A DNA stretch of 64,000 nucleotides, from positions 124,001 to 188,000 of the forward strand of contig UBQX01000003.1 of the NCBI GenBank assembly GCA_900467685.1, in the 5' to 3' direction. How positions within the stretch are numbered: the first letter of the stretch is position 1; each line of letters starts with the position of its first letter. Below are positions 1 to 64,000 of the stretch, in pieces. The notes beneath the pieces were generated by a model. That model worked only from the letters and a program-made list of their open reading frames with translations. It had not been told where the DNA came from and did no database searches. The position numbers and the translations under genes were made by a program. This DNA is from Hyphomicrobiales bacterium. Lineage in GTDB: Bacteria; Pseudomonadota; Alphaproteobacteria; Rhizobiales; Rhizobiaceae.

Positions 1-123
1 TCGGTCAATGGGACGGCCATCGAGGACACGAAGACACTGGCGCAGATGGCCAACAGCGATCCGAATCTCTGGCGGGTAGAGATCAATCGCGGCGGCCAGC
101 GCATCCGGCAAGTCTTCCGATGA
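1..123 (+). CDS. Do-like serine protease, C-terminal end (partial)
   Basis: The first 120 bases are open in frame 1 and end at TGA 121-123. The peptide starts SVNGTAIEDTKTL and ends in an INRGGQRIRQVFR-type strand. This looks like the last part of the second PDZ domain of a DegP/DegQ (Do) family periplasmic protease, and a Do protease just before rarA is the usual rhizobial order. The protease domain lies outside the window, so the call rests on a short tail plus context. Its stop overlaps the rarA start in ATGA, which suggests translational coupling. Confidence 0.6.
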   Translation, partial: SVNGTAIEDTKTLAQMANSDPNLWRVEINRGGQRIRQVFR

Positions 124-1436
124 GCGATCTGTTTGCCGCGCACGAACCGGATGACTTTGCGGCCAAGAGACCTCTGGCGGAACGCCTGCGGCCCAAGACA
201 CTCGCGGAAGTCTCCGGTCAGGGACATCTGACGGGACCTGATGGCGCGCTGACGCGGATGATCGAGGCGGGTTCGCTCGGCTCGATGATATTCTGGGGCC
301 CGCCGGGTACCGGCAAGACGACCGTCGCGCGGCTTCTGTCGGGAGAGACTGGTCTGGCTTTCGAGCAGATCTCGGCGATCTTTTCCGGTGTTGCGGATCT
401 CAAGAAGGTATTCGAGACCGCGCGGGCACGACGCATGTCGGGCCGGCAGACGCTGCTCTTTGTGGACGAGATCCATCGTTTCAACCGGGCGCAGCAGGAC
501 AGTTTCCTGCCCGTGATGGAGGACGGGACGATCGTGCTTGTGGGCGCGACGACCGAAAACCCGTCCTTCGAACTCAACGCCGCTCTTCTCTCCCGGGCAC
601 GCGTGCTGACCTTCAAATCGCATGACGAGGAGAGCCTCGAGGCGCTTTTGAAGCGCGCCGAGGAGGAAGAGGGCAAGGCGCTCCCTCTGGACCCGGATGC
701 GCGCATGAGCCTGATCCGCATGGCCGATGGCGATGGACGCGCGGCCCTTACGCTGGCGGAAGAAGTCTGGCGCGCGGCGCGCGCAGGCGAGCGATTCGAC
801 ACGGCGGGGCTGACCCGCGTCGTCCAGCGCCGGGCGCCGGTCTATGACAAGGGGCAGGACGGGCATTACAATCTGATCTCGGCGCTGCATAAGTCCGTGC
901 GCGGCTCGGACCCCGATGCCGCGCTCTATTATCTGGCGCGCATGTTCGATGCGGGTGAAGACCCGCTGTTTCTCGGGCGGCGGCTGGTGCGCATGGCTGT
1001 CGAAGATATCGGTTTGGCCGACCCGCAGGCGCTGGTCGTCGCCAATGCGGCCAAGGATGCCTATGACTTTCTCGGTTCGCCGGAAGGGGAGCTGGCGCTG
1101 GCGCAGGCCTGCGTCTATCTCGCCACAGCGCCGAAATCGAACGCCGTCTACACGGCCTACAAGGCGTCCATGCGGGCCGCCAAGGAATATGGCTCGCTGC
1201 TGCCACCCAAACATATCCTCAATGCGCCCACGAAGCTGATGAAGGCGGAGGGGTACAATGAGGGCTATCGTTACGACCATGACGAGCCCGATGCATTCTC
1301 GGGCCAGGATTATTTCCCCGAAAAGATGGGCCGCAAGACCTTCTACGATCCGCCGGAGCGGGGCTTTGAACGGGATATCCGCAAAAGGCTCGACTGGTGG
1401 GCGAAGTTGCGGGCCGAACGGTCGGGCAAAGCCTAG
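120..1436 (+). CDS. rarA: Replication-associated recombination protein RarA (MgsA) AAA+ ATPase
   Basis: The 438-residue protein is a clamp-loader-like AAA+ ATPase of the RarA/MgsA/WRNIP1 family, which acts at stalled replication forks. Visible motifs are Walker A GPPGTGKTT (about residues 60-68), Walker B LLFVDEIHRF (about 115-124), sensor 1 GATTENPSFE (about 141-150) and the C-terminal tetramerisation region with KSNAVYTAY and ending near DYFPEKMGRKTFYDPP. Length matches the family (about 430-450). The start ATG overlaps the stop of the upstream protease gene. RarA normally associates with SSB and the replisome in the cytoplasm. The identification is secure. Confidence 0.95.
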   Translation: MSDLFAAHEPDDFAAKRPLAERLRPKTLAEVSGQGHLTGPDGALTRMIEAGSLGSMIFWGPPGTGKTTVARLLSGETGLAFEQISAIFSGVADLKKVFETARARRMSGRQTLLFVDEIHRFNRAQQDSFLPVMEDGTIVLVGATTENPSFELNAALLSRARVLTFKSHDEESLEALLKRAEEEEGKALPLDPDARMSLIRMADGDGRAALTLAEEVWRAARAGERFDTAGLTRVVQRRAPVYDKGQDGHYNLISALHKSVRGSDPDAALYYLARMFDAGEDPLFLGRRLVRMAVEDIGLADPQALVVANAAKDAYDFLGSPEGELALAQACVYLATAPKSNAVYTAYKASMRAAKEYGSLLPPKHILNAPTKLMKAEGYNEGYRYDHDEPDAFSGQDYFPEKMGRKTFYDPPERGFERDIRKRLDWWAKLRAERSGKA

Positions 1437-1495
1437 CGCCCATCGGCTGCTGCGGTGCATCATTCCGGCACATTTCCACGGCTGTTCACGCAGTG

Positions 1496-1511
1496 AAATA
1501 AACGTTTATTT
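1496..1511. promoter_or_regulatory. 16-bp perfect palindrome upstream of the FabMG-like gene
   Basis: AAATAAACGTTTATTT is a perfect palindrome about 95 bp before the next start codon, in an unusually AT-rich stretch between rarA and the enoyl-reductase-like gene. It has the symmetry of a dimeric repressor site, for example a TetR-type lipid regulator. No cognate regulator is encoded nearby. Confidence 0.45.
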
Positions 1512-1604
1512 AAAATGACTTCCAATTTTGCACCAATAAAGCCATGTCATAGTCCACGCTTACATTCGCGTCTCCTGACCTGAAAAAATCAAAGAGTGCA
1601 AAGT

Positions 1605-2960
1605 ATGGAAAATCCGGTCTCGTTGAATCGCATCGCGGAAAACACTGTCTTTCGAAAGGGCGACGTTTTCGTCCTCTTCGGCGAATTGTTCGGGCGCGGC
1701 TATGCGACCGGCCTGCTGGACGAAGCCCGGCGGGTGGGTATGGAGATTATCGGCATCACCGTTGGTCGTCGCGACGAGAACAATGCGCTGCGTCCGCTGA
1801 ATCCGGAAGAGCTTGCCGAGGCGGAAGCGCGGCTTGGCGGACGAATCATCAACCTGCCGCTGATGGCGGGCTTCGACCTCGACGCTCCCGAAGGCGGCGA
1901 GACGCCGACTGATCTTCTGGCGAAGCTGACGCTGGAAGGCTGGCAGGACGAGACGCTGGACTGGGATCACATCGCCAAGTGCCGGGAGATCGGTACGAAG
2001 CGGTTCAAGGACACGCTCACTGAAGTCATGGGCGTCCTTGACGGTATGATTGCCGATGGTCGGAATGTCTTCTTCGCCCATACGATGGCGGGCGGCATTC
2101 CGAAGGCCAAGGTGTTCCTCGTGTTGGCAAACCGGATCTACAAGGGGCGCGGCGCGCGTCACATGTCGTCGCAGGCGCTGCTTGACAGCGATCTCGGCAA
2201 GCTGATCCTGCAGAACTTCGACGAAGTCACGGCCTACACGTTCCAGCATCTGATCGATTGCAGCGCGGCGATCCGCGAACGCATCACCGCCGCGGGCGGG
2301 CAGGTGCGTTACACGGCCTATGGCTATCACGGCTCCGCTGTCCTGATCGACGGAAGCTACCGTTGGCAGACCTATACGAACTACACGCAAGGGTACGCCA
2401 AGATGCGGCTTGAAAATGTCGCTCAGGCGGCATGGGAAAAGGGCATCAAGGCAACCGTCTACAATTGCCCGGAAATCCGCACCAATTCCTCCGACGTCTT
2501 TGCCGGCATCGAATTGCCGCTGATCCCGCTTCTGCTGGCGCTGAAGCAGGAGAATGGCGGCGCATGGGCTGAGGCGCAGTGGCAGGCCTGCGAAGCGCTT
2601 CTGGCCGATGGCTATAGCCTCAAGGATGTCTTCGGCAAGATCGCCGACATGCAGGCAAGCCCGGTCATGGAACCCTTCTACGACTTCTCCGCCTGGCCGA
2701 AGGCCAACAGCCAGGAACAGGCGGACCTGACGATCGGCACATCGAACGAGATCACCCAGATGCATCGCGACGGCAAGGCGCTGATCAGCGATCACCTGAG
2801 CGCGCTTGTCGTGCAGGCAACGGGAAAGCTGATTTTCGGCGAAACGTCGAAGCCGTCCGGCCCGGTCCTGTGGCTGAACCACGATATCGTGGCCCGCCGG
2901 CTGAACGAGACGCATCAGGATGCGGCGGAAGAGGGCTTTCCCAAGCTTCACGTTGCCTGA
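1605..2960 (+). CDS. Enoyl-ACP reductase FabMG-like family protein
   Basis: A protein of about 450 residues beginning MENPVSLNRIAENTVFRKGD. From memory it matches the rhizobial family annotated as FabMG-type enoyl-ACP reductase. Early residues hold a glycine-rich nucleotide-binding-like stretch (FGELFGRGYATGLLDEA) and a GITVGRRDENN strand, consistent with an NAD(P)-binding fold. A Tyr/Lys-rich segment (YGYHGSAVLIDGSYRWQTYTN trimmed here to its centre near residue 240) follows. The start chosen is ATG 1605; a GTG three codons upstream is possible. It stands alone between rarA and a flavodoxin gene. The fold is plausible, but substrate and physiological role cannot be read from the sequence. 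Confidence 0.55.
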   Translation: MENPVSLNRIAENTVFRKGDVFVLFGELFGRGYATGLLDEARRVGMEIIGITVGRRDENNALRPLNPEELAEAEARLGGRIINLPLMAGFDLDAPEGGETPTDLLAKLTLEGWQDETLDWDHIAKCREIGTKRFKDTLTEVMGVLDGMIADGRNVFFAHTMAGGIPKAKVFLVLANRIYKGRGARHMSSQALLDSDLGKLILQNFDEVTAYTFQHLIDCSAAIRERITAAGGQVRYTAYGYHGSAVLIDGSYRWQTYTNYTQGYAKMRLENVAQAAWEKGIKATVYNCPEIRTNSSDVFAGIELPLIPLLLALKQENGGAWAEAQWQACEALLADGYSLKDVFGKIADMQASPVMEPFYDFSAWPKANSQEQADLTIGTSNEITQMHRDGKALISDHLSALVVQATGKLIFGETSKPSGPVLWLNHDIVARRLNETHQDAAEEGFPKLHVA

Positions 2961-3051
2961 GTGTTTTGAAGTTCAGGCGACTTGATCTTCCTCAAAGCGC
3001 GCTTGCCTGTTCCCGTCCATAATCCGTTCAACATTGAACGGGAGCGGACCC

Positions 3052-3594
3052 ATGAACATTCTGATCGCCTATGCCACCGTCGAGGGGCAGACACGGAAGA
3101 TTGCTGCGCAGCTTGCCGAAATCTTTGAGAACCGCGGCTGGCAGGTCGCGTTGCAGAATACGGCGGGGATGATGGAATTCATCCTCAACCGGCCGGATGC
3201 GGCAATTCTGCTCGCGCCGGTCCATGCCGGTCGTTACCCGACGACGTTTACCCATTTCGTCCGGCAGGAGGCCGACTGGCTGAACTCTGTTCCGTCCGCC
3301 TTTGTCTCCGTCTCGCTGTCGATTGTCAGCGACAATGCGGAAGAGCGTCAGGAAGGCGAAGACTATCCGACCGGGTTGCTTGCCGAGACCGGCTGGCAGC
3401 CGCTTGCCATTCATCATGCAGGCGGCGCGCTTAGGCTGGCGGAATATGATTTCTTCAAGCGCTGGATGGTGCGGCGGCTATCGCGCAACGCGCCTGCTGG
3501 CGAAGAGAAGGGCGACCGTGAGTTCACGGATTGGGCAGCGCTGGAACTCTTCGCCTCGGAATTTGCCAATGAGGTGGGGCGGCGGAAGGCCTGA
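3052..3594 (+). CDS. Flavodoxin-domain protein, HemG-like (protoporphyrinogen oxidase family)
   Basis: The 180-residue protein has a flavodoxin fold: a phosphate-binding loop near the N-terminus (ATVEGQTRKIA, residues about 7-17) and the APVHAGRYP segment (about 55-63) typical of the HemG-like menaquinone-dependent protoporphyrinogen oxidase family. The start at 3052 is preceded by CGGGAGCGG; an in-frame ATG 18 bases upstream lacks this spacing. HemG oxidises protoporphyrinogen IX to protoporphyrin IX. No other haem gene is adjacent, so the role is assigned by family only. Confidence 0.6.
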   Translation: MNILIAYATVEGQTRKIAAQLAEIFENRGWQVALQNTAGMMEFILNRPDAAILLAPVHAGRYPTTFTHFVRQEADWLNSVPSAFVSVSLSIVSDNAEERQEGEDYPTGLLAETGWQPLAIHHAGGALRLAEYDFFKRWMVRRLSRNAPAGEEKGDREFTDWAALELFASEFANEVGRRKA

Positions 3595-3600
3595 CCTGCG

Positions 3601-4572
3601 TCAGCTCGCTTCCTGAAGATCGGCTGTGAAGACGGTGCAGCGATTGCGGCCGCTTTTCTTCGAGGCATAGAGCGCGCTGTCAGCCTTTGCGTACAAATCC
3701 TTGGCATCGGCCGCATCGACGGTCATGCAGATGCCCATGGAGATCGTGATGCGGCCGTAATCCGCGCCTTCGGCTTCATCCTGGAACGGCGTCTGCTCCA
3801 GCGCGACACGAACGTTGTCAGCAATGCTGAGCACGTCGCCGACATTTCGTCCCTCGATGATCAGCGCGAACTCTTCGCCGCCGGCGCGGGCGACAAAGAT
3901 GTCGTCGGTTTCGTGCCCGCGCAGGATATCGGCGACGATGGTCAGGACCTTGTCGCCCACAAGGTGGCCATAGGTGTCGTTGAACTTCTTGAAGTGGTCG
4001 ACATCCGAAATCACGAGCGCCGCCATGTGGGGTTGCCCGGTCGCAAAGACGGAAGCCAGCTTCTCGTCGAAGGCGCGCCTGTTGGAAAGACCGGTCAGCG
4101 CGTCCGTATTGGCGATGCGCTTGTACTGGTTGAGCTCCTTGAGGATTTCTCCCATTACGGCAGGGCTGTGTTCGCCGCTCGTGGCAGCCGCAGGCTCGGG
4201 TGCCTGCCGCTCGAAAACGCCGGCGTCGCCTCCCGCCTCTGTCTTTTGCGGATCGACTGCATCGGCTTCCTGGACGCGAAACTGCTTGTGTCCCGGCTGG
4301 ATCGTGCGGACATTGGAATTGGCGAGCTTGGGCAGGCCTTCGCGATCGACCACGAGATGCCACTGGCCTATCACAGGCACGGTGAGCTTTGCCGGGGTCT
4401 TGACCGTGAGGCCTCCGAGGAACTTGTAAGCCTGCGACGAGGCATAGAGCCGGTAGTTTCGATCATCCATCAGCCGGACATTATTGATCGACGACAGAGC
4501 GACCTCAACCACCGTACCGGCGGGCTGCCTGCCGAGATCATAATGTTTGTAACGAGGTGTTTGGGGTGCCAT
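3601..4572 (-). CDS. DUF1883-GGDEF diguanylate cyclase
   Basis: The 323-residue protein has two parts. Residues 1 to about 90 resemble DUF1883 (YKHYDLGRQPAGTVVEVAL, later GQWHLVVDREG). A Pro/Ala-rich linker follows. The C-terminal half is a full GGDEF domain with NTDALTGLSNRRAFDE, DVDHFKKFNDTYGH and the active-site loop AGGEEF. This predicts c-di-GMP synthesis. No signal peptide or membrane segment is visible, so it is probably cytosolic. It converges with the flavodoxin gene (6-bp gap). The ligand of the DUF1883 module is unknown. Confidence 0.85.
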   Translation of the reverse strand: MAPQTPRYKHYDLGRQPAGTVVEVALSSINNVRLMDDRNYRLYASSQAYKFLGGLTVKTPAKLTVPVIGQWHLVVDREGLPKLANSNVRTIQPGHKQFRVQEADAVDPQKTEAGGDAGVFERQAPEPAAATSGEHSPAVMGEILKELNQYKRIANTDALTGLSNRRAFDEKLASVFATGQPHMAALVISDVDHFKKFNDTYGHLVGDKVLTIVADILRGHETDDIFVARAGGEEFALIIEGRNVGDVLSIADNVRVALEQTPFQDEAEGADYGRITISMGICMTVDAADAKDLYAKADSALYASKKSGRNRCTVFTADLQEAS

Positions 4573-4645
4573 GCGCTCATTCCACAGTTGTGCGAATAAT
4601 GGCGTCGGAGGGTTAAACTTTGGTTTTCGCTATGTGTCTTGGCCA

Positions 4646-4673
4646 ACAAAAAACCCGGCCTTTCGACCGGGTT
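4646..4673 (-). terminator. Rho-independent terminator of icd
   Basis: Read on the minus strand, an AACCCGG stem, a TCGAAAGG-type loop and CCGGGTT are followed by a T run (TTTTTTGTT), 27 bp after the icd stop. This is a standard intrinsic terminator and separates icd from the GGDEF gene downstream. Confidence 0.85.
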
Positions 4674-4699
4674 CTTCGGAATTCGGGGCAGGGCGCCGA

Positions 4700-5914
4700 T
4701 CAGGCGGCCATGGCCTTCTTGAGGTTTTCGTCGACCTTGTCGAGGAAGCCGGTGGTGGAGAGCCACGGCTGATCGGGGCCGATGAGAAGGGCGAGGTCCT
4801 TCGTCATGTAGCCGGCTTCGACGGTGGCGACGCAGACCTTTTCCAGCGTGTCGGCGAACTTGGCCAGCTCGGCATTGTCGTCGAGCTTGGCGCGGTGGGC
4901 GAGGCCACGCGTCCAGGCGAAGATCGAGGCGATCGAGTTGGTCGAGGTTTCCTGACCCTTCTGGTGCTGACGGTAGTGACGCGTCACCGTGCCATGTGCG
5001 GCTTCGGCTTCAACCGTGCGGCCATCGGGCGACAGCAGAACGGAGGTCATGAGGCCGAGCGAGCCGAAGCCCTGCGCAACCGTGTCGGACTGAACGTCGC
5101 CGTCATAGTTCTTGCAGGCCCAGACGTAGCCGCCGGACCACTTGAGGGCGGAGGCGACCATGTCGTCGATCAGGCGGTGTTCGTAGATGATGCCGGCCTT
5201 GTCGAATTCAGCCTTGAATTCGGCCTGGTAGACTTCTTCGAAGATGTCCTTGAAGCGGCCGTCATAGGCCTTGAGGATCGTGTTCTTCGTGGAGAGGTAA
5301 ACCGGCCACTTGCGCATCAGGCCGTAATTCATCGAGGCGCGGGCGAAATCGCGGATCGATTCATCGAGGTTGTACATGGCCATGGTCACGCCAGCGCCCG
5401 GAGCCTTGAAGACTTCCTTCTCGATGACCTGACCGTCTTCGCCGACGAACTTGATGGTGATCGTGCCCTTGCCGGGGAACTTGAAGTCGGTTGCCTTGTA
5501 CTGGTCGCCGAAGGCGTGACGGCCGACAACGATCGGCTGGGTCCAGCCGGGAACGAGGCGCGGAACGTTCTTGCAGATGATCGGCTCGCGGAAGATCACG
5601 CCGCCGAGGATGTTGCGGATCGTGCCGTTCGGCGACTTCCACATTTCCTTGAGGTTGAATTCCTTCACGCGGGCTTCGTCCGGCGTGATCGTGGCGCACT
5701 TGATGCCGACGCCGTGCTTCTTGATGGCGTTGGCGGCGTCAACGGTCACCTGGTCGTTGGTGGCGTCGCGGTTTTCGACCGAGAGGTCGTAATATTCGAT
5801 GTCGAGATCGAGATAGGGCAGGATCAGCTTTTCCTTGATGAACTGCCAGATGATGCGGGTCATCTCGTCGCCGTCGAGATCCACGACGGGGTTGGCTACC
5901 TTGATCTTGCTCAT
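4700..5914 (-). CDS. icd: NADP-dependent isocitrate dehydrogenase
   Basis: A 404-residue protein of the eukaryote/rhizobial-type NADP isocitrate dehydrogenase class. It starts [20 protein letters not shown], continues with [14 protein letters not shown] (substrate-binding Ser/Asn loop), [15 protein letters not shown], and the metal-binding region with [28 protein letters not shown]. It converts isocitrate to 2-oxoglutarate and NADPH in the TCA cycle. The start is fixed by GAAAGAGGCC just upstream. A terminator follows it. The call is secure. Confidence 0.97.
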
Positions 5915-6166
5915 ATATCGGCCTCTTTCTCGGATTGCGGCGAACAGGGACTTCGCCTTTCGGAAAATATCCCGTGCGCTATAGCACCGCGAAAGGCGAA
6001 CGCAAAGGCGCATGCGCGGCCAGTTCGTCAATTTTAGGAGGACGGATCGTTTCGGGAGGGAAGGGGCGTTGCGCCATTTTCTGGTTGAAATGGGTCACTA
6101 GTTCGAATCCACTTCATGCCAACATCACACCATCGCGCGAATCAAACTCGCGCCGGAGATCAGCAG

Positions 6167-6685
6167 ATGCGCGCTCTTGCCCCCTTACTCGCATTTCTCG
6201 CATTTGCCGTGCCTGCCCTGGCCGACGATGCCGATCCGACCGCGCCGGTGAAGAAGATCATGCAGATCAGCCAGAGCAATCTGGGTGGCGACGATTCGAA
6301 CCAGGACGACTATTTCTCCGACAAGTGGATGCCGCAGCTGTTCAGCTCCGCCTTCGTGACCATTGCCAAGAAGGGGTTTGCCAAGGCCGAGGCGAATAAC
6401 GAGCCGTTCATCGATTACGATCCGGTGCTCGGCGGCCAGGACGGTTGCGCGCCGAAAGACCTGACGATCACCAATGCAGGGCCGAAAGATAACGGGTTCG
6501 ACGTCGTGGCCAAGTTCCACGCCTTCTACTGCTTCGATAATGCCGACAACCGGTTCAGCGAGACGCATTTCAAGGTGGTGATGGAAAACGGCGTGGCGAA
6601 GATTGACGATATCGTCAATATCATTCCGGACGGCGATCCGGTTTCGCTGCGCGACACGATGAATGGTTATTTCACTGCGCAGTGA
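6167..6685 (+). CDS. Exported protein of unknown function
   Basis: The 172-residue product starts MRALAPLLAFLAFAVPALADD, a clear Sec signal peptide with an ALA-D cleavage site near residue 20. The mature part is acidic, has two Cys (a CAPKD segment and AFYCFDNAD) that could pair, and ends GDPVSLRDTMNGYFTAQ. It resembles small periplasmic DUF3828-type proteins, but I do not recognise it firmly. The start at 6167 has CCGGAGATC upstream; a longer reading frame adds 17 residues without a signal. It stands alone between icd and a convergent hydrolase gene. Confidence 0.65.
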   Translation: MRALAPLLAFLAFAVPALADDADPTAPVKKIMQISQSNLGGDDSNQDDYFSDKWMPQLFSSAFVTIAKKGFAKAEANNEPFIDYDPVLGGQDGCAPKDLTITNAGPKDNGFDVVAKFHAFYCFDNADNRFSETHFKVVMENGVAKIDDIVNIIPDGDPVSLRDTMNGYFTAQ

Positions 6686-6709
6686 CACGCTGCTGTCAGG
6701 CTGGCGTTC

Positions 6710-7417
6710 TCAAGCACGCCTTAGCCTGACGATGTGCCGGCAGACTTCGCATGAGCCCAGCGTTGCCCCATGACCGACATGGAAATGCTTGCCACCCGCC
6801 TCGACGAGGCGCTCCAATTGATCGGCGACCTGATGCGGATCATCCTCGAAGGGCGGGCGTTTGGGTGATTTCAGGCGCACGATCCCGCCGAGCAGGATGC
6901 CTGACGAAATCAGGTCGCTGACGAGCACGTTCCGGTCGTCGAGAAGCACCGAGATGCTGCCGGCCGTGTGGCCCGGCGTATAACGAGCTATGCCGGCGAC
7001 GCCGAAGGGTTTCAATGACAGATCATCCGTTCCGTCCATGACGATATCGGGTTCGAAAGCCTCGTAGGGCGACTGGATCAGGCCGGTCGCCTTGAACAGG
7101 CGGCCGAACGGGCCGGTCGGGCAGTAGGACATGGCGCGTTCCTGCCGGTAATGCGGCAGATCGGCCCGATGCGCGAGGAGTGGCGCGCCGGTGAGACGTT
7201 TGAGAGCAGCGGCAGAGCCCGCATGGTCGATATGGGCGTGCGTGACGATGATTAGCCGGACGTCCGATGCGCGTTTGCCTTCTTCGGTAAGCGCCTTGAG
7301 GAAGCGTTTCTCCGAGCCCGGCAGGCCCGTATCAACGATGACGACGCCGCCATCGGACACGATCATATAGGCATTGATCATGTGAAGGGGTGCGATCGGA
7401 ACCCGAACAATCTTCAT
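6710..7417 (-). CDS. MBL-fold metallo-hydrolase
   Basis: A 235-residue metallo-beta-lactamase-fold hydrolase. It has the zinc motif THAHIDHAGS (residues about 57-66), a later GHTAGS motif and a C-terminal HVGHGA, all expected ligands of a dinuclear site. Proteins of this type include glyoxalase II-like thioesterases and lactonases; the substrate is not evident. The start at 7417 follows CAAGGAGATTTGCG; a longer form would add 8 residues. It is divergent from an HxlR regulator with a dyad operator between them, so it is the likely regulated target. Confidence 0.85.
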   Translation of the reverse strand: MKIVRVPIAPLHMINAYMIVSDGGVVIVDTGLPGSEKRFLKALTEEGKRASDVRLIIVTHAHIDHAGSAAALKRLTGAPLLAHRADLPHYRQERAMSYCPTGPFGRLFKATGLIQSPYEAFEPDIVMDGTDDLSLKPFGVAGIARYTPGHTAGSISVLLDDRNVLVSDLISSGILLGGIVRLKSPKRPPFEDDPHQVADQLERLVEAGGKHFHVGHGATLGSCEVCRHIVRLRRA

Positions 7418-7481
7418 CGCAAATCTCCTTGTTGCAGTCATTCGGTGACAGCGATAGACTTCCGCTTATTCTTTGAAAAGA

Positions 7482-7499
7482 ATGCACTTTTTAGTGCAT
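7482..7499. promoter_or_regulatory. Dyad operator between the MBL and HxlR genes
   Basis: ATGCACT-TTTT-AGTGCAT is a perfect inverted repeat with 7-bp arms, 20 bp ahead of the HxlR start and in the divergent promoter region. Its size and place fit a winged-helix dimer binding site that controls both genes. Confidence 0.6.
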
Positions 7500-7518
7500 C
7501 ACGCACCTGGAGGTAACC

Positions 7519-7893
7519 ATGGACATGGAGCAATGGCATCGCGCCGACCCGCTGAACTGTCCGGCCGTGGCCGCGCTTGGCGAGATCAGCGGCAAGTGGA
7601 AGCCGGCCATCCTCTACTTCCTGTTCTCCGGCACCCGGCGCTTCAGCGAGCTGCAGCGCCTCATTCCCTCGATCAGCCACAAGACGCTGACCCAGCAACT
7701 GCGCGAGCTGGAGGAGGCAGGGATCATTCATCGCGACGTCTTCGCCACCGTGCCGCCGCGAACCGAATATCAACTGACCGGAGCGGGTAGGGAACTCGAT
7801 GCTATCTTCCTGCAGCTTTACCGCTGGGGCGAGGCGCATGTCATGCCGCGCCGCATCGCTGAAGCGGAGGCGAGGATTGCTGCGGCCGAATAG
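7519..7893 (+). CDS. HxlR-family winged-helix transcriptional regulator
   Basis: A 124-residue protein with the HxlR/DUF24 signature: an N-terminal Cys (LNCPAVAALGEISGKWKPAIL), then RRFSELQRLIPSISHKTLTQ and LREL. One Cys near the N-terminus suggests possible thiol or electrophile sensing, as in the HypR/YodB group. GGAGG lies 6 bases ahead of ATG 7519. It is divergent from the MBL hydrolase gene with a shared dyad. Confidence 0.9.
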   Translation: MDMEQWHRADPLNCPAVAALGEISGKWKPAILYFLFSGTRRFSELQRLIPSISHKTLTQQLRELEEAGIIHRDVFATVPPRTEYQLTGAGRELDAIFLQLYRWGEAHVMPRRIAEAEARIAAAE

Positions 7894-7942
7894 CGTTGCG
7901 CTTTGATTTTTGCCGCACGCTGAACTATGGAAGCCCGGTCTT

Positions 7943-8001
7943 GAAAGCATTCCCAGGAAAAGTGGCATCCGGTTTTCCGTCCGGAAATGCGCTAACAAAA
8001 G
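7943..8001 (+). repeat. Rhizobial intergenic repeat, copy 1
   Basis: This stretch (GAAAGCATTCCCAGGAAAAG ... CGGTTTTCCGTCCGGAAATG ... AACAAAAG) matches the segment at 42024-42083 on the other strand over about 60 bases with scattered differences. I recognise it as a dispersed intergenic element common in Rhizobiales. It abuts the trmJ start. Confidence 0.6.
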
Positions 8002-8012
8002 TTTAGGGTGGC

Positions 8013-8879
8013 ATGGCAGGCACGAATAGCGAAAAGCCGCTTCTGGCGGAGGGACCGGCAATCATTCTGGTGAGCCCGCAACTGGGCGAGAATATCGGGA
8101 TGGTGGCCCGCGCCATGGCGAATTTCGGGTTGGCCGAGCTGCGCATTGTCAATCCGCGCGATGGCTGGCCGTCGGAAAGCGCGCGCTCGGCCGCTTCGCG
8201 GGCGGACCACGTCATCGATGGCGCGCAGATATTCTCCTCGCTCGAAGAGGCGCTTGCCGATATCAATTTCGTCTACGCGACCACGGCGCGCGACCGCGAC
8301 GGGTTCAAGCCCGTGCGCGGTCCGGAAGTGGCCGCTGCCACGCTGCGCACGCGCTTCAGGCAGGGCGAGAAGGTCGGCATCATGTTCGGCCGCGAGCGGA
8401 CCGGGCTGACGAATGAGGAAGTCGCGCTCGCAGACGAGATCGTGACCTTTCCGGTCAATCCGGCCTTTGCCTCGCTCAACCTCGCGCAGGCCGTGCTGCT
8501 CATGTCCTATGAATGGCTGAAGACCGGGCTTGCCTCGGCAGAGGAGACACCGTTTCAGGCGAAACCCATGCCGCCGGCGACCAAGTCCGACCTGCAGGGC
8601 CTGTTCGACCATGTCGAGGAGGCGCTGGATGGGCGTGGCTATTTCCGGCCAGCCGCCAAAAAGCCGAAATTGGTGGAGAACCTGCGCACAGTTCTTACCC
8701 GGCCCGGCTTCACGGCATCCGAAATCCAGGTCATACGCGGCGTCATTTCCTGCCTCGACAAGTTCACGCGCGACAACCCGCGCGGCTCTGCCGATGCGAA
8801 CCGGGCGCGCAAGCCGAAGGTCAAGCCGCGGGCCGAGCGCGTGAAGCACATCGAAGATACCGAAAACACGGAAGACTAA
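8013..8879 (+). CDS. trmJ: tRNA (cytidine/uridine-2'-O-)-methyltransferase, TrmJ-like
   Basis: A 288-residue SPOUT methyltransferase. The knot motifs are visible: [23 protein letters not shown] (shown here only as the N-terminal NIGMVARAM core), [26 protein letters not shown] and [13 protein letters not shown]. TrmJ methylates the 2'-O of residue 32 in tRNA anticodon loops using SAM. The basic Lys/Arg-rich C-terminus ([12 protein letters not shown]) may help tRNA binding. It is followed after 4 bases by murI, as in other rhizobia. Confidence 0.88.
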
Positions 8880-8883
8880 GACG

Positions 8884-9669
8884 ATGGAGATGCAGCCGGT
8901 TCTCGTGTTCGACAGCGGTATCGGCGGGCTCACCGTGCTGCGCGAGGCGCGCGTGCTGATGCCGGAGCGGAATTTCGTCTATGTCGCCGACGATGCTGCG
9001 TTTCCGTATGGCAACTGGGCGGAGCCGGATCTGACCGCGCGGCTTCTAGAACTCTTCGGCGAACTGATTGCGCGCTACAAGCCGGTTGTCTGCGTGATCG
9101 CCTGCAACACGGCCTTCACTCTGGCCGGGCAGGCGCTGCGCCAGGCCTATCCCGACATGACCTTCGTCGGGACCGTGCCCGCCATCAAGCCGGCGGCGGA
9201 GCGGACCCGGTCGGGTCTCGTCTCCGTTCTGGCAACGCCGGGAACGGTCAAGCGCGCTTATACGCGCGAACTCATCCAGTCCTTCGCCAGCCAGTGCCAT
9301 GTCCGGCTCGTCGGCTCGGAAAACCTGGCCCGCATGGCGGAGAGTTACATTCGCGGCTGCAGATTGGAGGATGCGGCGGTGCTCGCCGAAATTTCCGGCT
9401 GCTTCGTGGAGAAGGACGGGAAGAAGACGGATATCGTCGTGCTGGCCTGCACGCATTATCCCTTCCTCGCCAACATCTTCCGCAAGCTCGCGCCCTGGCC
9501 CGTCGACTGGCTCGACCCCGCCGAGGCCATAGCCCGGCAGGCGCGCCGGCTGGTGCCGATGACGGATCACCTGAAATCCGACGGCGAGGCCGATATCGCG
9601 CACTTCACGGCTGGCCCGCCTGACTTTGCGACGCGGCGGCTGTTGCAGGGATTTGGATTGGCGGTCTGA
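8884..9669 (+). CDS. murI: Glutamate racemase
   Basis: A 261-residue Asp/Glu racemase. The two catalytic cysteines sit in VIACNTAFT (about residue 76) and VLACTHYPF (about 189), and the N-terminal [11 protein letters not shown] loop is present. It makes D-glutamate for peptidoglycan. Length and motifs match MurI. It is probably co-transcribed with trmJ (4-base gap). An alternative in-frame ATG lies 6 bases downstream. Confidence 0.95.
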
Positions 9670-9824
9670 GCCCTGTTGCGGATTTGCAACGGCGAAATCG
9701 GATTTCTGCAATCTTCAATTGCGGGGTTGCCGAGGGAAAAAGTTCGTGTATCGTCTCATCATCTGCAACGCGAACCTTGGAGGCGCGAGATGAATTCGAC
9801 ATATCCCGAAACGCGTCTGTCGTG

Positions 9825-9913
9825 GGGTTTCAATACGATGAGCGTGCTTTCCGGCACGGTGGGTTATCGCCATCATTTTTGATGGCGTCTGAAACCCTTA
9901 TCTTTGCAGACGC
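9825..9913 (+). other. Candidate structured RNA upstream of the DUF1127 gene
   Basis: The 375-base gap between murI and the DUF1127 gene holds several nested inverted repeats. GGGTTTCA (9825-9832) pairs with TGAAACCC (9890-9897). Inside lie CGTGC-6 nt-GCACG (9843-9858) and CGCCATC-6 nt-GATGGCG (9868-9887), giving a three-way junction. A competing hairpin GCGTCTG (9885-9891)/CAGACGC (9907-9913) overlaps two of these stems. The rest of the gap shows no gene. Stems are short, so chance is not excluded. Confidence 0.35.
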
Positions 9914-10044
9914 TTAACTCCAAACTTCATCACTAGTTCCTGACGGTCTTACCGCGCCTTGGGGTTCCTCCCTTCGTGCCCGGTCACTGTCCGTCGCAAA
10001 CGCGAAAGGACCTGGCGGCTCGTCGAGCGCCGGGACGGACAATC

Positions 10045-10281
10045 ATGTTTGAATTGCAACTCAGAGACGCAAGAGAGCTTGATCTTGCTTTGGATCTCAT
10101 CCGCCGGCAATTCGGTTTCTGGACGACATTGCGGGCGCTTCTGGGAACAGAAATGCAGCGCCGCCGCAAGGCGCGCGAACTCGCATTTCTCGATAACAGG
10201 ACGCGCCGGGATATCGGCCTGCCGGAGATTGAGGTCGAGCCCCATATTCTGTGGCCCGGCCGCTGGGATAGCCGGCTTTGA
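10045..10281 (+). CDS. DUF1127 domain protein (YjiS-like)
   Basis: A 78-residue protein starting MFELQLRDARELDLALDLI. Its C-terminal half has the DUF1127 pattern (RRRKARELAFLDNRTRRDIG followed by LPEIE). Arg-rich DUF1127 proteins in alphaproteobacteria are small, often stress-induced, and some bind RNA or affect sRNA levels. The start at ATG 10045 is inferred from homology; the longer frame to 9976 reads as non-conserved Arg/Pro-rich sequence. Function here is unknown. Confidence 0.75.
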   Translation: MFELQLRDARELDLALDLIRRQFGFWTTLRALLGTEMQRRRKARELAFLDNRTRRDIGLPEIEVEPHILWPGRWDSRL

Positions 10282-10324
10282 TGGCGAGGCGGAAGCGGAG
10301 CAACACCCGCTTCCGCCTCTTTCG

Positions 10325-11797
10325 TCAGCTGACTTCCAGATGCGTCATCATGCCGGTCACCATGTGATAGAGGTGATGGCAGTGGAAGGGCCAGTGGCCC
10401 GGCTTGCCGGCATCGAAGGCGATCGTGACGGTCTTCATCGGCGGCACGAGAACGGTGTCCCGCGTGGCGCCTGCGAAGCGCTTGCCGTCTATGTCCACGA
10501 CCTGGAAGGCGTGGCCATGCAGATGCATCGGATGCGCCATCATCGACATGTTCATCATGGCGATTTCGACCCGCTCGCCGCTTTTCAGCTTCAGGTTTTC
10601 CAGACCTTCGAGCGCCCATTGATAGCTCGCCATGTCGCCCGTCAGATGGGCCATCACGGATTTGTCCGCGCGGCGCTCGGTGAGCGGTGTGGTGGAGCGC
10701 AGGGTCGCTTCGAGGGTCAGATCGAGGGGCGGGGCCTTAGCTTCGGTCTTGACCCGAAGGCGCTCGACTTTTGCGCCGGCGGTGGCCAGCACGATGCCGG
10801 TGCGGTCGCCGGTACCTTCCCGCAGCGCCAGGATCGGAAATGCGCCGCCGTCCTGCGGGATGTCGATGTCGAGATCGATGCGCTGGGCCATGGACATCGT
10901 GAACGTATCGCCGGTCATGGCGACAACGGGATGGCCGTCGACGGCGACAAGTTTTGCGGAAAGCTTGCCTGTCTTCAGATGGAAGGCCGTTGACGCCGCG
11001 CCGTTGATGATGCGCAGGCGCACGCGACCGCCTTTTTCAACCTTGACGACCTCGGGATCGTCAAGCGTGCGGTCATTGGCGAGATAGGCGTCGTATTCTA
11101 TGTCGTTGAGATCCATCGCGCCCATGCCGCCCATCGCCGACATGTCATGGCCGGAGCCCATGGACTTCATGTCGTGCTGCATCTGCTTGCCGCCCATGCC
11201 GCCCATGTCCATCTGATGACCGCCATGCATCGTGTGGCTGCCCTTACCGCCGTTCAGGGCCGCCAGCAGTTCTTCGGCCGGCTTGAATGAGAAGTCGTGC
11301 AAGAGGATGACGACCTCCTGCCGATCGGCGCTCAGGTCTTCCTTCGAATGGACGATGAGCGGTGCGGCGAGCAGGTTCTGCTCCTGCAGCGTATGGGCAT
11401 GCATCCAGAATGTGCCCGCCTCTTCGAGCGCGAAATCGTAAGGCCGGGTTTCGCCGGGTTTCAGCATGGGCAGCGGATTGTCCGCCACGCCATCCTGTTC
11501 CCAGGGCGGGGTGAGGCCGTGCCAGTGGACGATCGTGTCTTCCTTCAGCCTATTGCTGAGCGCTACTGTGAAGCGTTCGCCGGGCGCGAAAGTGAGGCCG
11601 GGCTTGCCGTTTTCGGTGAGACCGTAGACCGTAGCAGCCTTGCCGTTGACCTCCAGGGTGCGGGTGTCGATGGTCAGTTGGCGCGGGTTCGGCGCGGCAA
11701 AGCCGAGGCGGGGAACAAATTGGCTGGCCGCAAGGCCGCCGACGGCAAGGCCTGCCGTTTTCAGAAACTCTCTTCTGTTCATGGTTTTTGCTTTCAT
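10325..11797 (-). CDS. Multicopper oxidase (CopA/CueO-like), Tat-exported
   Basis: About 490 residues. The N-terminus MKAKTMNRREFLKTAGLAVG is a twin-arginine signal, so it is exported folded to the periplasm. Copper ligand motifs are all present: HWHG, HAHT (type 2/3), HPMHLHGH and the C-terminal HCHHLYHMVTGMM (type 1). A Met/His-rich loop lies at about residues 190-230 (for example MHGGHQMDMGGMGGKQMQHD), as in copper-tolerance oxidases. It probably oxidises Cu(I). The gene follows a Met/His-rich secreted protein gene; a longer start at 11836 would overlap that stop (TGATG), and 11782 is also possible. Confidence 0.9.
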   Translation of the reverse strand: MKAKTMNRREFLKTAGLAVGGLAASQFVPRLGFAAPNPRQLTIDTRTLEVNGKAATVYGLTENGKPGLTFAPGERFTVALSNRLKEDTIVHWHGLTPPWEQDGVADNPLPMLKPGETRPYDFALEEAGTFWMHAHTLQEQNLLAAPLIVHSKEDLSADRQEVVILLHDFSFKPAEELLAALNGGKGSHTMHGGHQMDMGGMGGKQMQHDMKSMGSGHDMSAMGGMGAMDLNDIEYDAYLANDRTLDDPEVVKVEKGGRVRLRIINGAASTAFHLKTGKLSAKLVAVDGHPVVAMTGDTFTMSMAQRIDLDIDIPQDGGAFPILALREGTGDRTGIVLATAGAKVERLRVKTEAKAPPLDLTLEATLRSTTPLTERRADKSVMAHLTGDMASYQWALEGLENLKLKSGERVEIAMMNMSMMAHPMHLHGHAFQVVDIDGKRFAGATRDTVLVPPMKTVTIAFDAGKPGHWPFHCHHLYHMVTGMMTHLEVS

Positions 11798-11835
11798 GAT
11801 GTGGTCGTTGGCTCCGCTGTCGCGAAGCGGTGACA

Positions 11836-12210
11836 TCAGGAAAGCAGGCGTTTCGGCGGTTGGAACGGCGGTGCCGGTGCGAGGCCGGCGAGAGGTTCGG
11901 CCGGGGTGGGTTCAAGATGCGGCGAGGGCGTGGCGTTGTTCCAGGCCGTGGCCGTGGGCAGGGTGGAAAGGAATGCGCCCGCGCACCAGGCGGCACAGGC
12001 GGCGACGTGTTTGTCGTGATGGGCTGGGGCGGGAGCCCGCGTCTTTTCGGTCTGCATCATCATGTGATGGGCATGCATGGACGCATCCATGCCCGTCATC
12101 ATTGCCGGGCTCATCTCATGTCCCTTTGGCGCACCAAAGGATGCTGCCGGCGCGACGGCGAGGCCGGCCAGCAAGAACAAGGGCAGCAGAAGGCGGTACA
12201 GGTGAGGCAT
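11836..12210 (-). CDS. Secreted Met/His-rich protein paired with the copper oxidase
   Basis: A 124-residue protein with a signal peptide (MPHLYRLLLPLFLLAGLAVA, cleavage after ASFG). The mature part has a Met/His cluster (EMSPAMMTGMDASMHAHHMM) and a later HHDKHVAACAAWCAG segment with two Cys, which could bind copper. The C-terminus is Pro-rich. It sits directly upstream of the multicopper oxidase, in the position where copB-like or DUF2946-like proteins occur. I do not recognise the family with certainty. A periplasmic copper-binding role is inferred. Confidence 0.65.
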   Translation of the reverse strand: MPHLYRLLLPLFLLAGLAVAPAASFGAPKGHEMSPAMMTGMDASMHAHHMMMQTEKTRAPAPAHHDKHVAACAAWCAGAFLSTLPTATAWNNATPSPHLEPTPAEPLAGLAPAPPFQPPKRLLS

Positions 12211-12258
12211 GCGAGGTTCCGCTTGAACAGGTACAAGGTAACATCGCATGCGCCGAAT

Positions 12259-12696
12259 TCAAGCCGCTGCCTGTGTGGCGGATTGGCGGATTGCATCTTC
12301 GATCAGCGCGTAATCCTCCGCCGGGATGGAGAACAGGCCATAGCGGAAGGGCTGGCCCCAGTTCGCCTTGCCGGCCGTGAAGCTGAGGAGTTGCAGCATG
12401 GCCAGGATTCTGGCCTCGCCCGCGACGATCCAGTCGACATCGCGGCGGAAGGGCACGAAGCCGCCGCCCATGTCGAATTGGTAAGCGTCGCGGTCGCGGA
12501 TTCGGCCGCAGGCAGTGAAGGCTTGCAGGCCGTCCTTCACGCCCATCACGCGGCTGGGTGAGTAGTAGGCGATGAAATCGCCCGGCGCGGTGCGCTTCAG
12601 CGGACCGCCCTTGCCATGGCAGACCTGCATAAAGCCTTCGCCGACGCCTCGACGGACATGGTCCGCCGAGGCTATGCCGATCCAGTATCTCGACAT
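12259..12696 (-). CDS. EVE domain-containing protein
   Basis: A 145-residue protein ([20 protein letters not shown] at the N-terminus, then [14 protein letters not shown] and [16 protein letters not shown]) matching the EVE (PUA-like, DUF55) family, including the family's W/Y-rich pocket. EVE domains are thought to read modified bases in DNA or RNA. It is 10 bases downstream of the VOC protein gene on the same strand and probably shares its transcript. Confidence 0.8.
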
Positions 12697-12706
12697 GGTT
12701 ATTTCC

Positions 12707-13084
12707 TCACACAGGATTTTCAGCGCGGCAGTAGACGCGCAGGCGATGGCCGTCGGGGTCGGCAGCGGTGAAGGTGTAGCCGAAATCCATCATGGTCGGC
12801 TTTTGCAGGATTTCTGCGCCCTTGGCAGCCCAGTCTGCATGCGCCGCCTCGACCTCGGCATCCGTTTCGCAGTCGAACATGATTTCTGCGCCGCCGATCC
12901 TGCCATTGGCTGGCGGGTCAATCTCGCTGTCGAGCCAGAGGCCGAGCTTGAAGCCGCCGGGCATCACGAACATGGCGAAGCCGGGCGATTGCTCGACGGG
13001 CTTGTAGCCCAGCAGCTTTTCATAGAAGGCGGCGCTGGCGGCAGGGCTCTTCACATAGAAGAGGACGAAGTTGGAAGGCTGCAT
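12707..13084 (-). CDS. VOC-family (glyoxalase/bleomycin-resistance fold) protein
   Basis: A 125-residue single VOC module: [20 protein letters not shown] at the N-terminus, FAMFVMPGG in the middle and [14 protein letters not shown] at the end, where the Glu/His ligands normally lie. Substrate is unknown. Its Shine-Dalgarno AGGAG is buried in an 8-bp hairpin, and a 35-bp perfect inverted repeat lies just upstream. The YafY/WYL regulator encoded behind it is the obvious candidate controller. Confidence 0.85.
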
Positions 13085-13090
13085 GATGAT

Positions 13091-13112
13091 CTCCTGTCGT
13101 TGGTGACAGGAG
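13091..13112 (-). promoter_or_regulatory. Hairpin that buries the VOC gene ribosome-binding site
   Basis: On the minus strand the leader reads CTCCTGTC-ACCAAC-GACAGGAG-ATCATC-ATG. The 8-bp stem is perfect and its 3' arm contains the AGGAG Shine-Dalgarno at the right distance from the start. This would restrict translation unless melted or unfolded by a factor. Confidence 0.55.
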
Positions 13113-13120
13113 CGTTATAG

Positions 13121-13155
13121 AATCCGATACTGCCAAAAAATGGCAGTATCGGATT
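13121..13155. promoter_or_regulatory. 35-bp perfect inverted repeat ahead of the VOC gene
   Basis: AATCCGATACTGCCA (13121-13135) and TGGCAGTATCGGATT (13141-13155) are exact complements around AAAAA. On the minus strand a TATAAC-like -10 follows directly. The place, between the regulator gene end and the VOC start, fits an operator. A weak terminator role for the regulator gene is the alternative; no clean T run follows the stem on the minus strand. Confidence 0.6.
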
Positions 13156-13167
13156 ATCATTTTTGCT

Positions 13168-13854
13168 CTAGCTCTTGGGCCGGTCGAGCTCGCGCCATTC
13201 CTTCAGCAGAACGGCCTTGCGGCGGGGGTAGCGGATGTCGGTCTCGTCCAGGCGCGTGATGCGGTCGGCGCGGAAATGGCGGAAATCGTTGCGCAGCTCG
13301 CACCATGTCATGACGACGCGAGCGCGGTCGAAAAAGCCGAGCGCGAATGGCCAGATGGTGCGTTCGCTGGTGCGTCCGGCCTCGTCCTCATAGGCGATGG
13401 CCAGCTTGCGCTCCTTGCGGATGGCAAGCCGGATGGCGGAGAGATGCGTGTCGCCGGCAATAACCGGATCGCCGGGGCCGACCAGAAGGTTCGTCGCGTC
13501 CAGCTGTTCGCGAAGGTCCTTCGGCAGAACGCTCGCGATCTTTGCCAGCGCATTTTCCGCCGCCTTGCCCAAGGGCCCGCCGGCGCGCCTGGACACCCAC
13601 CGCGACCCGAGCACCAGAGCCTCCAGTTCATCCTCGGAGAACATCAGTGGCGGCAGCATGAAACCGGGCTTGAGGATATAGCCGATGCCCGGTTCGCCGG
13701 TGATATCGGCGCCCTGCGCCTGGAGCGTTGCGATGTCGCGATAGAGCGTGCGGATGGAAATGCCGAGTTCGCGCGCGAGATTTTCCCCGCTCACCGGCTG
13801 GCGGTGGCGGCGCAGGATCTGGATGAGATCGAGCAATCTGGCAGAGCGCGACAT
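13168..13854 (-). CDS. YafY-type transcriptional regulator (HTH-WYL)
   Basis: A 228-residue regulator. The N-terminal winged helix reads SARLLDLIQILRRHRQPVSG with LGISIRTLYRDIATL as recognition region. The C-terminal WYL domain follows (LAIRKERKLAIAYEDEAGRT ... WPFALGFFDRARVVMTWCEL), though here the canonical WYL core is degenerate. GAGGGAACCCC precedes ATG 13854. Such regulators often control the adjacent VOC-protein gene. WYL domains bind nucleic acid or small ligands. Confidence 0.85.
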   Translation of the reverse strand: MSRSARLLDLIQILRRHRQPVSGENLARELGISIRTLYRDIATLQAQGADITGEPGIGYILKPGFMLPPLMFSEDELEALVLGSRWVSRRAGGPLGKAAENALAKIASVLPKDLREQLDATNLLVGPGDPVIAGDTHLSAIRLAIRKERKLAIAYEDEAGRTSERTIWPFALGFFDRARVVMTWCELRNDFRHFRADRITRLDETDIRYPRRKAVLLKEWRELDRPKS

Positions 13855-14042
13855 GGGGTTCCCTCGGGCGGCTTTTCTGGCACTTTGTGCTGACAGATTA
13901 TGGCAGGATGCATTGTGCTGCAATCATCTGTGGTTTTCGGCATTCGCAGTGCCCAAGCGCCTGCGTCTTTGCTAAAAGGCGAGGTCGGGGCAGGTCTTGC
14001 CTTGAGTCTCCCTCAGCTTCCAATCAGATCAGGATATGCGCA

Positions 14043-15548
14043 TTGAAGGTCGGCATTGACATGGGGACGGTTTCGGGCGGCAAGTCAGCCATGCTCGACA
14101 TCGAGGAACTGCTGGCGACGCGTCTTCTGGTGCAGGGCAATTCCGGGTCCGGCAAGTCGCACCTGCTGCGCCGTCTTCTCGAACAGTCCTCGCAATGGGT
14201 GCAGCAGGTCATCATCGACCCGGAAGGCGACTTCGTGACGCTGGCCGACAAGTATGGCCATGTGGTTGTCGACGGCGAGCGGACCGAGGGCGAGCTTGTC
14301 GGGATTGCGACGCGCGTGCGCCAGCATCGCGTCTCCTGTGTGCTCTCGCTGGAAGGGCTCGATGTCGAGAACCAGATGCGGGCGGCCGGCTGGTTCCTCA
14401 ACGGGCTTTTCGATGCGGATCGCGATTACTGGTATCCGGTTCTCGTCGTGGTGGACGAGGCGCAGATGTTTGCCCCCGCCGTCGGCGGCGAAGTGTCAGA
14501 CGAAGCGCGCAAGCTGTCGCTTGGCGCGATGACGAACCTGATGTGCCGCGGCCGCAAGCGCGGGCTTGCCGGCGTGATTGCGACACAGCGTTTGGCGAAG
14601 CTTGCCAAGAACGTCGCCGCCGAAGCCTCGAACTTCCTGATGGGCCGCACCTTTCTCGATATCGACATGGCGCGCGCGGCAGATCTCCTCGGCATGGAGC
14701 GGCGGCAGGCGGAAATGTTTCGCGATCTGTCGCGCGGCTCCTTCGTCGCGCTCGGCCCGGCGCTGTCGCGGCGTCCGCTGAATGTCACCATCGGCCATGT
14801 CGAGACTTCGGCGCGCTCGTCGAGCCCGAAGCTCATGCCGCTGCCGGGGCAGGCGCCCGAGGTGGATGTCGAAGACCTGATTCTGACGCCGACCGAGGAG
14901 GAGCTGACTCGTCCGGTCGTGCGCCGTACGCCGCCCACGCCCAAGCCTGCGACCGATATTCTGGCCGAGCTCGCCCGCGCCGAGCCGGCGGCCTCAGAGC
15001 CGCAGCCGCGACAGGCCTCGCTCGACCTCGATCCATCCGAGCGCGAGGACAAGCTCGATCTGGCGCTCTCGGAAGTGCTCTCCCAGCCCGGCGCGACCTT
15101 CCGGCCAGATGCGGAGCTTTATCAGGACTTTCTGGTGCGCGCCCGCATTCGCCGCATTCAGGGACCGCCGCTGCCGCTGGCCGATTTCCGGCGCAGGCTT
15201 GCCCTGGTGCGGTCCGGTGTGGACGAGGAGACGGCTGGGTCGGAACAATGGGCCAGTGCGCTGGAACTGGCGCGCCGCGTGACGGACGATCTGCAAGGCG
15301 TGTTCCTGCTGCTCGCCAAGGCGGCGATCCGGGGCGAGGCCTGCCCTCCGGATGCCTCGATTGCCCGCGTCTACGGTACGCATTCCGCTCGCCGCGCCCG
15401 TCGGTTCTTAAGCTATTTCGAGGAGCAGGGGCTGATCGTGGTGCATACGGCCCAAGGCGGCGGGCGCATTGCCGCGTTTCCCGATCTCGATTGCGAGACT
15501 GCGCCCGGCAATCCGGACGCGGCGGATGTCGCACTGGCGGCGGAGTAG
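14043..15548 (+). CDS. HerA-like ATP-binding protein (DUF87)
   Basis: A protein of about 500 residues. Its ATPase core has Walker A NSGSGKSHLLRR (about residues 35-46), DPEGDFVTLADKYG typical of HerA/FtsK-like DUF87 proteins, Walker B VLVVVDEAQMFAP and GVIATQRLAKLAKNVAAEA. The C-terminal part is a Pro-rich linker and a helical region. HerA proteins are DNA-pumping ATPases often paired with the nuclease NurA; no nuclease gene is next to it. The start is taken as TTG 14043 (AGG upstream) or ATG 14061, since sequence before this is not conserved-looking. Confidence 0.75.
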   Translation: MKVGIDMGTVSGGKSAMLDIEELLATRLLVQGNSGSGKSHLLRRLLEQSSQWVQQVIIDPEGDFVTLADKYGHVVVDGERTEGELVGIATRVRQHRVSCVLSLEGLDVENQMRAAGWFLNGLFDADRDYWYPVLVVVDEAQMFAPAVGGEVSDEARKLSLGAMTNLMCRGRKRGLAGVIATQRLAKLAKNVAAEASNFLMGRTFLDIDMARAADLLGMERRQAEMFRDLSRGSFVALGPALSRRPLNVTIGHVETSARSSSPKLMPLPGQAPEVDVEDLILTPTEEELTRPVVRRTPPTPKPATDILAELARAEPAASEPQPRQASLDLDPSEREDKLDLALSEVLSQPGATFRPDAELYQDFLVRARIRRIQGPPLPLADFRRRLALVRSGVDEETAGSEQWASALELARRVTDDLQGVFLLLAKAAIRGEACPPDASIARVYGTHSARRARRFLSYFEEQGLIVVHTAQGGGRIAAFPDLDCETAPGNPDAADVALAAE

Positions 15549-15594
15549 GCACGGGGTCAGAAGGGCGCTGATTCTCCTAACCGATCCCAGAATC

Positions 15595-15624
15595 AAAAAG
15601 GCCGCGTCGAAACGCGGCCTTTTC
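15595..15624 (-). terminator. Terminator after cspA (possibly bidirectional)
   Basis: AAAAAGGCCGCG (15595-15606) and CGCGGCCTTTT (15613-15623) form a GC-rich stem flanked by A and T runs, so it can terminate cspA on the minus strand and the HerA-like gene on the plus strand. It lies between the two convergent genes. Confidence 0.85.
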
Positions 15625-15649
15625 GTATTCAGATCAGAAGAGCGGCTTA

Positions 15650-15859
15650 TCAGCCAGCCTGCAGGTTGCCTGCGGCGCTCTTGCCCGAACGGCGGTCCTG
15701 GAGGACTTCGTAACGGATCTTCTGGCCTTCGGTGAGCGAGCCCATGCCGGCGCGCTCAACGGCGGAGATGTGTACGAAAACGTCCGTGGAGCCGTCGTCC
15801 GGCTGAATGAAGCCGAAGCCCTTGGTGCTGTTGAACCACTTAACGGTGCCTGATGCCAT
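15650..15859 (-). CDS. cspA: Cold shock protein (CspA family)
   Basis: A 69-residue cold-shock domain with RNP1 KGFGFIQ and RNP2 VFVHISAV, starting MASGTVKWFNSTKG. Such proteins bind single-stranded RNA/DNA and melt mRNA structure. The 200-bp region upstream carries no gene and probably holds a long leader, as is usual for csp genes. The start is fixed by GAAAGGAAATCGTC. Confidence 0.95.
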   Translation of the reverse strand: MASGTVKWFNSTKGFGFIQPDDGSTDVFVHISAVERAGMGSLTEGQKIRYEVLQDRRSGKSAAGNLQAG

Positions 15860-16061
15860 GACGATTTCCTTTCAAATCGTTGTGTGGACTTGGCGAAGGA
15901 AACCTCCCACGCCGGTGGATCGATTTTGAAGGGAAAACAGAGGCCGGTTAAGCGCCGACCAGAAGTCGCTAGCAAAGTTCGATGCGCATTTCATAAAGGA
16001 ATCGGCTGAAAAGGCAACCGTTTTTCCTGGGCGCATCTGTTTCGAAACGGGACAGCGGCTT

Positions 16062-16406
16062 CTAATGCCCGACCGACGAGGAGAAGAGATTGATGATCAG
16101 TATCCCGGCGATGATCAGGAAAAGCCCTGCAATGGCGGGCCAGTCGAGACTCTGGCGGAAAATGACGACGCCGATGATCGAGACGAAGACGATGCCAAGC
16201 CCGCTCCAGATCGCATAGGCGATGCCCACCGGCATGGTCTTGAGAATGATCGAGAGCAGGTAGAAGGCCACCCCGTAAGAGGCCATGGAGAAGACCGTGG
16301 GCCAGAGTCTGGTGAAGCCTGCCGCCTGCTTGAGAAGCGTCGTGCCGATTACCTCGAAAAAGATCGCTGCGACGAGGAAGGCGTAGGTGACTGTCATTGA
16401 TGGCAT
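16062..16406 (-). CDS. Small multidrug resistance (SMR) family efflux protein
   Basis: A 114-residue protein with four membrane segments. The family glutamate is in AAIFFEVIGTTLLKQA (TM1), and GIAYAIWSGLGIV (TM3) is the usual SMR signature. It exchanges protons for cationic compounds such as quaternary ammonium or guanidinium. GGAGG lies 7 bases ahead of ATG 16406; ATG 16397 is an alternative. A single gene is present, so it probably works as a homodimer. Confidence 0.9.
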   Translation of the reverse strand: MPSMTVTYAFLVAAIFFEVIGTTLLKQAAGFTRLWPTVFSMASYGVAFYLLSIILKTMPVGIAYAIWSGLGIVFVSIIGVVIFRQSLDWPAIAGLFLIIAGILIINLFSSSVGH

Positions 16407-16431
16407 GCCTGATCCTCCTCGCCGGACGTGT

Positions 16432-17253
16432 TTATCGCGTTGCGGCCTTGGTCTCGCCGCCGAGATGCTTGTTGAGCATGTCTGTCATCTGCTGGTCGCG
16501 CTCGGTGGCCGACTTGGCGCCGATGACCACGCCGATCACGCGCTTTCCGTTCTTGGAGGCGGACGTCACCAGATTGTAGCCCGCGGCCTTGGTATAGCCT
16601 GTCTTGATGCCGTCAACGCCCTCGTAGCTCGCCATCATGCGGTTATGGCCGTGCAGCTTCATGCCTCGGAAGACGAACTTGCGGGTCGCGAAGAGTTTGA
16701 AGTCTTCCGGAAAATCGCGCATCAGCGCGAGCCCCAGAATGCCCATGTCCTTTGCGGTCGACACCTGCGCCGGGTCGGGCAGGCCGGCCGGGTTCGTGAA
16801 CACGGTGTTGGTCATGCCGAGCGCGTGGGCCTTCCGCGTCATCACCTTGCCGAAATCCGCTTCGGTGCCGGCGAAATGTTCGGCGACGGCGACGGCCGCA
16901 TCGTTGGCGGAGAGCACGATCATCCCCAGAACGGCTTCTTTCACCGTGATCGTCTTGCCGGCGCCGATCGCATATTTGTACGGGTCCTTGCTTTCGGCAT
17001 TGGCCGAGAGAACCAGCTTGTCATCCCATTTCAGCGCGCCCTTCTGCAGCGCCTCGAAAGTGAGATAAAGCGTCATCATCTTGGTCAGCGAGGCGGGGAA
17101 ATTCAGTTCGTCGGGATTTTCGGCTTCCAGAACCGCTCCGGTCTGCGCATCCAGCATCAGGTGGGCGCGATCGGCAAATGCGGCATGGGCCGAAAAGAGC
17201 AGGGAGAGGCTCAGTGCTGCGCGGACGAGGGCAGGGGAAAGACGCATGGACAT
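16432..17253 (-). CDS. D-alanyl-D-alanine carboxypeptidase (penicillin-binding protein)
   Basis: A 273-residue serine peptidase of family S11. A signal peptide covers residues 1 to about 28 (LVRAALSLSLLFSAHAAFA). The active-site triad motifs are SLTK (SxxK), SAND (SxN) and KTG in DGIKTGYT. It trims pentapeptide stems of periplasmic peptidoglycan. It lacks an obvious C-terminal membrane anchor and is shorter than E. coli PBP5/6, close to the DacF-like short forms of rhizobia. Confidence 0.92.
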   Translation of the reverse strand: MSMRLSPALVRAALSLSLLFSAHAAFADRAHLMLDAQTGAVLEAENPDELNFPASLTKMMTLYLTFEALQKGALKWDDKLVLSANAESKDPYKYAIGAGKTITVKEAVLGMIVLSANDAAVAVAEHFAGTEADFGKVMTRKAHALGMTNTVFTNPAGLPDPAQVSTAKDMGILGLALMRDFPEDFKLFATRKFVFRGMKLHGHNRMMASYEGVDGIKTGYTKAAGYNLVTSASKNGKRVIGVVIGAKSATERDQQMTDMLNKHLGGETKAATR

Positions 17254-17497
17254 GGATGGTTTCCTGGAGTTCGGCGGCGAGGGATTTATATGACGGGACG
17301 GTTAGCCGAAACGTGCTGGAAACGCCATATGCTCCCGCGTTAACGAAGCATAAATCATTCGAACCGAACAATTCGCTTGCAATTCAAGGCGGCCTTGCCC
17401 AATGAAGGAGGTAGGGGCGTTGCAAACATTGATTTGTGATCGCAGCCGGGTCTGGATGGGGCCGGCTCTTGGAAGCTCTTGTGTTATCGGAGCGTGG

Positions 17498-18496
17498 ATG
17501 ATCCTCCGCATATATCTCATTGCTGCTGCAATTCTGGCTTTGACTACAGCGGTAGTCGAAGCGCGAAACGTCATGCCTCAAACACCCGAACATGTTCTGC
17601 TTTGGCCCGAGGCTGCGCCCGGCGGCGGCGGCCCCAAGGGTGAAATCAAGTCCACGCCCTGGGGTGCGGTCAGCCAGGTTTCCACGCCGGAACTGAGCGT
17701 ATTCCTTCCCGCAAAGCCCAATGGCGGCGCGGTTCTGATCATTCCGGGCGGTGGCTATCGCTCCATCTCGGTGCAGGGGGAGGGCTATTCCTCCGCCAAG
17801 TGGCTCAATGACCGTGGCTATGCCGCCTTTGTGCTGACCTATCGCCTGCCCGGCGAAGGCTGGGTCGACGGACCGAAAGTGGCTGTCGAGGATGCGCAGC
17901 GTGCGCTGAGGCTTATTCGCGCCAATGCCGCGACCTATGGCATCGACAAAGCCCGCGTCGGCCTGCTCGGCTTTTCGGCCGGCGGACATCTTGCGGGCCT
18001 TGCCGGGACGCGCTTTTCGGAATCTTTCTACGAGCCGATCGACAAGATCGACACCTTCTCCGCGCGGCCGGACTGGCTCGCGCTGATCTATCCCGTGATC
18101 TCGCTGGAGCCGCCCTTCACCAAGACCTCGACGCATCGCCAGATGGTGGGGCGCGGCACTGTGGCGACGGAGTCGCAATGGTCGGTGCAGACGGGTGTCA
18201 ATACGCGCATGCCGCCGGTTCTCCTCGTTCATGCGGCTGACGATCCGATTGCCAATATCGGCCACAGTGAAATCATGGATGCGGCCTGCAAGCGGGCCAA
18301 GGTGCCGGTCGATTTCGTGCGGCTTCCGACGGGTGGCCACGGTTTCGCGATGGGGCGGCCGGGAACGGCAAGCATCACGTGGAGCAAGTCCTTCGAGCAG
18401 TGGCTGAAGCGCAATGACAACACGGCCATCTCCATGGCCGTGTCGGGCAAGGTTGCGGCTCCTGTTGCCGCCGCTGCCACGGACGGCGAGCGCTGA
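17498..18496 (+). CDS. Exported alpha/beta hydrolase (acetyl-esterase/xylanase-like)
   Basis: A protein of about 332 residues with signal peptide MILRIYLIAAAILALTTAVV. The fold shows an oxyanion-hole motif IIPGGGYRSIS, nucleophile elbow GLLGFSAGGHLAG, an acid in HAADDPI and catalytic His in GGHGFAMG. It resembles BD-FAE/axeA-type esterases that deacetylate sugars. The start at 17498 is preceded by GGAG. An upstream TTG at 17420 has a stronger GGAGG but would hide the signal peptide behind 26 residues. Substrate is unknown. Confidence 0.85.
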   Translation: MILRIYLIAAAILALTTAVVEARNVMPQTPEHVLLWPEAAPGGGGPKGEIKSTPWGAVSQVSTPELSVFLPAKPNGGAVLIIPGGGYRSISVQGEGYSSAKWLNDRGYAAFVLTYRLPGEGWVDGPKVAVEDAQRALRLIRANAATYGIDKARVGLLGFSAGGHLAGLAGTRFSESFYEPIDKIDTFSARPDWLALIYPVISLEPPFTKTSTHRQMVGRGTVATESQWSVQTGVNTRMPPVLLVHAADDPIANIGHSEIMDAACKRAKVPVDFVRLPTGGHGFAMGRPGTASITWSKSFEQWLKRNDNTAISMAVSGKVAAPVAAAATDGER

Positions 18497-18520
18497 GCCT
18501 TCTTTGAAGTCGCCGGCCGG

Positions 18521-19765
18521 TCAGGCCTGCCGCTCTTCCCAGATCTTCACCAGTTCGACGATCGTCTTCACGGCCTTTTCCATGTCCTGAACGCTCACCC
18601 ATTCCAGCGGCGAGTGATAGGCATGGCCGCCGGTGAAGATATTGGGGCAGGGCAGGCCCATGAAGGAGAGGCGTGCACCGTCCGTGCCGCCGCGGATGCT
18701 GCCGAGCTTCGGTTCCATGCCGGCGCGGCGCACGGCCTCCACGGCGTAGTCGACCACTTCCGGCGTCCGGTCGAGCACGACCTTCATGTTGCGGTACTGC
18801 TGGCGGACCTTGAACGTGTAGGCTGAGCCCGGATAGTCGGCCATGACTGTCTTCACGATATTTTCCAGCAGCGCCTCCTTCTCCGTCAGTCCCTCATCGA
18901 TGAAGTCGCGGATGATAAGGCCGATCGTCGCCTTCTCCATCGAGCCTTCCAGCGAGACCGGATGGATGAAGCCCTGCCGGCCTTCCGTGCGTTCAGGCGA
19001 AAGCGATTTCGGCAGGCGGGCGATGATCTCCGAGGCGATCTTGATGGCGTTTTCCATGCGGTCCCTGGCAAAGCCCGGATGCATGGCGACGCCGGCAATC
19101 TCGATCTCGACGCCATCGGCGGAGAAGGTCTCGTTCTCGATATCGCCGGCGGTCGAACCATCCATGGTATAGGCGAACCGTGCGCCGAGCTTTTCCAGGT
19201 TCACCTTGTCCGCGCCGCGGCCGATTTCCTCGTCGGTGGTGAAGAGGATTTTGACGGTGCCGTGCTTTACCTCCGGATGATCGACGAACCAGCGGGCGGC
19301 CGTCATGATCTCGGCGACCCCGGCCTTGTCGTCGGCTCCGAGAAGCGTTTTGCCATCGGAGGTGACGATGTCGTTGCCGATGAGGTTTGCAAGTTCGGGA
19401 TGTTCCGAGGGGCGGATAACGCGGGTGCTGTCGCCCGGCAGCACGATATCGCCGCCGTCGTAATTCTTCACCACCTGTGGCTTCACGCCCGTGCCGGTGA
19501 AGTCGGGAGCGGTATCCACATGCGAGCAGAAGCAGATGGCGGGGACGTCCTTGTCCGTGTTCGACGGCAGGGTCGCGTAGACATTGCCATGCTCGTCCAT
19601 ATGCGCGTCGCTCAAGCCCATCTCCAGCAGTTCGGCGACGAGGATACGGGCGAGATCCTTCTGCTTTTCCGTCGAGGGCTGGGCGGAGGAGGTCGGGTCG
19701 GACTGGGTGTCGACCACGACATAGCGCAGGAAGCGGGAGAGCACGGTGTCGTTGGAAAGGGTCAT
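18521..19765 (-). CDS. pepT: Peptidase T (tripeptide aminopeptidase)
   Basis: About 414 residues of the M20B family. Zinc ligands are visible: CFCSHVDTAPD, KTLLGADDKAG, FTTDEEIGRGAD and the C-terminal GGTDGARLSF and GGHAYHSPLEW. It removes N-terminal residues from tripeptides in the cytoplasm. The start is ATG 19765 or the in-frame ATG at 19774; neither has a strong Shine-Dalgarno. It converges with the hydrolase gene. Confidence 0.93.
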   Translation of the reverse strand: MTLSNDTVLSRFLRYVVVDTQSDPTSSAQPSTEKQKDLARILVAELLEMGLSDAHMDEHGNVYATLPSNTDKDVPAICFCSHVDTAPDFTGTGVKPQVVKNYDGGDIVLPGDSTRVIRPSEHPELANLIGNDIVTSDGKTLLGADDKAGVAEIMTAARWFVDHPEVKHGTVKILFTTDEEIGRGADKVNLEKLGARFAYTMDGSTAGDIENETFSADGVEIEIAGVAMHPGFARDRMENAIKIASEIIARLPKSLSPERTEGRQGFIHPVSLEGSMEKATIGLIIRDFIDEGLTEKEALLENIVKTVMADYPGSAYTFKVRQQYRNMKVVLDRTPEVVDYAVEAVRRAGMEPKLGSIRGGTDGARLSFMGLPCPNIFTGGHAYHSPLEWVSVQDMEKAVKTIVELVKIWEERQA

Positions 19766-19846
19766 CTTGGGCATCCGATTCTGGTCTGGGCTTTCGCCAA
19801 CCTTAGCCCGATGATCGCCTTGCGCAAATCCCGTCCCAAACGAGCA

Positions 19847-19874
19847 AGGCCGCGCCGGGGAAACGGCGCGGCCT
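19847..19874 (-). terminator. Strong hairpin after the TerC gene
   Basis: AGGCCGCGCCG (19847-19857) pairs exactly with CGGCGCGGCCT (19864-19874), 19 bp after the terC stop on the minus strand. The T-rich tail is weak (TTGCTCGTTT), so termination may be partial. Confidence 0.65.
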
Positions 19875-19892
19875 CTTCGCTTGTGTTGCCGA

Positions 19893-20888
19893 TCAGGCCG
19901 CCGGCTTTTCCGGTAGCGCCTTCTCGTCGTTTCTCGTTGCCCAAAGCGACCCGATAATGCCCGAGGCAAGGATGGCCAGCGTCACGCCGAGCGAGATGAG
20001 CGGCGGGATCTTTGCAAGGCCCAGCATGTCGGCGACGAAGATCTTCGAGCCGATGAAGATCAGCACGACCGAGAGCGCATACTTGAGGTAGGCGAAGCGG
20101 TGGATCAGGGCGGCCAGCGCGAAGTAGAGGGCGCGCAGGCCGAGGATCGCGAAGATGTTCGACGTGTAGACGATGAACGGGTCGGTGGTTATGGCGAAGA
20201 TGGCCGGGATCGAATCGACTGCGAAAACGAGGTCGGCGAATTCGATCATGATGAGCGCCAGAAGAAGCGGCGTGACATAGGTCTTGAGTTTGCCGGTCGC
20301 CGGGTCGTTCTCGCGGACGAGGAACTTCTGGCCGTGCAGCTGCTCGGTCACGGGCAGCCTCTTGCGCAGGAACTTCAGCACCGGGTTGTTTTCCACATCA
20401 TAGGGCTCGCTGCTGGAAAACAGCATCTTGATGCCCGTGATGATCAGGAAGGCCGCGAAGAGGTAGAGAACCCAGCCGTAGTTTTCGACGACGGCCGCGC
20501 CCGCTGCAATCATGATGCCGCGCAGCACGATCACGCCGAGGATGCCGAACAGCAGCACGCGGTGCTGGTATTCACGCGGGATGGAGAAATAGCCGAAGAT
20601 CATCGCGATGACGAAGATATTGTCCATCGCCAGGCTCTTCTCGATGACGAAGCCCGTCAGATACTGGAGACTTGCCTGCTGGCCGAACTGGCTCCACACG
20701 AAGCCTGCGAAGAGAATACCAAGGGTGACATAGAAGCCTGACATCAGCAGGCTTTCCCGAATGCCGATCTCCCTGCTCTTCTTGTGGAGAACACCGAGAT
20801 CCAGCACCAGGAGTGCGATCACGATTGCGATAAAGAGGAGCCACATCCATACGGCGGCCCCCTGAAAATCAACCAGGAGAAAATCCAT
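19893..20888 (-). CDS. TerC-family membrane protein (Alx-like)
   Basis: About 331 residues with eight or so membrane segments. Family markers are FVIEKSLAMDNIFVIAMIFG, REYQHRVLLFGILG and the acidic pair in EFADLVFAVDSIPAIFAIT. TerC/Alx proteins are metal exporters, with manganese export best supported. The start may be ATG 20888 or the in-frame ATG at 20900. I looked for a yybP-ykoY manganese riboswitch in the 400-base upstream gap and did not find its core. Confidence 0.9.
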   Translation of the reverse strand: MDFLLVDFQGAAVWMWLLFIAIVIALLVLDLGVLHKKSREIGIRESLLMSGFYVTLGILFAGFVWSQFGQQASLQYLTGFVIEKSLAMDNIFVIAMIFGYFSIPREYQHRVLLFGILGVIVLRGIMIAAGAAVVENYGWVLYLFAAFLIITGIKMLFSSSEPYDVENNPVLKFLRKRLPVTEQLHGQKFLVRENDPATGKLKTYVTPLLLALIMIEFADLVFAVDSIPAIFAITTDPFIVYTSNIFAILGLRALYFALAALIHRFAYLKYALSVVLIFIGSKIFVADMLGLAKIPPLISLGVTLAILASGIIGSLWATRNDEKALPEKPAA

Positions 20889-21094
20889 GACATCGTCCAT
20901 GCCGGATCAGGTTGAAAATCTAAGCACCGACATCACGGTCGATCCGGCGGCGTACACGTCAGAGGGGCCCGGTGCTGGTCCCGAAATGGGGAATGATATG
21001 GCTGCTTCAAGGGCAGGCGGGACATTTTTTCTGGCATTCCGTCAATTTTTGGAGCATCAGAAGGAACATCTGCCAAGGTCCGGGTCCGGCAGTG

Positions 21095-21123
21095 TTGACA
21101 ATTCCATGACGATCCCCTAGAGA
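21095..21123 (+). promoter_or_regulatory. Likely rpsD promoter
   Basis: TTGACA at 21095-21100, a 17-base spacer and TAGAGA at 21118-21123 match a sigma-70 promoter. Transcription would begin near 21130, leaving a leader of about 175 bases before rpsD. The rest of the 21-kb gap between terC and rpsD (20889-21094) shows no convincing gene. Confidence 0.45.
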
Positions 21124-21132
21124 CCGCGCCAG

Positions 21133-21160
21133 CACCGGAAGCCCAGCTTTCCGGTGTTTT
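21133..21160 (+). terminator. Terminator-like hairpin in the rpsD leader
   Basis: CACCGGAA (21133-21140) and TTCCGGTG (21149-21156) form a perfect stem followed by TTTT. It lies immediately after the predicted rpsD promoter, with no gene on this strand ending nearby, so it could be an attenuator or end a very short transcript. Confidence 0.45.
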
Positions 21161-21303
21161 ATGTTGACATGTCCCGTGGATTCTCCGGACGCTAACCGTG
21201 AGAAGCCTGTCAGAGCGGCAAAAACCGTTCAGAGGAGGGCGTGTTTCCTTCAACCGGTTTGGCAACAGACCGGTCTAACAACAACGAATAAAAAGGAAAT
21301 GCG

Positions 21304-21921
21304 ATGACCAAGCGCACCGCTGCCAAGTACAAAATCGATCGCCGCATGGGCGAAAACATCTGGGGCCGTCCGAAGTCCCCGGTCAACCGCCGCGAATACG
21401 GCCCGGGCCAGCACGGCCAGCGCCGCAAGGGCAAGCTCTCGGACTTCGGCGTTCAGCTGCGCGCCAAGCAGAAGCTCAAGGGCTATTACGGCGACCTGCG
21501 CGAAAAGCAGTTCAAGGCGATCTTCGCCGAAGCTGACCGCCGCAAGGGCGACACGGGCGAAAACCTGATCGGTCTGCTCGAATCGCGCCTCGACGCCATC
21601 GTCTACCGCGCCAAGTTCGTTCCGACGGTCTTCGCTGCCCGTCAGTTCGTCAACCACGGCCACGTCAAGGTCAACGGCGTTCGCGTCAACATCGGCTCGT
21701 ATGTCTGCAAGGCTGGCGACGTGATCGAAGTTCGCGAAAAGTCCAAGCAGCTCGTTGTCGTTCTCGAAGCCGTTTCGCTCGCTGAACGCGACGTTCCGGA
21801 CTATATCGAAGCCGACCACAACAAGATGGTTGCAACCTTCGTTCGCGTTCCCTCGCTCTCCGACGTTCCTTACCCGGTCATCATGGAACCGAACCTGGTC
21901 GTCGAATTCTATTCGCGCTGA
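21304..21921 (+). CDS. rpsD: 30S ribosomal protein S4
   Basis: A 205-residue S4 protein ([20 protein letters not shown] at the start; S4 domain with [20 protein letters not shown] and [13 protein letters not shown]). It nucleates 30S assembly on the 5' domain of 16S rRNA. AAAAAGGAAATGCG provides the ribosome site. The gene stands alone, as is usual in Rhizobiales, and has a terminator just after it. Codon use is strongly biased, as expected for a highly expressed gene. Confidence 0.98.
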
Positions 21922-21955
21922 TTTATTTCAGTCGTCCCAGGAATATATCTTTGGA

Positions 21956-21990
21956 AAGCCGGCGATCATGGTCGCCGGCTTCTTTATTTT
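21956..21990 (+). terminator. rpsD terminator
   Basis: GCCGGCGA (21958-21965), loop TCATGG, TCGCCGGC (21972-21979), then TTCTTTATTTT. A classic intrinsic terminator 35 bp after rpsD. Confidence 0.9.
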
Positions 21991-22057
21991 GGGCCTCCGG
22001 AAGGCCAAGCTGTTTTTGAATTTATTGCGTTTCAGCCACGCGGGCAGGCAGGCGATA

Positions 22058-23593
22058 TTGAACGAGAAGAACAGGCTTCAGGTGGGTCTTGACTGGCTCA
22101 TCCGGTCATTTGCGGGCGTGATCGTTTTTCTCGCGATCTACACGATCTGCTGGACTGTCATTCCCTATTTCTCCAATGCGGGTCTTCCTGTCGACACGAT
22201 CGAGGAAGTCGCCTGGTCGCGAGAATGGCTTCTCGGCATCTACCGCCACCCGCCCATGATGATCTGGCTGGTCGGGATTGCCTGGAAGATATCGGGCGGC
22301 TGGATCGGTAGCCCGTATGTGGCGTCCGGCGTGGCGTTCGCGGTCGGATTGGTCTTCATCTACCTGCTGGTGCGCATTTCGCGTCCTGCCTCGCAGGCGG
22401 GGCTTGCGGTGCTCACCACGCCGCTTGTCTATTTCTTCGGTCCGCAACTGCCTCAGTGGAATGCCAATATCGCGCAGCTGCCGTTTGCCGGGCTTTTCCT
22501 CTATGCCGCCTTTCGCGGCGTGATGACGCGTTCGCTTGGCTGGACGCTGCTGGCTGGTCTGGCCGCAGGGGGCGGATTGCTCGGCAAGTATTCCTTCGGG
22601 CTCATCGCGCTCTTTGCGGCGGTTGGCCTGCTTGCCGATCCGGTCGCGCGGTCAAGGGTCAAGGTGCTGCATATCCTGCTTGCGTTCGTCGTCTGTGTCG
22701 CGACCTTCCTGCCGCATGTCTGGTGGTTCTTCACCGCGCCGATGAATACGGTCGATTACTTCAGGATGAGCGCGGAGAGAACGGAGGGCACGGCACTCGG
22801 TCATCTCATCAGTCCTTTGCTGGTCATCATGGGGGCTGTGGGCGTCCTGATTCCGACGATCATCGTTGCGGCGCGCGGGCTCGACCATGTATCCGCGCCA
22901 CGCCGCGTCGATTCTGCCGTTGACCGCAGCCTCAAGGTCTATCTCGGCTTCGTGGTCATCGGGCCTATTGCGATCTCGGCCTTCATCGGTGCGCTCGGAG
23001 GCGGGTTGATCAAGGACCAGTGGCTGATTGCTTATGTGCTCGCCGCGCCCGCCTTGGTCGTAATGCTCGTTGTTCCGAACGGTGTTGAGGTGACGTGGCG
23101 CAAGAGCGCAGCAATCTTCTATGTTGCATGTCTTGTGGTTCTGGCGATTGCCTATCCGGTCGAGCGTGAAGCGCATTACTGGCGTGCCAATGGCAGGCCG
23201 GTCCTCTGGGCGCCGCTGATGCCGGCGGAGCCGATGGCCGAGGCAGGGCAGGCGCTCTGGCACAAGGCGGTCAGCGCTGCCGGTCAACCCGATATGCCGA
23301 TCCGGATCGTGGCCGGAGGACCGGAGGCGGCTGGCGTTGCCAATGTAACGCCGGGGCGGCCGGCCTGGTTCGAACATTTCCACCAGGGCTATTCTCCCTG
23401 GGTTACCGACGAGCTGATCCGCAACCAGGGCATTCTGGCGACGGAGGAGGTTCCGGTTGACTATCCGGCGGCACACGGTCTTTGCGTTGCCGCACAGGAA
23501 AATTTCGATTGGCGGAACGGGCGTGGTGGACAGGGCAGGATTGCGACATTAACTGTTCTGCTGCCTGAAGCCCTGTGCCGTCCGGCCCAGTGA
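22058..23593 (+). CDS. GT39/GT83-family polyprenyl-phosphosugar transferase (ArnT-like)
   Basis: About 511 residues with a dozen membrane segments. The N-terminal periplasmic loop carries the acidic and HPP motifs of ArnT/PMT enzymes (DTIEEVAWSREW, then YRHPPMMIWLVG). Such enzymes take a sugar from a polyprenyl-phosphate donor and place it on lipid A or another periplasmic acceptor. The start is uncertain: TTG 22058 gives MNEKNRLQVGLDWLIRSFAG, while the in-frame ATG at 21968 lies inside the rpsD terminator loop. It heads a three-gene operon with a GT2 and a ChbG/NaxD-like deacetylase. Confidence 0.8.
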   Translation: MNEKNRLQVGLDWLIRSFAGVIVFLAIYTICWTVIPYFSNAGLPVDTIEEVAWSREWLLGIYRHPPMMIWLVGIAWKISGGWIGSPYVASGVAFAVGLVFIYLLVRISRPASQAGLAVLTTPLVYFFGPQLPQWNANIAQLPFAGLFLYAAFRGVMTRSLGWTLLAGLAAGGGLLGKYSFGLIALFAAVGLLADPVARSRVKVLHILLAFVVCVATFLPHVWWFFTAPMNTVDYFRMSAERTEGTALGHLISPLLVIMGAVGVLIPTIIVAARGLDHVSAPRRVDSAVDRSLKVYLGFVVIGPIAISAFIGALGGGLIKDQWLIAYVLAAPALVVMLVVPNGVEVTWRKSAAIFYVACLVVLAIAYPVEREAHYWRANGRPVLWAPLMPAEPMAEAGQALWHKAVSAAGQPDMPIRIVAGGPEAAGVANVTPGRPAWFEHFHQGYSPWVTDELIRNQGILATEEVPVDYPAAHGLCVAAQENFDWRNGRGGQGRIATLTVLLPEALCRPAQ

Positions 23594-23613
23594 AACTGAA
23601 GTCTGGTTTTTGA

Positions 23614-24564
23614 ATGCCATTGTTTTCGATCGTCGCGCCGTTTCTGAACGAACGGGAGTCTGCTGAACGCTTCGCGGCGTTCGCGGACAAGCTCTCGCTC
23701 GAGCTCCGCAGCCGTTACGATTTCGATATGGAAGTGGTGCTCGTCGACGATGGCAGCACCGATGACAGTATCGATCGATACCGGGAACATCTCAACGGCA
23801 ACTGGCGCATCATCGAACTCAGCCGTAACTTCGGCAAGGAAGTGGCACTCTACGCCGGTCTTGCCGAGACCCGCGGCGACTATGTCATGATGATCGACGC
23901 CGACCTGCAGCACCCCTACGACGTCTGCATCCAGATGATCGAGGAGTTGATGGGCGACCAGAAGCTGGATGTTGTCTATACGATCCGTGATGACCGCAAT
24001 GAGGAATCCTGGAAGAAGGCGCTTGCGGGGCGCTTCTTTTACTGGCTGATCAATTTCCGCCAGCGCTTCGAGGTGCCGGAGAACGCCGGCGACTTCCGCG
24101 TGATGAACCGTGCCGCCGTGGACGCGCTCCTGCGTGTGCGTGACAAGCGCCGCTTCAACAAGGGGCTCTACGCCTGGGCCGGCTTCCGGCAAAAAGGCAT
24201 TTACTACAGACCCGACCCGCGCCTTTCCGGCGTTACCAAATGGTCGCGCCTCGGCCTGATCGCACTGTCGGTCGAGGGCATCGTCTCCTTCTCGGCCCTA
24301 CCACTGCGGATCATGTCGATCATCGGCGTGCTGACCGGTCTTGCGGGCATCATCTATGGCGCACACATCATCTTCAGTTCGCTGTTCTTCGGGACCGATG
24401 TCCCCGGTTATCCAAGTCTCATGTCCGCGATTTCCGTTCTTGGTGGCTTCAACCTCGCGCTTCTCGGGCTGCTGGGCGAATATATCTGGGTGACGATTGC
24501 CGAGGTCAAGGACCGGCCGCTGTACATCGTGCGCAAGGTTCATCGTCCGGACGATGCGTCATGA
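23614..24564 (+). CDS. GT2 polyprenyl-phosphate glycosyltransferase (ArnC/GtrB/FlmF-like)
   Basis: A 316-residue GT2 enzyme: VVLVDDGSTDDS, the DXD motif MIDADLQHP, a KALAGRFFYWLIN amphipathic region and two C-terminal membrane segments around residues 230-300. This architecture belongs to enzymes that attach a sugar from a nucleotide donor to undecaprenyl phosphate on the cytoplasmic side. It lies 20 bases after the GT39 gene and overlaps the deacetylase gene by ATGA. It probably makes the donor used by the GT39 enzyme. Confidence 0.88.
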   Translation: MPLFSIVAPFLNERESAERFAAFADKLSLELRSRYDFDMEVVLVDDGSTDDSIDRYREHLNGNWRIIELSRNFGKEVALYAGLAETRGDYVMMIDADLQHPYDVCIQMIEELMGDQKLDVVYTIRDDRNEESWKKALAGRFFYWLINFRQRFEVPENAGDFRVMNRAAVDALLRVRDKRRFNKGLYAWAGFRQKGIYYRPDPRLSGVTKWSRLGLIALSVEGIVSFSALPLRIMSIIGVLTGLAGIIYGAHIIFSSLFFGTDVPGYPSLMSAISVLGGFNLALLGLLGEYIWVTIAEVKDRPLYIVRKVHRPDDAS

Positions 24565-25415
24565 GCAGGACCGGCGGCTCCCAGCGGGACGGTCTGACGC
24601 TGGTCGCGGACGACTACGGTCTCGCGCCGGGTGTCAATCGCGCCATCCGAAAGCTGGTCTCGGCCGGCAAGATCGATGGCACGGGTTGCATGACGCTTTT
24701 TGCCGACTGGCGCGTTGAGGCAGCGGGTCTGAAGGCGCTTGTGGACCAAGGCTACGCTGAGGCGGGTCTCCACCTGACGCTCACTGACTTCAACCCGATG
24801 ACGGGCCTCAACGCCTTTGGCCAGAACCGCCGGATGCCGCGGATCAATGCCTTGATCAAGGCAAGCTATCAGGGCAGGGTCAATACCGCTGCGGTCGAAG
24901 GCGAACTCGATGCCCAATTTGCGGCTTATGTCGAAACCATGGGTGGGCTGCCAGCCTATATCGACGGTCACCAGCATGTGCATTTCCTGCCGGTCGTGCG
25001 GGGGTGGCTTGCCAAGCGCTCGGCGCTGTTCGCCGAATACGGAAAGCTTCCGTGGTTGCGCGGCGCGCCTTCCGTGATGGCCGCGCCGGGGATCAAGATC
25101 AAGGCGAAGACTGCTGTCGTTGCCGTCATTGCCGCAGGCTTCGAGACGGGGATGCGCAAGCATGGCTACAGCATTCGCGGGCCGCTTCTCGGGTTTTACG
25201 ACTGGACGCGGCCGGCAGAGTTCGAACCGATGCTGCGCGGGCTGATCGAGAAGGGCAATTACGGCGTCTTCATGTGCCATCCCGGTTTCGTCGACAAGCT
25301 GCTGCGCCAGCGCGACATGCTGGTCGAGGGGCGTGACGTCGAGTATTCGGTCTTGAGCAATCTCGACCCGACGCTGATGCGCATCGAATCGAGCCTCAGA
25401 CAGAGGGCCACATGA
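24561..25415 (+). CDS. ChbG/HpnK (YdjC) family carbohydrate deacetylase, NaxD-like
   Basis: A 284-residue deacetylase. Metal and catalytic residues are in [15 protein letters not shown] (about residues 16-30), [23 protein letters not shown] (HxHxH) and FMCHPGF. YdjC-family NaxD of Francisella and LgmC of Bordetella deacetylate a polyprenyl-linked hexosamine before transfer to lipid A. The order GT39-GT2-deacetylase here is the same set of activities. ATG overlaps the GT2 stop, and its own stop overlaps the ttcA start. Confidence 0.85.
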
Positions 25416-26299
25416 ATATAGCACTGACGCCTGACGAACACGCCGAAGCCACGCCGGAAAGCTTCGCCGGCGATCCGGCGATGACGGCGCTTTATGCCCA
25501 TGCGCCGCAATCGTCCAACTTCAACAAGCTGCGCAAGCGGCTGCTGCGCAATGTGCGCCAGGCCATCGACGACTTTGCCATGCTGAAAGGCCAGAAGCGC
25601 TGGCTCGTTGCGCTGTCCGGCGGCAAGGACAGCTATGGACTTCTGGCGATCCTGATGGAGCTCAAATGGCGCGGGCTGCTGCCGGTGGAGCTTGTGGCCT
25701 GCAATATCGACCAGGGCCAGCCGAATTTTCCGAAGCATATCCTTCCGGACTATCTCTCCTCGCTGGGAATTCCGCACCGGATCGAGTATCGCGACACCTA
25801 TTCCATCGTGAAGGAGAAGGTGCCGGAAGGGGCGACCTATTGCGCGCTCTGCTCGCGGCTGCGCCGCGGTAATCTCTATCGAATCGCCAAGGAGGAGGGC
25901 TGTGATGCGCTCGTTCTCGGCCATCACCGCGAGGACATTCTCGAGACCTTTTTTCTCAATCTCTTCCATGGCGCCAAGCTCGCCACCATGCCGCCCAAGC
26001 TCCTCAACGACGAGGGCGACCTGATGGTTCTGCGGCCTCTGGCCTATTGCGCGGAAGAGGACATGGCGAAATTCGCCGCTGCCATGCAGTTCCCGATCAT
26101 TCCCTGCGATCTCTGCGGTTCGCAGGACGGGCTGCAGCGAAACGCGATGAAGGAGATGCTGGCGGGCATCGAGGCAAAGATGCCGGGCCGCAAGGATGTG
26201 ATGATGAAGGCGCTCGCCAACATCAACCCGTCGCATATGCTCGATAAGGGTCTGTTCGACTTCGCGTCACTGACACTATCTCAAGACAGGCAGGACTGA
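25412..26299 (+). CDS. ttcA: tRNA 2-thiocytidine(32) synthetase
   Basis: A 295-residue TtcA. The PP-loop is [10 protein letters not shown] (about residues 68-77), the first CxxC is [10 protein letters not shown], and the second is CDLCGSQ; the [15 protein letters not shown] motif is also present. It thiolates C32 in several tRNAs using an Fe-S cluster. Its ATG overlaps the deacetylase TGA, so translation may be coupled though the functions are unrelated. Confidence 0.95.
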
Positions 26300-26303
26300 C
26301 CGC

Positions 26304-27137
26304 GTGACGATCCAGACCGACAAGCTCATCGACATTCTCTGGCAGGCGGCGGAAGCCGAGATCATGCCGCGTTTCGGCAAGCTGGGTGACGGCGACATTC
26401 GCGAGAAGAGCGAGGCGATCGATCTGGTGACGGAGGCGGACGAGGCTGCTGAGCGTCTCATCGCGCGGGAGATCGCGGCGCTGATGCCCAATGCGTTGTT
26501 CGTGGGCGAGGAATCGGTCGCGGCCGATCCGGCGTTGCTTGGTAAGCTCGGTGCGGCCGATCTCGCCATCGTGGTCGATCCGGTCGATGGCACGTTCAAT
26601 TTTGCCAATGGCGTGCCGCTCTTTGGCGTCATGATGTCGGTGGTCAAGGGCGGCGAAACCGTCGCCGGGCTCATCCTCGATACGTTCGCGGGCGATTGCC
26701 ATGTGGCGGAGAAGGGTGCGGGCGCCTGGGCCGTCCCGCTGGATGGCGATCGCACGCGCCTTTCACTCGGTAAGGGTATTGCGGTCGAGGATATGCTGGG
26801 TGCCGCTTCCACCGGTTACATGTATGGCGAGGAGCGCGTGGCACTGCTTTCCAACCTTGCCAAGGTCCGCTCCTTCTTCAGCTACCGCTGCGCGGCGCAT
26901 GAATACCGGCTGCTTGCCAAGGGCGGGATGCAGTTCGCACTCTATAACAAGCTGATGCCCTGGGACCATCTGGCGGGGGCGCTGCTGAGCCAGGAAGCCG
27001 GCGGCTATGCCGCCCGCTTCGACGGCTCCGCCTATCTGCCGAGCCATACCGAGGGTGGCCTGCTGGTTGCGACTGATCGCGACAGCTGGCAGGCGCTGCG
27101 CGACACGATTTTCCCGAACATCAAGCCAGCCGCCTGA
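26304..27137 (+). CDS. Inositol monophosphatase family protein
   Basis: A 277-residue phosphatase of the IMPase superfamily. Metal-binding motifs are VGEESV, VVDPVDGTFNFANG and the C-terminal MPWDHLAGALLSQEAGG (WDxxAG). Members hydrolyse inositol-1-phosphate, histidinol phosphate or PAP; this sequence does not decide among them. The start is GTG 26304, four bases after ttcA, so the two genes are probably one transcript. Confidence 0.88.
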   Translation: MTIQTDKLIDILWQAAEAEIMPRFGKLGDGDIREKSEAIDLVTEADEAAERLIAREIAALMPNALFVGEESVAADPALLGKLGAADLAIVVDPVDGTFNFANGVPLFGVMMSVVKGGETVAGLILDTFAGDCHVAEKGAGAWAVPLDGDRTRLSLGKGIAVEDMLGAASTGYMYGEERVALLSNLAKVRSFFSYRCAAHEYRLLAKGGMQFALYNKLMPWDHLAGALLSQEAGGYAARFDGSAYLPSHTEGGLLVATDRDSWQALRDTIFPNIKPAA

Positions 27138-27163
27138 TCGGCGGCCAGCCATTCCAGAAGGGC

Positions 27164-28414
27164 TTACTTGACCGGCGGGTTATGCGGCCGGAAGAGCTGT
27201 CCCTTTTCCGCAATCAGTACGAAACCGAGGCCGACGATCGATAGCAGGCAGTAGCCGGCAACGAGCGGCAGGGCGGTGCCGTTATAGGCCTGCCCGATGA
27301 TGGCCCCGAGCGCCGCGCCCAGGATCGTTGTCGTGAAGCCCAGAACCGAAGACGCCGTACCGGCGACATGGCCGAGCGGCTCCATCGCCAGCGAGTTGAA
27401 GTTCGAACTGATCCAGCCGAAGAGAAACATCGAGATCGCGAAGAGCGAGATGAAGATCGGGAAGGGCAGCGGTTCTGGGCCGAAAAGTTCGGCGACGAAC
27501 CACAGGGCGTTGACCGCGATGAAGCCGAGCAGCGCCCCATGCGACAGGCGCCGCATGCCGAAACGCCCGACGAGCCGCGCATTGATGAAAGACGAGAGCG
27601 CCATGAAGAGCGCGACGCCGGCAAAGGCCAGCGGGAACCAGTTCCCGAGTTCATAGACCTCGATATAGATCTGGTTGGCCGAGTTGATGAAGCCGAACAG
27701 GGCTCCGAAGATGACGGCGCTGGAGAGCGTATAGAACAGCGCCGAGCGGTTGGTCAGCACGATGCGGAAGCCATCGAGGATGACGCGCGGCGTAAAGGGG
27801 CGCACGTCTTCCGGATGCAGCGTTTCTGGCAGCTTGATCCACGTCCACAGTGCAACAATGGTGCCGACGATGCCGATGAAGAGAAAAATCAGGTGCCAGT
27901 TGCCGAAGAACATGATGACCTGGCCGGTGCCCGGCGCAATCACCGGCACGACCATGAAGACCATCATGATCAGCGACATGACTTCGGCCATCTGACGGCC
28001 GCCATAGACGTCGCGGATGATCGAGACGGTGACAACGCGGGTTGCCGCCGAGCCGATGCCCTGAATGAAGCGCAGCGCGAGGAGAATGCCGAAGGTCGGC
28101 GCCAGCACGATCGCGAAGGCGGACAGAATGTAGATGACGAAGCCGAAAAAGAGCGGCTTGCGGCGGCCGAAGCGGTCTGAGACGGGACCGAAGAAGAGCT
28201 GGGCGATGCCAAAGCCGACGAGGTAGGCGGTGACGACGTATTGCCGGCTGTTCTCGTCCTCGACGTTCAGTGACGCCCCGATATATTGCAGGCCGGGCAG
28301 CATGATGTCGACGGCGAGCGCGTTCAAGGCCATCAAGGCCGCGCAGAGCGCGATGAACTGCGTCTTGCCCATGCTGCCAAGCACAGTTGGGCGCGTTGCA
28401 TTCGATCCGGTCAT
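27164..28414 (-). CDS. MFS drug transporter, Bcr/CflA-like
   Basis: About 416 residues with 12 membrane segments. Motif A-like FGPVSDRFGRRKPLFFG follows TM2, the motif C region reads FMVVPVIAPGTGQVI and the DIMLPGLQYIG segment in TM1 is typical of Bcr/CflA (DHA1) pumps. It should export small drugs or metabolites with proton antiport. GGAG lies 9 bases before ATG 28414. Confidence 0.88.
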   Translation of the reverse strand: MTGSNATRPTVLGSMGKTQFIALCAALMALNALAVDIMLPGLQYIGASLNVEDENSRQYVVTAYLVGFGIAQLFFGPVSDRFGRRKPLFFGFVIYILSAFAIVLAPTFGILLALRFIQGIGSAATRVVTVSIIRDVYGGRQMAEVMSLIMMVFMVVPVIAPGTGQVIMFFGNWHLIFLFIGIVGTIVALWTWIKLPETLHPEDVRPFTPRVILDGFRIVLTNRSALFYTLSSAVIFGALFGFINSANQIYIEVYELGNWFPLAFAGVALFMALSSFINARLVGRFGMRRLSHGALLGFIAVNALWFVAELFGPEPLPFPIFISLFAISMFLFGWISSNFNSLAMEPLGHVAGTASSVLGFTTTILGAALGAIIGQAYNGTALPLVAGYCLLSIVGLGFVLIAEKGQLFRPHNPPVK

Positions 28415-28508
28415 TTTCAAAGCTCCAAAAAGCGAGAAGGCGCTGGTTGGACAGCGCCTTCGCCATTCCGGGTTTCAAGGCCGCGGCACGGGCCGCGCGC
28501 GATATGGG

Positions 28509-28844
28509 TCAGGCAGCGCCCTTGACGGCAACGCCCTGCGCCTGCAGGTGATCCTGCAGCTCGCCGGCCTGGAACATCTCGCGCACGATGTCGCAACCGC
28601 CGAGGAACTCGCCCTTGACATAGAGCTGCGGGATGGTCGGCCAGTTGGAATAATCCTTGATGCCCTGGCGGATATCGCCATCGGCGAGCACGTTGATGCC
28701 CTTGTAGTCGACGCCGAGGTAATCGAGGATCTGCACGACTTGCCCTGAGAAGCCACACTGGGGAAACTGCGGCGTGCCCTTCATGAAGAGGACGACGTCA
28801 TTCGACTTGACTTCGTTAGCGATGAATTCCTGAACTGCGCTCAT
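28509..28844 (-). CDS. grxD: Monothiol glutaredoxin, Grx4 family
   Basis: A 111-residue class II glutaredoxin with the CGFS active site ([14 protein letters not shown]), the [20 protein letters not shown] glutathione-binding region. Such proteins carry [2Fe-2S] clusters and commonly bind BolA. The bolA gene lies 130 bases upstream on the same strand, as in other alphaproteobacteria, which supports a Grx4-BolA iron-sulphur/iron-sensing pair. Confidence 0.96.
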
Positions 28845-28975
28845 TGGATTTGTCCTTTCCTGCACGGGTTCAAGGCCCGGCCCAATCCGACTTGGTCAAT
28901 CTTTGACGATAAATAGCATGGCATTCCGGGAATAAAAGAGGCGGAGGGCTGATTTAGCGACCTCCGCTCTCCGCT

Positions 28976-29209
28976 TTATTCCGGAACGCTCGTCTGCAGG
29001 GCGAGCGCGTGGAGGACGCCGCCCATATTGCCCTGAAGCGCATCGTAGACCATCTGGTGCTGCTGTACGCGTGTCTTGCCGCGGAAGGCTTCCGCGACGA
29101 CTTCGGCGGCAAAATGATCGCCATCGCCGGCGAGGTCGCGAATTTTCACCTTCGCGCCCGGGATGCCCGCCTTGATCAGATCTTCGATGTCGCCTGCTTT
29201 CATTGCCAT
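28976..29209 (-). CDS. BolA family protein
   Basis: A 77-residue BolA-type protein (MAMKAGDIEDLIKAGIPGAK; then FRGKTRVQQHQMVYDALQG with the conserved His used for cluster ligation with Grx4). The start may be two codons later at ATG 29203. It lies between purL and grxD on the same strand. Partner of the monothiol glutaredoxin. Confidence 0.93.
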   Translation of the reverse strand: MAMKAGDIEDLIKAGIPGAKVKIRDLAGDGDHFAAEVVAEAFRGKTRVQQHQMVYDALQGNMGGVLHALALQTSVPE

Positions 29210-29226
29210 GTCTTGTACTTCTCCGC

Positions 29227-31464
29227 TTACTCGGCGGCGGCGCGAAGCGCCTTGCCGCCGTCCATGAATTCAGGGAACCATGATTCATGGGCGGCACGCA
29301 ATTCGTCAACCGAAACATTGAGAAGTTCATCGACAACGAGGTTGGCGCCCTCGACCTTGCCGAGGCGACGGAAGGGCACACCGGCATCTTCCGCGCCCGC
29401 GCAGACGAAGTTGGCGAGATCGGCCGGAACGGCGATGACATAGCGCGCCTGATCTTCACCGAAGAGGAGGGCGTGTGCCGGGCCGTTGCTTTCGGCAAGC
29501 GACAGCTTCATGCCCTTGCCCGAAGACATGGTCATTTCGGCCAGCGCAATCGCCAGACCGCCCGACGAGATGTCGTGGCAGGCGGTGACTTCGCCGTTGC
29601 GGATCGCGTTGCGGATGAAATCGCCGTTGCGGCGTTCAGCAGTGAGATCGACTTCCGGCGCCGGACCGTCCTTGATGCCGAGCGCATCGCGCATGTAGAT
29701 CGACTGGCCGAGATGGCTGCCATCCGTGCCGATCATCAGGATCGCGTCGCCGTCCTTCATGGAGCCGATGCGGGCCATTTTCGACCAGTCGGGCAGGAGG
29801 CCGACGCCGGCAATGGTGGGAGTCGGCAGGATCGCGACGCCGTTCGTTTCGTTGTAGAGCGAGACGTTGCCCGAGACGATCGGGAAGTCGAGCGCCTTGC
29901 AGGCTTCGCCGATGCCTTTGATCGCCATGACGAACTGGCCCATGATTTCCGGCTTTTCCGGGTTGCCGAAATTCAGGTTGTCGGTGGCGGCGAGCGGTTC
30001 AGCACCTGTGGCGGTGATATTGCGCCAGCATTCGGCAACGGCCTGCTTGCCGCCTTCGAACGGATCGGCCTCGACATAGCGCGGCGTGACGTCGGAAGAG
30101 AAGGCGAGCGCCTTGGTCGGATGCGTGTCGACGCGTACGACGCCGGCATCGCCGCCGGGAAGCTGCAGCGAATTGCCCTGGATCAGCGTGTCGTACTGCT
30201 CATAAACCCAGCGGCGCGAGGACTGGTTCGGCGAGCCGACCAGCGAGAGCAGGGTTGCGTTGTAATCGGACGGCGCGGCGACGGCACTGGCGGGGAGCGC
30301 CGGAAACTTGCCGGGCTCCTTCCACGGGCGGTCGTATTCAGGCGCCTGGTCGCCGAGATCCTTGATGGGGAGGTTTGCGACTTCCTCGCCCTGATGGATG
30401 ACGCGGAAGCGCAAGTCGTCGGTGGTCTTGCCGCAGATGGCGAAGTCGAGGCCCCACTTGACGAAAATGGCCTTGGCGACCTCTTCCTTGGAGGGCTCGA
30501 GCACCATGAGCATGCGCTCCTGGCTTTCCGACAGCATCATTTCATAGGCCGTCATGCGCTCTTCGCGCACCGGCACCTTGTCGAGAAGAAGTTCGATGCC
30601 GAGATCGCCCTTGGCGCCCATTTCGACCGCCGAGCAGGTGAGGCCGGCAGCACCCATGTCCTGAATGGCGATAACCGCGCCGGTCTGCATCAGCTCAAGG
30701 CAGGCTTCCAGCAGGCACTTTTCGGTGAAGGGGTCGCCGACCTGAACCGTCGGGCGCTTCTCTTCGATGCTTTCGTCGAATTCGGCAGAGGCCATCGTCG
30801 CGCCGCCGACGCCGTCGCGGCCGGTCTTGGCGCCGAGATAGACGACGGGCAGGCCGACGCCCTTGGCTTCGGAGAGGAAGATGCCGTCCGCGCGGGCAAG
30901 GCCGGCGGCAAAGGCGTTGACGAGGATGTTGCCGTTATAGCGGGCGTCGAACTCGACTTCGCCGCCGACAGTCGGAACACCGAAGGAATTGCCATAGCCG
31001 CCAACGCCGGCAACGACGCCCGAGACGAGATGTTTGGTCTTCGGATGGTCCGGTTCGCCGAAACGCAGCGCGTTCATCGCCGCAATCGGGCGTGCGCCCA
31101 TGGTGAAGACGTCGCGCAGGATGCCGCCGACGCCGGTCGCGGCACCCTGATAAGGCTCGATATAGGACGGGTGGTTGTGGCTCTCCATCTTGAAGACGAC
31201 GCATTCGCCGTCATCGATATCGACCACGCCGGCATTTTCGCCCGGACCCTGGATGACGCGCGGACCCTTGGTGGGCAGCGTGCGCAGCCACTTCTTCGAC
31301 GACTTGTAGGAGCAGTGCTCGTTCCACATGGCGGAGAAGATGCCGAGCTCGGTGAAGGTCGGCTCGCGGCCGATCAGGTCCAGAATGCGCTGGTACTCAT
31401 CCGGCTTCAGGCCGTGAGCGGCAATGAGTTCCGGGGTGATCGGCTGGCTGTTCGAAATGGTCAT
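29227..31464 (-). CDS. purL: Phosphoribosylformylglycinamidine synthase subunit PurL
   Basis: A 745-residue small-type PurL that needs separate PurQ and PurS. Markers: [20 protein letters not shown] near the N-terminus, [21 protein letters not shown] (only the first 20 residues matter), [21 protein letters not shown]-type segment [17 protein letters not shown] and [11 protein letters not shown]. It makes FGAM in purine synthesis. purQ and purS are not adjacent downstream here. Confidence 0.97.
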
Positions 31465-31594
31465 GGGCGTCCGTCTGGCTCATGGTGGCGCTTATCAGGC
31501 CCCTATAGCGCAGGAAGCCGGTTCAGGCGACAGCAAAATGCCTGCAACTTGGGGAAAGGCTGCGGAAAACACGCGGCCGATCCTCGAGGCCCGA

Positions 31595-32155
31595 CTACAA
31601 ATCCATTGCGCTTGGTTTGGTGGGCCGGCTGTCGCGGCAGAAGGCAGTGAAATCGGTCAGGAATTTCTCGGCCGCCAGCCTTTTTGCCGGCTGCGTCATG
31701 AATTCGGCGATGGCCTCTGGCGTCTGCTTCATCACCGGCACGCGGAGGAAAATTCCGGGATTGAAATTCGAGCTGATGGTTGAGAGCACGGTGCGCAGGG
31801 TCTGCAGCATGTCGTCGCCGCGATGCGAGGCATGGGCCAGCGCGATGGGCTTGCCGATGACATGCTCGCCCGAGACAAGCCAGTCGATGGCATTCTTCAG
31901 GCCGCCGGGGAGCGTTCGGACGTATTCGGGGCTGGCGATGATAATACCATCGGCTCCCGCGATCTTGTGCTGGAAGGCCCGAACGATCTCCGGCGTCGCG
32001 TCGCCTTCGCGGTCGGGCGAGAAGACGGGAAGGTCGCCGATGCCGGCGAAGACTTCGATTGCGATCGTCGGCGGGGCGAGATTAGGCAACGCGCGGAGAA
32101 GCGCGGTGTTCGTGGACTGGGCGCGAGCGCTGCCGGAGATGGCGAGGAGTTTCAT
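31595..32155 (-). CDS. NADPH-dependent FMN reductase family protein
   Basis: A 186-residue flavodoxin-like reductase: LAISGSARAQSTNTALLRAL at the N-terminus (FMN phosphate loop), IIIASPEYVRTLPGGLKNAIDW for the flavin ring region. Members reduce FMN, azo dyes, quinones or chromate. No genetic partner is evident between purL and the relBE-like pair. Confidence 0.85.
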   Translation of the reverse strand: MKLLAISGSARAQSTNTALLRALPNLAPPTIAIEVFAGIGDLPVFSPDREGDATPEIVRAFQHKIAGADGIIIASPEYVRTLPGGLKNAIDWLVSGEHVIGKPIALAHASHRGDDMLQTLRTVLSTISSNFNPGIFLRVPVMKQTPEAIAEFMTQPAKRLAAEKFLTDFTAFCRDSRPTKPSAMDL

Positions 32156-32209
32156 GAGCGGGAGGCTAGCAGGGGCGGGGCGAGTCGGGAAGGGAACCGA
32201 CCGTGTCAG

Positions 32210-32512
32210 TCACTCAGCCTTGTTCGTGAATTTCCGGCTTGCCGCCGCTTTATAGACCTCTGAGCGATCCCGTTTTCCGACAGCGATCACCACAATAATC
32301 AGTTGTTCGTCCCGGACCTCATAGACGAGCCGATAGCCCGCACTCCGAAGCTTGATTTTGTACCGATCCCGGCTTCCAGAAAGCTGCGCTGACGGCACCC
32401 GAGGATTGATGCAACGTTCCGCGAGTTTCTTCTTGAATTGCGCGCGCGTGTTGCTGTCGAGCTTGTTCCACTCTTTCAGGGCCGCCTCGACAAAGCCGAG
32501 CTCATAGGTCAT
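32210..32512 (-). CDS. RelE/ParE-family toxin
   Basis: A 100-residue RelE-fold toxin: LGFVEAALKEWNKLDSNTRA, RVPSAQLSGSRDRYKIKLRS and a YRLVYEVRDEQLIIVVIAVG strand, then KRDRSEVYKAA. These residues correspond to the mRNA-interferase core of RelE. It overlaps the antitoxin gene by 11 bases, the usual arrangement of type II modules. Confidence 0.88.
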   Translation of the reverse strand: MTYELGFVEAALKEWNKLDSNTRAQFKKKLAERCINPRVPSAQLSGSRDRYKIKLRSAGYRLVYEVRDEQLIIVVIAVGKRDRSEVYKAAASRKFTNKAE

Positions 32513-32750
32513 CCAGCTTGACCTTGATCACGGGATCATTCGCCCGCGCATCGGCGATGGCGTTCAATTCCAGATCTTCCAGTCGTTCGAGCATGGCTTC
32601 GTATGTTTCGGCGGGAACGCAGTAAAAGGCCGGTTGATTGCGATTGAGAATTGCGACCGCAGCCCCTTCGCCAGCGGCGACCGTTCCCATCGGATTTTTC
32701 TTCAGCTCGGAGACGCTGGCCGTGACCTCGGCAAGAACAACTTGCGTCAT
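32502..32750 (-). CDS. Phd/RelB-type antitoxin
   Basis: An 82-residue antitoxin: MTQVVLAEVTASVSELKKNP, followed by AAGEGAAVAILNRNQPAFYC (Phd/YefM-like DNA-binding fold) and an acidic toxin-binding tail. The start at 32750 gives the standard N-terminus. An imperfect dyad ACT-GATATT-AGT lies 28 bp upstream and may be its operator. Confidence 0.85.
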   Translation of the reverse strand: MTQVVLAEVTASVSELKKNPMGTVAAGEGAAVAILNRNQPAFYCVPAETYEAMLERLEDLELNAIADARANDPVIKVKLDDL

Positions 32751-32843
32751 GATGCGATCCTTAAACCTGTTATGGGTACTGATATTAGTCCTCACATCAG
32801 GTCTTTTCAAGCGGGAGCCTTGGGGCTTTGCCCTATAGGAATG

Positions 32844-34871
32844 TCACTCCCGGCTCCGTCTCCGCCGTCTCCCGCCGTCTCCCCCCGCATCCGCCAGCAC
32901 CTTTTTCTCCGGCAGCGCGATGACCTTTTCGAGGTTCGGGAAGCTATCCACCTTGTTGGGCATGGCCATGGCGTAGACGAAATGTTCCTGGAATTTCGGT
33001 TCCAGCGCGGTTTCGATCTTCTCGATCTTGCGCACCGTCTCCTCGATTTCGCGGCGATAGCCACGGTTGAGGAGGCACATGCGGGCGCCGGTGCCGGCCG
33101 CGTTGCCGACGGCCTTGACCTTTTCGAGGTCGCAATCGGGGATGAGGCCGAGCACCATCGCGTATTTCGGGTCGATGAAGGTGCCGAAGGCGCCGGCGAG
33201 GCCGATGCGGTCGACGTGATCTATGCCAAGCTTGTCCATCAGCAGCTTCACGCCGGCATAAAGCGCTGCTTTGGCGAGCTGGATGGCGCGGACGTCGTTC
33301 TGGGTAACGGTGATCTTCTGTGCGCCGTCATGCAGCAGATAGGAGAAGGTGCGGCCGTTTTCGAGGATGCGGGGGCTTCTGGCGGCCATTGCGCCATCGA
33401 CGACGCCATCTTCGGAGATGATGCCGGCGAGGAACATTTCGGCCACAACTTCGATGATCGCCGAGCCGCAGATCCCGGTGATGCCTGTCTTCTCGGCCGC
33501 TTCGGCAAAGCCCGGTTCGTCGGACCATTGCTCAACGCCGATGACGCGGAAGCGGGGTTCCAGCGTGTCGCGGTCGATGCGGACGCGCTCGATGGCGCCG
33601 GGTGCCGCGCGCTGGCCGGAGGAGATTTCTGCACCCTCGAATGCGGGGCCGGTGGGCGAGGAGGCGGCGACGGTGCGGGCGGAATTGCCGAGCACGATTT
33701 CGGCATTGGTGCCGATATCGACCAGCAGCATCTGCTCGTCCTGCCGGTGCGGACCTTCGGTCAGCGTTGCGGCCGCGGCATCCGCGCCGACATGGCCGGC
33801 GATGCAGGGGAGCATGTAGACACGCGCGCCCTTGTTGAGGTGGATGCCGATCTCTTCAGCCTTCAGGTGCTGCGCGCCGGAAGCGGCGAGCGCGAAGGGG
33901 GCGCCGCCGAGTTCGGTCGGGTCGATGCCGAGGAAGAGGTGGTGCATGACCGGGTTGCCGACGAAGACGGCATCGAGAATGTCGTGACGGTCAATGCCAC
34001 CCTGTTCGGCCACCTTGTCCACGAGGCCATTGATGGCGTCGCGCACGGCGTTCGTCATCGCCTCGCGCCCGTCCGGGTTCATCATGACATAGGACACGCG
34101 GCTCATCAGATCCTCGCCGAAGCGGATCTGCGGGTTGGATGTCCCGGAAGAGGCGAGCGTGCGGCCCGAGAGCAGCGAGGAGAGGTGCATGGCAATTGTC
34201 GTCGAGCCGATGTCGCAGGCAATGCCATAGGCCTCGTTCTTGAGGCCCGGATAGAGCGCGACGAGGCGAGGGCGGTCGTCGGCCTCATCCTTGTGGATCG
34301 CCGCCGTGACCTTCCATTCGCCCTTGCGCAGGATCTGCTGCACGCGCGGCAGGAGATGGAAATCGACCTCGATGCGCTTGAGCTTCCAGTCCTTTTCGAG
34401 TGCGACGAGGAGCCTGTCGAGATCGCCGAGCGGCTTTTCCATGTCGGGTTCCTCAACCTCGACATAGCACATGTGCACTGCCGGATCGCGTTCGATCACG
34501 CGGCCATCGCTCTCCTTGCGTACGACCTGCGCATTGACGACCGTGTCCTGCGGAATGTCGATAACGAGATCGCCTTCGATGGTGGCCGAGCAGGACAGGC
34601 GGCGGCCCTCTGGAAGCCCACGCACGCGGTAATAGCGCTCTTCCTTCGGACCAATGGGCGAGATGTGGTCGTTGGAAGACGTGATGCCATGCTTGGCGAA
34701 CTGGCCTTCCTGCACAGACACCTGACAGCGCCCGCATGTGGCACGCCCGCCGCAGACGCTTTCGACATAGACGCCCAGTTCGCGCGCCGCCTCGATGACC
34801 GGCGTGCCCGAGGCAAAACGGCCGCGCTTGCCCGAGGGCATGAAAAGGACGAGATGCGTTTCTTCAGTCAT
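32844..34871 (-). CDS. ASKHA-domain [2Fe-2S] protein, RACo/RamA-like reductive activator of corrinoid proteins
   Basis: A 675-residue protein. Residues 1-100 form a plant-type [2Fe-2S] ferredoxin with Cys at about 40, 46, 49 and 94 (CGGRATCGRC ... RLSC). A linker of about 110 residues follows. Residues from about 215 form an ASKHA ATPase-like region (ACDIGSTTIAMHLSSL, LLVDIGTNAEIVLG). This matches RACo of acetogens, which re-reduces inactive Co(II) corrinoid to Co(I) at the expense of ATP. The end is an Arg-rich tail (DGGRRRRRSRE). It lies downstream of the methyl-THF genes on the same strand, separated by a DUF4160/DUF2442 pair. Confidence 0.88.
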   Translation of the reverse strand: MTEETHLVLFMPSGKRGRFASGTPVIEAARELGVYVESVCGGRATCGRCQVSVQEGQFAKHGITSSNDHISPIGPKEERYYRVRGLPEGRRLSCSATIEGDLVIDIPQDTVVNAQVVRKESDGRVIERDPAVHMCYVEVEEPDMEKPLGDLDRLLVALEKDWKLKRIEVDFHLLPRVQQILRKGEWKVTAAIHKDEADDRPRLVALYPGLKNEAYGIACDIGSTTIAMHLSSLLSGRTLASSGTSNPQIRFGEDLMSRVSYVMMNPDGREAMTNAVRDAINGLVDKVAEQGGIDRHDILDAVFVGNPVMHHLFLGIDPTELGGAPFALAASGAQHLKAEEIGIHLNKGARVYMLPCIAGHVGADAAAATLTEGPHRQDEQMLLVDIGTNAEIVLGNSARTVAASSPTGPAFEGAEISSGQRAAPGAIERVRIDRDTLEPRFRVIGVEQWSDEPGFAEAAEKTGITGICGSAIIEVVAEMFLAGIISEDGVVDGAMAARSPRILENGRTFSYLLHDGAQKITVTQNDVRAIQLAKAALYAGVKLLMDKLGIDHVDRIGLAGAFGTFIDPKYAMVLGLIPDCDLEKVKAVGNAAGTGARMCLLNRGYRREIEETVRKIEKIETALEPKFQEHFVYAMAMPNKVDSFPNLEKVIALPEKKVLADAGGDGGRRRRRSRE

Positions 34872-34880
34872 TGTCTGCTT

Positions 34881-35303
34881 TCAATCCTGAGCGGTGGTCT
34901 TTTCGACCTTGCGCGGGCGTCCGCCCTTGCTGCCGTTGCGCCGGCTTGCGGCGGCTTTGGCGGGGGAGCGGGAGAGGCCACCGCGGCGTTGGGCGTCCAT
35001 GAAGCTGCGGCTGCCGAAGATGCCGCTCATCAGGCCAGTGATCGTGTAATCGACATCCAGCGTTTCCCAATGAAGGCCGGTTTCTCCGAGAAGTTCTACT
35101 TCGGCCAGTTCGGCCTCTGTCGCTTCCTGAAGCCCTTCCAAGGCGCGGGACGGAATCATGAAGGCTGCGCCATTCTCGAAATCGACGACGATGCGGCCTG
35201 ACTTTCCGTCGTAACGCACCGAAACGGGGATCGGCCGACCGGCTCTTTCTGTCTGCCAACGGGCCTTGGCTTCGGCAAGTTCTGCGTCGCTGACGTCAGC
35301 CAT
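34881..35303 (-). CDS. DUF2442 domain protein
   Basis: A 140-residue protein. The middle (VSVRYDGKSGRIVVDFENGA, then LLGETGLHWETLDVDYTITG) matches DUF2442. The C-terminus is basic (KAAASRRNGSKGGRPRKVEK) and may bind DNA. It overlaps the DUF4160 gene by 8 bases and has a strong GGAGGAAATACC. DUF4160-DUF2442 pairs are widespread and look like toxin-antitoxin-type modules, but the activity is not established. Confidence 0.75.
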   Translation of the reverse strand: MADVSDAELAEAKARWQTERAGRPIPVSVRYDGKSGRIVVDFENGAAFMIPSRALEGLQEATEAELAEVELLGETGLHWETLDVDYTITGLMSGIFGSRSFMDAQRRGGLSRSPAKAAASRRNGSKGGRPRKVEKTTAQD

Positions 35304-35523
35304 GGTATTTCCTCCAGACTTCGAGAAAGCGATCCCGATTGGCCTCAATGCTATCCACCGCACGGCGGACGTCTCGATCCGACATGCCTCCTTGGGTCAT
35401 GACCTTCAGGCTGGCCATGTCGATCCGGGCTTCGCCGTCTCCATAGACGTGGACATGCGGTGGTTCGTGGTCTGCCGTGTAGATGACGAAGCGCAGGCCA
35501 TGCTCGCGGAGAACCGTTACCAT
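35296..35523 (-). CDS. DUF4160 domain protein
   Basis: A 75-residue protein with the DUF4160 core (EHGLRFVIYTADHEPPHVHV, then YGDGEARIDMASL) and a C-terminal FLEVWRKYHG. It is the first gene of the pair with DUF2442. The Shine-Dalgarno is weak, and a dyad sits directly upstream. The pair separates the methyl-THF:corrinoid methyltransferase gene from the reductive activator gene. Confidence 0.75.
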   Translation of the reverse strand: MVTVLREHGLRFVIYTADHEPPHVHVYGDGEARIDMASLKVMTQGGMSDRDVRRAVDSIEANRDRFLEVWRKYHG

Positions 35524-35529
35524 TCAAAT

Positions 35530-35547
35530 AACCTAACTTGTTGGGTT
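35530..35547. promoter_or_regulatory. Dyad directly upstream of the DUF4160 gene
   Basis: AACCTAACTTGTTGGGTT has 7-bp arms with one G-T pair around CTTG, ending 7 bp before the DUF4160 start on the minus strand. It could be an autoregulatory operator of the pair, or a weak hairpin with a T tail on the plus strand. Confidence 0.4.
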
Positions 35548-35604
35548 TTTCAATGGCCCTTCAGGATGAAGTATGGTTCTCGCGCGACTTGACCGAACTT
35601 TGCC

Positions 35605-36573
35605 TTACTCGCTCGCGCCACCCCCGCCAACGCGTGCTGCACGACCGCCACGGCGCGAGGGGCCGCCGCTCGCGGCCGGGGCAGGGCTCTGCGCTGCAGC
35701 GCCACCTTCAGCGGGCTTGTAGTCGCGATAGGTCATGATCCAGTTCGAGCAATTCGGGTCGGTGCCGTTCAAGACGTTTGCGGCGCGGACGGCTTCCATT
35801 TCCTGCGGGCGGCAGGGGTTCATGATGGCGGAGGTCATGCCGGCGCCGATGACCATGGGGATGAAGCCGGCGTTGATGCCGTGGCGATGCGGCAGGCCGA
35901 AGGAGATGTTGGAGAGGCCGCAGGTCGTGTTGACCTTGAGTTCGTTGCGCAGGCGATAGAGAAGCTGGAAGACCTGGCGGCCGGCGTCGCCGAGCGCCCC
36001 GATCGGCATGACGAGCGGGTCGACCACGATGTCGTGCGGCTTGATGCCGTAATCGGCGGCGCGCTCGACGATCTTCTTGGCGACGGCAAAGCGGACGTCC
36101 GGGTCCATGGAAATGCCCGTCTCGTCATTGGAAATGGCAACGACCGGCACGTCATATTTCTTGCAGAGCGGCAGGATGGCTTCGAGCTTTTCTTCCTCGC
36201 CGGTCACCGAATTGACCAGCGGGCGACCCTTGGCGATCTTCAGCGCGGCCTCAATGGCGGCAGTCACGGAGCTGTCGATGGAGAGCGGCACGTCCACAAG
36301 ACCCTGCACGATTTCCATCGTCTGGACGAGCAGGCCCGGTTCGGTCTCGTTCGGGTTGACGGAGGTGACGCCCGCATTGACGTCCAGCATCGTGGCCCCG
36401 GCGGCGACCTGTTCCAGCGCGTCCTTGATGACGGTTTCGAAATTGCCGGCCTGCATCTCGGCGGCGAGCTTCTTGCGGCCGGTCGGGTTGATGCGTTCGC
36501 CGATCACGCAGAAGGGCTGGTCGAAGCCGATGACGATTTCGCGGGTGGCGGAGGCGACGATAGTGCGGGTCAT
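35605..36573 (-). CDS. Methyltetrahydrofolate:corrinoid methyltransferase (MeTr/AcsE-like)
   Basis: A 322-residue pterin-binding TIM barrel. Motifs: FCVIGERINPTGRKKLA near the N-terminus, ATMLDVNAGVTSVNPNE, PLSIDSSV, VNSVTGEEEKLE and ISNDETGIS. These match acetogen MeTr (AcsE) and the MetH folate domain, which move methyl between 5-methyl-THF and a corrinoid protein. The C-terminal 35 residues are a Gly/Arg/Ala-rich low-complexity tail (GGPSRRGGRAARVGGGG). In the metF operon; 63 bases separate it from metF. Confidence 0.88.
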   Translation of the reverse strand: MTRTIVASATREIVIGFDQPFCVIGERINPTGRKKLAAEMQAGNFETVIKDALEQVAAGATMLDVNAGVTSVNPNETEPGLLVQTMEIVQGLVDVPLSIDSSVTAAIEAALKIAKGRPLVNSVTGEEEKLEAILPLCKKYDVPVVAISNDETGISMDPDVRFAVAKKIVERAADYGIKPHDIVVDPLVMPIGALGDAGRQVFQLLYRLRNELKVNTTCGLSNISFGLPHRHGINAGFIPMVIGAGMTSAIMNPCRPQEMEAVRAANVLNGTDPNCSNWIMTYRDYKPAEGGAAAQSPAPAASGGPSRRGGRAARVGGGGASE

Positions 36574-36636
36574 TGTGTTCGGTCCTTCAGGCGGAGCGGA
36601 GTTGATCTGAAAATGAATGTAAGAGGCGTCGCCGCC

Positions 36637-37728
36637 TCAGGATTGATGCGTGGCGGCAGCTTTGACCAGGTCCTGCTGGTTCTGCAACTGGCCTTCATGA
36701 ACATCTGCGGCGTGGGCTGCGGCAATGGCTTCGCTGCGGGATACCTCGCGCTTCCAGGGCTGGCGGCCCTTCAGGACGCCTGATTCATGGACGATCTCTG
36801 CAACATATTCTTCCTGCCGGTAGGCCATGACGTGGATGCCGGAAACGCCTTCGATCTCCTTGACCTCGTTGATCATGTCGATGCAGATCTGCTTGCCTTC
36901 CTGCTTCTGGTTTTCCGCGCCCTCAAGCCGCTTGATGATGTTGTCGGGGATGTGGATGCCGGGGACGTTCGTCCTGATCCATTTCGCGGTCTTGGCCGAT
37001 GCCATCGGGCCGACGCCAGCGAGGATGAAGCATTTCTCGGCGTAACCGAGATCGACCACCTTCTTCATGTATTCCTTGAACATCGGAATATCGAAGACAT
37101 ACTGGCTCTGCACGAATTGCGCGCCGGCGGCGATTTTCTTGCCCAGGCGATAGGGGCGGAAATCGTAAGGCGGGGCGAAGGGGTTGATGGCGGCACCGAG
37201 GAAGACACCCGGCGGTGTCGTCAGCTTGCGGCCGGAGAGAAACTTGCCTTCGTCGCGCATGGTGCGGATCGTTTCGAGCATGGACATGCAGTCGAGGTCG
37301 AAGACCGGCTTCGCGCCCGGCTGGTCGCCGGCCTGCACGCCGTCGCCGGTGAGGCAGAGGATGTTCTGCACGCCCATGGCGGAGGCGCCGAGCACGTCGC
37401 CCTGAATGGCGATGCGATTGCGGTCGCGGGCCGAGATCTGCATGATCGGTGCATAGCCCATGCGGGTGAGCAGCGCGCAGATGCCGACAGAGGACATGTG
37501 GCAGTTGGCGCCCGAGGCATCGACGGCGTTGATGCCGTCCACCCAGCCTTCGAAGATGGCGGCGCGTTCGTAGACGTCTTCCGGATTGGCGCTGTCGGGC
37601 GGGTTGAGTTCGGCGGTGACGGCAAATTCGCCGCGGCGCAGGATGCGTTCCAGACGGCCGCGCGAGGAATGGCCGGGCAGGGGCTCCAGCGGCAGGCCGG
37701 GGTCGTGGGGATGCGTGTCGTTCATCAT
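36637..37728 (-). CDS. Methylenetetrahydrofolate reductase-like protein (MetF, acetogen-type partner of MetV)
   Basis: A 363-residue MetF-family TIM barrel with TAELNPPDSANPEDVYERA, GINAVDASGANCHMSSVG, RDRNRIAIQGDVLGASAMGV, LCLTGDGVQAGDQPGAK and AAGAQFVQSQYVFD. The FAD-binding pocket regions are recognisable. Unlike standard rhizobial MetF it is translationally linked to a Cys-rich MetV-like protein (ATGATG overlap), so it probably works as a MetVF complex, with the direction of reaction (methylene-THF to methyl-THF or back) set by the electron partner. Confidence 0.85.
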   Translation of the reverse strand: MMNDTHPHDPGLPLEPLPGHSSRGRLERILRRGEFAVTAELNPPDSANPEDVYERAAIFEGWVDGINAVDASGANCHMSSVGICALLTRMGYAPIMQISARDRNRIAIQGDVLGASAMGVQNILCLTGDGVQAGDQPGAKPVFDLDCMSMLETIRTMRDEGKFLSGRKLTTPPGVFLGAAINPFAPPYDFRPYRLGKKIAAGAQFVQSQYVFDIPMFKEYMKKVVDLGYAEKCFILAGVGPMASAKTAKWIRTNVPGIHIPDNIIKRLEGAENQKQEGKQICIDMINEVKEIEGVSGIHVMAYRQEEYVAEIVHESGVLKGRQPWKREVSRSEAIAAAHAADVHEGQLQNQQDLVKAAATHQS

Positions 37729-38288
37729 TTCACCGCTCCCTTGCCCTGCGCGGGTGCTTCTTTTGCCTTTGCAGCCAGCGCCGTGACGCGCAGCCAGGCG
37801 GAGGTTTCGCGCAGCGACTGATCCACCGGCTTCTGGACGTTCAGGATCGCGTCACCCTTTGCCATGTTCTGCGAGCCCTTCCAGGCCTGGACCCAGACGC
37901 AGGGCATGTCCGGCTCAACCTCGCAATGGCCGTTGGCGCGGACGCCGCCGCAGGGGCCGTTGCGGAGCTGCTTGGGACAGTTCATCGGGCAGCTCATGCC
38001 GGTGGAGGAAAGGGCGCACTGGCCGCACATGCGACAGTCGAAGAGCAGGCCCTTGACGTTGCGCTCGATGAACTTCACCGGCTTTTCGGCGCGGCTGTAG
38101 CCGACGGCCTTCCAGAAGGGGTGAAGCTTCAGGAAAAGATCGGCAAACAGATTGTAGAGGACCTCGAGAAAGCGCGAGTGGCGCACCGACCAGAGACGGA
38201 TCGTGTAACTGCGCCCGGCGCGACGCGATGGCGAGACGCCGGAGGGCTGGTAGGCGGTGCCGGTGGGTTTCTTGGCAGCTTCAGCCAT
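37725..38288 (-). CDS. MetV-like zinc/iron-sulphur subunit (MTHFR C-terminal domain)
   Basis: A 187-residue protein. The central region has the MetV cysteine pattern: LLFDCRMCGQCALSSTGMSC, PMNCPKQLRNGPCGG and GHCEVEPDMPCVWV. In acetogens MetV (DUF5981 family) binds MetF and carries Fe-S or zinc. The N-terminal 60 residues are basic (RRAGRSYTIRLWSVRHSRF). It overlaps the upstream small gene by 8 bases and the downstream metF by 4, so all three are tightly coupled. Confidence 0.85.
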   Translation of the reverse strand: MAEAAKKPTGTAYQPSGVSPSRRAGRSYTIRLWSVRHSRFLEVLYNLFADLFLKLHPFWKAVGYSRAEKPVKFIERNVKGLLFDCRMCGQCALSSTGMSCPMNCPKQLRNGPCGGVRANGHCEVEPDMPCVWVQAWKGSQNMAKGDAILNVQKPVDQSLRETSAWLRVTALAAKAKEAPAQGKGAVK

Positions 38289-38583
38289 TGTCGCGGCCTC
38301 CGGCATGAACGAGAGCGACCAGGCGGTCCTTGGAGTAGGCGGCTTCCAGGTCTGCTGCAGCCTTGTCAGCCTCTGAATCGAGATCGTCGGAGACGGCGAT
38401 CGGGTCGGCCTTGCGCCATTCCGCCAGATAATCATCCGTTTCGGCAGCGCCCGAGCGCATGGCGCACATATCGATGGCTTCGGTGAAACGCAGCGACAAC
38501 TCGCGTTTGGCCGATGTACGGCCCTTCTTCACGATCACCTGCGCCGGAATGTCGCGCCAATAGACGACGATAAGATCTGCCAT
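38281..38583 (-). CDS. Small conserved protein of the 'virulence factor' domain family
   Basis: A 100-residue protein starting MADLIVVYWRDIPAQVIVKK, followed by KRELSLRFTEAIDMCAMRSG. It matches a small rhizobial family that carries the label 'virulence factor' (PF13769-like, from memory). It is the first gene of the MetV-MetF-MeTr operon. The true function is unknown; its constant place suggests a role with the methyl-THF enzymes. A start 28 codons upstream is possible but reads as non-conserved. Confidence 0.7.
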   Translation of the reverse strand: MADLIVVYWRDIPAQVIVKKGRTSAKRELSLRFTEAIDMCAMRSGAAETDDYLAEWRKADPIAVSDDLDSEADKAAADLEAAYSKDRLVALVHAGGRDNG

Positions 38584-38759
38584 GATGGATTTGCCCTGCC
38601 TCTCCCCAGATCGCCAGAGCCTGTCCTGCAAGGCCTGCGAATGCAAGGAGAATGCACGCGCGCTCAAAGGTGGACGCCACTTGCCGCGACGTCGGGATCG
38701 CTCAAAAGCGACAGGGCGGGCCGTGAAGGCGTGTTGCGCTGCGACATCTTTAGGTCAGA

Positions 38760-38778
38760 CGTAAACATGGGGTTTACG
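38760..38778. promoter_or_regulatory. 19-bp dyad between the methyl-THF operon and the PAS-GGDEF gene
   Basis: CGTAAAC-ATGGG-GTTTACG has perfect 7-bp arms. It lies in the 320-base divergent region between the operon starting at 38583 and the gene starting at 38904, where a regulator could control both. Confidence 0.5.
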
Positions 38779-38791
38779 AATTGTCTCTAGC

Positions 38792-38855
38792 TTGAGATCC
38801 CAGTGGGGCTCAAAGTCTTGCGCTTCGTCAATCGAAGAGAAAGACAAAGACTTTG
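38792..38855 (+). other. Serial hairpins in the leader of the PAS-GGDEF gene
   Basis: TTGAG-A-TCCC-AGT-GGGG-CTCAA (38792-38813) is a 9-bp stem with one bulge. Its 3' arm overlaps CAAAGTCTT (38811-38819), which pairs with AAGACTTTG (38847-38855) and encloses CTTCG-TCAAT-CGAAG (38823-38837). The first and outer stems cannot form together. The remaining parts of this 320-base gap hold no gene that I can support. Confidence 0.4.
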
Positions 38856-38903
38856 TCGCCGTTTGATTGTATTTTTCAATGATTCTCTCGTCAGGTAGCC
38901 TGA

Positions 38904-40373
38904 ATGCCGAATTCTCGTGATGCGGATATTTTCGAACTCGCTCCAGTGGCGATGTGGATTGAGGATTTCAGCGACGTTCGTGCGCAATTTGACGTCTGGA
39001 AGGCGCAGGGCGTTGAAGACCTCCGCGCTTTCCTGCGTGAAGACGCTTCGCGCGTTTCCGCCTGCTCCAGCCGCATCAAGATCCTTCAGGTGAACGCCAA
39101 GACGCTCGAGGTTTTCGAAGCGCGCGATCTCGATGACCTGAAGGCCAACCTGGACAAGGTGTTCTGGGGCGACATGCTCGAGACGCACATCAACGAACTC
39201 GTTCAGCTCTGGGAGGGGAAGACAGCCTTTTCGAGCAGCGCCGTCAACTATACCTTGACCGGCCGCAGGCTGGACATCCAGCTTCGGGGCGCAGTTCTGC
39301 CCGGTCATGAGGCGACGCTCGGGCGCTTGCTGATCACGACCGAGGATGTGACGGTCCGCGAGGAAGCCCGCCGCGCCGAGGCACGCAATCGCCAGCATGC
39401 GGAGGGTATTTTCGAATATTCGCCTGTCTCGCTCTGGCTTGAGGACTTCAGCGCCATCTACAACCTGATGTCGCGCGTTCGCGAAAGCGGCATCGTGGAT
39501 TTCCGGGTTTTCCTCGACGTCCATCCGGAGTTTATCCAGCAATGCATGTCGGAGATCCGCGTTCTCGACGTCAACAAGGCAACTCTGGACCTTTTCGGTG
39601 CGTCGGATCGTGAGTTCCTGTTCAAGCGGTTGCCTCATGTTTTCCGCGACGCGATGGAAAAGCCATTCAAGGAACAGCTGATCGATCTTTGGGATGGCCG
39701 GCTTCACCAGCATCGTGAAGTCATCAATTATGCGCTGGACGGCAACGAGCGGCATTTGCTGATGAATTTCTCTGTCCTGCCCGGGCATGAGACGGACTGG
39801 TCGCTGATTCAGGTGGCGCTGACGGATATCACGGCGCGCAAGAAGGCCGAAGCCTATCTGGAATATCTCGGCAAGCACGACGTGCTGACGCGCCTGCACA
39901 ATCGCGCTTTCTACACCGATGAGCTGAACCGGCTGGAGCGCAAGTCGCTGCGTCCCGTGTCGGCGGTCATCATCGATCTCAATGGTCTCAAGGAGGCTAA
40001 TGACCAGCTGGGTCATGAGGCAGGTGATGCGCTTCTTCGCCGCTTCGGCGAGGTGCTGAACGGTGTCGCATCAGCTCCGGTCACGGCCTCGCGCATCGGG
40101 GGTGACGAGTTCGCCCTGCTGATGCCCGGCGCGGATGCGCGCGCGGCGAGTTCCATGGCCGATACGATCCGCGAACTGCTCAAGATCAACAACCAGTTCT
40201 ATTCCGACTCGCCCATCTCGATGTCGCTCGGCTTTGCGACCAGCGAACCGGGCGAAAGCATCGAATCGGTGGTGCGGCGCGCGGATGCCCTGATGTTCGA
40301 AGAAAAGCGCGCCTATTACGCCGAGAAGTCTTGCGGGGATCGGCACGCGGAGACGCGCAGGGTGGCGCGCTGA
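38904..40373 (+). CDS. Tandem PAS-GGDEF diguanylate cyclase
   Basis: A 489-residue protein. Two similar sensor repeats of about 155 residues occur in tandem: PVAMWIEDFS ... CSSRIKILQVNAKTLEVFEA (residues about 12-85) and PVSLWLEDFS ... CMSEIRVLDVNKATLDLFGA (about 173-240). The C-terminal GGDEF domain (HDVLTRLHNRAFYTDELNRL, IDLNGLKEANDQLGHEAGD) carries an intact GGDEF loop (RIGGDEFALL). No signal or membrane segment is visible, so a cytosolic ligand is sensed. It sits inside the methyl-transfer gene island. Confidence 0.88.
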   Translation: MPNSRDADIFELAPVAMWIEDFSDVRAQFDVWKAQGVEDLRAFLREDASRVSACSSRIKILQVNAKTLEVFEARDLDDLKANLDKVFWGDMLETHINELVQLWEGKTAFSSSAVNYTLTGRRLDIQLRGAVLPGHEATLGRLLITTEDVTVREEARRAEARNRQHAEGIFEYSPVSLWLEDFSAIYNLMSRVRESGIVDFRVFLDVHPEFIQQCMSEIRVLDVNKATLDLFGASDREFLFKRLPHVFRDAMEKPFKEQLIDLWDGRLHQHREVINYALDGNERHLLMNFSVLPGHETDWSLIQVALTDITARKKAEAYLEYLGKHDVLTRLHNRAFYTDELNRLERKSLRPVSAVIIDLNGLKEANDQLGHEAGDALLRRFGEVLNGVASAPVTASRIGGDEFALLMPGADARAASSMADTIRELLKINNQFYSDSPISMSLGFATSEPGESIESVVRRADALMFEEKRAYYAEKSCGDRHAETRRVAR

Positions 40374-40383
40374 ACTGCTTCAA

Positions 40384-40995
40384 TCAGACCGACGAACTCG
40401 CAGCCCTGTCCAGGGCAGGGGTCAGATCGCCATAGCCGGTGAACCGGTATTCATAGGCGAGGCCAAGGAAGTCGGCCGCCCATCTGGCCTTTGCCTGTAA
40501 CTCTTCGTCCTCGGTCTGTGCCAGATAGACGATCTTCTCGTAGTTCCCGAAGACCATCTGGATGAGCTCCGGATGCTTGTCGAGCTTGAGCGGCTCGATG
40601 ACGAAGGCCTCGAACTGGCGGGCGATCAGATCCGTCAGATAGAAGGCGGTGATCTCGTCGGCGCATTCGGCAAGGAATTTGTCGACGCCGGTGTAGAAGG
40701 CATAGCAATGCGGACCGGCGATCCGCTCAATCCCTTCTTCGGAGCAGATGCGGTCGATCTCGCCGCGCGTGCCGCATTCAGCGTAGCCGATGAAAATGCG
40801 CTCTATTCCCTCGGCGCGGGCCTCGGCGATCTTTTCGCGCAGAGCCGGTGCGATCTTGTCCGGATAGACGTGCCAGATGGCCGGCAGACAGGTGAGATCG
40901 ACATGGCGAAGGCCGTTGATCTCGCAGATGGCGAGGATCTCGCGGGCGAGGGCGCCGCACGCAATGACTCGGACCTTGCCTTCGTTCTGTTTCAT
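40384..40995 (-). CDS. DUF1638 family protein
   Basis: A 203-residue protein (MKQNEGKVRVIACGALAREI; LTCLPAIWHVYPDKIAP; GYAECGTRGEIDRIC; HCYAFYTGVDKF). The Cys and His residues in these four blocks are the conserved set of DUF1638 and look like a metal site. DUF1638 genes occur beside MttB-type methyltransferases and corrinoid proteins in many bacteria and archaea, so a role in corrinoid loading, repair or methyl transfer is likely, but unknown. The start at 40995 is 12 codons inside a longer frame. Confidence 0.8.
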   Translation of the reverse strand: MKQNEGKVRVIACGALAREILAICEINGLRHVDLTCLPAIWHVYPDKIAPALREKIAEARAEGIERIFIGYAECGTRGEIDRICSEEGIERIAGPHCYAFYTGVDKFLAECADEITAFYLTDLIARQFEAFVIEPLKLDKHPELIQMVFGNYEKIVYLAQTEDEELQAKARWAADFLGLAYEYRFTGYGDLTPALDRAASSSV

Positions 40996-41087
40996 TCGTA
41001 ATCCTTGGGAACCTTCGCGCGAGTCATGCATTACTTCGACGCCGGCGAAGGTGAAGCCGGGCCAACTTTTACATCAGGGGTAACACC

Positions 41088-41252
41088 ATGTCGAAATTTC
41101 GTTCGACCGTTTCCATTCTCGCAACCGCAACCGCGCTTCTGGCTCTCGCCTCCTGCGCCAATACGATCAAGGGCGTTGGCAGGGATGCCGCCGGTGCGGT
41201 GAATGCGACCCAGAGCGCAGCTCATAGCGTCGAGCACGCGGCGAAAAAGTAA
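41088..41252 (+). CDS. Entericidin-like small lipoprotein
   Basis: A 54-residue reading frame (ATG 41088, stop TAA 41250-41252) with an N-terminal signal and lipobox LALASC, then NTIKGVGRDAAGAVNATQSA and a Lys-rich end. This is the entericidin A/B pattern, a lipid-anchored stress protein. CAGGGGTAACACC serves as ribosome site, and a terminator follows 20 bp later. It is an unrelated single gene between DUF1638 and the corrinoid protein gene. Confidence 0.85.
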   Translation: MSKFRSTVSILATATALLALASCANTIKGVGRDAAGAVNATQSAAHSVEHAAKK

Positions 41253-41270
41253 TTTCGCTCACGAATTCAA

Positions 41271-41305
41271 GACGGTCGCTCCCGCAAGAGAGCGACCGTT
41301 TTTAT
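41271..41305 (+). terminator. Terminator after the entericidin gene
   Basis: CGGTCGCTC (41273-41281) and GAGCGACCG (41290-41298) form a 9-bp stem followed by TTTTTATTT. It also lies just after the convergent corrinoid protein gene and may serve both. Confidence 0.88.
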
Positions 41306-41308
41306 TTG

Positions 41309-42004
41309 TCAGGCGTTGAGGCTGTTGTGCTTGCGCTTGATGAAGTCCTTGGCGGTCTCCACAGCGACAGCCGCATCGCGACAATAGGCGTCGGCGCCAA
41401 TCGCCTTGCCGAATTCCTCATTCAGCGGCGCGCCGCCGACGAGAACGACGAGATCGTCGCGGATTCCCTTTTCCTTCAGCGTGTCGATCACGACCTTCAT
41501 GTAGGGCATCGTCGTGGTGAGAAGGGCGGACATGCCGAGAATGTCCGGCTGTTCCTTTTCGATCGCTTCCAGATAGGCTTCGACCGCATTGTTGATGCCG
41601 AGGTCGACGACGTCGAAGCCGGCGCCTTCCATCATCATGCCGACAAGGTTCTTGCCGATGTCGTGGATGTCGCCCTTGACGGTGCCGATAACCATCTTGC
41701 CCTGCTTGGGCGCGTCGGTGGCGGCGAGCAGCGGGCGCAGGATGTTCATGCCCGACTTCATGGCATTGGCCGAGAGCAGAACTTCCGGCACGAAGAGGAT
41801 GCCGTCGCGGAAGTCGATACCGACGATGCGCATGCCTTCAACCAGTGCCTGGGTGAGAACGTCGTAAGGCGCCCAGCCGCGATCCAGCAGGATGCGGGTG
41901 GCTTCTTCGATTTCCTCCTTCAGACCGTCGTAAAGGTCGTCGTGCATCTGCTGCACGAGTTCTTCGTCGGAAAGCTCGGAAAGAATGATTTCATCGTCAG
42001 ACAT
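41309..42004 (-). CDS. Corrinoid (cobalamin-binding) methyl-carrier protein, MttC/MtgC-like
   Basis: A 231-residue protein. Residues about 10-95 form the helical cap domain (LYDGLKEEIEEATRILLDRG), and the Rossmann domain has the base-off motif GDIHDIGKNLVG (DxHxxG; the His replaces the lower ligand of cobalt), then MSALLTTTMPYM and VGGAP. It accepts a methyl group from an MttB-type enzyme and passes it to the folate methyltransferase. A longer linker at the N-terminus (MSDDEIILSELSDEELVQQM) is typical of the free-standing carriers. Confidence 0.93.
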   Translation of the reverse strand: MSDDEIILSELSDEELVQQMHDDLYDGLKEEIEEATRILLDRGWAPYDVLTQALVEGMRIVGIDFRDGILFVPEVLLSANAMKSGMNILRPLLAATDAPKQGKMVIGTVKGDIHDIGKNLVGMMMEGAGFDVVDLGINNAVEAYLEAIEKEQPDILGMSALLTTTMPYMKVVIDTLKEKGIRDDLVVLVGGAPLNEEFGKAIGADAYCRDAAVAVETAKDFIKRKHNSLNA

Positions 42005-42023
42005 GGTCGCTCCCGCTCTGTCG

Positions 42024-42083
42024 CTTTGTTTTGACGCAATTCCGTACGCGAAACGGTTTTACACTTTCGCTGGAAGTGCTTCG
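42024..42083 (-). repeat. Rhizobial intergenic repeat, copy 2
   Basis: Read on the minus strand (GAAGCACTTCCAGCGAAAGT ... CGTTTCGCGTACGGAATTGC ... CAAAACAAAG) it matches the copy at 7943-8001 with scattered differences. It lies right upstream of the corrinoid protein gene. The rest of the gap to 42191 has one hairpin (TTCGGC-8 nt-GCCGAA, 42089-42108) and nothing else I can name. Confidence 0.6.
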
Positions 42084-42191
42084 AGCCCTTCGGCACTAAT
42101 TCGCCGAAACCTTACATATGCTTAGCTTAAGTTTTGTGTAACACGCAATTGAAAGCGACAGGCGGCGCACCGATCTGCGACGAGGGCTGGG

Positions 42192-43262
42192 TTAACGGAC
42201 GTTTCGTCGGTCAAACCGGGCCGCGACGAAGCGTGAGAAGACTGGCCCCAGGAACAGCACCGAGATGAACCGCGCCATCTGCATCGCCAGAACGAAAGGT
42301 TTGTCGACCGGAGAGGAGGCTGCGATGATCGCGACGGAATCGGCCCCGCCCGGACTTGTTGCCAGATAGGCCGTCAGCAGGTCGATATGGGCGAAGTGAG
42401 ACACGGCTAGCGCCAGCACTCCGCAAAGCGCGATCAGCGTGAGGATCGACAGAAACAGGACAGGCAGCGCCTTGAGCGCGTGCATCACGATCTCGCGGGT
42501 GAAACGGAAGCCGACATTCCAGCCGAAAAGCCCATAGGCAACGGCAAGCAGCCACATGGGCAGCGTGATCGTCACGAGCCCCGCGGCGTGGCAGGCTATG
42601 CCAATGACGATCGGCGCGAGCATGTTGATCGAGGGCCTCTTCAGAAGGCGCGAGAGAATCGGCCCGCAGGCGGCGATGGCCAGTGTCAGGAGAAGGCTCA
42701 GCGGGTCCACCGGCGGAAACCAGGGCTCGGGCGGCGGCAATTGTCCGGTTTGTCCGAGAACGAAGCGTGCTATCAGCGAGGCGGTGGCTGCGACCATGAG
42801 GACGCGCAGATATTGCATGAAGGCGACGAGGCGAAAGTCGGCGCCGGCTGCCTCGGCCATCAGGACCATCGCGCTTGCCGCTCCCGGCGAGGAGCCCCAG
42901 ATGGCCGTCGTGCCCGGCAGGACCTGATATTTTGCGAGCAGCCAGCCGATTGCGAAGCTCAAGGCAATAACGGAAAGAACAAGTCCAAGGAAGAGAAAGC
43001 CGTCCTTGGCGATTTCGGCAAAGACGGTCAGCGGCATGCCGCCCGCGATCATCACGCCGATAATCCCCTGGCAGAAGGCGACCAGCGGGGAGGGCAGGGA
43101 GAACTTCATGCCGCGCGCTGCCAGTACCAGGCCGGAAACCATCGGGCCCAGCAGGAAAACGGCGGGAAGCTGGAGCGCATGCAGCACACCTGTCAGCGTG
43201 GCTGTCAGCACAATGAGCAGGCACCAGTTTCTGACGCTGTTGCGGCTGTCGCTTTTGGACAT
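42192..43262 (-). CDS. AbrB-family membrane protein (PF05145 type)
   Basis: About 356 residues with ten or so membrane segments. The two-fold repeat of the AbrB/'ammonia monooxygenase' family is visible: FLLGPMVSGLVLAARG ... WGSSPGAASAMVLMA in the first half and MLAPIVIGIACHAAG ... ATSPGGADSVAIIAASS in the second. The family may be transporters; substrates are not known. It sits between the corrinoid carrier and MttB genes, so uptake of a methylated compound is possible. ATG 43262 is chosen; no strong Shine-Dalgarno. Confidence 0.8.
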   Translation of the reverse strand: MSKSDSRNSVRNWCLLIVLTATLTGVLHALQLPAVFLLGPMVSGLVLAARGMKFSLPSPLVAFCQGIIGVMIAGGMPLTVFAEIAKDGFLFLGLVLSVIALSFAIGWLLAKYQVLPGTTAIWGSSPGAASAMVLMAEAAGADFRLVAFMQYLRVLMVAATASLIARFVLGQTGQLPPPEPWFPPVDPLSLLLTLAIAACGPILSRLLKRPSINMLAPIVIGIACHAAGLVTITLPMWLLAVAYGLFGWNVGFRFTREIVMHALKALPVLFLSILTLIALCGVLALAVSHFAHIDLLTAYLATSPGGADSVAIIAASSPVDKPFVLAMQMARFISVLFLGPVFSRFVAARFDRRNVR

Positions 43263-43480
43263 GGGCGGGGACTTCGCTGGAAAGGCAGGCTTGATGCCGG
43301 GGCGTACAGCAGCAATCCGGCCGGCGCAAGGATGCAAGGCGGGAAAATCCGGGCGAGGCTTGCCGAATTTTTCTTCGCGAACAGCCTTGCCAGTGGCGCA
43401 ATTAGGAATGTCCGGCTAGGGCTATGGTCTAAGATCGTCTGTCATCGGCCGGAAGGGCCATCATACTGGGTGAGGGAACC

Positions 43481-45064
43481 ATGGATCAGGAAATCGAACT
43501 TGCAGGCGCCGCAGCCGAGGGAGATGGCGGACGGCGTAGCCGCAGTGCTGGCCGGGGTGCCGCAGCACGCCGCGCGGCTCGCACGGGCGGTGGTCCGGGC
43601 CCGTCGCTTCCCTATATCACCCGCAAGATCCGCGAATACGAGGTTCTGGACGAGGAAGGCCTGAGCCTGATCGAGAACAACGCCGACCGCGTTCTGGAGG
43701 AAATCGGCATCGAGTTCCGTGAAGATGCCGAGGCGCTGGCGCTCTGGAAGGAAGCCGGCGCGGATGTGCGCGGCGAGCGCGTACATTTTCCGAAGGGGCT
43801 TTGCCGCGAACTCCTCAAGAGCGCACCGAAGGAATTTACGTGGCATGCGCGCAACCCGGAGCGCAGCGTTCACGTCGGCGGCAAGGCGACGATCTTCGCG
43901 CCGGTTTACGGCCCTCCCTTCGTCCGCGACCTCGAAGGCAACCGTCGCTATGCGACGATCGAAGATTTCCGCAATTTCGTGAAGCTCGCCTATATGGCGC
44001 CGTCCATGCATTCATCGGGCGGTACGGTCTGCGAACCGGTCGACATTCCGGTCAACAAGCGCCATCTCGATATGATCTACAGCCATATCAAGTATAGCGA
44101 CAAGCCGTTCATGGGTTCGGTGACTGCGCCGGAACGTGCGGAAGATACGATCGCCATGGCGAAGCTGGTCTTCGGCGACGACTTCGTTGAAAACAATTGC
44201 GTCACGCTGAACCTGATCAACGCCAACTCGCCGATGGTTTTCGACGAAACCATGGTCGGCGCGCTCAAGGTCTATGCGCGTCACAATCAGGCTTCGGTCA
44301 TCTCGCCCTTCATCCTCTCCGGCGCAATGAGCCCGGTGACGGTGGCCGGCACGCTGACGCAGATCCTGGCCGAAGTTCTCGCAGGCGCTTCCTTCACGCA
44401 GCTGATCCGCAAGGGCTCGCCGGTTCTGTTCGGCACGTTTGCAGCGTCCATCTCCATGCAGTCGGGCGCACCGACCTTCGGTACGCCGGAACCGTCGCTC
44501 GTGTCTTACGGCGCCGCGCAGCTGGCCCGCCGTCTCGGTCTGCCTTTCCGTACCGGCGGTTCGCTCTGTGCGTCCAAGGTTCCGGATGCGCAGGCCGCGC
44601 ATGAGAGCGCCAATACGCTCAACATGACGCTGCTCGCCGGCACCAACTTCGTGCTGCACGCCGCTGGCTGGCTCGAAGGCGGTCTGGTCTCCTCCTACGA
44701 GAAGTTCATGATCGACCAGGATCAGCTCGGCATGATGCAGAAGATGGCAGAGGGCGTGGACCTCTCCGAAAACGCGCAGGCGCTCGACGCCATCCGCGAA
44801 GTCGGCCCGGGCAGCCACTATCTCGGCTGTGCACACACCCAGTCGAACTTCCAGACGGCCTTCTACCGCTCGCCGCTCGCCGACAACAACTCGTTCGAGC
44901 AGTGGGAAATCGAAGGGTCCAAGCGCATCGAGGAGCGCGCCAATGCGCTCTGCCGTTCGTGGCTTGAGAGTTACGAAGCACCGCCGCTTGATCCGGCCAT
45001 CGACGAGGCGCTGCTCGCCTTCATCCAGCAGAAGAAGGACTCGGTTCCCGACGCCTTCACCTGA
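43481..45064 (+). CDS. Trimethylamine methyltransferase (MttB) superfamily protein, non-pyrrolysine
   Basis: A 527-residue member of the MttB superfamily. The catalytic barrel begins near YITRKIREYEVLDEEGLSLI and includes VGGKATIFAPVYGPPFVRDL, GGTVCEPVDIPVNKRHLDMI and PFRTGGSLCASKVPDAQAAH. There is no in-frame amber codon, so it belongs with the glycine betaine, carnitine, proline betaine and butyrobetaine methyltransferases rather than true MttB. The first 40 residues are Arg/Gly/Ala-rich (GDGGRRSRSAGRGAAARRAA). The substrate cannot be read off. GTGAGGGAACC precedes the ATG. Confidence 0.9.
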   Translation: MDQEIELAGAAAEGDGGRRSRSAGRGAAARRAARTGGGPGPSLPYITRKIREYEVLDEEGLSLIENNADRVLEEIGIEFREDAEALALWKEAGADVRGERVHFPKGLCRELLKSAPKEFTWHARNPERSVHVGGKATIFAPVYGPPFVRDLEGNRRYATIEDFRNFVKLAYMAPSMHSSGGTVCEPVDIPVNKRHLDMIYSHIKYSDKPFMGSVTAPERAEDTIAMAKLVFGDDFVENNCVTLNLINANSPMVFDETMVGALKVYARHNQASVISPFILSGAMSPVTVAGTLTQILAEVLAGASFTQLIRKGSPVLFGTFAASISMQSGAPTFGTPEPSLVSYGAAQLARRLGLPFRTGGSLCASKVPDAQAAHESANTLNMTLLAGTNFVLHAAGWLEGGLVSSYEKFMIDQDQLGMMQKMAEGVDLSENAQALDAIREVGPGSHYLGCAHTQSNFQTAFYRSPLADNNSFEQWEIEGSKRIEERANALCRSWLESYEAPPLDPAIDEALLAFIQQKKDSVPDAFT

Positions 45065-45192
45065 AACGAGCCCGCAGCCAGGGAGCAAGGCGCGGCCGCA
45101 CATGTGACGGGGATGATCCAGCGCGCCGTCTGGCGGCCGCATTATCAGGAGATGCGAGAGCAGTCTTCACGCAAGACGGAGGGCGGGCAGTG

Positions 45193-45870
45193 ATGCCCGC
45201 CTTCGGCGTTCTGGAGGCGCTCGAAGAGGCGTTGCAGCCATCCGGCATTCGCCTGCGTGGTGTTGTCAAGTTTCACGATGGCGAAGGGCCGGCGCTGGCG
45301 GACGGGAGTACCGCGCGGAGCGTCGTTCTTCTTGGCAATGTCGGTGGTTCGATCTGGCCTGCCTTTTCAGACTGGCGAGGGGCCTACGCCGGCGATGATC
45401 CTCTTGATGCGTGGTCGAAAGCCGTGATCGGCCCGATCGCAAAAAGACTTGGGGCAACGCCCTTCTATCCGTCCGATCCGCCCTACATGCCGTTCCAGAC
45501 TTGGGCTATGCGTGCCCAAGGGCTGAAGGCATCGCCACTTGGCATCCTCATCCACCCAGAATACGGCCTCTGGCATGGGTATCGCGGGGCACTGGCGTTC
45601 GGCGAGAGGATCGAGTGGAAATCATTGGAGGCGGATATTTCACCCTGCGACACCTGCCTCGAGAAGCCCTGTCTTTCGGCGTGTCCGGCCGATGCAATCT
45701 CGTTGTCCGGCTTCTCGGTGCAGCCGTGCCGCGCCCATCTTTTCACAGCCAAGGGGCAGTCGGGCTGCAGGGCGTCAGGTTGCTTCGCACGAGACGCCTG
45801 CCCGGTCGGTGCGGCCTACCGTTATCCCACGGAGCAGTTGCGCTTTCACATGGACGCCCTGTTCGGCTGA
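45193..45870 (+). CDS. 4Fe-4S cluster protein of the MttB island
   Basis: A 225-residue protein. The C-terminal half has two Cys clusters: CDTCLEKPCLSACP and, after FSVQPCRAH, CRASGCFARDACPVG. This resembles the two-cluster module at the end of epoxyqueuosine reductase (QueG), itself a cobalamin enzyme, but the cobalamin domain is absent. The N-terminal half (VVLLGNVGGSIWPAF; HPEYGLWHGYRGAL) recalls the QueG-like fold. GGAGGGCGGGCAG precedes ATG 45193. It follows mttB by 128 bases and could feed electrons to the reductive activator. Confidence 0.75.
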   Translation: MPAFGVLEALEEALQPSGIRLRGVVKFHDGEGPALADGSTARSVVLLGNVGGSIWPAFSDWRGAYAGDDPLDAWSKAVIGPIAKRLGATPFYPSDPPYMPFQTWAMRAQGLKASPLGILIHPEYGLWHGYRGALAFGERIEWKSLEADISPCDTCLEKPCLSACPADAISLSGFSVQPCRAHLFTAKGQSGCRASGCFARDACPVGAAYRYPTEQLRFHMDALFG

Positions 45871-45874
45871 TGGC

Positions 45875-46219
45875 TCAAGCCTTCGGCCACGCCTTATCCA
45901 GGCCGCCGGATTTCGAGAGGCCTTCGCGGAAGGCGGAATAGGCGGGATGCTGGCTGGAGCGGGCGATTTCCATGAGGCGGATCTGCAGGCGGGCAGGGGC
46001 ATTTGCCCCCAGCCATTCGCCGGCGCGCGAAAGCTTCAGTGAGTTGAGGAAACGCGCTTCGGCCGCAGCGTTGACGAAATGCGCAATGCCGTCGAGCAGC
46101 GCATCGTCCTGAGCGGCGTTTTCGAGAACCAGTTGAAGCCATGCCTTGTCCTGATCATCAAGCCCCGCAAGCTTGGCGGCCACGGTTTCGCTATCAGGGA
46201 AATTGGCCTTGGCATTCAT
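45875..46219 (-). CDS. Hypothetical protein, 114 residues
   Basis: A soluble, mostly helical small protein (MNAKANFPDSETVAAKLAGL; NAAAEARFLNSLKLSRAGEW; RLMEIARSSQHPAYSAFREG). I do not recognise a family. It converges with the Fe-S protein gene with 4 bases between them. Coding is supported by a full-length frame with sensible composition and by its tight fit between neighbours. Confidence 0.55.
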   Translation of the reverse strand: MNAKANFPDSETVAAKLAGLDDQDKAWLQLVLENAAQDDALLDGIAHFVNAAAEARFLNSLKLSRAGEWLGANAPARLQIRLMEIARSSQHPAYSAFREGLSKSGGLDKAWPKA

Positions 46220-46362
46220 CGTTCAGTCTTTCGTTTCGAATCGGTCTCTTGGCCCTGATCATAGGGCAGGGCCTGAGGCTTCGCACCTGCCGTTCGCGGC
46301 TTGACTTCGGCTGCCCCAGAACTTCCGATGGCTCCGTGACGAATCGCTTAAAAAGGGGCGGC

Positions 46363-47379
46363 ATGAAACAGCTTTCGGTCTGCATGCCGAGCAATCGCGG
46401 CTTTCAACGATCTTTTCGCGCTATTGAAACCGCGCTTGCCTTCTGCGAGGCGCGCGATGCGGTCCTGATCGTTTCCGACAATTCGCGCGACGCAGAAAAG
46501 GCCGCCTATTGGCAGGGACGCTCTGCGAATCTCGTCTACCTGGCCGATGCGCCGCTTGAGCCCAACGCCAATGGACGAAACTCGTTTCTGCCGGTCGAAA
46601 CGCCTTTTCTGATGCCCATGGGCGATGACGATGAAATCCTCGTGCGGGATGATCATGCTCCGATTGATCTTGCGGCGCTTCCGGCGAACGTGATGGGCGT
46701 CAAACCGGCTGTCGACCTCTTCCTCGACGGGACTGACCTTTCCGTCCCGCGGGTCTATGACCTGGGCGGCGAGACACCCGGCGAAAGGCTGCGCCAGTAT
46801 ATCGAGCGGAACGAAGGGGATAACTCCACCTTCTACAGCATCTTCCGCACCGAGCCCTATCTGTCGTTACGCGAGTTTTTCCTGACCGCGCATCCCACCC
46901 GCGGCTCCTATGCGGACTGGCAAATGGTGATGGCGCTGGTCGTTGCGGGCAAGTTGCTCCTCGATCCTTCCATTCTCTTTCGCTACAACGTTGCCAGCTG
47001 GGCTACGCCTGAAGCGGTTGAGACGAATGCGAAGAATCTCTACACGCTTGTTGGCCTCCCGGAGAATTTCCGGGACTACAATTCGTTGTTGCGGTGGATG
47101 GATCTCTTCGTCTTCTCGTGTCGCCGTGGGGTGGTTCAGACGCGGGAGGCGCTGGCAGAGCTTCAGGCGGGCGAGCTTTCCGACCTGCTCGACCTCGGTC
47201 TGCGCATCGCAGTCGAAAAGTCGGGTGAGGGTAATCCGACCCTTGCGGAAGTCGCCGGAAAGGCTCTGAAGGAGCGCAATCCGACGCTGAAATTCCTGCA
47301 TTGCGCGGGGGTGCTGGACTGTTACCAGCCGGGGCTGAAGGCGAAATATATCGCCTTCCTCAAAGCTGCGTCGACCTGA
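46363..47379 (+). CDS. Glycosyltransferase family 2-like protein
   Basis: About 338 residues. The N-terminus (MKQLSVCMPSNRGFQRSFRA) and VLIVSDNSRD, followed by LMPMGDDDEIL, fit the GT2 nucleotide-sugar fold with an acidic DxD-like loop. The C-terminal half is helical and unfamiliar. AAAAGGGGCGGC precedes ATG 46363. No link to the methyl-transfer genes is obvious; its place between them may be incidental. The reaction is unknown. Confidence 0.65.
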   Translation: MKQLSVCMPSNRGFQRSFRAIETALAFCEARDAVLIVSDNSRDAEKAAYWQGRSANLVYLADAPLEPNANGRNSFLPVETPFLMPMGDDDEILVRDDHAPIDLAALPANVMGVKPAVDLFLDGTDLSVPRVYDLGGETPGERLRQYIERNEGDNSTFYSIFRTEPYLSLREFFLTAHPTRGSYADWQMVMALVVAGKLLLDPSILFRYNVASWATPEAVETNAKNLYTLVGLPENFRDYNSLLRWMDLFVFSCRRGVVQTREALAELQAGELSDLLDLGLRIAVEKSGEGNPTLAEVAGKALKERNPTLKFLHCAGVLDCYQPGLKAKYIAFLKAAST

Positions 47380-47393
47380 TCGCCGCGCTTGCC

Positions 47394-48401
47394 TCAGCCG
47401 CGACGGCGACGGCGTTCGCCGCTACCACCGCTTTCGGAGGCCATCTTGTTGCGGAGCGGACCGATGCGGGTAACAACATCGTCGACCGTCGGGCGCGGAC
47501 CCTTGGTGTGGCTGTCGATGGCGCCACGGATCGAGCGAAGGTGATCGCAGGACGTGCCGCAGCAGCCGCCGATGATGCGGGCGCCCGCGTCGATCGCGAG
47601 ATGCGCATATTCGGCCATCAGCTCCGGCGTGCCCGAATAGTAGATTTCCGCGCCGCGATATTCCGGGATGCCGCAGTTGCCCTTCACGACGACCACGGCG
47701 TTCGGGTCCGCTGCCGTCATGTCAAGGAGCGAGGAGAGGATGTCCGCAGCACCCACGCCGCAATTGGCGCCGAAGGCGACCGGCTTGTCCGAAAGGCCTT
47801 CTGCTACTTGCGGCATGTCCTTCGGGTTGAGACCCATCATGGTCTTGCCGGCAGTATCAAAGGAGCCGGTGTAAACGTAAGGCAGATCGAGCGCGATGGC
47901 CGCTTCTGCTGCAGCGCGGATTTCGTCCGGCGAGGACATGGTCTCGATCCAGGCGATGTCGATCCCGCCGGCCTTGAGGCCTTCCATCTGTTCCTTGAAG
48001 GCGGCAACGGCGTCGTCATAGGTCATGGCGCCGAGCGGAACCAGGAGTTCGCCGGTCGGGCCGACGGAGCCGGCGACGATGACCTTGCGGCCGGCCTTGT
48101 CGGCGACGGCGCGGGCAATCTCTGCAGCCTTCCTGTTCAGTTCGAAAACGCGGCCTTCAGCCTTGTGCAGCTTCAGGCGCTGGCGCGTGCCACCGAAGGA
48201 GTTGGTGAGGATGATATCCGCGCCGGCGTCCACGAAGTCCTGGTGAAGCTTCGTGATGTTTTCGGGCTTGGATTCGTTCCACAATTCCGGAGCCTCGCCG
48301 GCCTCCAGACCCATGGCGAAAAGATTGGTGCCAGTGGCACCATCGGCCATGAGTACGCCCTTTTCGGCAAGCAGCGCCTCTAACGGATTTGCAGTCGTCA
48401 T
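47394..48401 (-). CDS. bmt: Betaine-homocysteine S-methyltransferase Bmt-like
   Basis: A 335-residue homocysteine S-methyltransferase. Zinc ligands are in FGANCGVGA and the C-terminal IIGGCCGTSCDH; the N-terminal GVLMADGATGTNLF loop binds homocysteine. Rhizobia carry a characterised bmt that uses glycine betaine to make methionine; this gene has the same size and motifs. The C-terminus is an Arg/Gly-rich tail (SGGSGERRRRRG). A 16-bp palindrome lies 30 bp upstream of the start. Confidence 0.85.
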   Translation of the reverse strand: MTTANPLEALLAEKGVLMADGATGTNLFAMGLEAGEAPELWNESKPENITKLHQDFVDAGADIILTNSFGGTRQRLKLHKAEGRVFELNRKAAEIARAVADKAGRKVIVAGSVGPTGELLVPLGAMTYDDAVAAFKEQMEGLKAGGIDIAWIETMSSPDEIRAAAEAAIALDLPYVYTGSFDTAGKTMMGLNPKDMPQVAEGLSDKPVAFGANCGVGAADILSSLLDMTAADPNAVVVVKGNCGIPEYRGAEIYYSGTPELMAEYAHLAIDAGARIIGGCCGTSCDHLRSIRGAIDSHTKGPRPTVDDVVTRIGPLRNKMASESGGSGERRRRRG

Positions 48402-48430
48402 CTTCGGATCCTCAATTTGATGCTGGTGAT

Positions 48431-48446
48431 ATAAAGATATCTTTAT
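48431..48446 (-). promoter_or_regulatory. 16-bp palindromic operator upstream of bmt, SahR-like
   Basis: ATAAAGATATCTTTAT is a perfect palindrome 30 bp before the bmt start. As I recall, it matches the operator of SahR-type ArsR-family regulators that sense S-adenosylhomocysteine in Proteobacteria. The rest of the 407-base gap to cobQ has a possible 71-residue frame on the minus strand that I do not trust. Confidence 0.6.
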
Positions 48447-48808
48447 GTGATTTCAATCGCTATCTTCACCCCTTCCCAGATTTCCCGTTTATCCTTCGGT
48501 TTCGACGGATTGAATATCCCGGCCGCGACCTGCCCTCTGCGAGTAACGCCGCAGGCTGCAAAATAAATCGCCGATTCATAGATATTTAAGCTCTCAATAA
48601 CTCTCCGGTAAGAATGTCCGGCTAATTGTTTTCGTGCAGCGGGGGACACCGCTGACACTTCCGGATCAGGTCTAGCGTACCGGAGGTGAGCGTATCTTGC
48701 AGTGTATGTGCAGGATGGCCATTGAGTATCGGCAAACCGTGCGTCGCTTTGCGACTGCGCGGTTTTCGCGCTTTTAAAGCACAGTTCCCGATGCTACCAC
48801 CACGCCCC

Positions 48809-50263
48809 ATGACAAAGACTATCATGCTCCAGGGAACCGGCTCGGATGTCGGCAAGACCGTGCTTGTGGCCGGGCTCTGCCGGATCGCGGCCAATCGCGG
48901 GCTGAAGGTGAAACCCTTCAAGCCGCAGAACATGTCGAACAATGCAGCCGTCTCCGACGACGGCGGCGAGATTGGGCGGGCGCAGTGGCTGCAGGCGATG
49001 GCCGCACGCGTGCCGTCTTCCGTTCACATGAACCCGGTTCTTCTCAAGCCGCAGTCCGAAAACGGCAGCCAGATCATCGTGCAGGGCAAGGTATTCGGGC
49101 AGGCCAAGGGTCGGGACTATCAGCGCCTGAAGCCGCAATTGCTGGGCGCGGTGCTTGGGAGCTTCGAGACGGTGAAGGCGGGCGCGGACCTCGTGATTGT
49201 CGAGGGTGCGGGTTCGCCCGCCGAGATCAACCTGCGCGCCGGCGACATCGCCAACATGGGCTTTGCAACGGCGGCGAAGGTTCCAGTGGTGCTGGTCGGG
49301 GACATCGACCGAGGCGGTGTAATCGCCTCGCTGGTGGGGACGCATGCGATCCTGCCGGATGAAGATCGCGCGATGATCCTGGGATACCTCATCAACAAGT
49401 TTCGCGGTGATGTCAGTCTTTTCGATGACGGTATCCGGCAGATCGAAGGCTTCACCGGCTGGCCCTGTTTTGGCGTCGTGCCGTGGCTGAAATCTGCGGG
49501 GCGTCTGCCGGCCGAGGATTCGGTCGTGCTGGAACGGCTAGTGTCGAAGGGCGCGGGCGCTTTGAAGGTCGTTGTGCCGATGCTGCCGCGGATTGCCAAT
49601 TTCGACGATCTCGATCCGCTGGCGGCGGAGGAGCAGGTGGAGCTTGTTTTCGTCAAGCCGGGTGAGAGTTTGCCGATGGATGCGGGTCTTGTCGTGCTTC
49701 CGGGCTCCAAGTCAACCATCGGTGACCTGAAGGCTCTGCGAGCGAATGGCTGGGACCGCGATCTTCTTGCGCATCGCAGGCGCGGGGGTCGCGTGATCGG
49801 GATATGCGGCGGTTACCAGATGCTCGGGAACCGGATTACCGATCCGCTCGGCCTCGAAGGCGAGGAGCGCGAGATTGAAGGGCTCGGGCTTCTCGATGTC
49901 GAGACGGAGATGGCGCCGGAAAAGACGGTGCGGAATTCCTCTGCCCGGTCGCTGGAATATGATGCGCCGCTCTCCGGCTATGAAATCCATCTCGGCGTGA
50001 CGCAGGGGGCGGATTGTAATCGGCCTTCAGTCTCCATCGACAATCGGGCCGATGGCGCGATCTCGGCGGATGGCAGGGTGATGGGGACCTATCTGCATGG
50101 GCTGTTTGGCTCGGATGCCTATCGCCGCGCGCTTCTGGCGAGCTTCGGCGTCGAAGGCGGTGCTCAATCCTATCGCCAGACTGTCGATCTGGCACTCGAT
50201 CAGGTGGCGGCGGAGCTTGAGGCGGTGCTGGACAAGACCTGGCTCGCGAGCCTCCTCGATTGA
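48809..50263 (+). CDS. cobQ: Cobyric acid synthase
   Basis: A 484-residue amidotransferase that amidates four carboxyl groups of adenosylcobyrinic acid a,c-diamide. Features: P-loop-like [41 protein letters not shown], a glutaminase class I-like domain with the nucleophile in [11 protein letters not shown] and GTYLHGLF. The start at 48809 fits homologues; longer frames lack conservation. It precedes the B12 riboswitch and cobP, on the same strand. Confidence 0.96.
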
Positions 50264-50299
50264 CATGGGCGTTCATCGCGCCTAACCCTTTTGCCGTTA

Positions 50300-50686
50300 C
50301 TTGAATGGTTTCTCCGGGCAACCGGAGATGAAAAGGGAATGCGACGAAACCCGTGTCACGCGGATTTCCAATCGCAGCCGACCCCGCGACTGTAGAACGG
50401 TGAGGTCGGCCCGTCGCGCAGATCCGAAACTGCAATGGTGCGGGCTTCGGGAGGGCGCGAAAAGCCACTGGCATGCATGTCTTGAACAACCGGGGCCGGA
50501 CGCCTCTTTTTCTACGAATCGTCCACCTCTCGAGACACGCACCGATGCCGGGAAGGCGAGGGCCGCCGATGGTCTTTTCCAGACCGGGAGCCGTGAGCCA
50601 GGAGACCTGCCATTCTCCGTTCAGATCAAGCGCTCGCAGCACGGAGGTTGTCTTGGCGCAGGTTTTTCACGCTCCGTCCGGAGCGG
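50300..50686 (+). promoter_or_regulatory. Cobalamin riboswitch with SD-sequestering expression platform
   Basis: Core conserved blocks occur in order: AAAAGGGAATGCG (50331-50343), CCCCGCGACTGTAG (about 50382-50396), GCCACTGGCATG (about 50463-50474), GCCGGGAAGGCGAGGGC (about 50544-50560) and the B12 box AGCCAGGAGACCTGCC (50596-50611). Downstream, CTCCGT (50615-50620), ACGGAG (50641-50646), CTCCGT (50672-50677) and CGGAGCG (50679-50685) can pair in mutually exclusive ways; the last holds the cobP Shine-Dalgarno. Repression by adenosylcobalamin of cobP translation is expected. Confidence 0.93.
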
Positions 50687-50690
50687 CGCG

Positions 50691-51203
50691 ATGACGCGCA
50701 GCACATTCATTCTCGGCGGCGCCCGCTCGGGCAAGTCGGCGCTTGCCGAAAAGCTGGCGCGCGAAAGCGGTCTGCTGCTTCACTATATTGCCACGGGCCA
50801 GGCCTGGGACGCGGAGATGCGCGAGCGCATCGGCCAGCACCAGAACCGGCGCGGGCCCGAATGGACGACCATTGAAGCGCCGATCGAACTCACCTGCGCA
50901 ATCACGCCGCTGGACTTCGACGACAATGCCATTCTCATCGATTGCCTGACATTGTGGGTCACGAACCTCATGATGGCGGAGCGCGATCTGGACGAGGCGT
51001 TCGAACGGCTCGCTTCCGCGATCGCTGGCGCAAAGGCGCGCATTTTCATCGTTTCCAATGAAGTCGGTCTCGGCATCGTGCCGGATAATGCCATGGCGCG
51101 CGCGTTTCGCGACCATGGCGGCCGGCTGCACCAGAAAATCGCGGCCGTGGCCGACGAGGTTTATTTCGTGGCGGCCGGGCTGCCGCTCAAGATGAAGGGT
51201 TGA
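50691..51203 (+). CDS. cobP: Adenosylcobinamide kinase/guanylyltransferase
   Basis: A 170-residue CobP/CobU: P-loop [16 protein letters not shown] at the N-terminus, [20 protein letters not shown], then [20 protein letters not shown] and [14 protein letters not shown]. It phosphorylates adenosylcobinamide and makes the GDP form in the lower-ligand assembly. The start at 50691 has CGGAG in the platform hairpin, so translation should be riboswitch-controlled; upstream in-frame starts lie inside the riboswitch. Confidence 0.95.
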
Positions 51204-51208
51204 CGAGA

Positions 51209-52255
51209 ATGCAGAAGATACCGGCCACCGTGATCACGGGCTTTCTGGGCGCGGGCAAGACGACGATGATCCGCAACCTGCTTTCCAATGCAGGTGGCAA
51301 GAAGATCGCGCTGATCATCAACGAATTCGGCGATCTCGGCGTCGATGGCGAAGTGCTGAAGGGCTGCGGCGCGGAGAACTGCACCGAGGACGACATCATC
51401 GAACTCAACAATGGCTGCATCTGCTGCACCGTGGCGGACGATTTCATCCCAACGATGGAAAAGCTGCTCGGACGCGACAACCTGCCGGACCATATTGTCA
51501 TCGAGACATCGGGTCTGGCGCTGCCGCAGCCACTGGTCGCCGCCTTCAACTGGCCGGGGATCAAGACCCGCGTGACGGTTGACGGCGTCGTGACCGTGGT
51601 CGACAGCGCCGCCGTTGCCGCCGGTCGCTTTGCCGATGACCACGATGCCATTGACGCGCAGCGCGCCGAGGACGAAGGGCTGGATCACGAGAGCCCGCTG
51701 GAAGAGCTGTTCGAAGACCAGTTGACGGCGGCGGACCTCGTCATTCTCAACAAGGCCGATCTGCTGGATGACGCCGGTCTGGTCGCCGTCCGCGAGGCCG
51801 TTTCGAACGCCACGGCGCGGAAGCCGAAAATGGTTGTCAGCCGTGGCGGCGATGTGCCGGCTTCGGTCCTGCTCGGTCTCGGCGTCGGCACCGAAGACGA
51901 TATCGAAAACCGCAAGTCGCATCACGAACTGGAGCACGAGGGCGCGCCTCATGACCACGATCACGACGAGTTCGAGAGCTTCGTCGTCGATTACGGCCCG
52001 GTCGCCGATCCAGCCGCTTTCGCGGATGCGCTGAAGGGCATCATCGAGACGCATGATATCCTGCGCCTCAAGGGTTTCGCCGACGTCCCCGGCAAACCGA
52101 TGCGCCTCGTCATCCAGGCCGTCGGCAATCGCATCGAGACCTATTTCGACCGTCCCTGGAAGCCGGGCGAAACGCGGGCGACGAAGCTCGTCGTCATCGG
52201 GCTGCATGACGAGATGGACGACGCAGCGATCATCAAGGCGATCAAGGGGATTTGA
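51209..52255 (+). CDS. cobW: CobW, GTPase metallochaperone of cobalamin synthesis
   Basis: A 348-residue COG0523 GTPase. P-loop GFLGAGKTTMIRNLLS (about residues 13-28), EFGDLGVDGEVL, the GCICCTV metal motif (CxCC, about 70-76), NKADLL and a His-rich loop (HHELEHEGAPHDHDHDE, residues about 235-251), then a CobW C-terminal domain. It probably supplies cobalt to the CobNST chelatase. Five bases separate it from cobP, and higBA and cobN follow. Confidence 0.95.
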   Translation: MQKIPATVITGFLGAGKTTMIRNLLSNAGGKKIALIINEFGDLGVDGEVLKGCGAENCTEDDIIELNNGCICCTVADDFIPTMEKLLGRDNLPDHIVIETSGLALPQPLVAAFNWPGIKTRVTVDGVVTVVDSAAVAAGRFADDHDAIDAQRAEDEGLDHESPLEELFEDQLTAADLVILNKADLLDDAGLVAVREAVSNATARKPKMVVSRGGDVPASVLLGLGVGTEDDIENRKSHHELEHEGAPHDHDHDEFESFVVDYGPVADPAAFADALKGIIETHDILRLKGFADVPGKPMRLVIQAVGNRIETYFDRPWKPGETRATKLVVIGLHDEMDDAAIIKAIKGI

Positions 52256-52263
52256 TGGACGAC

Positions 52264-52282
52264 TGTATCATTCAATGATACA
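52264..52282. promoter_or_regulatory. 19-bp palindromic operator of higBA
   Basis: TGTATCATT-C-AATGATACA is a perfect inverted repeat 12 bp before higB and 9 bp after the cobW stop. It is the expected operator for the HigA antitoxin. Confidence 0.75.
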
Positions 52283-52293
52283 TTATCTTCCCT

Positions 52294-52581
52294 ATGATCG
52301 TTTCGGTGAATGGTGACTTTGCTGAGGGCGTTGCAAAGGGCAGGTTGCCGAAAGGCTTTCCGCCTGACCTTTTCCGCGTTGCCCAGCGCAAGTTCGCACT
52401 GCTTCAGTTCGCGCGGGTTCTTGAAGACCTGCGTTCCCCGCCGGGGAACCGTCTGGAGAAGCTGAAGGGAAACCGGGCTGGCCAGTGGTCGATCCGGATC
52501 AACGATCAATGGCGGATTTGTTTGGTCTGGACTGATGCGGGACCGGCTCAGGTCGAGATAGTGGACTATCACAGAGGTTAG
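52294..52581 (+). CDS. higB: HigB-type toxin
   Basis: A 95-residue RelE-fold toxin of the HigB class (MIVSVNGDFAEGVAKGRLPK; LLQFARVLEDLRSPPGNRLE; GQWSIRINDQWRICLVWTD, then VEIVDYHRG). The order toxin-antitoxin is the one used by HigBA. It should cut mRNA on the ribosome. It lies inside the cob gene order between cobW and cobN. Confidence 0.92.
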   Translation: MIVSVNGDFAEGVAKGRLPKGFPPDLFRVAQRKFALLQFARVLEDLRSPPGNRLEKLKGNRAGQWSIRINDQWRICLVWTDAGPAQVEIVDYHRG

Positions 52582-52586
52582 GTGCA

Positions 52587-52898
52587 ATGACGAAGGTTCT
52601 GGACGATCTCAATCTGCCTGCGATCCACCCCGGAGAGATCCTTCGGGAGGAATATTTGCTGCCGTTGAATATGAGTGCCGGGGCGTTGGCCCGCCGCCTG
52701 CAGGTGCCGCGTACGCGCATCGAACGGATTGTTGCAGAGGAATCAGGGGTCACGACCGATACGGCCCTGCGCCTCGCGCGCTTCTTCCGCACCACGCCCG
52801 ATTTCTGGATGAACATGCAGGTCGGTTACGAGCTTGCCGTGGCGCGTGCCGAAAAGGCAGATGTCATTGCCGCCATTGAACCGCTCGAAGCGGCCTGA
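52587..52898 (+). CDS. higA: HigA-type antitoxin (HTH, XRE family)
   Basis: A 103-residue antitoxin with the HigA core (IHPGEILREEYLLPLNMSAG; RLQVPRTRIERIVAEES; RLARFFRTTPDFWMNMQVG). The helix-turn-helix binds its own promoter, probably the palindrome at 52264. It ends 10 bases before cobN, so readthrough from its promoter could transcribe the chelatase gene. Confidence 0.93.
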   Translation: MTKVLDDLNLPAIHPGEILREEYLLPLNMSAGALARRLQVPRTRIERIVAEESGVTTDTALRLARFFRTTPDFWMNMQVGYELAVARAEKADVIAAIEPLEAA

Positions 52899-52908
52899 TT
52901 GAGCCGAA

Positions 52909-55900
52909 ATGCATCTTCTTCTCGCACAAAAGGGTTCCATTGCCGATGGCGGCGAGGCGGTTGATCTCGGGCAATCGCCCGGGGATATCCTGTTTCTGTC
53001 GGCGGCGGATACCGAGCTTGCGGCAGTGGCTGCGGCGGCCGAGGGTTGGGTCGGGCCGTCTCTGAGGCTGGCGAGCCTGATGAGCCTCAAACATCCGATG
53101 TCGGTCGACACCTATGTCGAGCGGACGCTAAGACACGCGAAGCTCGTTGTCGTCCGGGCGCTCGGCGGGGCGGGGTATTTTCAATATCTGCTGGAAGCTT
53201 TTCATGCGGCGGCGCTACGCTCCGGCGCGTTGATTGCCGCGGTTCCGGGCGACGATCGGCCGGACCCGGCTCTTGTGGGTTATTCCAACATTTCGCGCGG
53301 CGATTACGAGGCGCTGCATTCCTATCTCGTTGAGGGTGGCGAGGGGAATGCGCGCGGGTTTCTCGATTATTGCGCCTCGATGCTTGCCGACGCCGACCGA
53401 CCGGCACCCGCGACGCCGCTTCTGAAGGCGGGGATTTGGTGGCCGGGGCAGGGTGTAGTCGGGCTGGAGGCGTGGCATTCACTCTCCCCCCTTGATGGGG
53501 AGATGTCCCGGCAGGGACAGAGGTGGGTATCGTCCCGCTCTGCCGTTGGACACCCCTCTCTGTCGGCTTCGCCGACATCTCTCCCTCAAGGGGGGAGATT
53601 GTACGAAGCCCGCGGCACTGTTGCGATCTGCTTCTACCGCGCGCTGGTGCAATCCGGCGAGACCGCTCCTGTTGCAGCGGTGGTTGAGGCGCTGACGGCC
53701 CGCGGTCTCAAGGCGCTGCCGATCTTCGTGTCGGGCCTCAAGGACCCCGTCAGCCAGGAGACGGTGCGGCATGTCTTTGCCGACGCAAAACCCGATGTCG
53801 TGATCAATGCGACCGGCTTTGCCGTTTCGCCGCCGGGGGCAGAGTATCGGCCCGGCGTGCTGGACGAGGGCGGGGCGGTGGTGTTGCAGGCGGTGTTTTC
53901 GTCTTCCTCCAAGGAGGCCTGGGAGGCCTCCCCGCAAGGGCTCTCGGCGCGCGATCTGGCGATGCATGTGTCGCTCACTGAGACAGACGGTCGGGTGATG
54001 ACGCGGGCGGTGTCCTTCAAAGCGGCGGCGCGGTTTGATGAGCGGGTTCAGGCCAATATCGTGTCGCATGTGCCGGAGCCTGGGCGCGTTGGCTTCGTGG
54101 CCGACCTCGCGGCTAACTGGGTGCGGCTGCGGTCCAAGACGGCGGCGGAGCGGCGGGTGGCCATCGTGCTTGCCAACTACCCGAACCGCGATGGGCGGCT
54201 CGGCAATGGCGTCGGGCTCGATACGCCGGCGGGCACGGTTGAGGTGCTGAAGGCGATGGCGGCGGCGGGTTATCCGACGGCTGACCTGCCTGCCAATGGC
54301 GATGCGCTCATGGATTTCCTGATGGCCGGGCCGACCAATGCCGGCAATGATGGACGCGAAATCCGCGAGACGCTTTCCTTGAGTCAGTACAAGGCGTTCT
54401 TCGCGAAGCTTCCCAAAACGATTCAAGAGGCGGTGACGGCAAAATGGGGTGCACCGGAGCGAGACCCCTACGTCGTCCGCGATGTCTTCGCGCTGCCGCT
54501 GTCCCGCCTCGGTGACGTGGCGATCGGCATTCAGCCGGCGCGGGGCTACAATATCGATCCGAAGGAGACCTATCACTCGCCGGACCTCGTGCCGCCGCAT
54601 GGCTATTTCGCCTTTTATGCGTGGCTGCGCGAAGAATTTGGGGCGGATGCAGTGGTCCATATGGGCAAGCATGGCAATCTTGAATGGCTGCCCGGCAAGG
54701 CGCTGGCACTATCCGAGACCTGTTATCCCGAAGCGGTGTTCGGACCGCTGCCGCAGCTCTACCCCTTCATCGTCAACGATCCGGGCGAGGGCACACAGGC
54801 CAAGCGCCGCACCTCCGCCGTCATCATCGACCACCTGACGCCGCCTTTGACACGGGCCGAAAGCTATGGGCCGCTGAAGGACCTCGAAGCGCTGGTGGAT
54901 GAATACTATCAGGCTGCAGATGGCGATCCGCGGCGGCTGACGGTGCTTAGGAAGAAAATCCTCGATCTCGTTACCGATCTGGGGCTCGACCACGATGCCG
55001 GCATCGCCAAGGCTGACGATGCGGATGCGGCGCTCACCAAGCTCGACGCCTGGCTCTGCGATCTGAAGGAAATGCAGATCCGCGACGGCCTGCATGTCTT
55101 CGGCGTGGCGCCGGAAGGGCGGTTGCTGACCGATCTTTGCGTGGCGTTGGCGCGGGTGCCGCGCGGGCTGGGCGAGGGCGGAAATGCCAGCTTGCAGCGC
55201 GCGATTGCCGCGGATGCTCTCTCACTCTCCCCCCTTGAGGGGGAGATGTCGGCGAAGCCGACAGAGGGGGGTATCTCCCGGCCGAACGGCGGGGCACCCC
55301 CCTCTGTCCCTGACGGGACATCTCCCCCTCAAGGGGGGAGAGTGACGGCCAGCGTTTTCGATCCCCTCGATTGCGTGATGTCCGACCTGTGGGCCGGTCC
55401 TAAGCCCGCGATCCTCGCGGATCTTTCATCCGACCCCTGGCGCACCAACGGTGACACCGTCGAGCGCATCGAGCTTCTCGCCGCGCAATTCGTGTCGGGC
55501 GAGGCGGCTTGCCCCGAGCACTGGACGGCCACGCTCGCGGTTCTCAGCGAGATCGAAACCCGCCTCAAGCCTTCCGTCATCGCATGCGGCCCGGCCGAAA
55601 TCCGTGGCCTGCTGACCGGCCTCGATGGCCGCTTCGTCGCCCCCGGTCCCTCCGGCGCTCCGACGCGGGGGCGGCCGGATGTGCTGGCGACGGGGCGGAA
55701 TTTCTACTCCGTGGACAGCCGCGCGGTCCCGACGCAAACGGCCTGGGAGCTGGGGCGGAAGTCAGCGGAGCTGCTGGTGACGCGTTATGTGCAGGATCAT
55801 GGCGACTGGCCGAAGAGTTTCGCGCTGACCGCCTGGGGCACGTCGAACATGCGCACCGGCGGCGACGACATCGCGCAAGCGCTGGCGTTGATCGGCGTGA

Positions 55901-56877
55901 AGCCGGTCTGGGATGCGGCGTCGCTGCGGGTCACCGGGTACGAGATCATCCCGATCGCGCAACTGGGGAGGCCGCGCGTCGATGTGACGTTACGCATTTC
56001 CGGCTTTTTCCGCGATGCGTTTCCCGAGCAGATCGCGCTGTTCGACAAGGCGGTGCGGGCCGTGGGGGCGCTGGATGAGGATGAGACCGACAATCCCATC
56101 GCGGCGCGGATGCGCGGCGAGGTGGCCGCGCTCATGGCTTCCGGTCAGAGCGAGGCCGAGGCGGCGCGCAAGGCGGGTTTCCGCGTCTTCGGTTCCAAGC
56201 CCGGAGCTTACGGGGCCGGTCTTCAGGCGCTGATAGACGAAAAAGGTTGGGACCGGCGCAGCGATCTGGCGGAAAGCTATCTGGTCTGGGGCTCTTATGC
56301 TTACGGCGCAGGCGAGGAGGGCTCTGCGGAGCGGTCGCTGTTCGAGACCCGGCTTTCGAGCGTCGAGGCGGTCATCCAGAACCAGGATAATCGCGAGCAC
56401 GACCTGCTCGATTCCGACGATTACTACCAGTTCGAGGGTGGTATGTCGGCGGCGGTCGAGCATCTGAAGGGAAGCCAGCCGCCGATCTACCACAACGACC
56501 ATTCACGGCCGGAAAAGCCGGTGATCCGCTCGCTTGAGGAAGAGATTTCGCGCGTCGTGCGCGGCCGCGTCGTCAACCCGAAATGGATCGCCGGCGTGAT
56601 GCGCCACGGTTACAAGGGTGCGTTCGAGATCACCGCGACGGTGGACTACATGTTCGCCTTTTCGGCGACCACGGGCGCGGTCAAGAGCCACCATTTCGAG
56701 GCGGCCTATCAGGCCTTTATCGCGGACGAGGCCGTGCGCGACTTCATGGCTGAGAAGAATGCTCCGGCGCTAAAGGAATTGGCCGAGCGGTTCATCGAGG
56801 CGCTGGACCGGGGGCTCTGGGAGGCGAGGTCGAATTCGGCGCGGTTCGAGCTGGAGCGGTTGGTCGGTGGCGCGTGA
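52909..56877 (+). CDS. cobN: Cobaltochelatase subunit CobN
   Basis: A 1322-residue large subunit of the ATP-dependent cobaltochelatase that puts cobalt into hydrogenobyrinic acid a,c-diamide with CobS and CobT. Conserved stretches include GNGVGLDTPAGTVEVL, VHMGKHGNLEWLPGK, YPFIVNDPGEGTQAKRR, AWGTSNMRTGGDDIAQAL and EHDLLDSDDYYQFEGGM. It is slightly longer than usual because two palindromic repeats are translated within it, at about residues 191-231 and 772-812. cobS and cobT are not in the window. Confidence 0.96.
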   Translation: MHLLLAQKGSIADGGEAVDLGQSPGDILFLSAADTELAAVAAAAEGWVGPSLRLASLMSLKHPMSVDTYVERTLRHAKLVVVRALGGAGYFQYLLEAFHAAALRSGALIAAVPGDDRPDPALVGYSNISRGDYEALHSYLVEGGEGNARGFLDYCASMLADADRPAPATPLLKAGIWWPGQGVVGLEAWHSLSPLDGEMSRQGQRWVSSRSAVGHPSLSASPTSLPQGGRLYEARGTVAICFYRALVQSGETAPVAAVVEALTARGLKALPIFVSGLKDPVSQETVRHVFADAKPDVVINATGFAVSPPGAEYRPGVLDEGGAVVLQAVFSSSSKEAWEASPQGLSARDLAMHVSLTETDGRVMTRAVSFKAAARFDERVQANIVSHVPEPGRVGFVADLAANWVRLRSKTAAERRVAIVLANYPNRDGRLGNGVGLDTPAGTVEVLKAMAAAGYPTADLPANGDALMDFLMAGPTNAGNDGREIRETLSLSQYKAFFAKLPKTIQEAVTAKWGAPERDPYVVRDVFALPLSRLGDVAIGIQPARGYNIDPKETYHSPDLVPPHGYFAFYAWLREEFGADAVVHMGKHGNLEWLPGKALALSETCYPEAVFGPLPQLYPFIVNDPGEGTQAKRRTSAVIIDHLTPPLTRAESYGPLKDLEALVDEYYQAADGDPRRLTVLRKKILDLVTDLGLDHDAGIAKADDADAALTKLDAWLCDLKEMQIRDGLHVFGVAPEGRLLTDLCVALARVPRGLGEGGNASLQRAIAADALSLSPLEGEMSAKPTEGGISRPNGGAPPSVPDGTSPPQGGRVTASVFDPLDCVMSDLWAGPKPAILADLSSDPWRTNGDTVERIELLAAQFVSGEAACPEHWTATLAVLSEIETRLKPSVIACGPAEIRGLLTGLDGRFVAPGPSGAPTRGRPDVLATGRNFYSVDSRAVPTQTAWELGRKSAELLVTRYVQDHGDWPKSFALTAWGTSNMRTGGDDIAQALALIGVKPVWDAASLRVTGYEIIPIAQLGRPRVDVTLRISGFFRDAFPEQIALFDKAVRAVGALDEDETDNPIAARMRGEVAALMASGQSEAEAARKAGFRVFGSKPGAYGAGLQALIDEKGWDRRSDLAESYLVWGSYAYGAGEEGSAERSLFETRLSSVEAVIQNQDNREHDLLDSDDYYQFEGGMSAAVEHLKGSQPPIYHNDHSRPEKPVIRSLEEEISRVVRGRVVNPKWIAGVMRHGYKGAFEITATVDYMFAFSATTGAVKSHHFEAAYQAFIADEAVRDFMAEKNAPALKELAERFIEALDRGLWEARSNSARFELERLVGGA
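53482..53599 (+). repeat. Palindromic repeat element inside cobN, copy 1
   Basis: About 118 bases with inverted arms CTCTCCCCCCTTGATGGGGA ... and the complement near 53576-53599, with two or three mismatches. It is read through in frame, giving LSPLDGEMSRQGQRWVSSRS and related residues. This is the translated form of a rhizobial palindromic repeat also found at 55225 and 62991. Confidence 0.85.
55225..55342 (+). repeat. Palindromic repeat element inside cobN, copy 2
   Basis: 118 bases with perfect 26-base inverted arms (55225-55250 and 55317-55342, beginning CTCTCCCCCCTTGAGGGGGA). It is read in frame as LSPLEGEMSAKPTEGG and PSVPDGTSPPQGGRV. It is in a surface-exposed-looking, non-conserved region of CobN. 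Confidence 0.9.
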
Positions 56878-56879
56878 TG

Positions 56880-57254
56880 CTACTTGTTCGGGATGTAAAT
56901 CACATGCGGCAAGCCCTCAAAGTGCCGGTCGCAGGTGATGAGTTCAGCGTCGAATTCGAGCGCTGCGGCATAGACGATGGCATCGGCGGTCGCGAGTTTA
57001 ACATCTCGGTGTACCTCGGCTGCCATGAGCGCGCGATTGGTATCGAGAGGGGCTGGAATGCACTGGCTTGAGAAGGCGAGGAACTTACGCAGCGTTGCGG
57101 TGTCCGCTTCGCGGGCAATCCACTTGGCGAGCTCGAGCTCGATAATGGAGGGCATGACGATTTCTTGTGGTGCGGGGACTTCTGCCAGCAAACGATCGGC
57201 CGACGACCCATCGGCCAGGATTTCGATCCAGACGGAAGAATCGATGACACGCAT
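56880..57254 (-). CDS. vapC: VapC-type PIN-domain toxin
   Basis: A 124-residue PIN nuclease with the four acidic sites: D in MRVIDSSVW, E in SIIELELAKW, D in TADAIVYAAAL and D in LITCDRHFEGL. It overlaps the antitoxin gene by one base. VapC cuts tRNA or rRNA. It faces the cob operon from the opposite strand, 2 bases after the cobN stop. Confidence 0.92.
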   Translation of the reverse strand: MRVIDSSVWIEILADGSSADRLLAEVPAPQEIVMPSIIELELAKWIAREADTATLRKFLAFSSQCIPAPLDTNRALMAAEVHRDVKLATADAIVYAAALEFDAELITCDRHFEGLPHVIYIPNK

Positions 57255-57466
57255 CAGACGCGGTCATTCCGGTCGCGGACGTTTCGCGTGTCCGCGTGAC
57301 GGGCAAGGCCGCGAAGTTCGGCGGCAGAGGGAACCGGCACGAGCACATAGCCGCCATCGCTCGGCACGAAGGCGAATTTCTGGCCCGGTTGCCAATCCTC
57401 TTTTTCCCGCACCGCCTTCGGCACGGAAATCTGGAACTTGGACGAGAGCGTAGCCGTATCGCTCAT
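57254..57466 (-). CDS. vapB: VapB-type (AbrB/SpoVT fold) antitoxin
   Basis: A 70-residue AbrB-fold antitoxin: TLSSKFQISVPKAVREKEDW and GQKFAFVPSDGGYVLVPV, then an acidic/basic C-terminus for toxin neutralisation. It is transcribed divergently from cobO with a 58-base shared region (57467-57524). Confidence 0.9.
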   Translation of the reverse strand: MSDTATLSSKFQISVPKAVREKEDWQPGQKFAFVPSDGGYVLVPVPSAAELRGLARHADTRNVRDRNDRV

Positions 57467-57524
57467 TTTACGTATCCCTATCGATCAAGAAATGTAAGAA
57501 TAACGCAAATCGAGGAGCAAGCCA

Positions 57525-58154
57525 ATGACCGAAGCCGAAGACACCGCCCCGAAGGACGATGCGCGTCACGCCGAGAAGATGGCGAAGAAGAAGGCCGCGC
57601 GCGACAAGATCATGGCGACGAAGACCGACGAGAAGGGCCTGATCGTCGTTCATACCGGCAAGGGCAAGGGCAAGTCGACGGCCGCCTTCGGCATGATCTT
57701 CCGGCATATCGCTCATGGCATGCCGTCTGCTGTCGTGCAGTTCATTAAGGGGGGCATGTCGACGGGCGAGCGGGACCTGATCCTCGCGCGCTTCTCGGAC
57801 ATCTGCGAATTCTACACGATGGGCGAGGGCTTTACCTGGGAAACGCAGGACCGCGCCCGCGATGTGGCGGCAGCCCAGGCCGCCTGGGCCAAGGCCAAGG
57901 AACTGATTGCCTCGGGTGAGAAGTCGATGGTGCTGCTCGACGAGATCAATATCGCGATCCGCTACGACTATATCGATATCAACGAGGTGGTCGAATTCCT
58001 GAAGGCTGAGAAGCCGCATATGACACATGTCGTGCTGACGGGGCGCAATGCGCATGAAGACTTGATCGAGATTGCGGATCTGGTGACGGAAATGGAGCTT
58101 TTGAAGCATCCGTTCCGCTCGGGGATCAAGGCGCAGAAGGGCGTGGAGTTCTGA
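57525..58154 (+). CDS. cobO: Cob(I)yrinic acid a,c-diamide adenosyltransferase
   Basis: A 209-residue CobO/BtuR. P-loop HTGKGKGKSTAAFGMIFR (about residues 44-61), FTWETQDRARD, LLDEINIAIRYDY and VVLTGRNAHEDLIE. It adds the 5'-deoxyadenosyl group. The N-terminus has a Lys-rich stretch usual in CobO. GAGGAG precedes the ATG; its TGA overlaps the next start. Confidence 0.97.
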   Translation: MTEAEDTAPKDDARHAEKMAKKKAARDKIMATKTDEKGLIVVHTGKGKGKSTAAFGMIFRHIAHGMPSAVVQFIKGGMSTGERDLILARFSDICEFYTMGEGFTWETQDRARDVAAAQAAWAKAKELIASGEKSMVLLDEINIAIRYDYIDINEVVEFLKAEKPHMTHVVLTGRNAHEDLIEIADLVTEMELLKHPFRSGIKAQKGVEF

Positions 58155-58579
58155 TGGCGCTGGGTTGGCAGGTCTGGGCGTTACTGTCCGCCGGCTTTGC
58201 TGCGCTGACGGCGATCTTTGCGAAGATCGGCGTCGAGGGCGTGAATTCCGATTTCGCGACGTTGATCCGGACCTGTGTGGTGATTGTCGTCCTGACTACC
58301 ATTGTCGGGGCCACGGGGCAGTTCCAGCCGCTGCGGGAGATTTCTGCGAAAACCTGGCTTTTTCTCGCGCTGTCCGGCCTCGGGACCGGCGCTTCCTGGC
58401 TCTGCTATTTTCGCGCGCTGAAGCTGGGCGATGCGGCCCGTGTCGCACCCGTCGACAAGCTGTCGATCGTGCTGGTCGCCGTTTTCGGCGTCGTGTTCTT
58501 GAGTGAACAGCTCAGCCTGCTGCACTGGCTGGCAATTGCCATGATGACTGCGGGCGCCGTCATGCTCGCGGTGCTTTGA
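58154..58579 (+). CDS. EamA-type half transporter (DMT superfamily)
   Basis: A 141-residue membrane protein with five predicted segments and a single EamA repeat (WALLSAGFAALTAIFAKIGV; SGLGTGASWLCYFRALKLGD; IVLVAVFGVVFLSEQLSLLH). Full DMT exporters have two such repeats, so this may dimerise. TGATG couples it to cobO. Its cargo is unknown; the operon place suggests a substrate related to cobalamin synthesis. Confidence 0.85.
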   Translation: MALGWQVWALLSAGFAALTAIFAKIGVEGVNSDFATLIRTCVVIVVLTTIVGATGQFQPLREISAKTWLFLALSGLGTGASWLCYFRALKLGDAARVAPVDKLSIVLVAVFGVVFLSEQLSLLHWLAIAMMTAGAVMLAVL

Positions 58580-58581
58580 TC

Positions 58582-59367
58582 CTACATCCCCAGCCATACG
58601 CGCACCGGATTTGCCGGATCCGCCAGCAGTTTCACCGCCAGCGCCACGCAGGTGATGACGAGGAGGGGGCGAATAATCTTCGCGCCGTTGCGCATCGCGA
58701 GCCGTGAGCCCGTCTGCGCGCCAAGGAACTGGCCGGCGGCCATGGTGAGGCCGACTTTCCAGAGAATGACGCCGGAAATGATGAAGACGATGAAGGCGCC
58801 GATATTGGAGGCGAAGTTCAGGAGCTTGGTATGCGCGGTCGCCTTCAGCATGCCGAAGCCGGCCATGGTGACGAAGGCCAGCATGAAAAAGGAACCCGTG
58901 CCGGGGCCGAACATGCCGTCATAAAAGCCGATCAGTGGCACGAATGTCAGGCCGAAGACGAAGGGGCGCATCCGGGCGTGGCGGTCGTCGTCGCCCATGT
59001 TGCGCTTAAGGCCGAAATAGAGCGCCACGGCGATCAGCAGCAGTGGCAGGAAAGCTTTGAGCGCGTCGCCTGGAATGTACGTCGTGATGATCGCACCGAC
59101 CATAGAACCAAGCGCCGACATGACTGCCATGGGCAACTGCTCTTTCAGCTTCACATGGCCCTTTGCGGCATAGGCAAGGGTGGCGGAGCCAGAGCCGAAC
59201 AACGACTGCAGCTTGTTGGTGCCCAGCGTTTCGAGCGGCGGAACTCCCGCGATGAGCAGCGCGGGAACGGTGATCAGTCCGCCCCCGCCGGCGATGGAAT
59301 CGATGAAGCCCGCCACGAAGGCGGCGAGGAACAGGAAGACGAGGAGATGAAGGGTGATTTCGAGCAC
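58582..59367 (-). CDS. TauE/SafE (TSUP) family membrane protein
   Basis: About 261 residues and eight membrane segments: FVAGFIDSIAGGGGLITVPA at the start, TLGTNKLQSLFGSGSATLAY, FYDGMFGPGTGSFFML in the second half. The family exports sulphite or organosulphonates, and some members move metals or other anions. The start is GTG 59367; it is divergent from cbiX. A longer frame is possible. Confidence 0.85.
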   Translation of the reverse strand: MLEITLHLLVFLFLAAFVAGFIDSIAGGGGLITVPALLIAGVPPLETLGTNKLQSLFGSGSATLAYAAKGHVKLKEQLPMAVMSALGSMVGAIITTYIPGDALKAFLPLLLIAVALYFGLKRNMGDDDRHARMRPFVFGLTFVPLIGFYDGMFGPGTGSFFMLAFVTMAGFGMLKATAHTKLLNFASNIGAFIVFIISGVILWKVGLTMAAGQFLGAQTGSRLAMRNGAKIIRPLLVITCVALAVKLLADPANPVRVWLGM

Positions 59368-59537
59368 GGGCAGGCTTTCTCGGAATGAGAGCCGAGATGT
59401 CGCACTGCCTGTCAAAAAAGGCAAATGTCATTTCGTCATCCTGACAATTCTGCGGGCAGGAAAGGGCGCTGGCGCAAACGCGCTTGCCGTGGGCGCAAAC
59501 CGGTTTGACCCCGGCGCACGCATCGGCTAACACCGAT

Positions 59538-59552
59538 CGTACAAAATGTACG
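59538..59552. promoter_or_regulatory. 15-bp palindrome in the TSUP-cbiX divergent region
   Basis: CGTACA-AAA-TGTACG is a perfect dyad midway between the two divergent genes (335-base gap). A further loose inverted pair TGTCA/TGACA (59426-59446) lies nearer the TSUP gene. A metal or redox regulator site is possible. Confidence 0.45.
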
Positions 59553-59661
59553 GCGGCGTCCCTTGTGGGACTGAAGCGAGTTCGGTGCGGCTGACCCAAA
59601 TCGGGGGCTTGGATCCGGGGCTGTCGGGGAGGTGGGGCGTTGCCAAGTGCGATTGCTCGCG

Positions 59662-59692
59662 CCGTTTCGTGCATTGGGATAACGCGAAACGG
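59662..59692 (+). promoter_or_regulatory. Leader hairpin overlapping the cbiX Shine-Dalgarno
   Basis: CCGTTTCG (59662-59669) pairs with CGAAACGG (59685-59692); the 3' arm joins the cbiX ribosome site GGGAG (59691-59695). A GTCCC-TTGT-GGGAC hairpin lies further upstream (59558-59571). The leader has no B12 box, so it is not a cobalamin riboswitch. Confidence 0.4.
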
Positions 59693-59702
59693 GAGACTGT
59701 CA

Positions 59703-61093
59703 TGCTTCAGCACACGGAAAAGCTCGGAATCATGGTCTGCGGCCATGGCAGCCGAAACCAGAATGCCGCGCGCGAATTCTCCGTCATCGCCGAGGAACTG
59801 CGCAAGCGCTATCCCGATCTGCCGGTCGAATACGGCTATCTCGAATTCTGCAATCCGGTTCTTTCGCATGGTCTGGACAAGCTGCGCGACGCCGGCGTGA
59901 CGCGCATTCTGGCCGTTCCGGGGATGCTCTTTGCTGCGGGGCACGCCAAGAACGACATTCCTTCCGTGCTCAACACCTGGGCGGCGCAAAATCCGGGCGT
60001 GACGGTCAATTATGGCCGCGAGCTCGGCATCGATCTCAAGATGATCCGCGCCGCCGGTGATCGCATCAAGGAAGCCGTTGATGCCGCGAACCGCGAGCAT
60101 GGCGAGATGTCGCTGCATGAGACGATGCTGGTGGTCGTCGGGCGCGGGGCATCCGATCCGGATGCCAATTCCAACGTCGCCAAGGTCATGCGGATGCTCT
60201 GGGAAGGCATGGGCTTCGGCTGGGGCGAGACGGCCTATTCGGGCGTGACCTTCCCGCTGGTCGAGCCGGCGCTGGAGCATGTGTCGCGGCTTGGCTACAA
60301 GCGCATCATCGTCTTCCCGTATTTCCTCTTCACCGGCGTTCTGGTGAAGCGCATCTACTCCTCGACCGACGAGGTGGCGGCGCGTCATCCCGAAATCCAG
60401 TTCGTCAAGGCGCCTTATCTCAACGACCACCCGCTTGTGCTCGACGCCTTCCAGGACCGCGTGACCGAAATCCTCGAAGGTCAGGCGCTGATGAACTGCC
60501 AGATGTGCAAGTATCGCGAACAGGTGCTGGGCTTCGAGGCCTCCGTCGGCCAGCCGCAGGAGAGCCACCACCATCATGTCGAGGGCATTGGCGGTGGTCT
60601 CGAAAATTGTCCCTGCAACGGCGATTGCGACGCCTCGTGCCGCGAAGAAGAGTTCTGCCGCAAGCATGGCCTGCCGTGGACGCCGGTGCACAGCCATGCC
60701 AGCCCCGCACCGCTGGAACCCGCCTTTGACTATGCACCGTCCATCACGCTCGGCGGCAAATATGCAAAGCTCGAGCATGTCGTGGCGGAGAAGCTGGACG
60801 AGGCGGATTACGAGCGGACGGGACATGTTCATGGCCCGGATTGCGGGTGCGGGCACGATCATTCGCATGATCATCATGGCCACGACCATCACGATCATGA
60901 CCATCATCACGGACATGATCACGACCATCACGCGCCTGACCATGACCACGGTCATTCGCACGATCACTCTCATGATCACGGGCATCATCACCACGAACAT
61001 GGCCACGGCCATGCGCACGACCATGATCACCACCACGCGCCTTATCCCCATGCCGATCATCCTCTGGGGCCGAAGAGCCTGAAGAAGGGATGA
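59703..61093 (+). CDS. cbiX: CbiX-type cobaltochelatase with long His-rich tail
   Basis: A 463-residue protein. The CbiX chelatase domain has the catalytic HGSRNQ (residues about 15-20) and the second-half metal His in GMLFAAGHAKNDIP. Later there are CQMCKYR (about residue 267) and CPCNGDCDASCREEEFCRKH, Cys-rich segments that may hold an Fe-S cluster. The last 100 residues are very His/Asp-rich (HDHSHDHHGHDHHDHDHH), a metal-binding tail. CbiX inserts cobalt early into sirohydrochlorin, or may act as a cobalt carrier here. The start 59703 has GGGAG upstream; the longer in-frame start at 59546 adds unconserved sequence. Confidence 0.88.
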
Positions 61094-61095
61094 GG

Positions 61096-61740
61096 ATGAA
61101 TTCCAGCCTCACCTATATCCGCGACCCCGCCGCCATCTACGCCAAGTCCTTCGAGACAATACGTGCCGAAGCGGATTTGTCGCGCTTTCCCAAGGGGATG
61201 GATGCGTTGGCGATCAGATTGATTCATGCCTGCGGCATGGTTGATCTGGCCGCTGATATTGCGTTTTCGGAGGGTGCTTTCGAGGAGGGGCAGGTTGCTT
61301 TGGCATCCGGCGCGCCGATCTTCGTGGATGCGGAAATGGTGGCGCATGGGATCATTCGCCGGCTGCTGCCGAAGGATAACGAGGTGATCTGCCTGCTCAA
61401 CGATCCGCGCGTGAGGCCGCTGGCGGCGGAAGTCGGCAATACGCGCTCGGCGGCGCAGGTCGATCTCTGGGGCGACCGGCTGGAGGGTGCGGTGGTCGCT
61501 GTCGGCAATGCGCCGACGGCGCTGTTTCGGCTGCTGGAGCTGATCGGCAAAGGCGGACCCAAGCCTGCGATCGTTCTCGGCTTCCCGGTCGGCTTTGTTG
61601 GGGCGGCTGAATCAAAAGAGTCACTTATCGGGGACAGTTCACGCATTCCTTTCATTGCTGTCAGGGGACGCCGGGGTGGATCGGCGATGGCGGCAGCGGC
61701 GGTGAATGCGTTGGCCGGGGGATTGGGGGCGAATGACTGA
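61096..61740 (+). CDS. cobH: Precorrin-8X methylmutase
   Basis: A 214-residue CobH: YIRDPAAIYAKSFETIRAEA at the start, RLIHACGMVDLA with the catalytic His, GAPIFVDAEMVAHGI, VGNAPTALFRLLEL and GFPVGFVGAAESKE. It moves the C11 methyl to C12, giving hydrogenobyrinic acid. An alternative ATG 6 bases upstream overlaps the cbiX stop. It overlaps cobL by 8 bases. Confidence 0.96.
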   Translation: MNSSLTYIRDPAAIYAKSFETIRAEADLSRFPKGMDALAIRLIHACGMVDLAADIAFSEGAFEEGQVALASGAPIFVDAEMVAHGIIRRLLPKDNEVICLLNDPRVRPLAAEVGNTRSAAQVDLWGDRLEGAVVAVGNAPTALFRLLELIGKGGPKPAIVLGFPVGFVGAAESKESLIGDSSRIPFIAVRGRRGGSAMAAAAVNALAGGLGAND

Positions 61741-62974
61741 CGGGATTGACGAGCCGCTGGCCGGGGACGAGCCATGGCTGACGATTGTCGGGATCGGTGA
61801 CAACGGGCTTTCCAGCATTACGCCGGAGGCCTTGTCCTATATCTGGCAGGCCGAGACGATTGTCGTGGCCGAACGGCTGGACACGGTGCTCGAGGGCCTG
61901 CCGCCGAAAACGGTGATCAATTGGGCCGAGGGCTATCGCGACGTCATTGACCGCATCGTTGCGCTGCGCGGAACGCCGGTGACGATCATTGCCACGGGCG
62001 ACCCGATGCATTTCGGCATCGGCTCGACGCTGCGTCGGCAGTTCGATCCGCAGGAAATGCGCATCATCCCATATCCGTCGGCCTTTTCGCTGGCCGCAGC
62101 CCGGCTCGGCTGGGCGCTGCAGGATGTCGAGCAGATTTCCCTGCATGGCCGGCCGGTCACGACACTGATCCGACATTTGCAGCCGGCCGCTCGGATTCTG
62201 GCGCTGACGTCAGATGCGTCGACGATCCGCGAGGTTGCGGAACTCATCGTCGCGAGGGGCTATGCCGGTTCGCATATCCATGTTCTCGAACATATGGGGG
62301 GCGAGCGCGAGCGGGCCGGCCTCTACACTGTCGAAGACATTCTGGAAGCGGCACCCGAATTTGCCGATTTCAACACGATCGGCATTCATCTCGTCCGCGC
62401 CGCCGCGTTTCAGCCGCTGGTGCCGGGTCTGGCGGACGATGCTTTCGTGCATGACGGGCAGATCACAAAGCGGGAAGTGCGGGCCGTGACGCTCGCCTAT
62501 CTCATGCCGTATCGCAATGCGCTGCTCTGGGATGTCGGGGCGGGGTCAGGCTCGATCACGGTCGAATGGATGCGCGCCGGTGGACGTGCGGTGGCCATTG
62601 AGCAGAAGCCGGAGCGGATCGAGATGATCCAGCAGAACGCCGCCGAGTTTGGCCTGTCTGCTCTTCAGATTGTCGAGGGCGAAGCGCCGGAGGCGCTGGC
62701 CGAGCTCAAAGCTCCGGACGCCATCTTCATTGGCGGTGGCGTGACGGGCGAGGGCGTGTTCGAGGCCTGCTGGGAGGCGCTGAAGCCGGGCGGCCGGCTG
62801 GTGGCCAATGCCGTGACGGTCGAGGGCGAAATGGCGCTGGCCTCGCTGCAGGCGCAGCTGGGTGGAGAACTGGTGCGGATGGCGGTGTCGCGGGCGGAGC
62901 CTGTCGGGCGGTTTTCGGCGTTCAAGCCGATGATGCCGGTGACTTTGTGGTCGGTGCAGAAAGGGTGGGATTGA
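61733..62974 (+). CDS. cobL: Precorrin-6Y C5,15-methyltransferase (decarboxylating)
   Basis: A 413-residue fusion: N-terminal tetrapyrrole methylase domain (LTIVGIGDNGLSSITPEALS; VTIIATGDPMHFGIGSTLRR) and C-terminal class I methyltransferase domain (LLWDVGAGSGSITVEWMRAG; AIFIGGGVTGEGVFEACWEA). It methylates C5 and C15 and removes the acetate carboxyl. ATG overlaps the cobH stop, so translation is coupled. Confidence 0.96.
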   Translation: MTDGIDEPLAGDEPWLTIVGIGDNGLSSITPEALSYIWQAETIVVAERLDTVLEGLPPKTVINWAEGYRDVIDRIVALRGTPVTIIATGDPMHFGIGSTLRRQFDPQEMRIIPYPSAFSLAAARLGWALQDVEQISLHGRPVTTLIRHLQPAARILALTSDASTIREVAELIVARGYAGSHIHVLEHMGGERERAGLYTVEDILEAAPEFADFNTIGIHLVRAAAFQPLVPGLADDAFVHDGQITKREVRAVTLAYLMPYRNALLWDVGAGSGSITVEWMRAGGRAVAIEQKPERIEMIQQNAAEFGLSALQIVEGEAPEALAELKAPDAIFIGGGVTGEGVFEACWEALKPGGRLVANAVTVEGEMALASLQAQLGGELVRMAVSRAEPVGRFSAFKPMMPVTLWSVQKGWD

Positions 62975-62990
62975 TGGTGCGTCTTGCTCC

Positions 62991-63112
62991 GATCTCCCCC
63001 CTTGAGGGGGAGATGTCGGCGCAGCCGACAGAGGGGGGTGTTCGGCATCCTCCGGCGTTTGCTGCTACCCCCCTCTGGCCTGCCGGCCATCTCCCCCTCA
63101 AGGGGGGAGATC
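62991..63112 (+). repeat. Palindromic repeat element in the cobL-cobI gap
   Basis: 122 bases with perfect 25-base inverted arms (62991-63015 and 63088-63112, beginning GATCTCCCCCCTTGAGGGGG). Same family as the two copies inside cobN. The remaining gap to cobI holds only the small palindrome at 63188. Confidence 0.9.
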
Positions 63113-63187
63113 GAATGCCGCGCGGTCGCGCGTTACCCCTCACCAAGCCCGCCAAGCCAATCGGCTGCGCCTCTTGGGGCCGGCTAT

Positions 63188-63208
63188 CCTCTCCCACAAG
63201 GGGAGAGG
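63188..63208 (+). repeat. Short palindrome CCTCTCCC/GGGAGAGG before cobI
   Basis: CCTCTCCC-ACAAG-GGGAGAGG is a perfect 8-bp stem, 16 bp before cobI. It resembles other short GC-rich rhizobial palindromes. It could affect cobI translation, since its second arm lies near the ribosome site GGGGAGG. Confidence 0.6.
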
Positions 63209-63223
63209 ACGGGGAGGCCCATC

Positions 63224-63964
63224 ATGCCTGGTAAACTCTATGGCCTCGGCCTCGGCCCCGGCGATCCGGAACTGATCACGCTGAAGGCGCATCGGATCAT
63301 CACCGCCGCGCCGGTCATCGCCTATCCGGCCCCCGATACCGGCCCAAGCTTCGCGCGGCAGATCGCGGAGCGGTATCTGCGGCCCGAACAGGTGGAAATT
63401 CCCATCGTCATGCCGATGCGGGTCGAACGCTATCCGGCGCAGGACGTCTATGACGCGGCCGCCAAGGACATTGCCGCCCATCTCGACGCGGGCCACGATG
63501 TGGCGGTTCTCTGCGAAGGCGATCCGTTTTTCTTCGGCTCCTTCATGTATCTCTTCGAGCGCCTTGAAGCGCAATACGAAGTCGAGATCGTGCCGGGCGT
63601 GTCGTCGATCATGGCCGGTGCTGCGGCGCTGAAGCGGCCGCTGACGGCGCGGAATGATGTTCTGACCGTCATTCCTGGACCGGTGGACACGGAGACACTC
63701 CGCGCGCGCATCGACGCTTCCGATGCGGTTGCGATCATGAAGGTCGGGCGGCATTTTGCGCGCATCCGCGATCTCATCCGCCAGATGGGGCTCATCGACC
63801 GCGCCGGCTATCTGGAGCGCGTCTCGCTCGACAATGAGCGGGTGTTTCCGCTTGCTGACGTTGCGCAGGACGCCGCGCCCTATTTCTCGCTTATCCTGAT
63901 CTACAAGGGGCAGGAGGACTGGATTTCCAGCCTGCCCATCGTCACGAAAGACCATTCCGCATGA
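63224..63964 (+). CDS. cobI: Precorrin-2 C20-methyltransferase
   Basis: A 246-residue tetrapyrrole methylase: KLYGLGLGPGDPELITLKAH at the start, VAVLCEGDPFFFGSFMYLFE, EIVPGVSSIMAGAAALKRPL and IPGPVDTETLRARI. It methylates precorrin-2 at C20. GGGGAGGCCC precedes ATG 63224. The stop overlaps the next ATG, suggesting coupling to cobJ. Confidence 0.96.
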   Translation: MPGKLYGLGLGPGDPELITLKAHRIITAAPVIAYPAPDTGPSFARQIAERYLRPEQVEIPIVMPMRVERYPAQDVYDAAAKDIAAHLDAGHDVAVLCEGDPFFFGSFMYLFERLEAQYEVEIVPGVSSIMAGAAALKRPLTARNDVLTVIPGPVDTETLRARIDASDAVAIMKVGRHFARIRDLIRQMGLIDRAGYLERVSLDNERVFPLADVAQDAAPYFSLILIYKGQEDWISSLPIVTKDHSA

Positions 63965-64000
63965 CCAGACCCGCCGTCATAACCTTAAGCGAACAGGCCA
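63961..64000 (+). CDS. cobJ: Start of the next cob gene, probably cobJ (partial)
   Basis: ATG 63961 overlaps the cobI stop and opens MTRPAVITLSEQA to the window end. The position after cobI points to precorrin-3B C17-methyltransferase. The first residues resemble the CbiG-like N-terminal extension seen in some rhizobial CobJ proteins. Only 13 residues are visible, so the name is from context. Confidence 0.45.
   Translation, partial: MTRPAVITLSEQA

Follow-up and report, generated by a model that had tools for sequence, protein, structure and literature searches.

A cluster of genes for corrinoid-dependent methyl transfer in a Hyphomicrobiales bacterium raises the question of which system it encodes and what its parts contribute, in particular a small iron-sulfur (Fe-S) protein. 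The cluster lies in a window of 64,000 nucleotides (the whole stretch of DNA that was analysed), and its genes and the nearby cobalamin features are as follows.

32844–34871, minus strand: ATP-dependent corrinoid reductive activator of the RACo/RamA type (PF14574 RACo_C_ter, 4.8e-90; PF17651 and PF17650, middle and linker domains; Fer2)
35605–36573, minus strand: mtgD, methyl-tetrahydrofolate (THF):corrinoid methyltransferase (PF00809 Pterin_bind, 1.2e-27; NF005719, 396 bits against a cut-off of 259)
36637–37728, minus strand: metF2, methylene-THF reductase (MTHFR), the second MTHFR gene of the genome (PF02219, 1.7e-33)
37725–38288, minus strand: metV-like subunit, 187 aa from the inferred start (PF12225, MetV C-terminal domain, 3.4e-27); full open reading frame 37725–38435, 236 aa
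38904–40373, plus strand: PAS/GGDEF gene, inside the locus, outside the conserved set
40384–41031, minus strand: DUF1638 protein (PF07796, 1.6e-24)
41309–42004, minus strand: mtgC, corrinoid carrier (PF02310/PF02607; B12-binding domain 8.2e-26, cap 4.3e-17)
42192–43337, minus strand: AbrB-family gene, inside the locus, outside the conserved set
43481–45064, plus strand: mttB/mtgB, non-pyrrolysine MttB-superfamily methyltransferase (PF06253 MTTB, 6e-232)
45190–45870, plus strand: Fe-S protein, predicted to be of a minimal CblC/QueG/RdhA type (predicted model, Foldseek, motif, cysteines for two [4Fe-4S] clusters); alternative ATG start at 45193
47394–48401, minus strand: mtgE/bmt, homocysteine S-methyltransferase module (PF02574, 3.8e-64)
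48686–50263, plus strand: cobQ (Pfam)
50289–50628, plus strand: cobalamin riboswitch (RF00174, 76.9 bits, E 1.7e-17)
50301–51203, plus strand: cobU/P (Pfam)
51200–52255, plus strand: cobW (Pfam)
52909–56877, plus strand: cobN (Pfam)
57525–58154, after cobN: cobO (Pfam)

Gene content and conservation of the locus

The frames named in the original prediction were all open and matched the expected families, the Fe-S protein being recognized instead by its cysteines. Judging by these matches, the parts of the predicted route from a quaternary amine through a corrinoid to methyl-THF are present, together with an ATP-driven activator and a nearby cobalamin cluster, in which the long cobU/P frame, read from a TTG, begins within the riboswitch, its CobU domain starting at residue 135. 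MtgC is a stand-alone carrier with a cap domain and has the DxHxxG motif as DIHDIG at residue 112; it scored below the NCBIfam cut-offs (173.6 bits against 310 for NF047995 and 210.3 against 370 for NF047996). A pterin-binding MtgD and a homocysteine-binding MtgE are both encoded, the latter scoring higher against a MetH homocysteine domain (141 bits) than against BHMT (48 bits), and a RamA/RACo activator and DUF1638 accompany them. The activator, with N-terminal cysteines at residues 40, 46, 49, and 94, matched PDB 3zyy at 9.1e-97, an entry titled iron-sulfur cluster binding protein that we take to be RACo. The predicted DUF1638 model (pLDDT 85.9) matched no PDB fold at E ≤ 0.001. No tRNA was found in a scan of the window, and a promoter and terminator scan around mttB gave no signal above shuffles.

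The cluster is very probably an aerobic MtgBCDE-type betaine:corrinoid:tetrahydrofolate methyltransferase system. What had looked surprising, an acetogen-type system in an aerobe, has been published in aerobic alphaproteobacteria: Mausz et al. (2025) showed an aerobic Mtg system in Ruegeria and named Sinorhizobium meliloti, in which mtgBCDE reportedly sits together with two reactivation modules and the cobalamin operon (PMC12478193). Like the window, the mtg loci of Ruegeria pomeroyi and S. meliloti contain an MttB-type donor enzyme, a stand-alone carrier, MtgE, RamA/RACo, DUF1638, and MetF2, and their MtgD is proposed to be bidirectional, as it would be here (PMC12478193); the window's locus differs by two extra genes inside it. 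The Desulfitobacterium Mtg system shares the reaction logic, as do MtqC/MtqA/RamQ of Eubacterium limosum, including the ATP-dependent activator, but both organisms are anaerobes, and E. limosum feeds its methyl-THF into the Wood-Ljungdahl pathway (PMC12478193, PMC8604678). Mausz et al. described their carrier as distinct from that of Desulfitobacterium and apart from those of anaerobes (PMC12478193). The Mtg cluster itself is thus a further case of an already published system, and the Fe-S protein is the part for which we found no description in print. Gene content, conservation, model fold, motif, and co-occurrence were computed here, and the Mtg steps are taken from papers on relatives.

Eighty loci of relatives were fetched with ±10-kb flanks; an 81st (L001), a 4.5-kb fragment from the genome that contains the window, was excluded from the counts, which are lower bounds because contig ends or the flank limit clip some loci. 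mtgC and DUF1638 each recurred in 79 loci, the Fe-S gene, following mttB, in 77, mtgD in 75, RACo in 70, mtgE in 69, metV in 59, and metF2 in 58. The gene arrangement is therefore beyond chance. Gene order and strands agree with the annotated S. meliloti record, and a Paracoccus plasmid also carries the conserved locus. The AbrB-family and PAS/GGDEF genes were in place in one of the 80 loci (L002), and a 34% GGDEF match occurred at a different spot in another (L018). The spread over both strands had been thought to call for a uniting regulation; we rejected such a special link, as the two-strand layout is the locus's conserved layout, lengthened in this lineage by two inserted genes.

The original prediction had also staked itself on co-occurrence of these genes across genomes, which held in a class survey of 192 alphaproteobacterial genomes (43 with MttB, 149 without): RACo was present in 43/43 and DUF1638 in 39/43 of the MttB genomes. 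MetVF, counted as part of the route, is present in the window but accessory, occurring in 16/43 MttB genomes and 58 to 59 of the 80 loci.

Methyl donor, folate, and methionine

The MttB match spans positions 3–500 of the 500 in PF06253 with no in-frame TAG, and no second MttB gene was found in the genome. Against PDB sequences, MttB matched 4yyc at 1071 bits and 2qne and 9yce at 416–417 bits; 9yce, named glycine betaine methyltransferase, scored 416 bits versus 140 for trimethylamine methyltransferase 7xcl, and the trimethylamine methyltransferase family TIGR02369 gave 285.6 bits, under its curated cut-off of 525. From these sequence comparisons we infer that, in this Hyphomicrobiales bacterium, the main substrate is likely glycine betaine. 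The substrate varies among MttB-superfamily members (PMC12478193, Discussion; PMC8604678), so proline betaine, carnitine, γ-butyrobetaine, or choline might be the donor instead; this is unlikely, given that the nearest PDB sequence with a named substrate is 9yce and that no further MttB gene was found in the genome outside this locus.

With glycine betaine as the most likely donor, MttB/MtgB would move a methyl group from the quaternary amine to Co(I) of MtgC. MtgD would hand it to THF or, if flux in this bacterium ran in reverse, would let MtgE methylate homocysteine. MetVF2, or the other MetF, may oxidize methyl-THF into the C1 pool, and cobalt accidentally oxidized to Co(II) would be reduced back by RACo with ATP, DUF1638 helping. 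DUF1638 was genetically tied to the split methionine synthase in Phaeobacter (PMC5764234).

Since mtgE lies in the locus, the set is also a split methionine synthase. Methionine had been considered as a mere possibility, with mtgE left unnamed although it falls within the range covered; the link stands and is more than a loose "possibly". Phaeobacter inhibens likewise has three split MetH parts, a RamA-like protein, and DUF1638 (PMC5764234), but no reactivation domain (PF02965) was found there, whereas the window's genome encodes one elsewhere in a 1262-aa MetH-type frame. Price et al. (2018) called the same coexistence in S. meliloti unexplained (PMC5764234). Could the cluster then serve mainly methionine synthesis and not betaine use? 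mtgC, mtgD, and mtgE are all present, and mtgC and mtgD are required for methionine in Phaeobacter and Ruegeria (PMC5764234, PMC12478193); the MetH-type frame with its reactivation domain and the sharing of the locus by mttB and metVF2 nevertheless make this quite improbable.

As for MetVF, metF2 and metV overlap by 4 bp, an MTHFR core being encoded adjacent to a separate cysteine-rich MetV (eight cysteines) that had no match among PDB sequences up to E 1; the S. meliloti metV copy is a separate 195-aa-sized gene adjoining metF. A better-scoring MTHFR is encoded elsewhere in the genome (G000:C22), and contig C23 carries a GbcAB-like Rieske pair (GbcA 509 bits against a cut-off of 670, GbcB 369 against 500). 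With a second MTHFR, this pair, and the MetH-type frame elsewhere, methionine synthesis and betaine demethylation could each proceed independently of the cluster; the candidate GbcAB-like pair weakens the idea that betaine use necessarily does.

Predicted fold of the Fe-S protein

The Fe-S protein, last in the list of the original prediction, is the least explained part of the locus. It has 226 aa and eight cysteines. No match was obtained with Pfam at E ≤ 0.001, with QueG TIGR00276 at E ≤ 1, or with PDB sequences in a direct search up to E 1, and none with the QueG, RdhA, and MMACHC families was significant (MMACHC weakly, E 0.38). A profile gave 46 weak PDB matches at E ≤ 5, the best at 0.22 and most of them to ferredoxin-like chains; MMACHC was among them at E 0.9–1.2 over an HP-W-RG motif and was used as a lead only.

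A structure was predicted with a profile of the window protein and 30 of 77 homologues hand-picked for spread (pLDDT 91.1, pTM 0.87). Foldseek returned 155 matches, 24 of them at E ≤ 0.001, and the best 50 were throughout MMACHC/CblC, QueG, or reductive dehalogenases, the best of each kind being MMACHC at 5.4e-5, epoxyqueuosine reductase QueG at 9.6e-5, and PCE dehalogenase at 3.5e-3, with moderate TM-scores (0.38–0.59 by query length; rmsd 6–11 Å). A nitroreductase-like cobalamin-binding fold was seen at the level of the predicted model, which makes a CblC/QueG/RdhA fold highly likely. The Foldseek matches would look alike had the fold lost cobalamin.

Each of the eight cysteines was kept in 30–31 of the 31 chosen sequences; in a chosen diverse set of 17, 16 had the full complement and the Methylibium homologue lacked the last three. 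The spacing of these three, assigned to the second cluster, differs from that in QueG, and the HP of the motif is lost in some distant homologues of the diverse alignment. The profile also partly matched 430–463-aa proteins (E 1e-5 to 2e-6), two of which, when checked, matched QueG at 2.2e-15 and 1.6e-13; the Methylibium homologue matched QueG at 1.8e-4. QueG consists of a cobalamin module (residues 1–181) followed by a two-[4Fe-4S] module (182–257) (PMC4646009). The Fe-S protein is predicted to be built alike, a nitroreductase-like domain for base-off cobalamin passing directly into a two-[4Fe-4S] module, but its 226 aa leave no room for the C-terminal repeat domain, and the extra domains of QueG and the dehalogenases are absent. 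Compared with MMACHC, it has an Fe-S module that MMACHC lacks.

Distribution and proposed role of the Fe-S protein

In the class survey, the Fe-S protein occurred in 32/43 MttB genomes versus 12/149 without MttB (by genus, 28/38 versus 11/130). In a phylum survey of 299 genomes, scored at 125 bits or more, it occurred in 39/48 RACo genomes versus 12/251 others; in family f20, it and RACo were found in the identical 20 genomes, and in family f146, 4 of its 14 carriers had RACo and 10 showed none. It was not found in 11/43 MttB genomes, 9/48 RACo genomes, or 3 of the 80 loci (L028, L077, and L079). As 12 of the 44 class-survey carriers have no MttB, exclusivity to MttB loci was rejected.

Few of the 44 class homologues (at least 7) had a detected MttB, DUF1638, RACo, or MetV gene within 5 kb. 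The Fe-S gene is in line with mtgD and RACo at L152, stands between mtgC/DUF1638 and formate-THF ligase at L150, and lies beside an mtgC-like gene and DUF1638 at L126, in a genome with no MttB found. In three genomes without MttB, the one scanned neighbor was an aldehyde dehydrogenase, a GH114 hydrolase, or a semialdehyde dehydrogenase. The Methylibium homologue closes a run of cobalamin genes, and the tabulated neighbors include no RACo. A general position beside cobalamin genes was rejected: among 22 loci queried with the window's and Methylibium's genes, Methylibium alone had adjoining synthesis genes, with a 35% cobW match 4 kb away in Paracoccus and btuD-like ABC ATPase matches at some loci.

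From the model and these associations, we propose that the Fe-S protein, in a minimal form, would bind cobalamin and two [4Fe-4S] clusters and would reduce B12 or hand it to the carrier. That it binds a corrinoid is fairly likely, and that it works for the MtgC corrinoid is moderately likely. Its most likely job would be B12 handling for MtgC, either by donating electrons of low potential to cob(II)alamin, by itself or on behalf of RACo, or by stripping off and delivering the cofactor.

RACo requires a low-potential electron donor. A plain dicluster ferredoxin feeding RACo, with an N-terminal domain devoid of cobalamin, would answer this need and would suit the co-occurrence with RACo, the one linkage with it, the two-cluster cysteine set, the cysteine-region location of 8 of the 11 invariant columns in the diverse alignment, and the annotation of the S. 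meliloti copy as "ferredoxin". However, in the close alignment 34 of 52 invariant columns fall in the 150 residues before the clusters, the best 50 of the 155 Foldseek matches are CblC, QueG, and RdhA and not ferredoxins, and RACo was not found among the Methylibium neighbors shown or in those 10 f146 carriers, which makes a plain ferredoxin improbable. An enzyme in its own right, such as a QueG-like reductase acting on another molecule with a secondary place here, is also doubtful: QueG and RdhA are enzymes, and the 12 class genomes with the protein but no MttB and the dehydrogenase and hydrolase neighbors would agree with it, but the protein co-occurs strongly with MttB and RACo and is linked to one or another mtg gene in several lineages, both of which speak against it. 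An Mtg system with the Fe-S protein as a B12 handler for MtgC is, as a whole, the best explanation and a probable one.

The main text of Mausz et al. contains no mention of metV, ferredoxin, Fe-S, or iron-sulfur (PMC12478193), and the listings from searches of open PMC papers named no CblC/QueG-like protein as part of an mtg locus. According to Payne et al. (2015), there may be additional families of B12/[4Fe-4S] proteins, but a sequence motif for cobalamin binding with which to find them is lacking (PMC4646009); the present family, tied to a known B12 system, would be a testable case of one. Tentatively, it might be a third Class III B12/[4Fe-4S] kind, a tiny, stand-alone bacterial CblC counterpart with its own electron wiring that reduces or reloads the MtgC corrinoid in oxygen-breathing bacteria and serves other cobalamin enzymes where mtg genes are absent. 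For glycine betaine, a common osmolyte, a corrinoid demethylation route in aerobes was reported in 2025 (PMC12478193). The conserved Fe-S partner points to the question of how aerobic cells keep or restore super-reduced cobalamin and, if the proposal is true, would help explain how Co(I) methyltransferases survive in air.

Gene content of the mtg cluster

The genome measures 5.05 Mb, and the window is part of its contig C30. The original prediction had proposed a corrinoid methyl-transfer system of acetogen type at 32844-48401, and Pfam searches confirmed that observation by supporting every listed gene except that of the Fe-S protein.

Genes of the mtg cluster and the neighboring riboswitch (window positions, strand, feature and support)
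32844-34871, minus, RACo (Pfam)
35605-36573, minus, mtgD (Pfam, NCBIfam)
36637-37728, minus, metF2 (Pfam)
37725 to about 38288, minus, metV (Pfam)
40384-41031, minus, DUF1638 (Pfam)
41309-42004, minus, mtgC (Pfam)
43481-45064, plus, mttB (Pfam)
45190-45870, plus, Fe-S protein (matching neither Pfam nor NCBIfam families at E ≤ 0.001)
47394-48401, minus, mtgE, homocysteine S-methyltransferase (family match; inside the predicted range)
50289-50628, plus, cobalamin riboswitch (RF00174, 76.9 bits; overlapping the long cobU/P frame in its 5′ part)

The mtgE product was closer to the homocysteine domain of MetH (141 bits) than to BHMT (48 bits). Cobalamin genes follow mtgE from 48686 onward, and the true start of cobU/P is probably later than the TTG at 50301. 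Between RACo and mtgD (34872-35604) lie two short frames, one matching DUF4160 and the second resembling DUF2442, as judged by eye. Upstream of RACo, a 787-aa frame (29287-31650, plus strand) had no Pfam match at E ≤ 0.001, and a 745-aa frame lies opposite it.

Such systems have been published. Price et al. (2018, PMC5764234) showed that the MetH used by P. inhibens to synthesize methionine is divided among three proteins, aided by RamA-like and DUF1638 proteins. Mausz et al. (2025, PMC12478193) found that MtgC and MtgD of Ruegeria pomeroyi serve methionine synthesis as well as growth with glycine betaine, and that no protein of this bacterium is induced more strongly on N-osmolytes than MetF2; they also report that S. 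meliloti has the cobalamin operon grouped with mtgBCDE and two reactivation modules. An annotated S. meliloti record has the same gene order as the window. Given this published system and the shared order, the window cluster is a further member of it. The surprise first expressed at an acetogen-like system in an aerobe had already been answered by PMC12478193, and the original interpretation holds in part; the system is of an already published kind, with one conserved part that the accessible main texts leave undescribed. A 3.7-Mb record of S. meliloti Ak57 titled pSymB (CP090106.1) carries the mtg locus; its label may have been mixed up with that of the chromosome.

Conservation of the layout and other methyl-metabolism genes

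Eighty loci from named genomes were fetched via MttB and searched with the window proteins. They are the top 80 among 585 confirmed stretches and hence close relatives, mostly named Rhizobiaceae; an 81st locus, a small fragment of the genome that contains the window, was excluded. We found mtgC and DUF1638 in 79 loci each, the Fe-S gene in 77 and mtgD in 75. Because the fetched flanks stop at 10 kb, the outer genes are undercounted, and the counts for RACo (70/80), mtgE (69/80), metV (59/80) and metF2 (58/80) are lower bounds. Gene order and strands were consistent among the searched loci. In each of the 76 loci that allowed both frames to be called, the Fe-S gene lay downstream of mttB and in the same orientation, at a distance of 86-333 bp (median 101; 125 in the window). 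An AbrB-family gene between mtgC and mttB (42192-43337, minus strand) and a PAS/GGDEF gene between metV and DUF1638 (38904-40373, plus strand) were each in place in only one of the 80 relatives, the same locus, whose MttB is 97% identical to that of the window. The median mtgC-mttB gap was 274 bp (79 loci), compared with 1476 bp in the window. The simplest reading is that both genes are an insertion in the window's lineage.

One MttB gene was found in the genome. Elsewhere it carries a second MTHFR gene that scores better than metF2, and a frame of 1262 aa that contains a MetH reactivation domain. A GbcA/GbcB-like Rieske pair (contig C23, L148:8666-11153), located about 6-9 kb past this domain, scores under the curated NCBIfam cut-offs and may be a second betaine demethylase. 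Three genes have an FAO_M domain, as in dimethylglycine/sarcosine-type dehydrogenases. One of the three, with DAO, FAO_M and GCV_T domains (L149:6552-9113, minus strand), lies about 8 kb before the window on the same contig. Since a putative MetH is present, the cluster is probably primarily catabolic, with methionine as a side outlet.

Sequence and predicted fold of the Fe-S protein

At E ≤ 0.001, neither Pfam nor NCBIfam gave a family for the Fe-S protein, and it matched no PDB sequence; weak leads pointed to MMACHC (Pfam E 0.38; profile against human MMACHC E 0.9-1.2, over one motif). An AlphaFold model was built from 31 sequences, namely the window protein and 30 hand-picked from 77 homologues, and reached a pLDDT of 91.1 and a pTM of 0.87. 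Foldseek returned 155 PDB matches, 24 of them at E ≤ 0.001; the best 50 of the 155 were all MMACHC/CblC, QueG or reductive dehalogenase, at moderate TM-scores (0.38-0.59 by query length).

Across the 31 hand-picked sequences, all seven letters of HPxxGxWxxYRG were invariant, and each of eight cysteines was present in 30 or 31. In 17 diverse homologues (22-48% identity to the window protein), only G and R of the motif were invariant, with H at ≥90%; the eight cysteines were retained in 16, and a Methylibium homologue lacked the last three. The QueG core has two parts, a cobalamin region followed by a ferredoxin region with two [4Fe-4S] clusters, as the accessible text of PMC4646009 describes; compared with QueG, the Fe-S protein is predicted to comprise this two-part core and little else. 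Its first five cysteines (CxxCx4CxxxCx14C) are spaced nearly as in QueG (CxxCxxCxxxCx15C, by the residue numbers of PMC4646009), whereas the spacing of its last three differs. Furthermore, the family profile matched parts of 430-463-aa proteins (E 1e-5 to 2e-6). Two of these (L131:9026-10318 and L130:9217-10608) matched QueG at E 2.2e-15 and 1.6e-13, with scores that fall well short of the QueG cut-off, and reductive dehalogenases at E 6.2e-6 and 0.0014. Because they match both sides, these proteins form a sequence bridge from the Fe-S family to QueG and the dehalogenases; with their QueG/dehalogenase-like core, they are perhaps a further Class III-like family.

Genomic contexts and a possible role of the Fe-S protein

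The Fe-S gene adjoins mttB in Rhizobiaceae loci, including that of S. meliloti, whose copy is annotated as ferredoxin, and likewise on a Paracoccus plasmid. It lies near an MttB gene in two genomes of one genus (G029 and G139). It is in line with mtgD and RACo in L152. In L150 it adjoins DUF1638, between mtgC and formate-THF ligase, and by position it also adjoins DUF1638 in G188, of the same genus. In L126 it adjoins an mtgC-like gene, a URO-D-type protein and DUF1638, with no MttB found in the genome. On a Methylibium plasmid (L087:9890-10510) the homologue is the last gene of a btu/cob run. For 37 of 44 alphaproteobacterial homologues, a survey of neighbors up to 5 kb away found no gene for MttB (among the matches listed), DUF1638, RACo or MetV; one neighbor scanned in each of six such loci was a GH114 protein, an aldehyde dehydrogenase, a semialdehyde dehydrogenase, an amino acid kinase and, twice, a protein of no family.

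Co-occurrence was surveyed in 192 genomes of the class Alphaproteobacteria and 299 of the phylum, with descent corrected for only in part in both sets of counts. In the class, MttB was found in 43 genomes, RACo in 47, DUF1638 in 40, the MetV domain in 18, and the Fe-S protein in 44 at ≥50 bits (11 more passed E ≤ 0.001, for a total of 55; these were weak, partial matches, and the two checked were QueG-like). Genomes with MttB carried RACo in 43/43 cases, DUF1638 in 39/43, the Fe-S protein in 32/43 and MetV in 16/43, compared with 4, 1, 12 and 2, respectively, of the 149 lacking MttB. The link between MttB and the Fe-S protein persisted by genus (28/38 versus 11/130). In the phylum, the Fe-S protein was counted only at ≥125 bits (51 of 98 matches at E ≤ 0.001, the 47 weak ones being dropped); RACo occurred in 48 genomes, 39 with and nine without the Fe-S protein. 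Both proteins were found in the same 12 genomes of the window's family and were absent from the other four (G226, G259, G285 and G383); family f20 had both in the same 20 genomes, with genes far apart by coordinates. Family f146, however, was a counter-case, with the Fe-S protein in 14 genomes and RACo in only four. That the Fe-S protein mostly accompanies RACo instead of replacing it argues for a helper rather than a substitute.

In the most likely pathway, MttB passes a methyl group to Co(I)-MtgC, from which MtgD moves it to THF; methyl-THF is then oxidized by MetVF2 or MetF, or the methyl used by MtgE for methionine. The Co(I) of MtgC is occasionally oxidized to Co(II), and more often when air is present; RACo then spends ATP to admit an electron. 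As a B12 partner, the Fe-S protein may bind cob(II)alamin in its base-off form next to a low-potential cluster, as QueG does; alternatively, it may hand electrons or cofactor to MtgC. Tentatively, it might even represent a third, minimal kind of Class III B12/[4Fe-4S] protein that reduces or reloads the MtgC corrinoid in aerobes, a reading that we consider quite possible, if short of probable. The Fe-S protein is thus a conserved part of the known mtg system, without description in the accessible main texts, for which a specific, testable role is proposed here.
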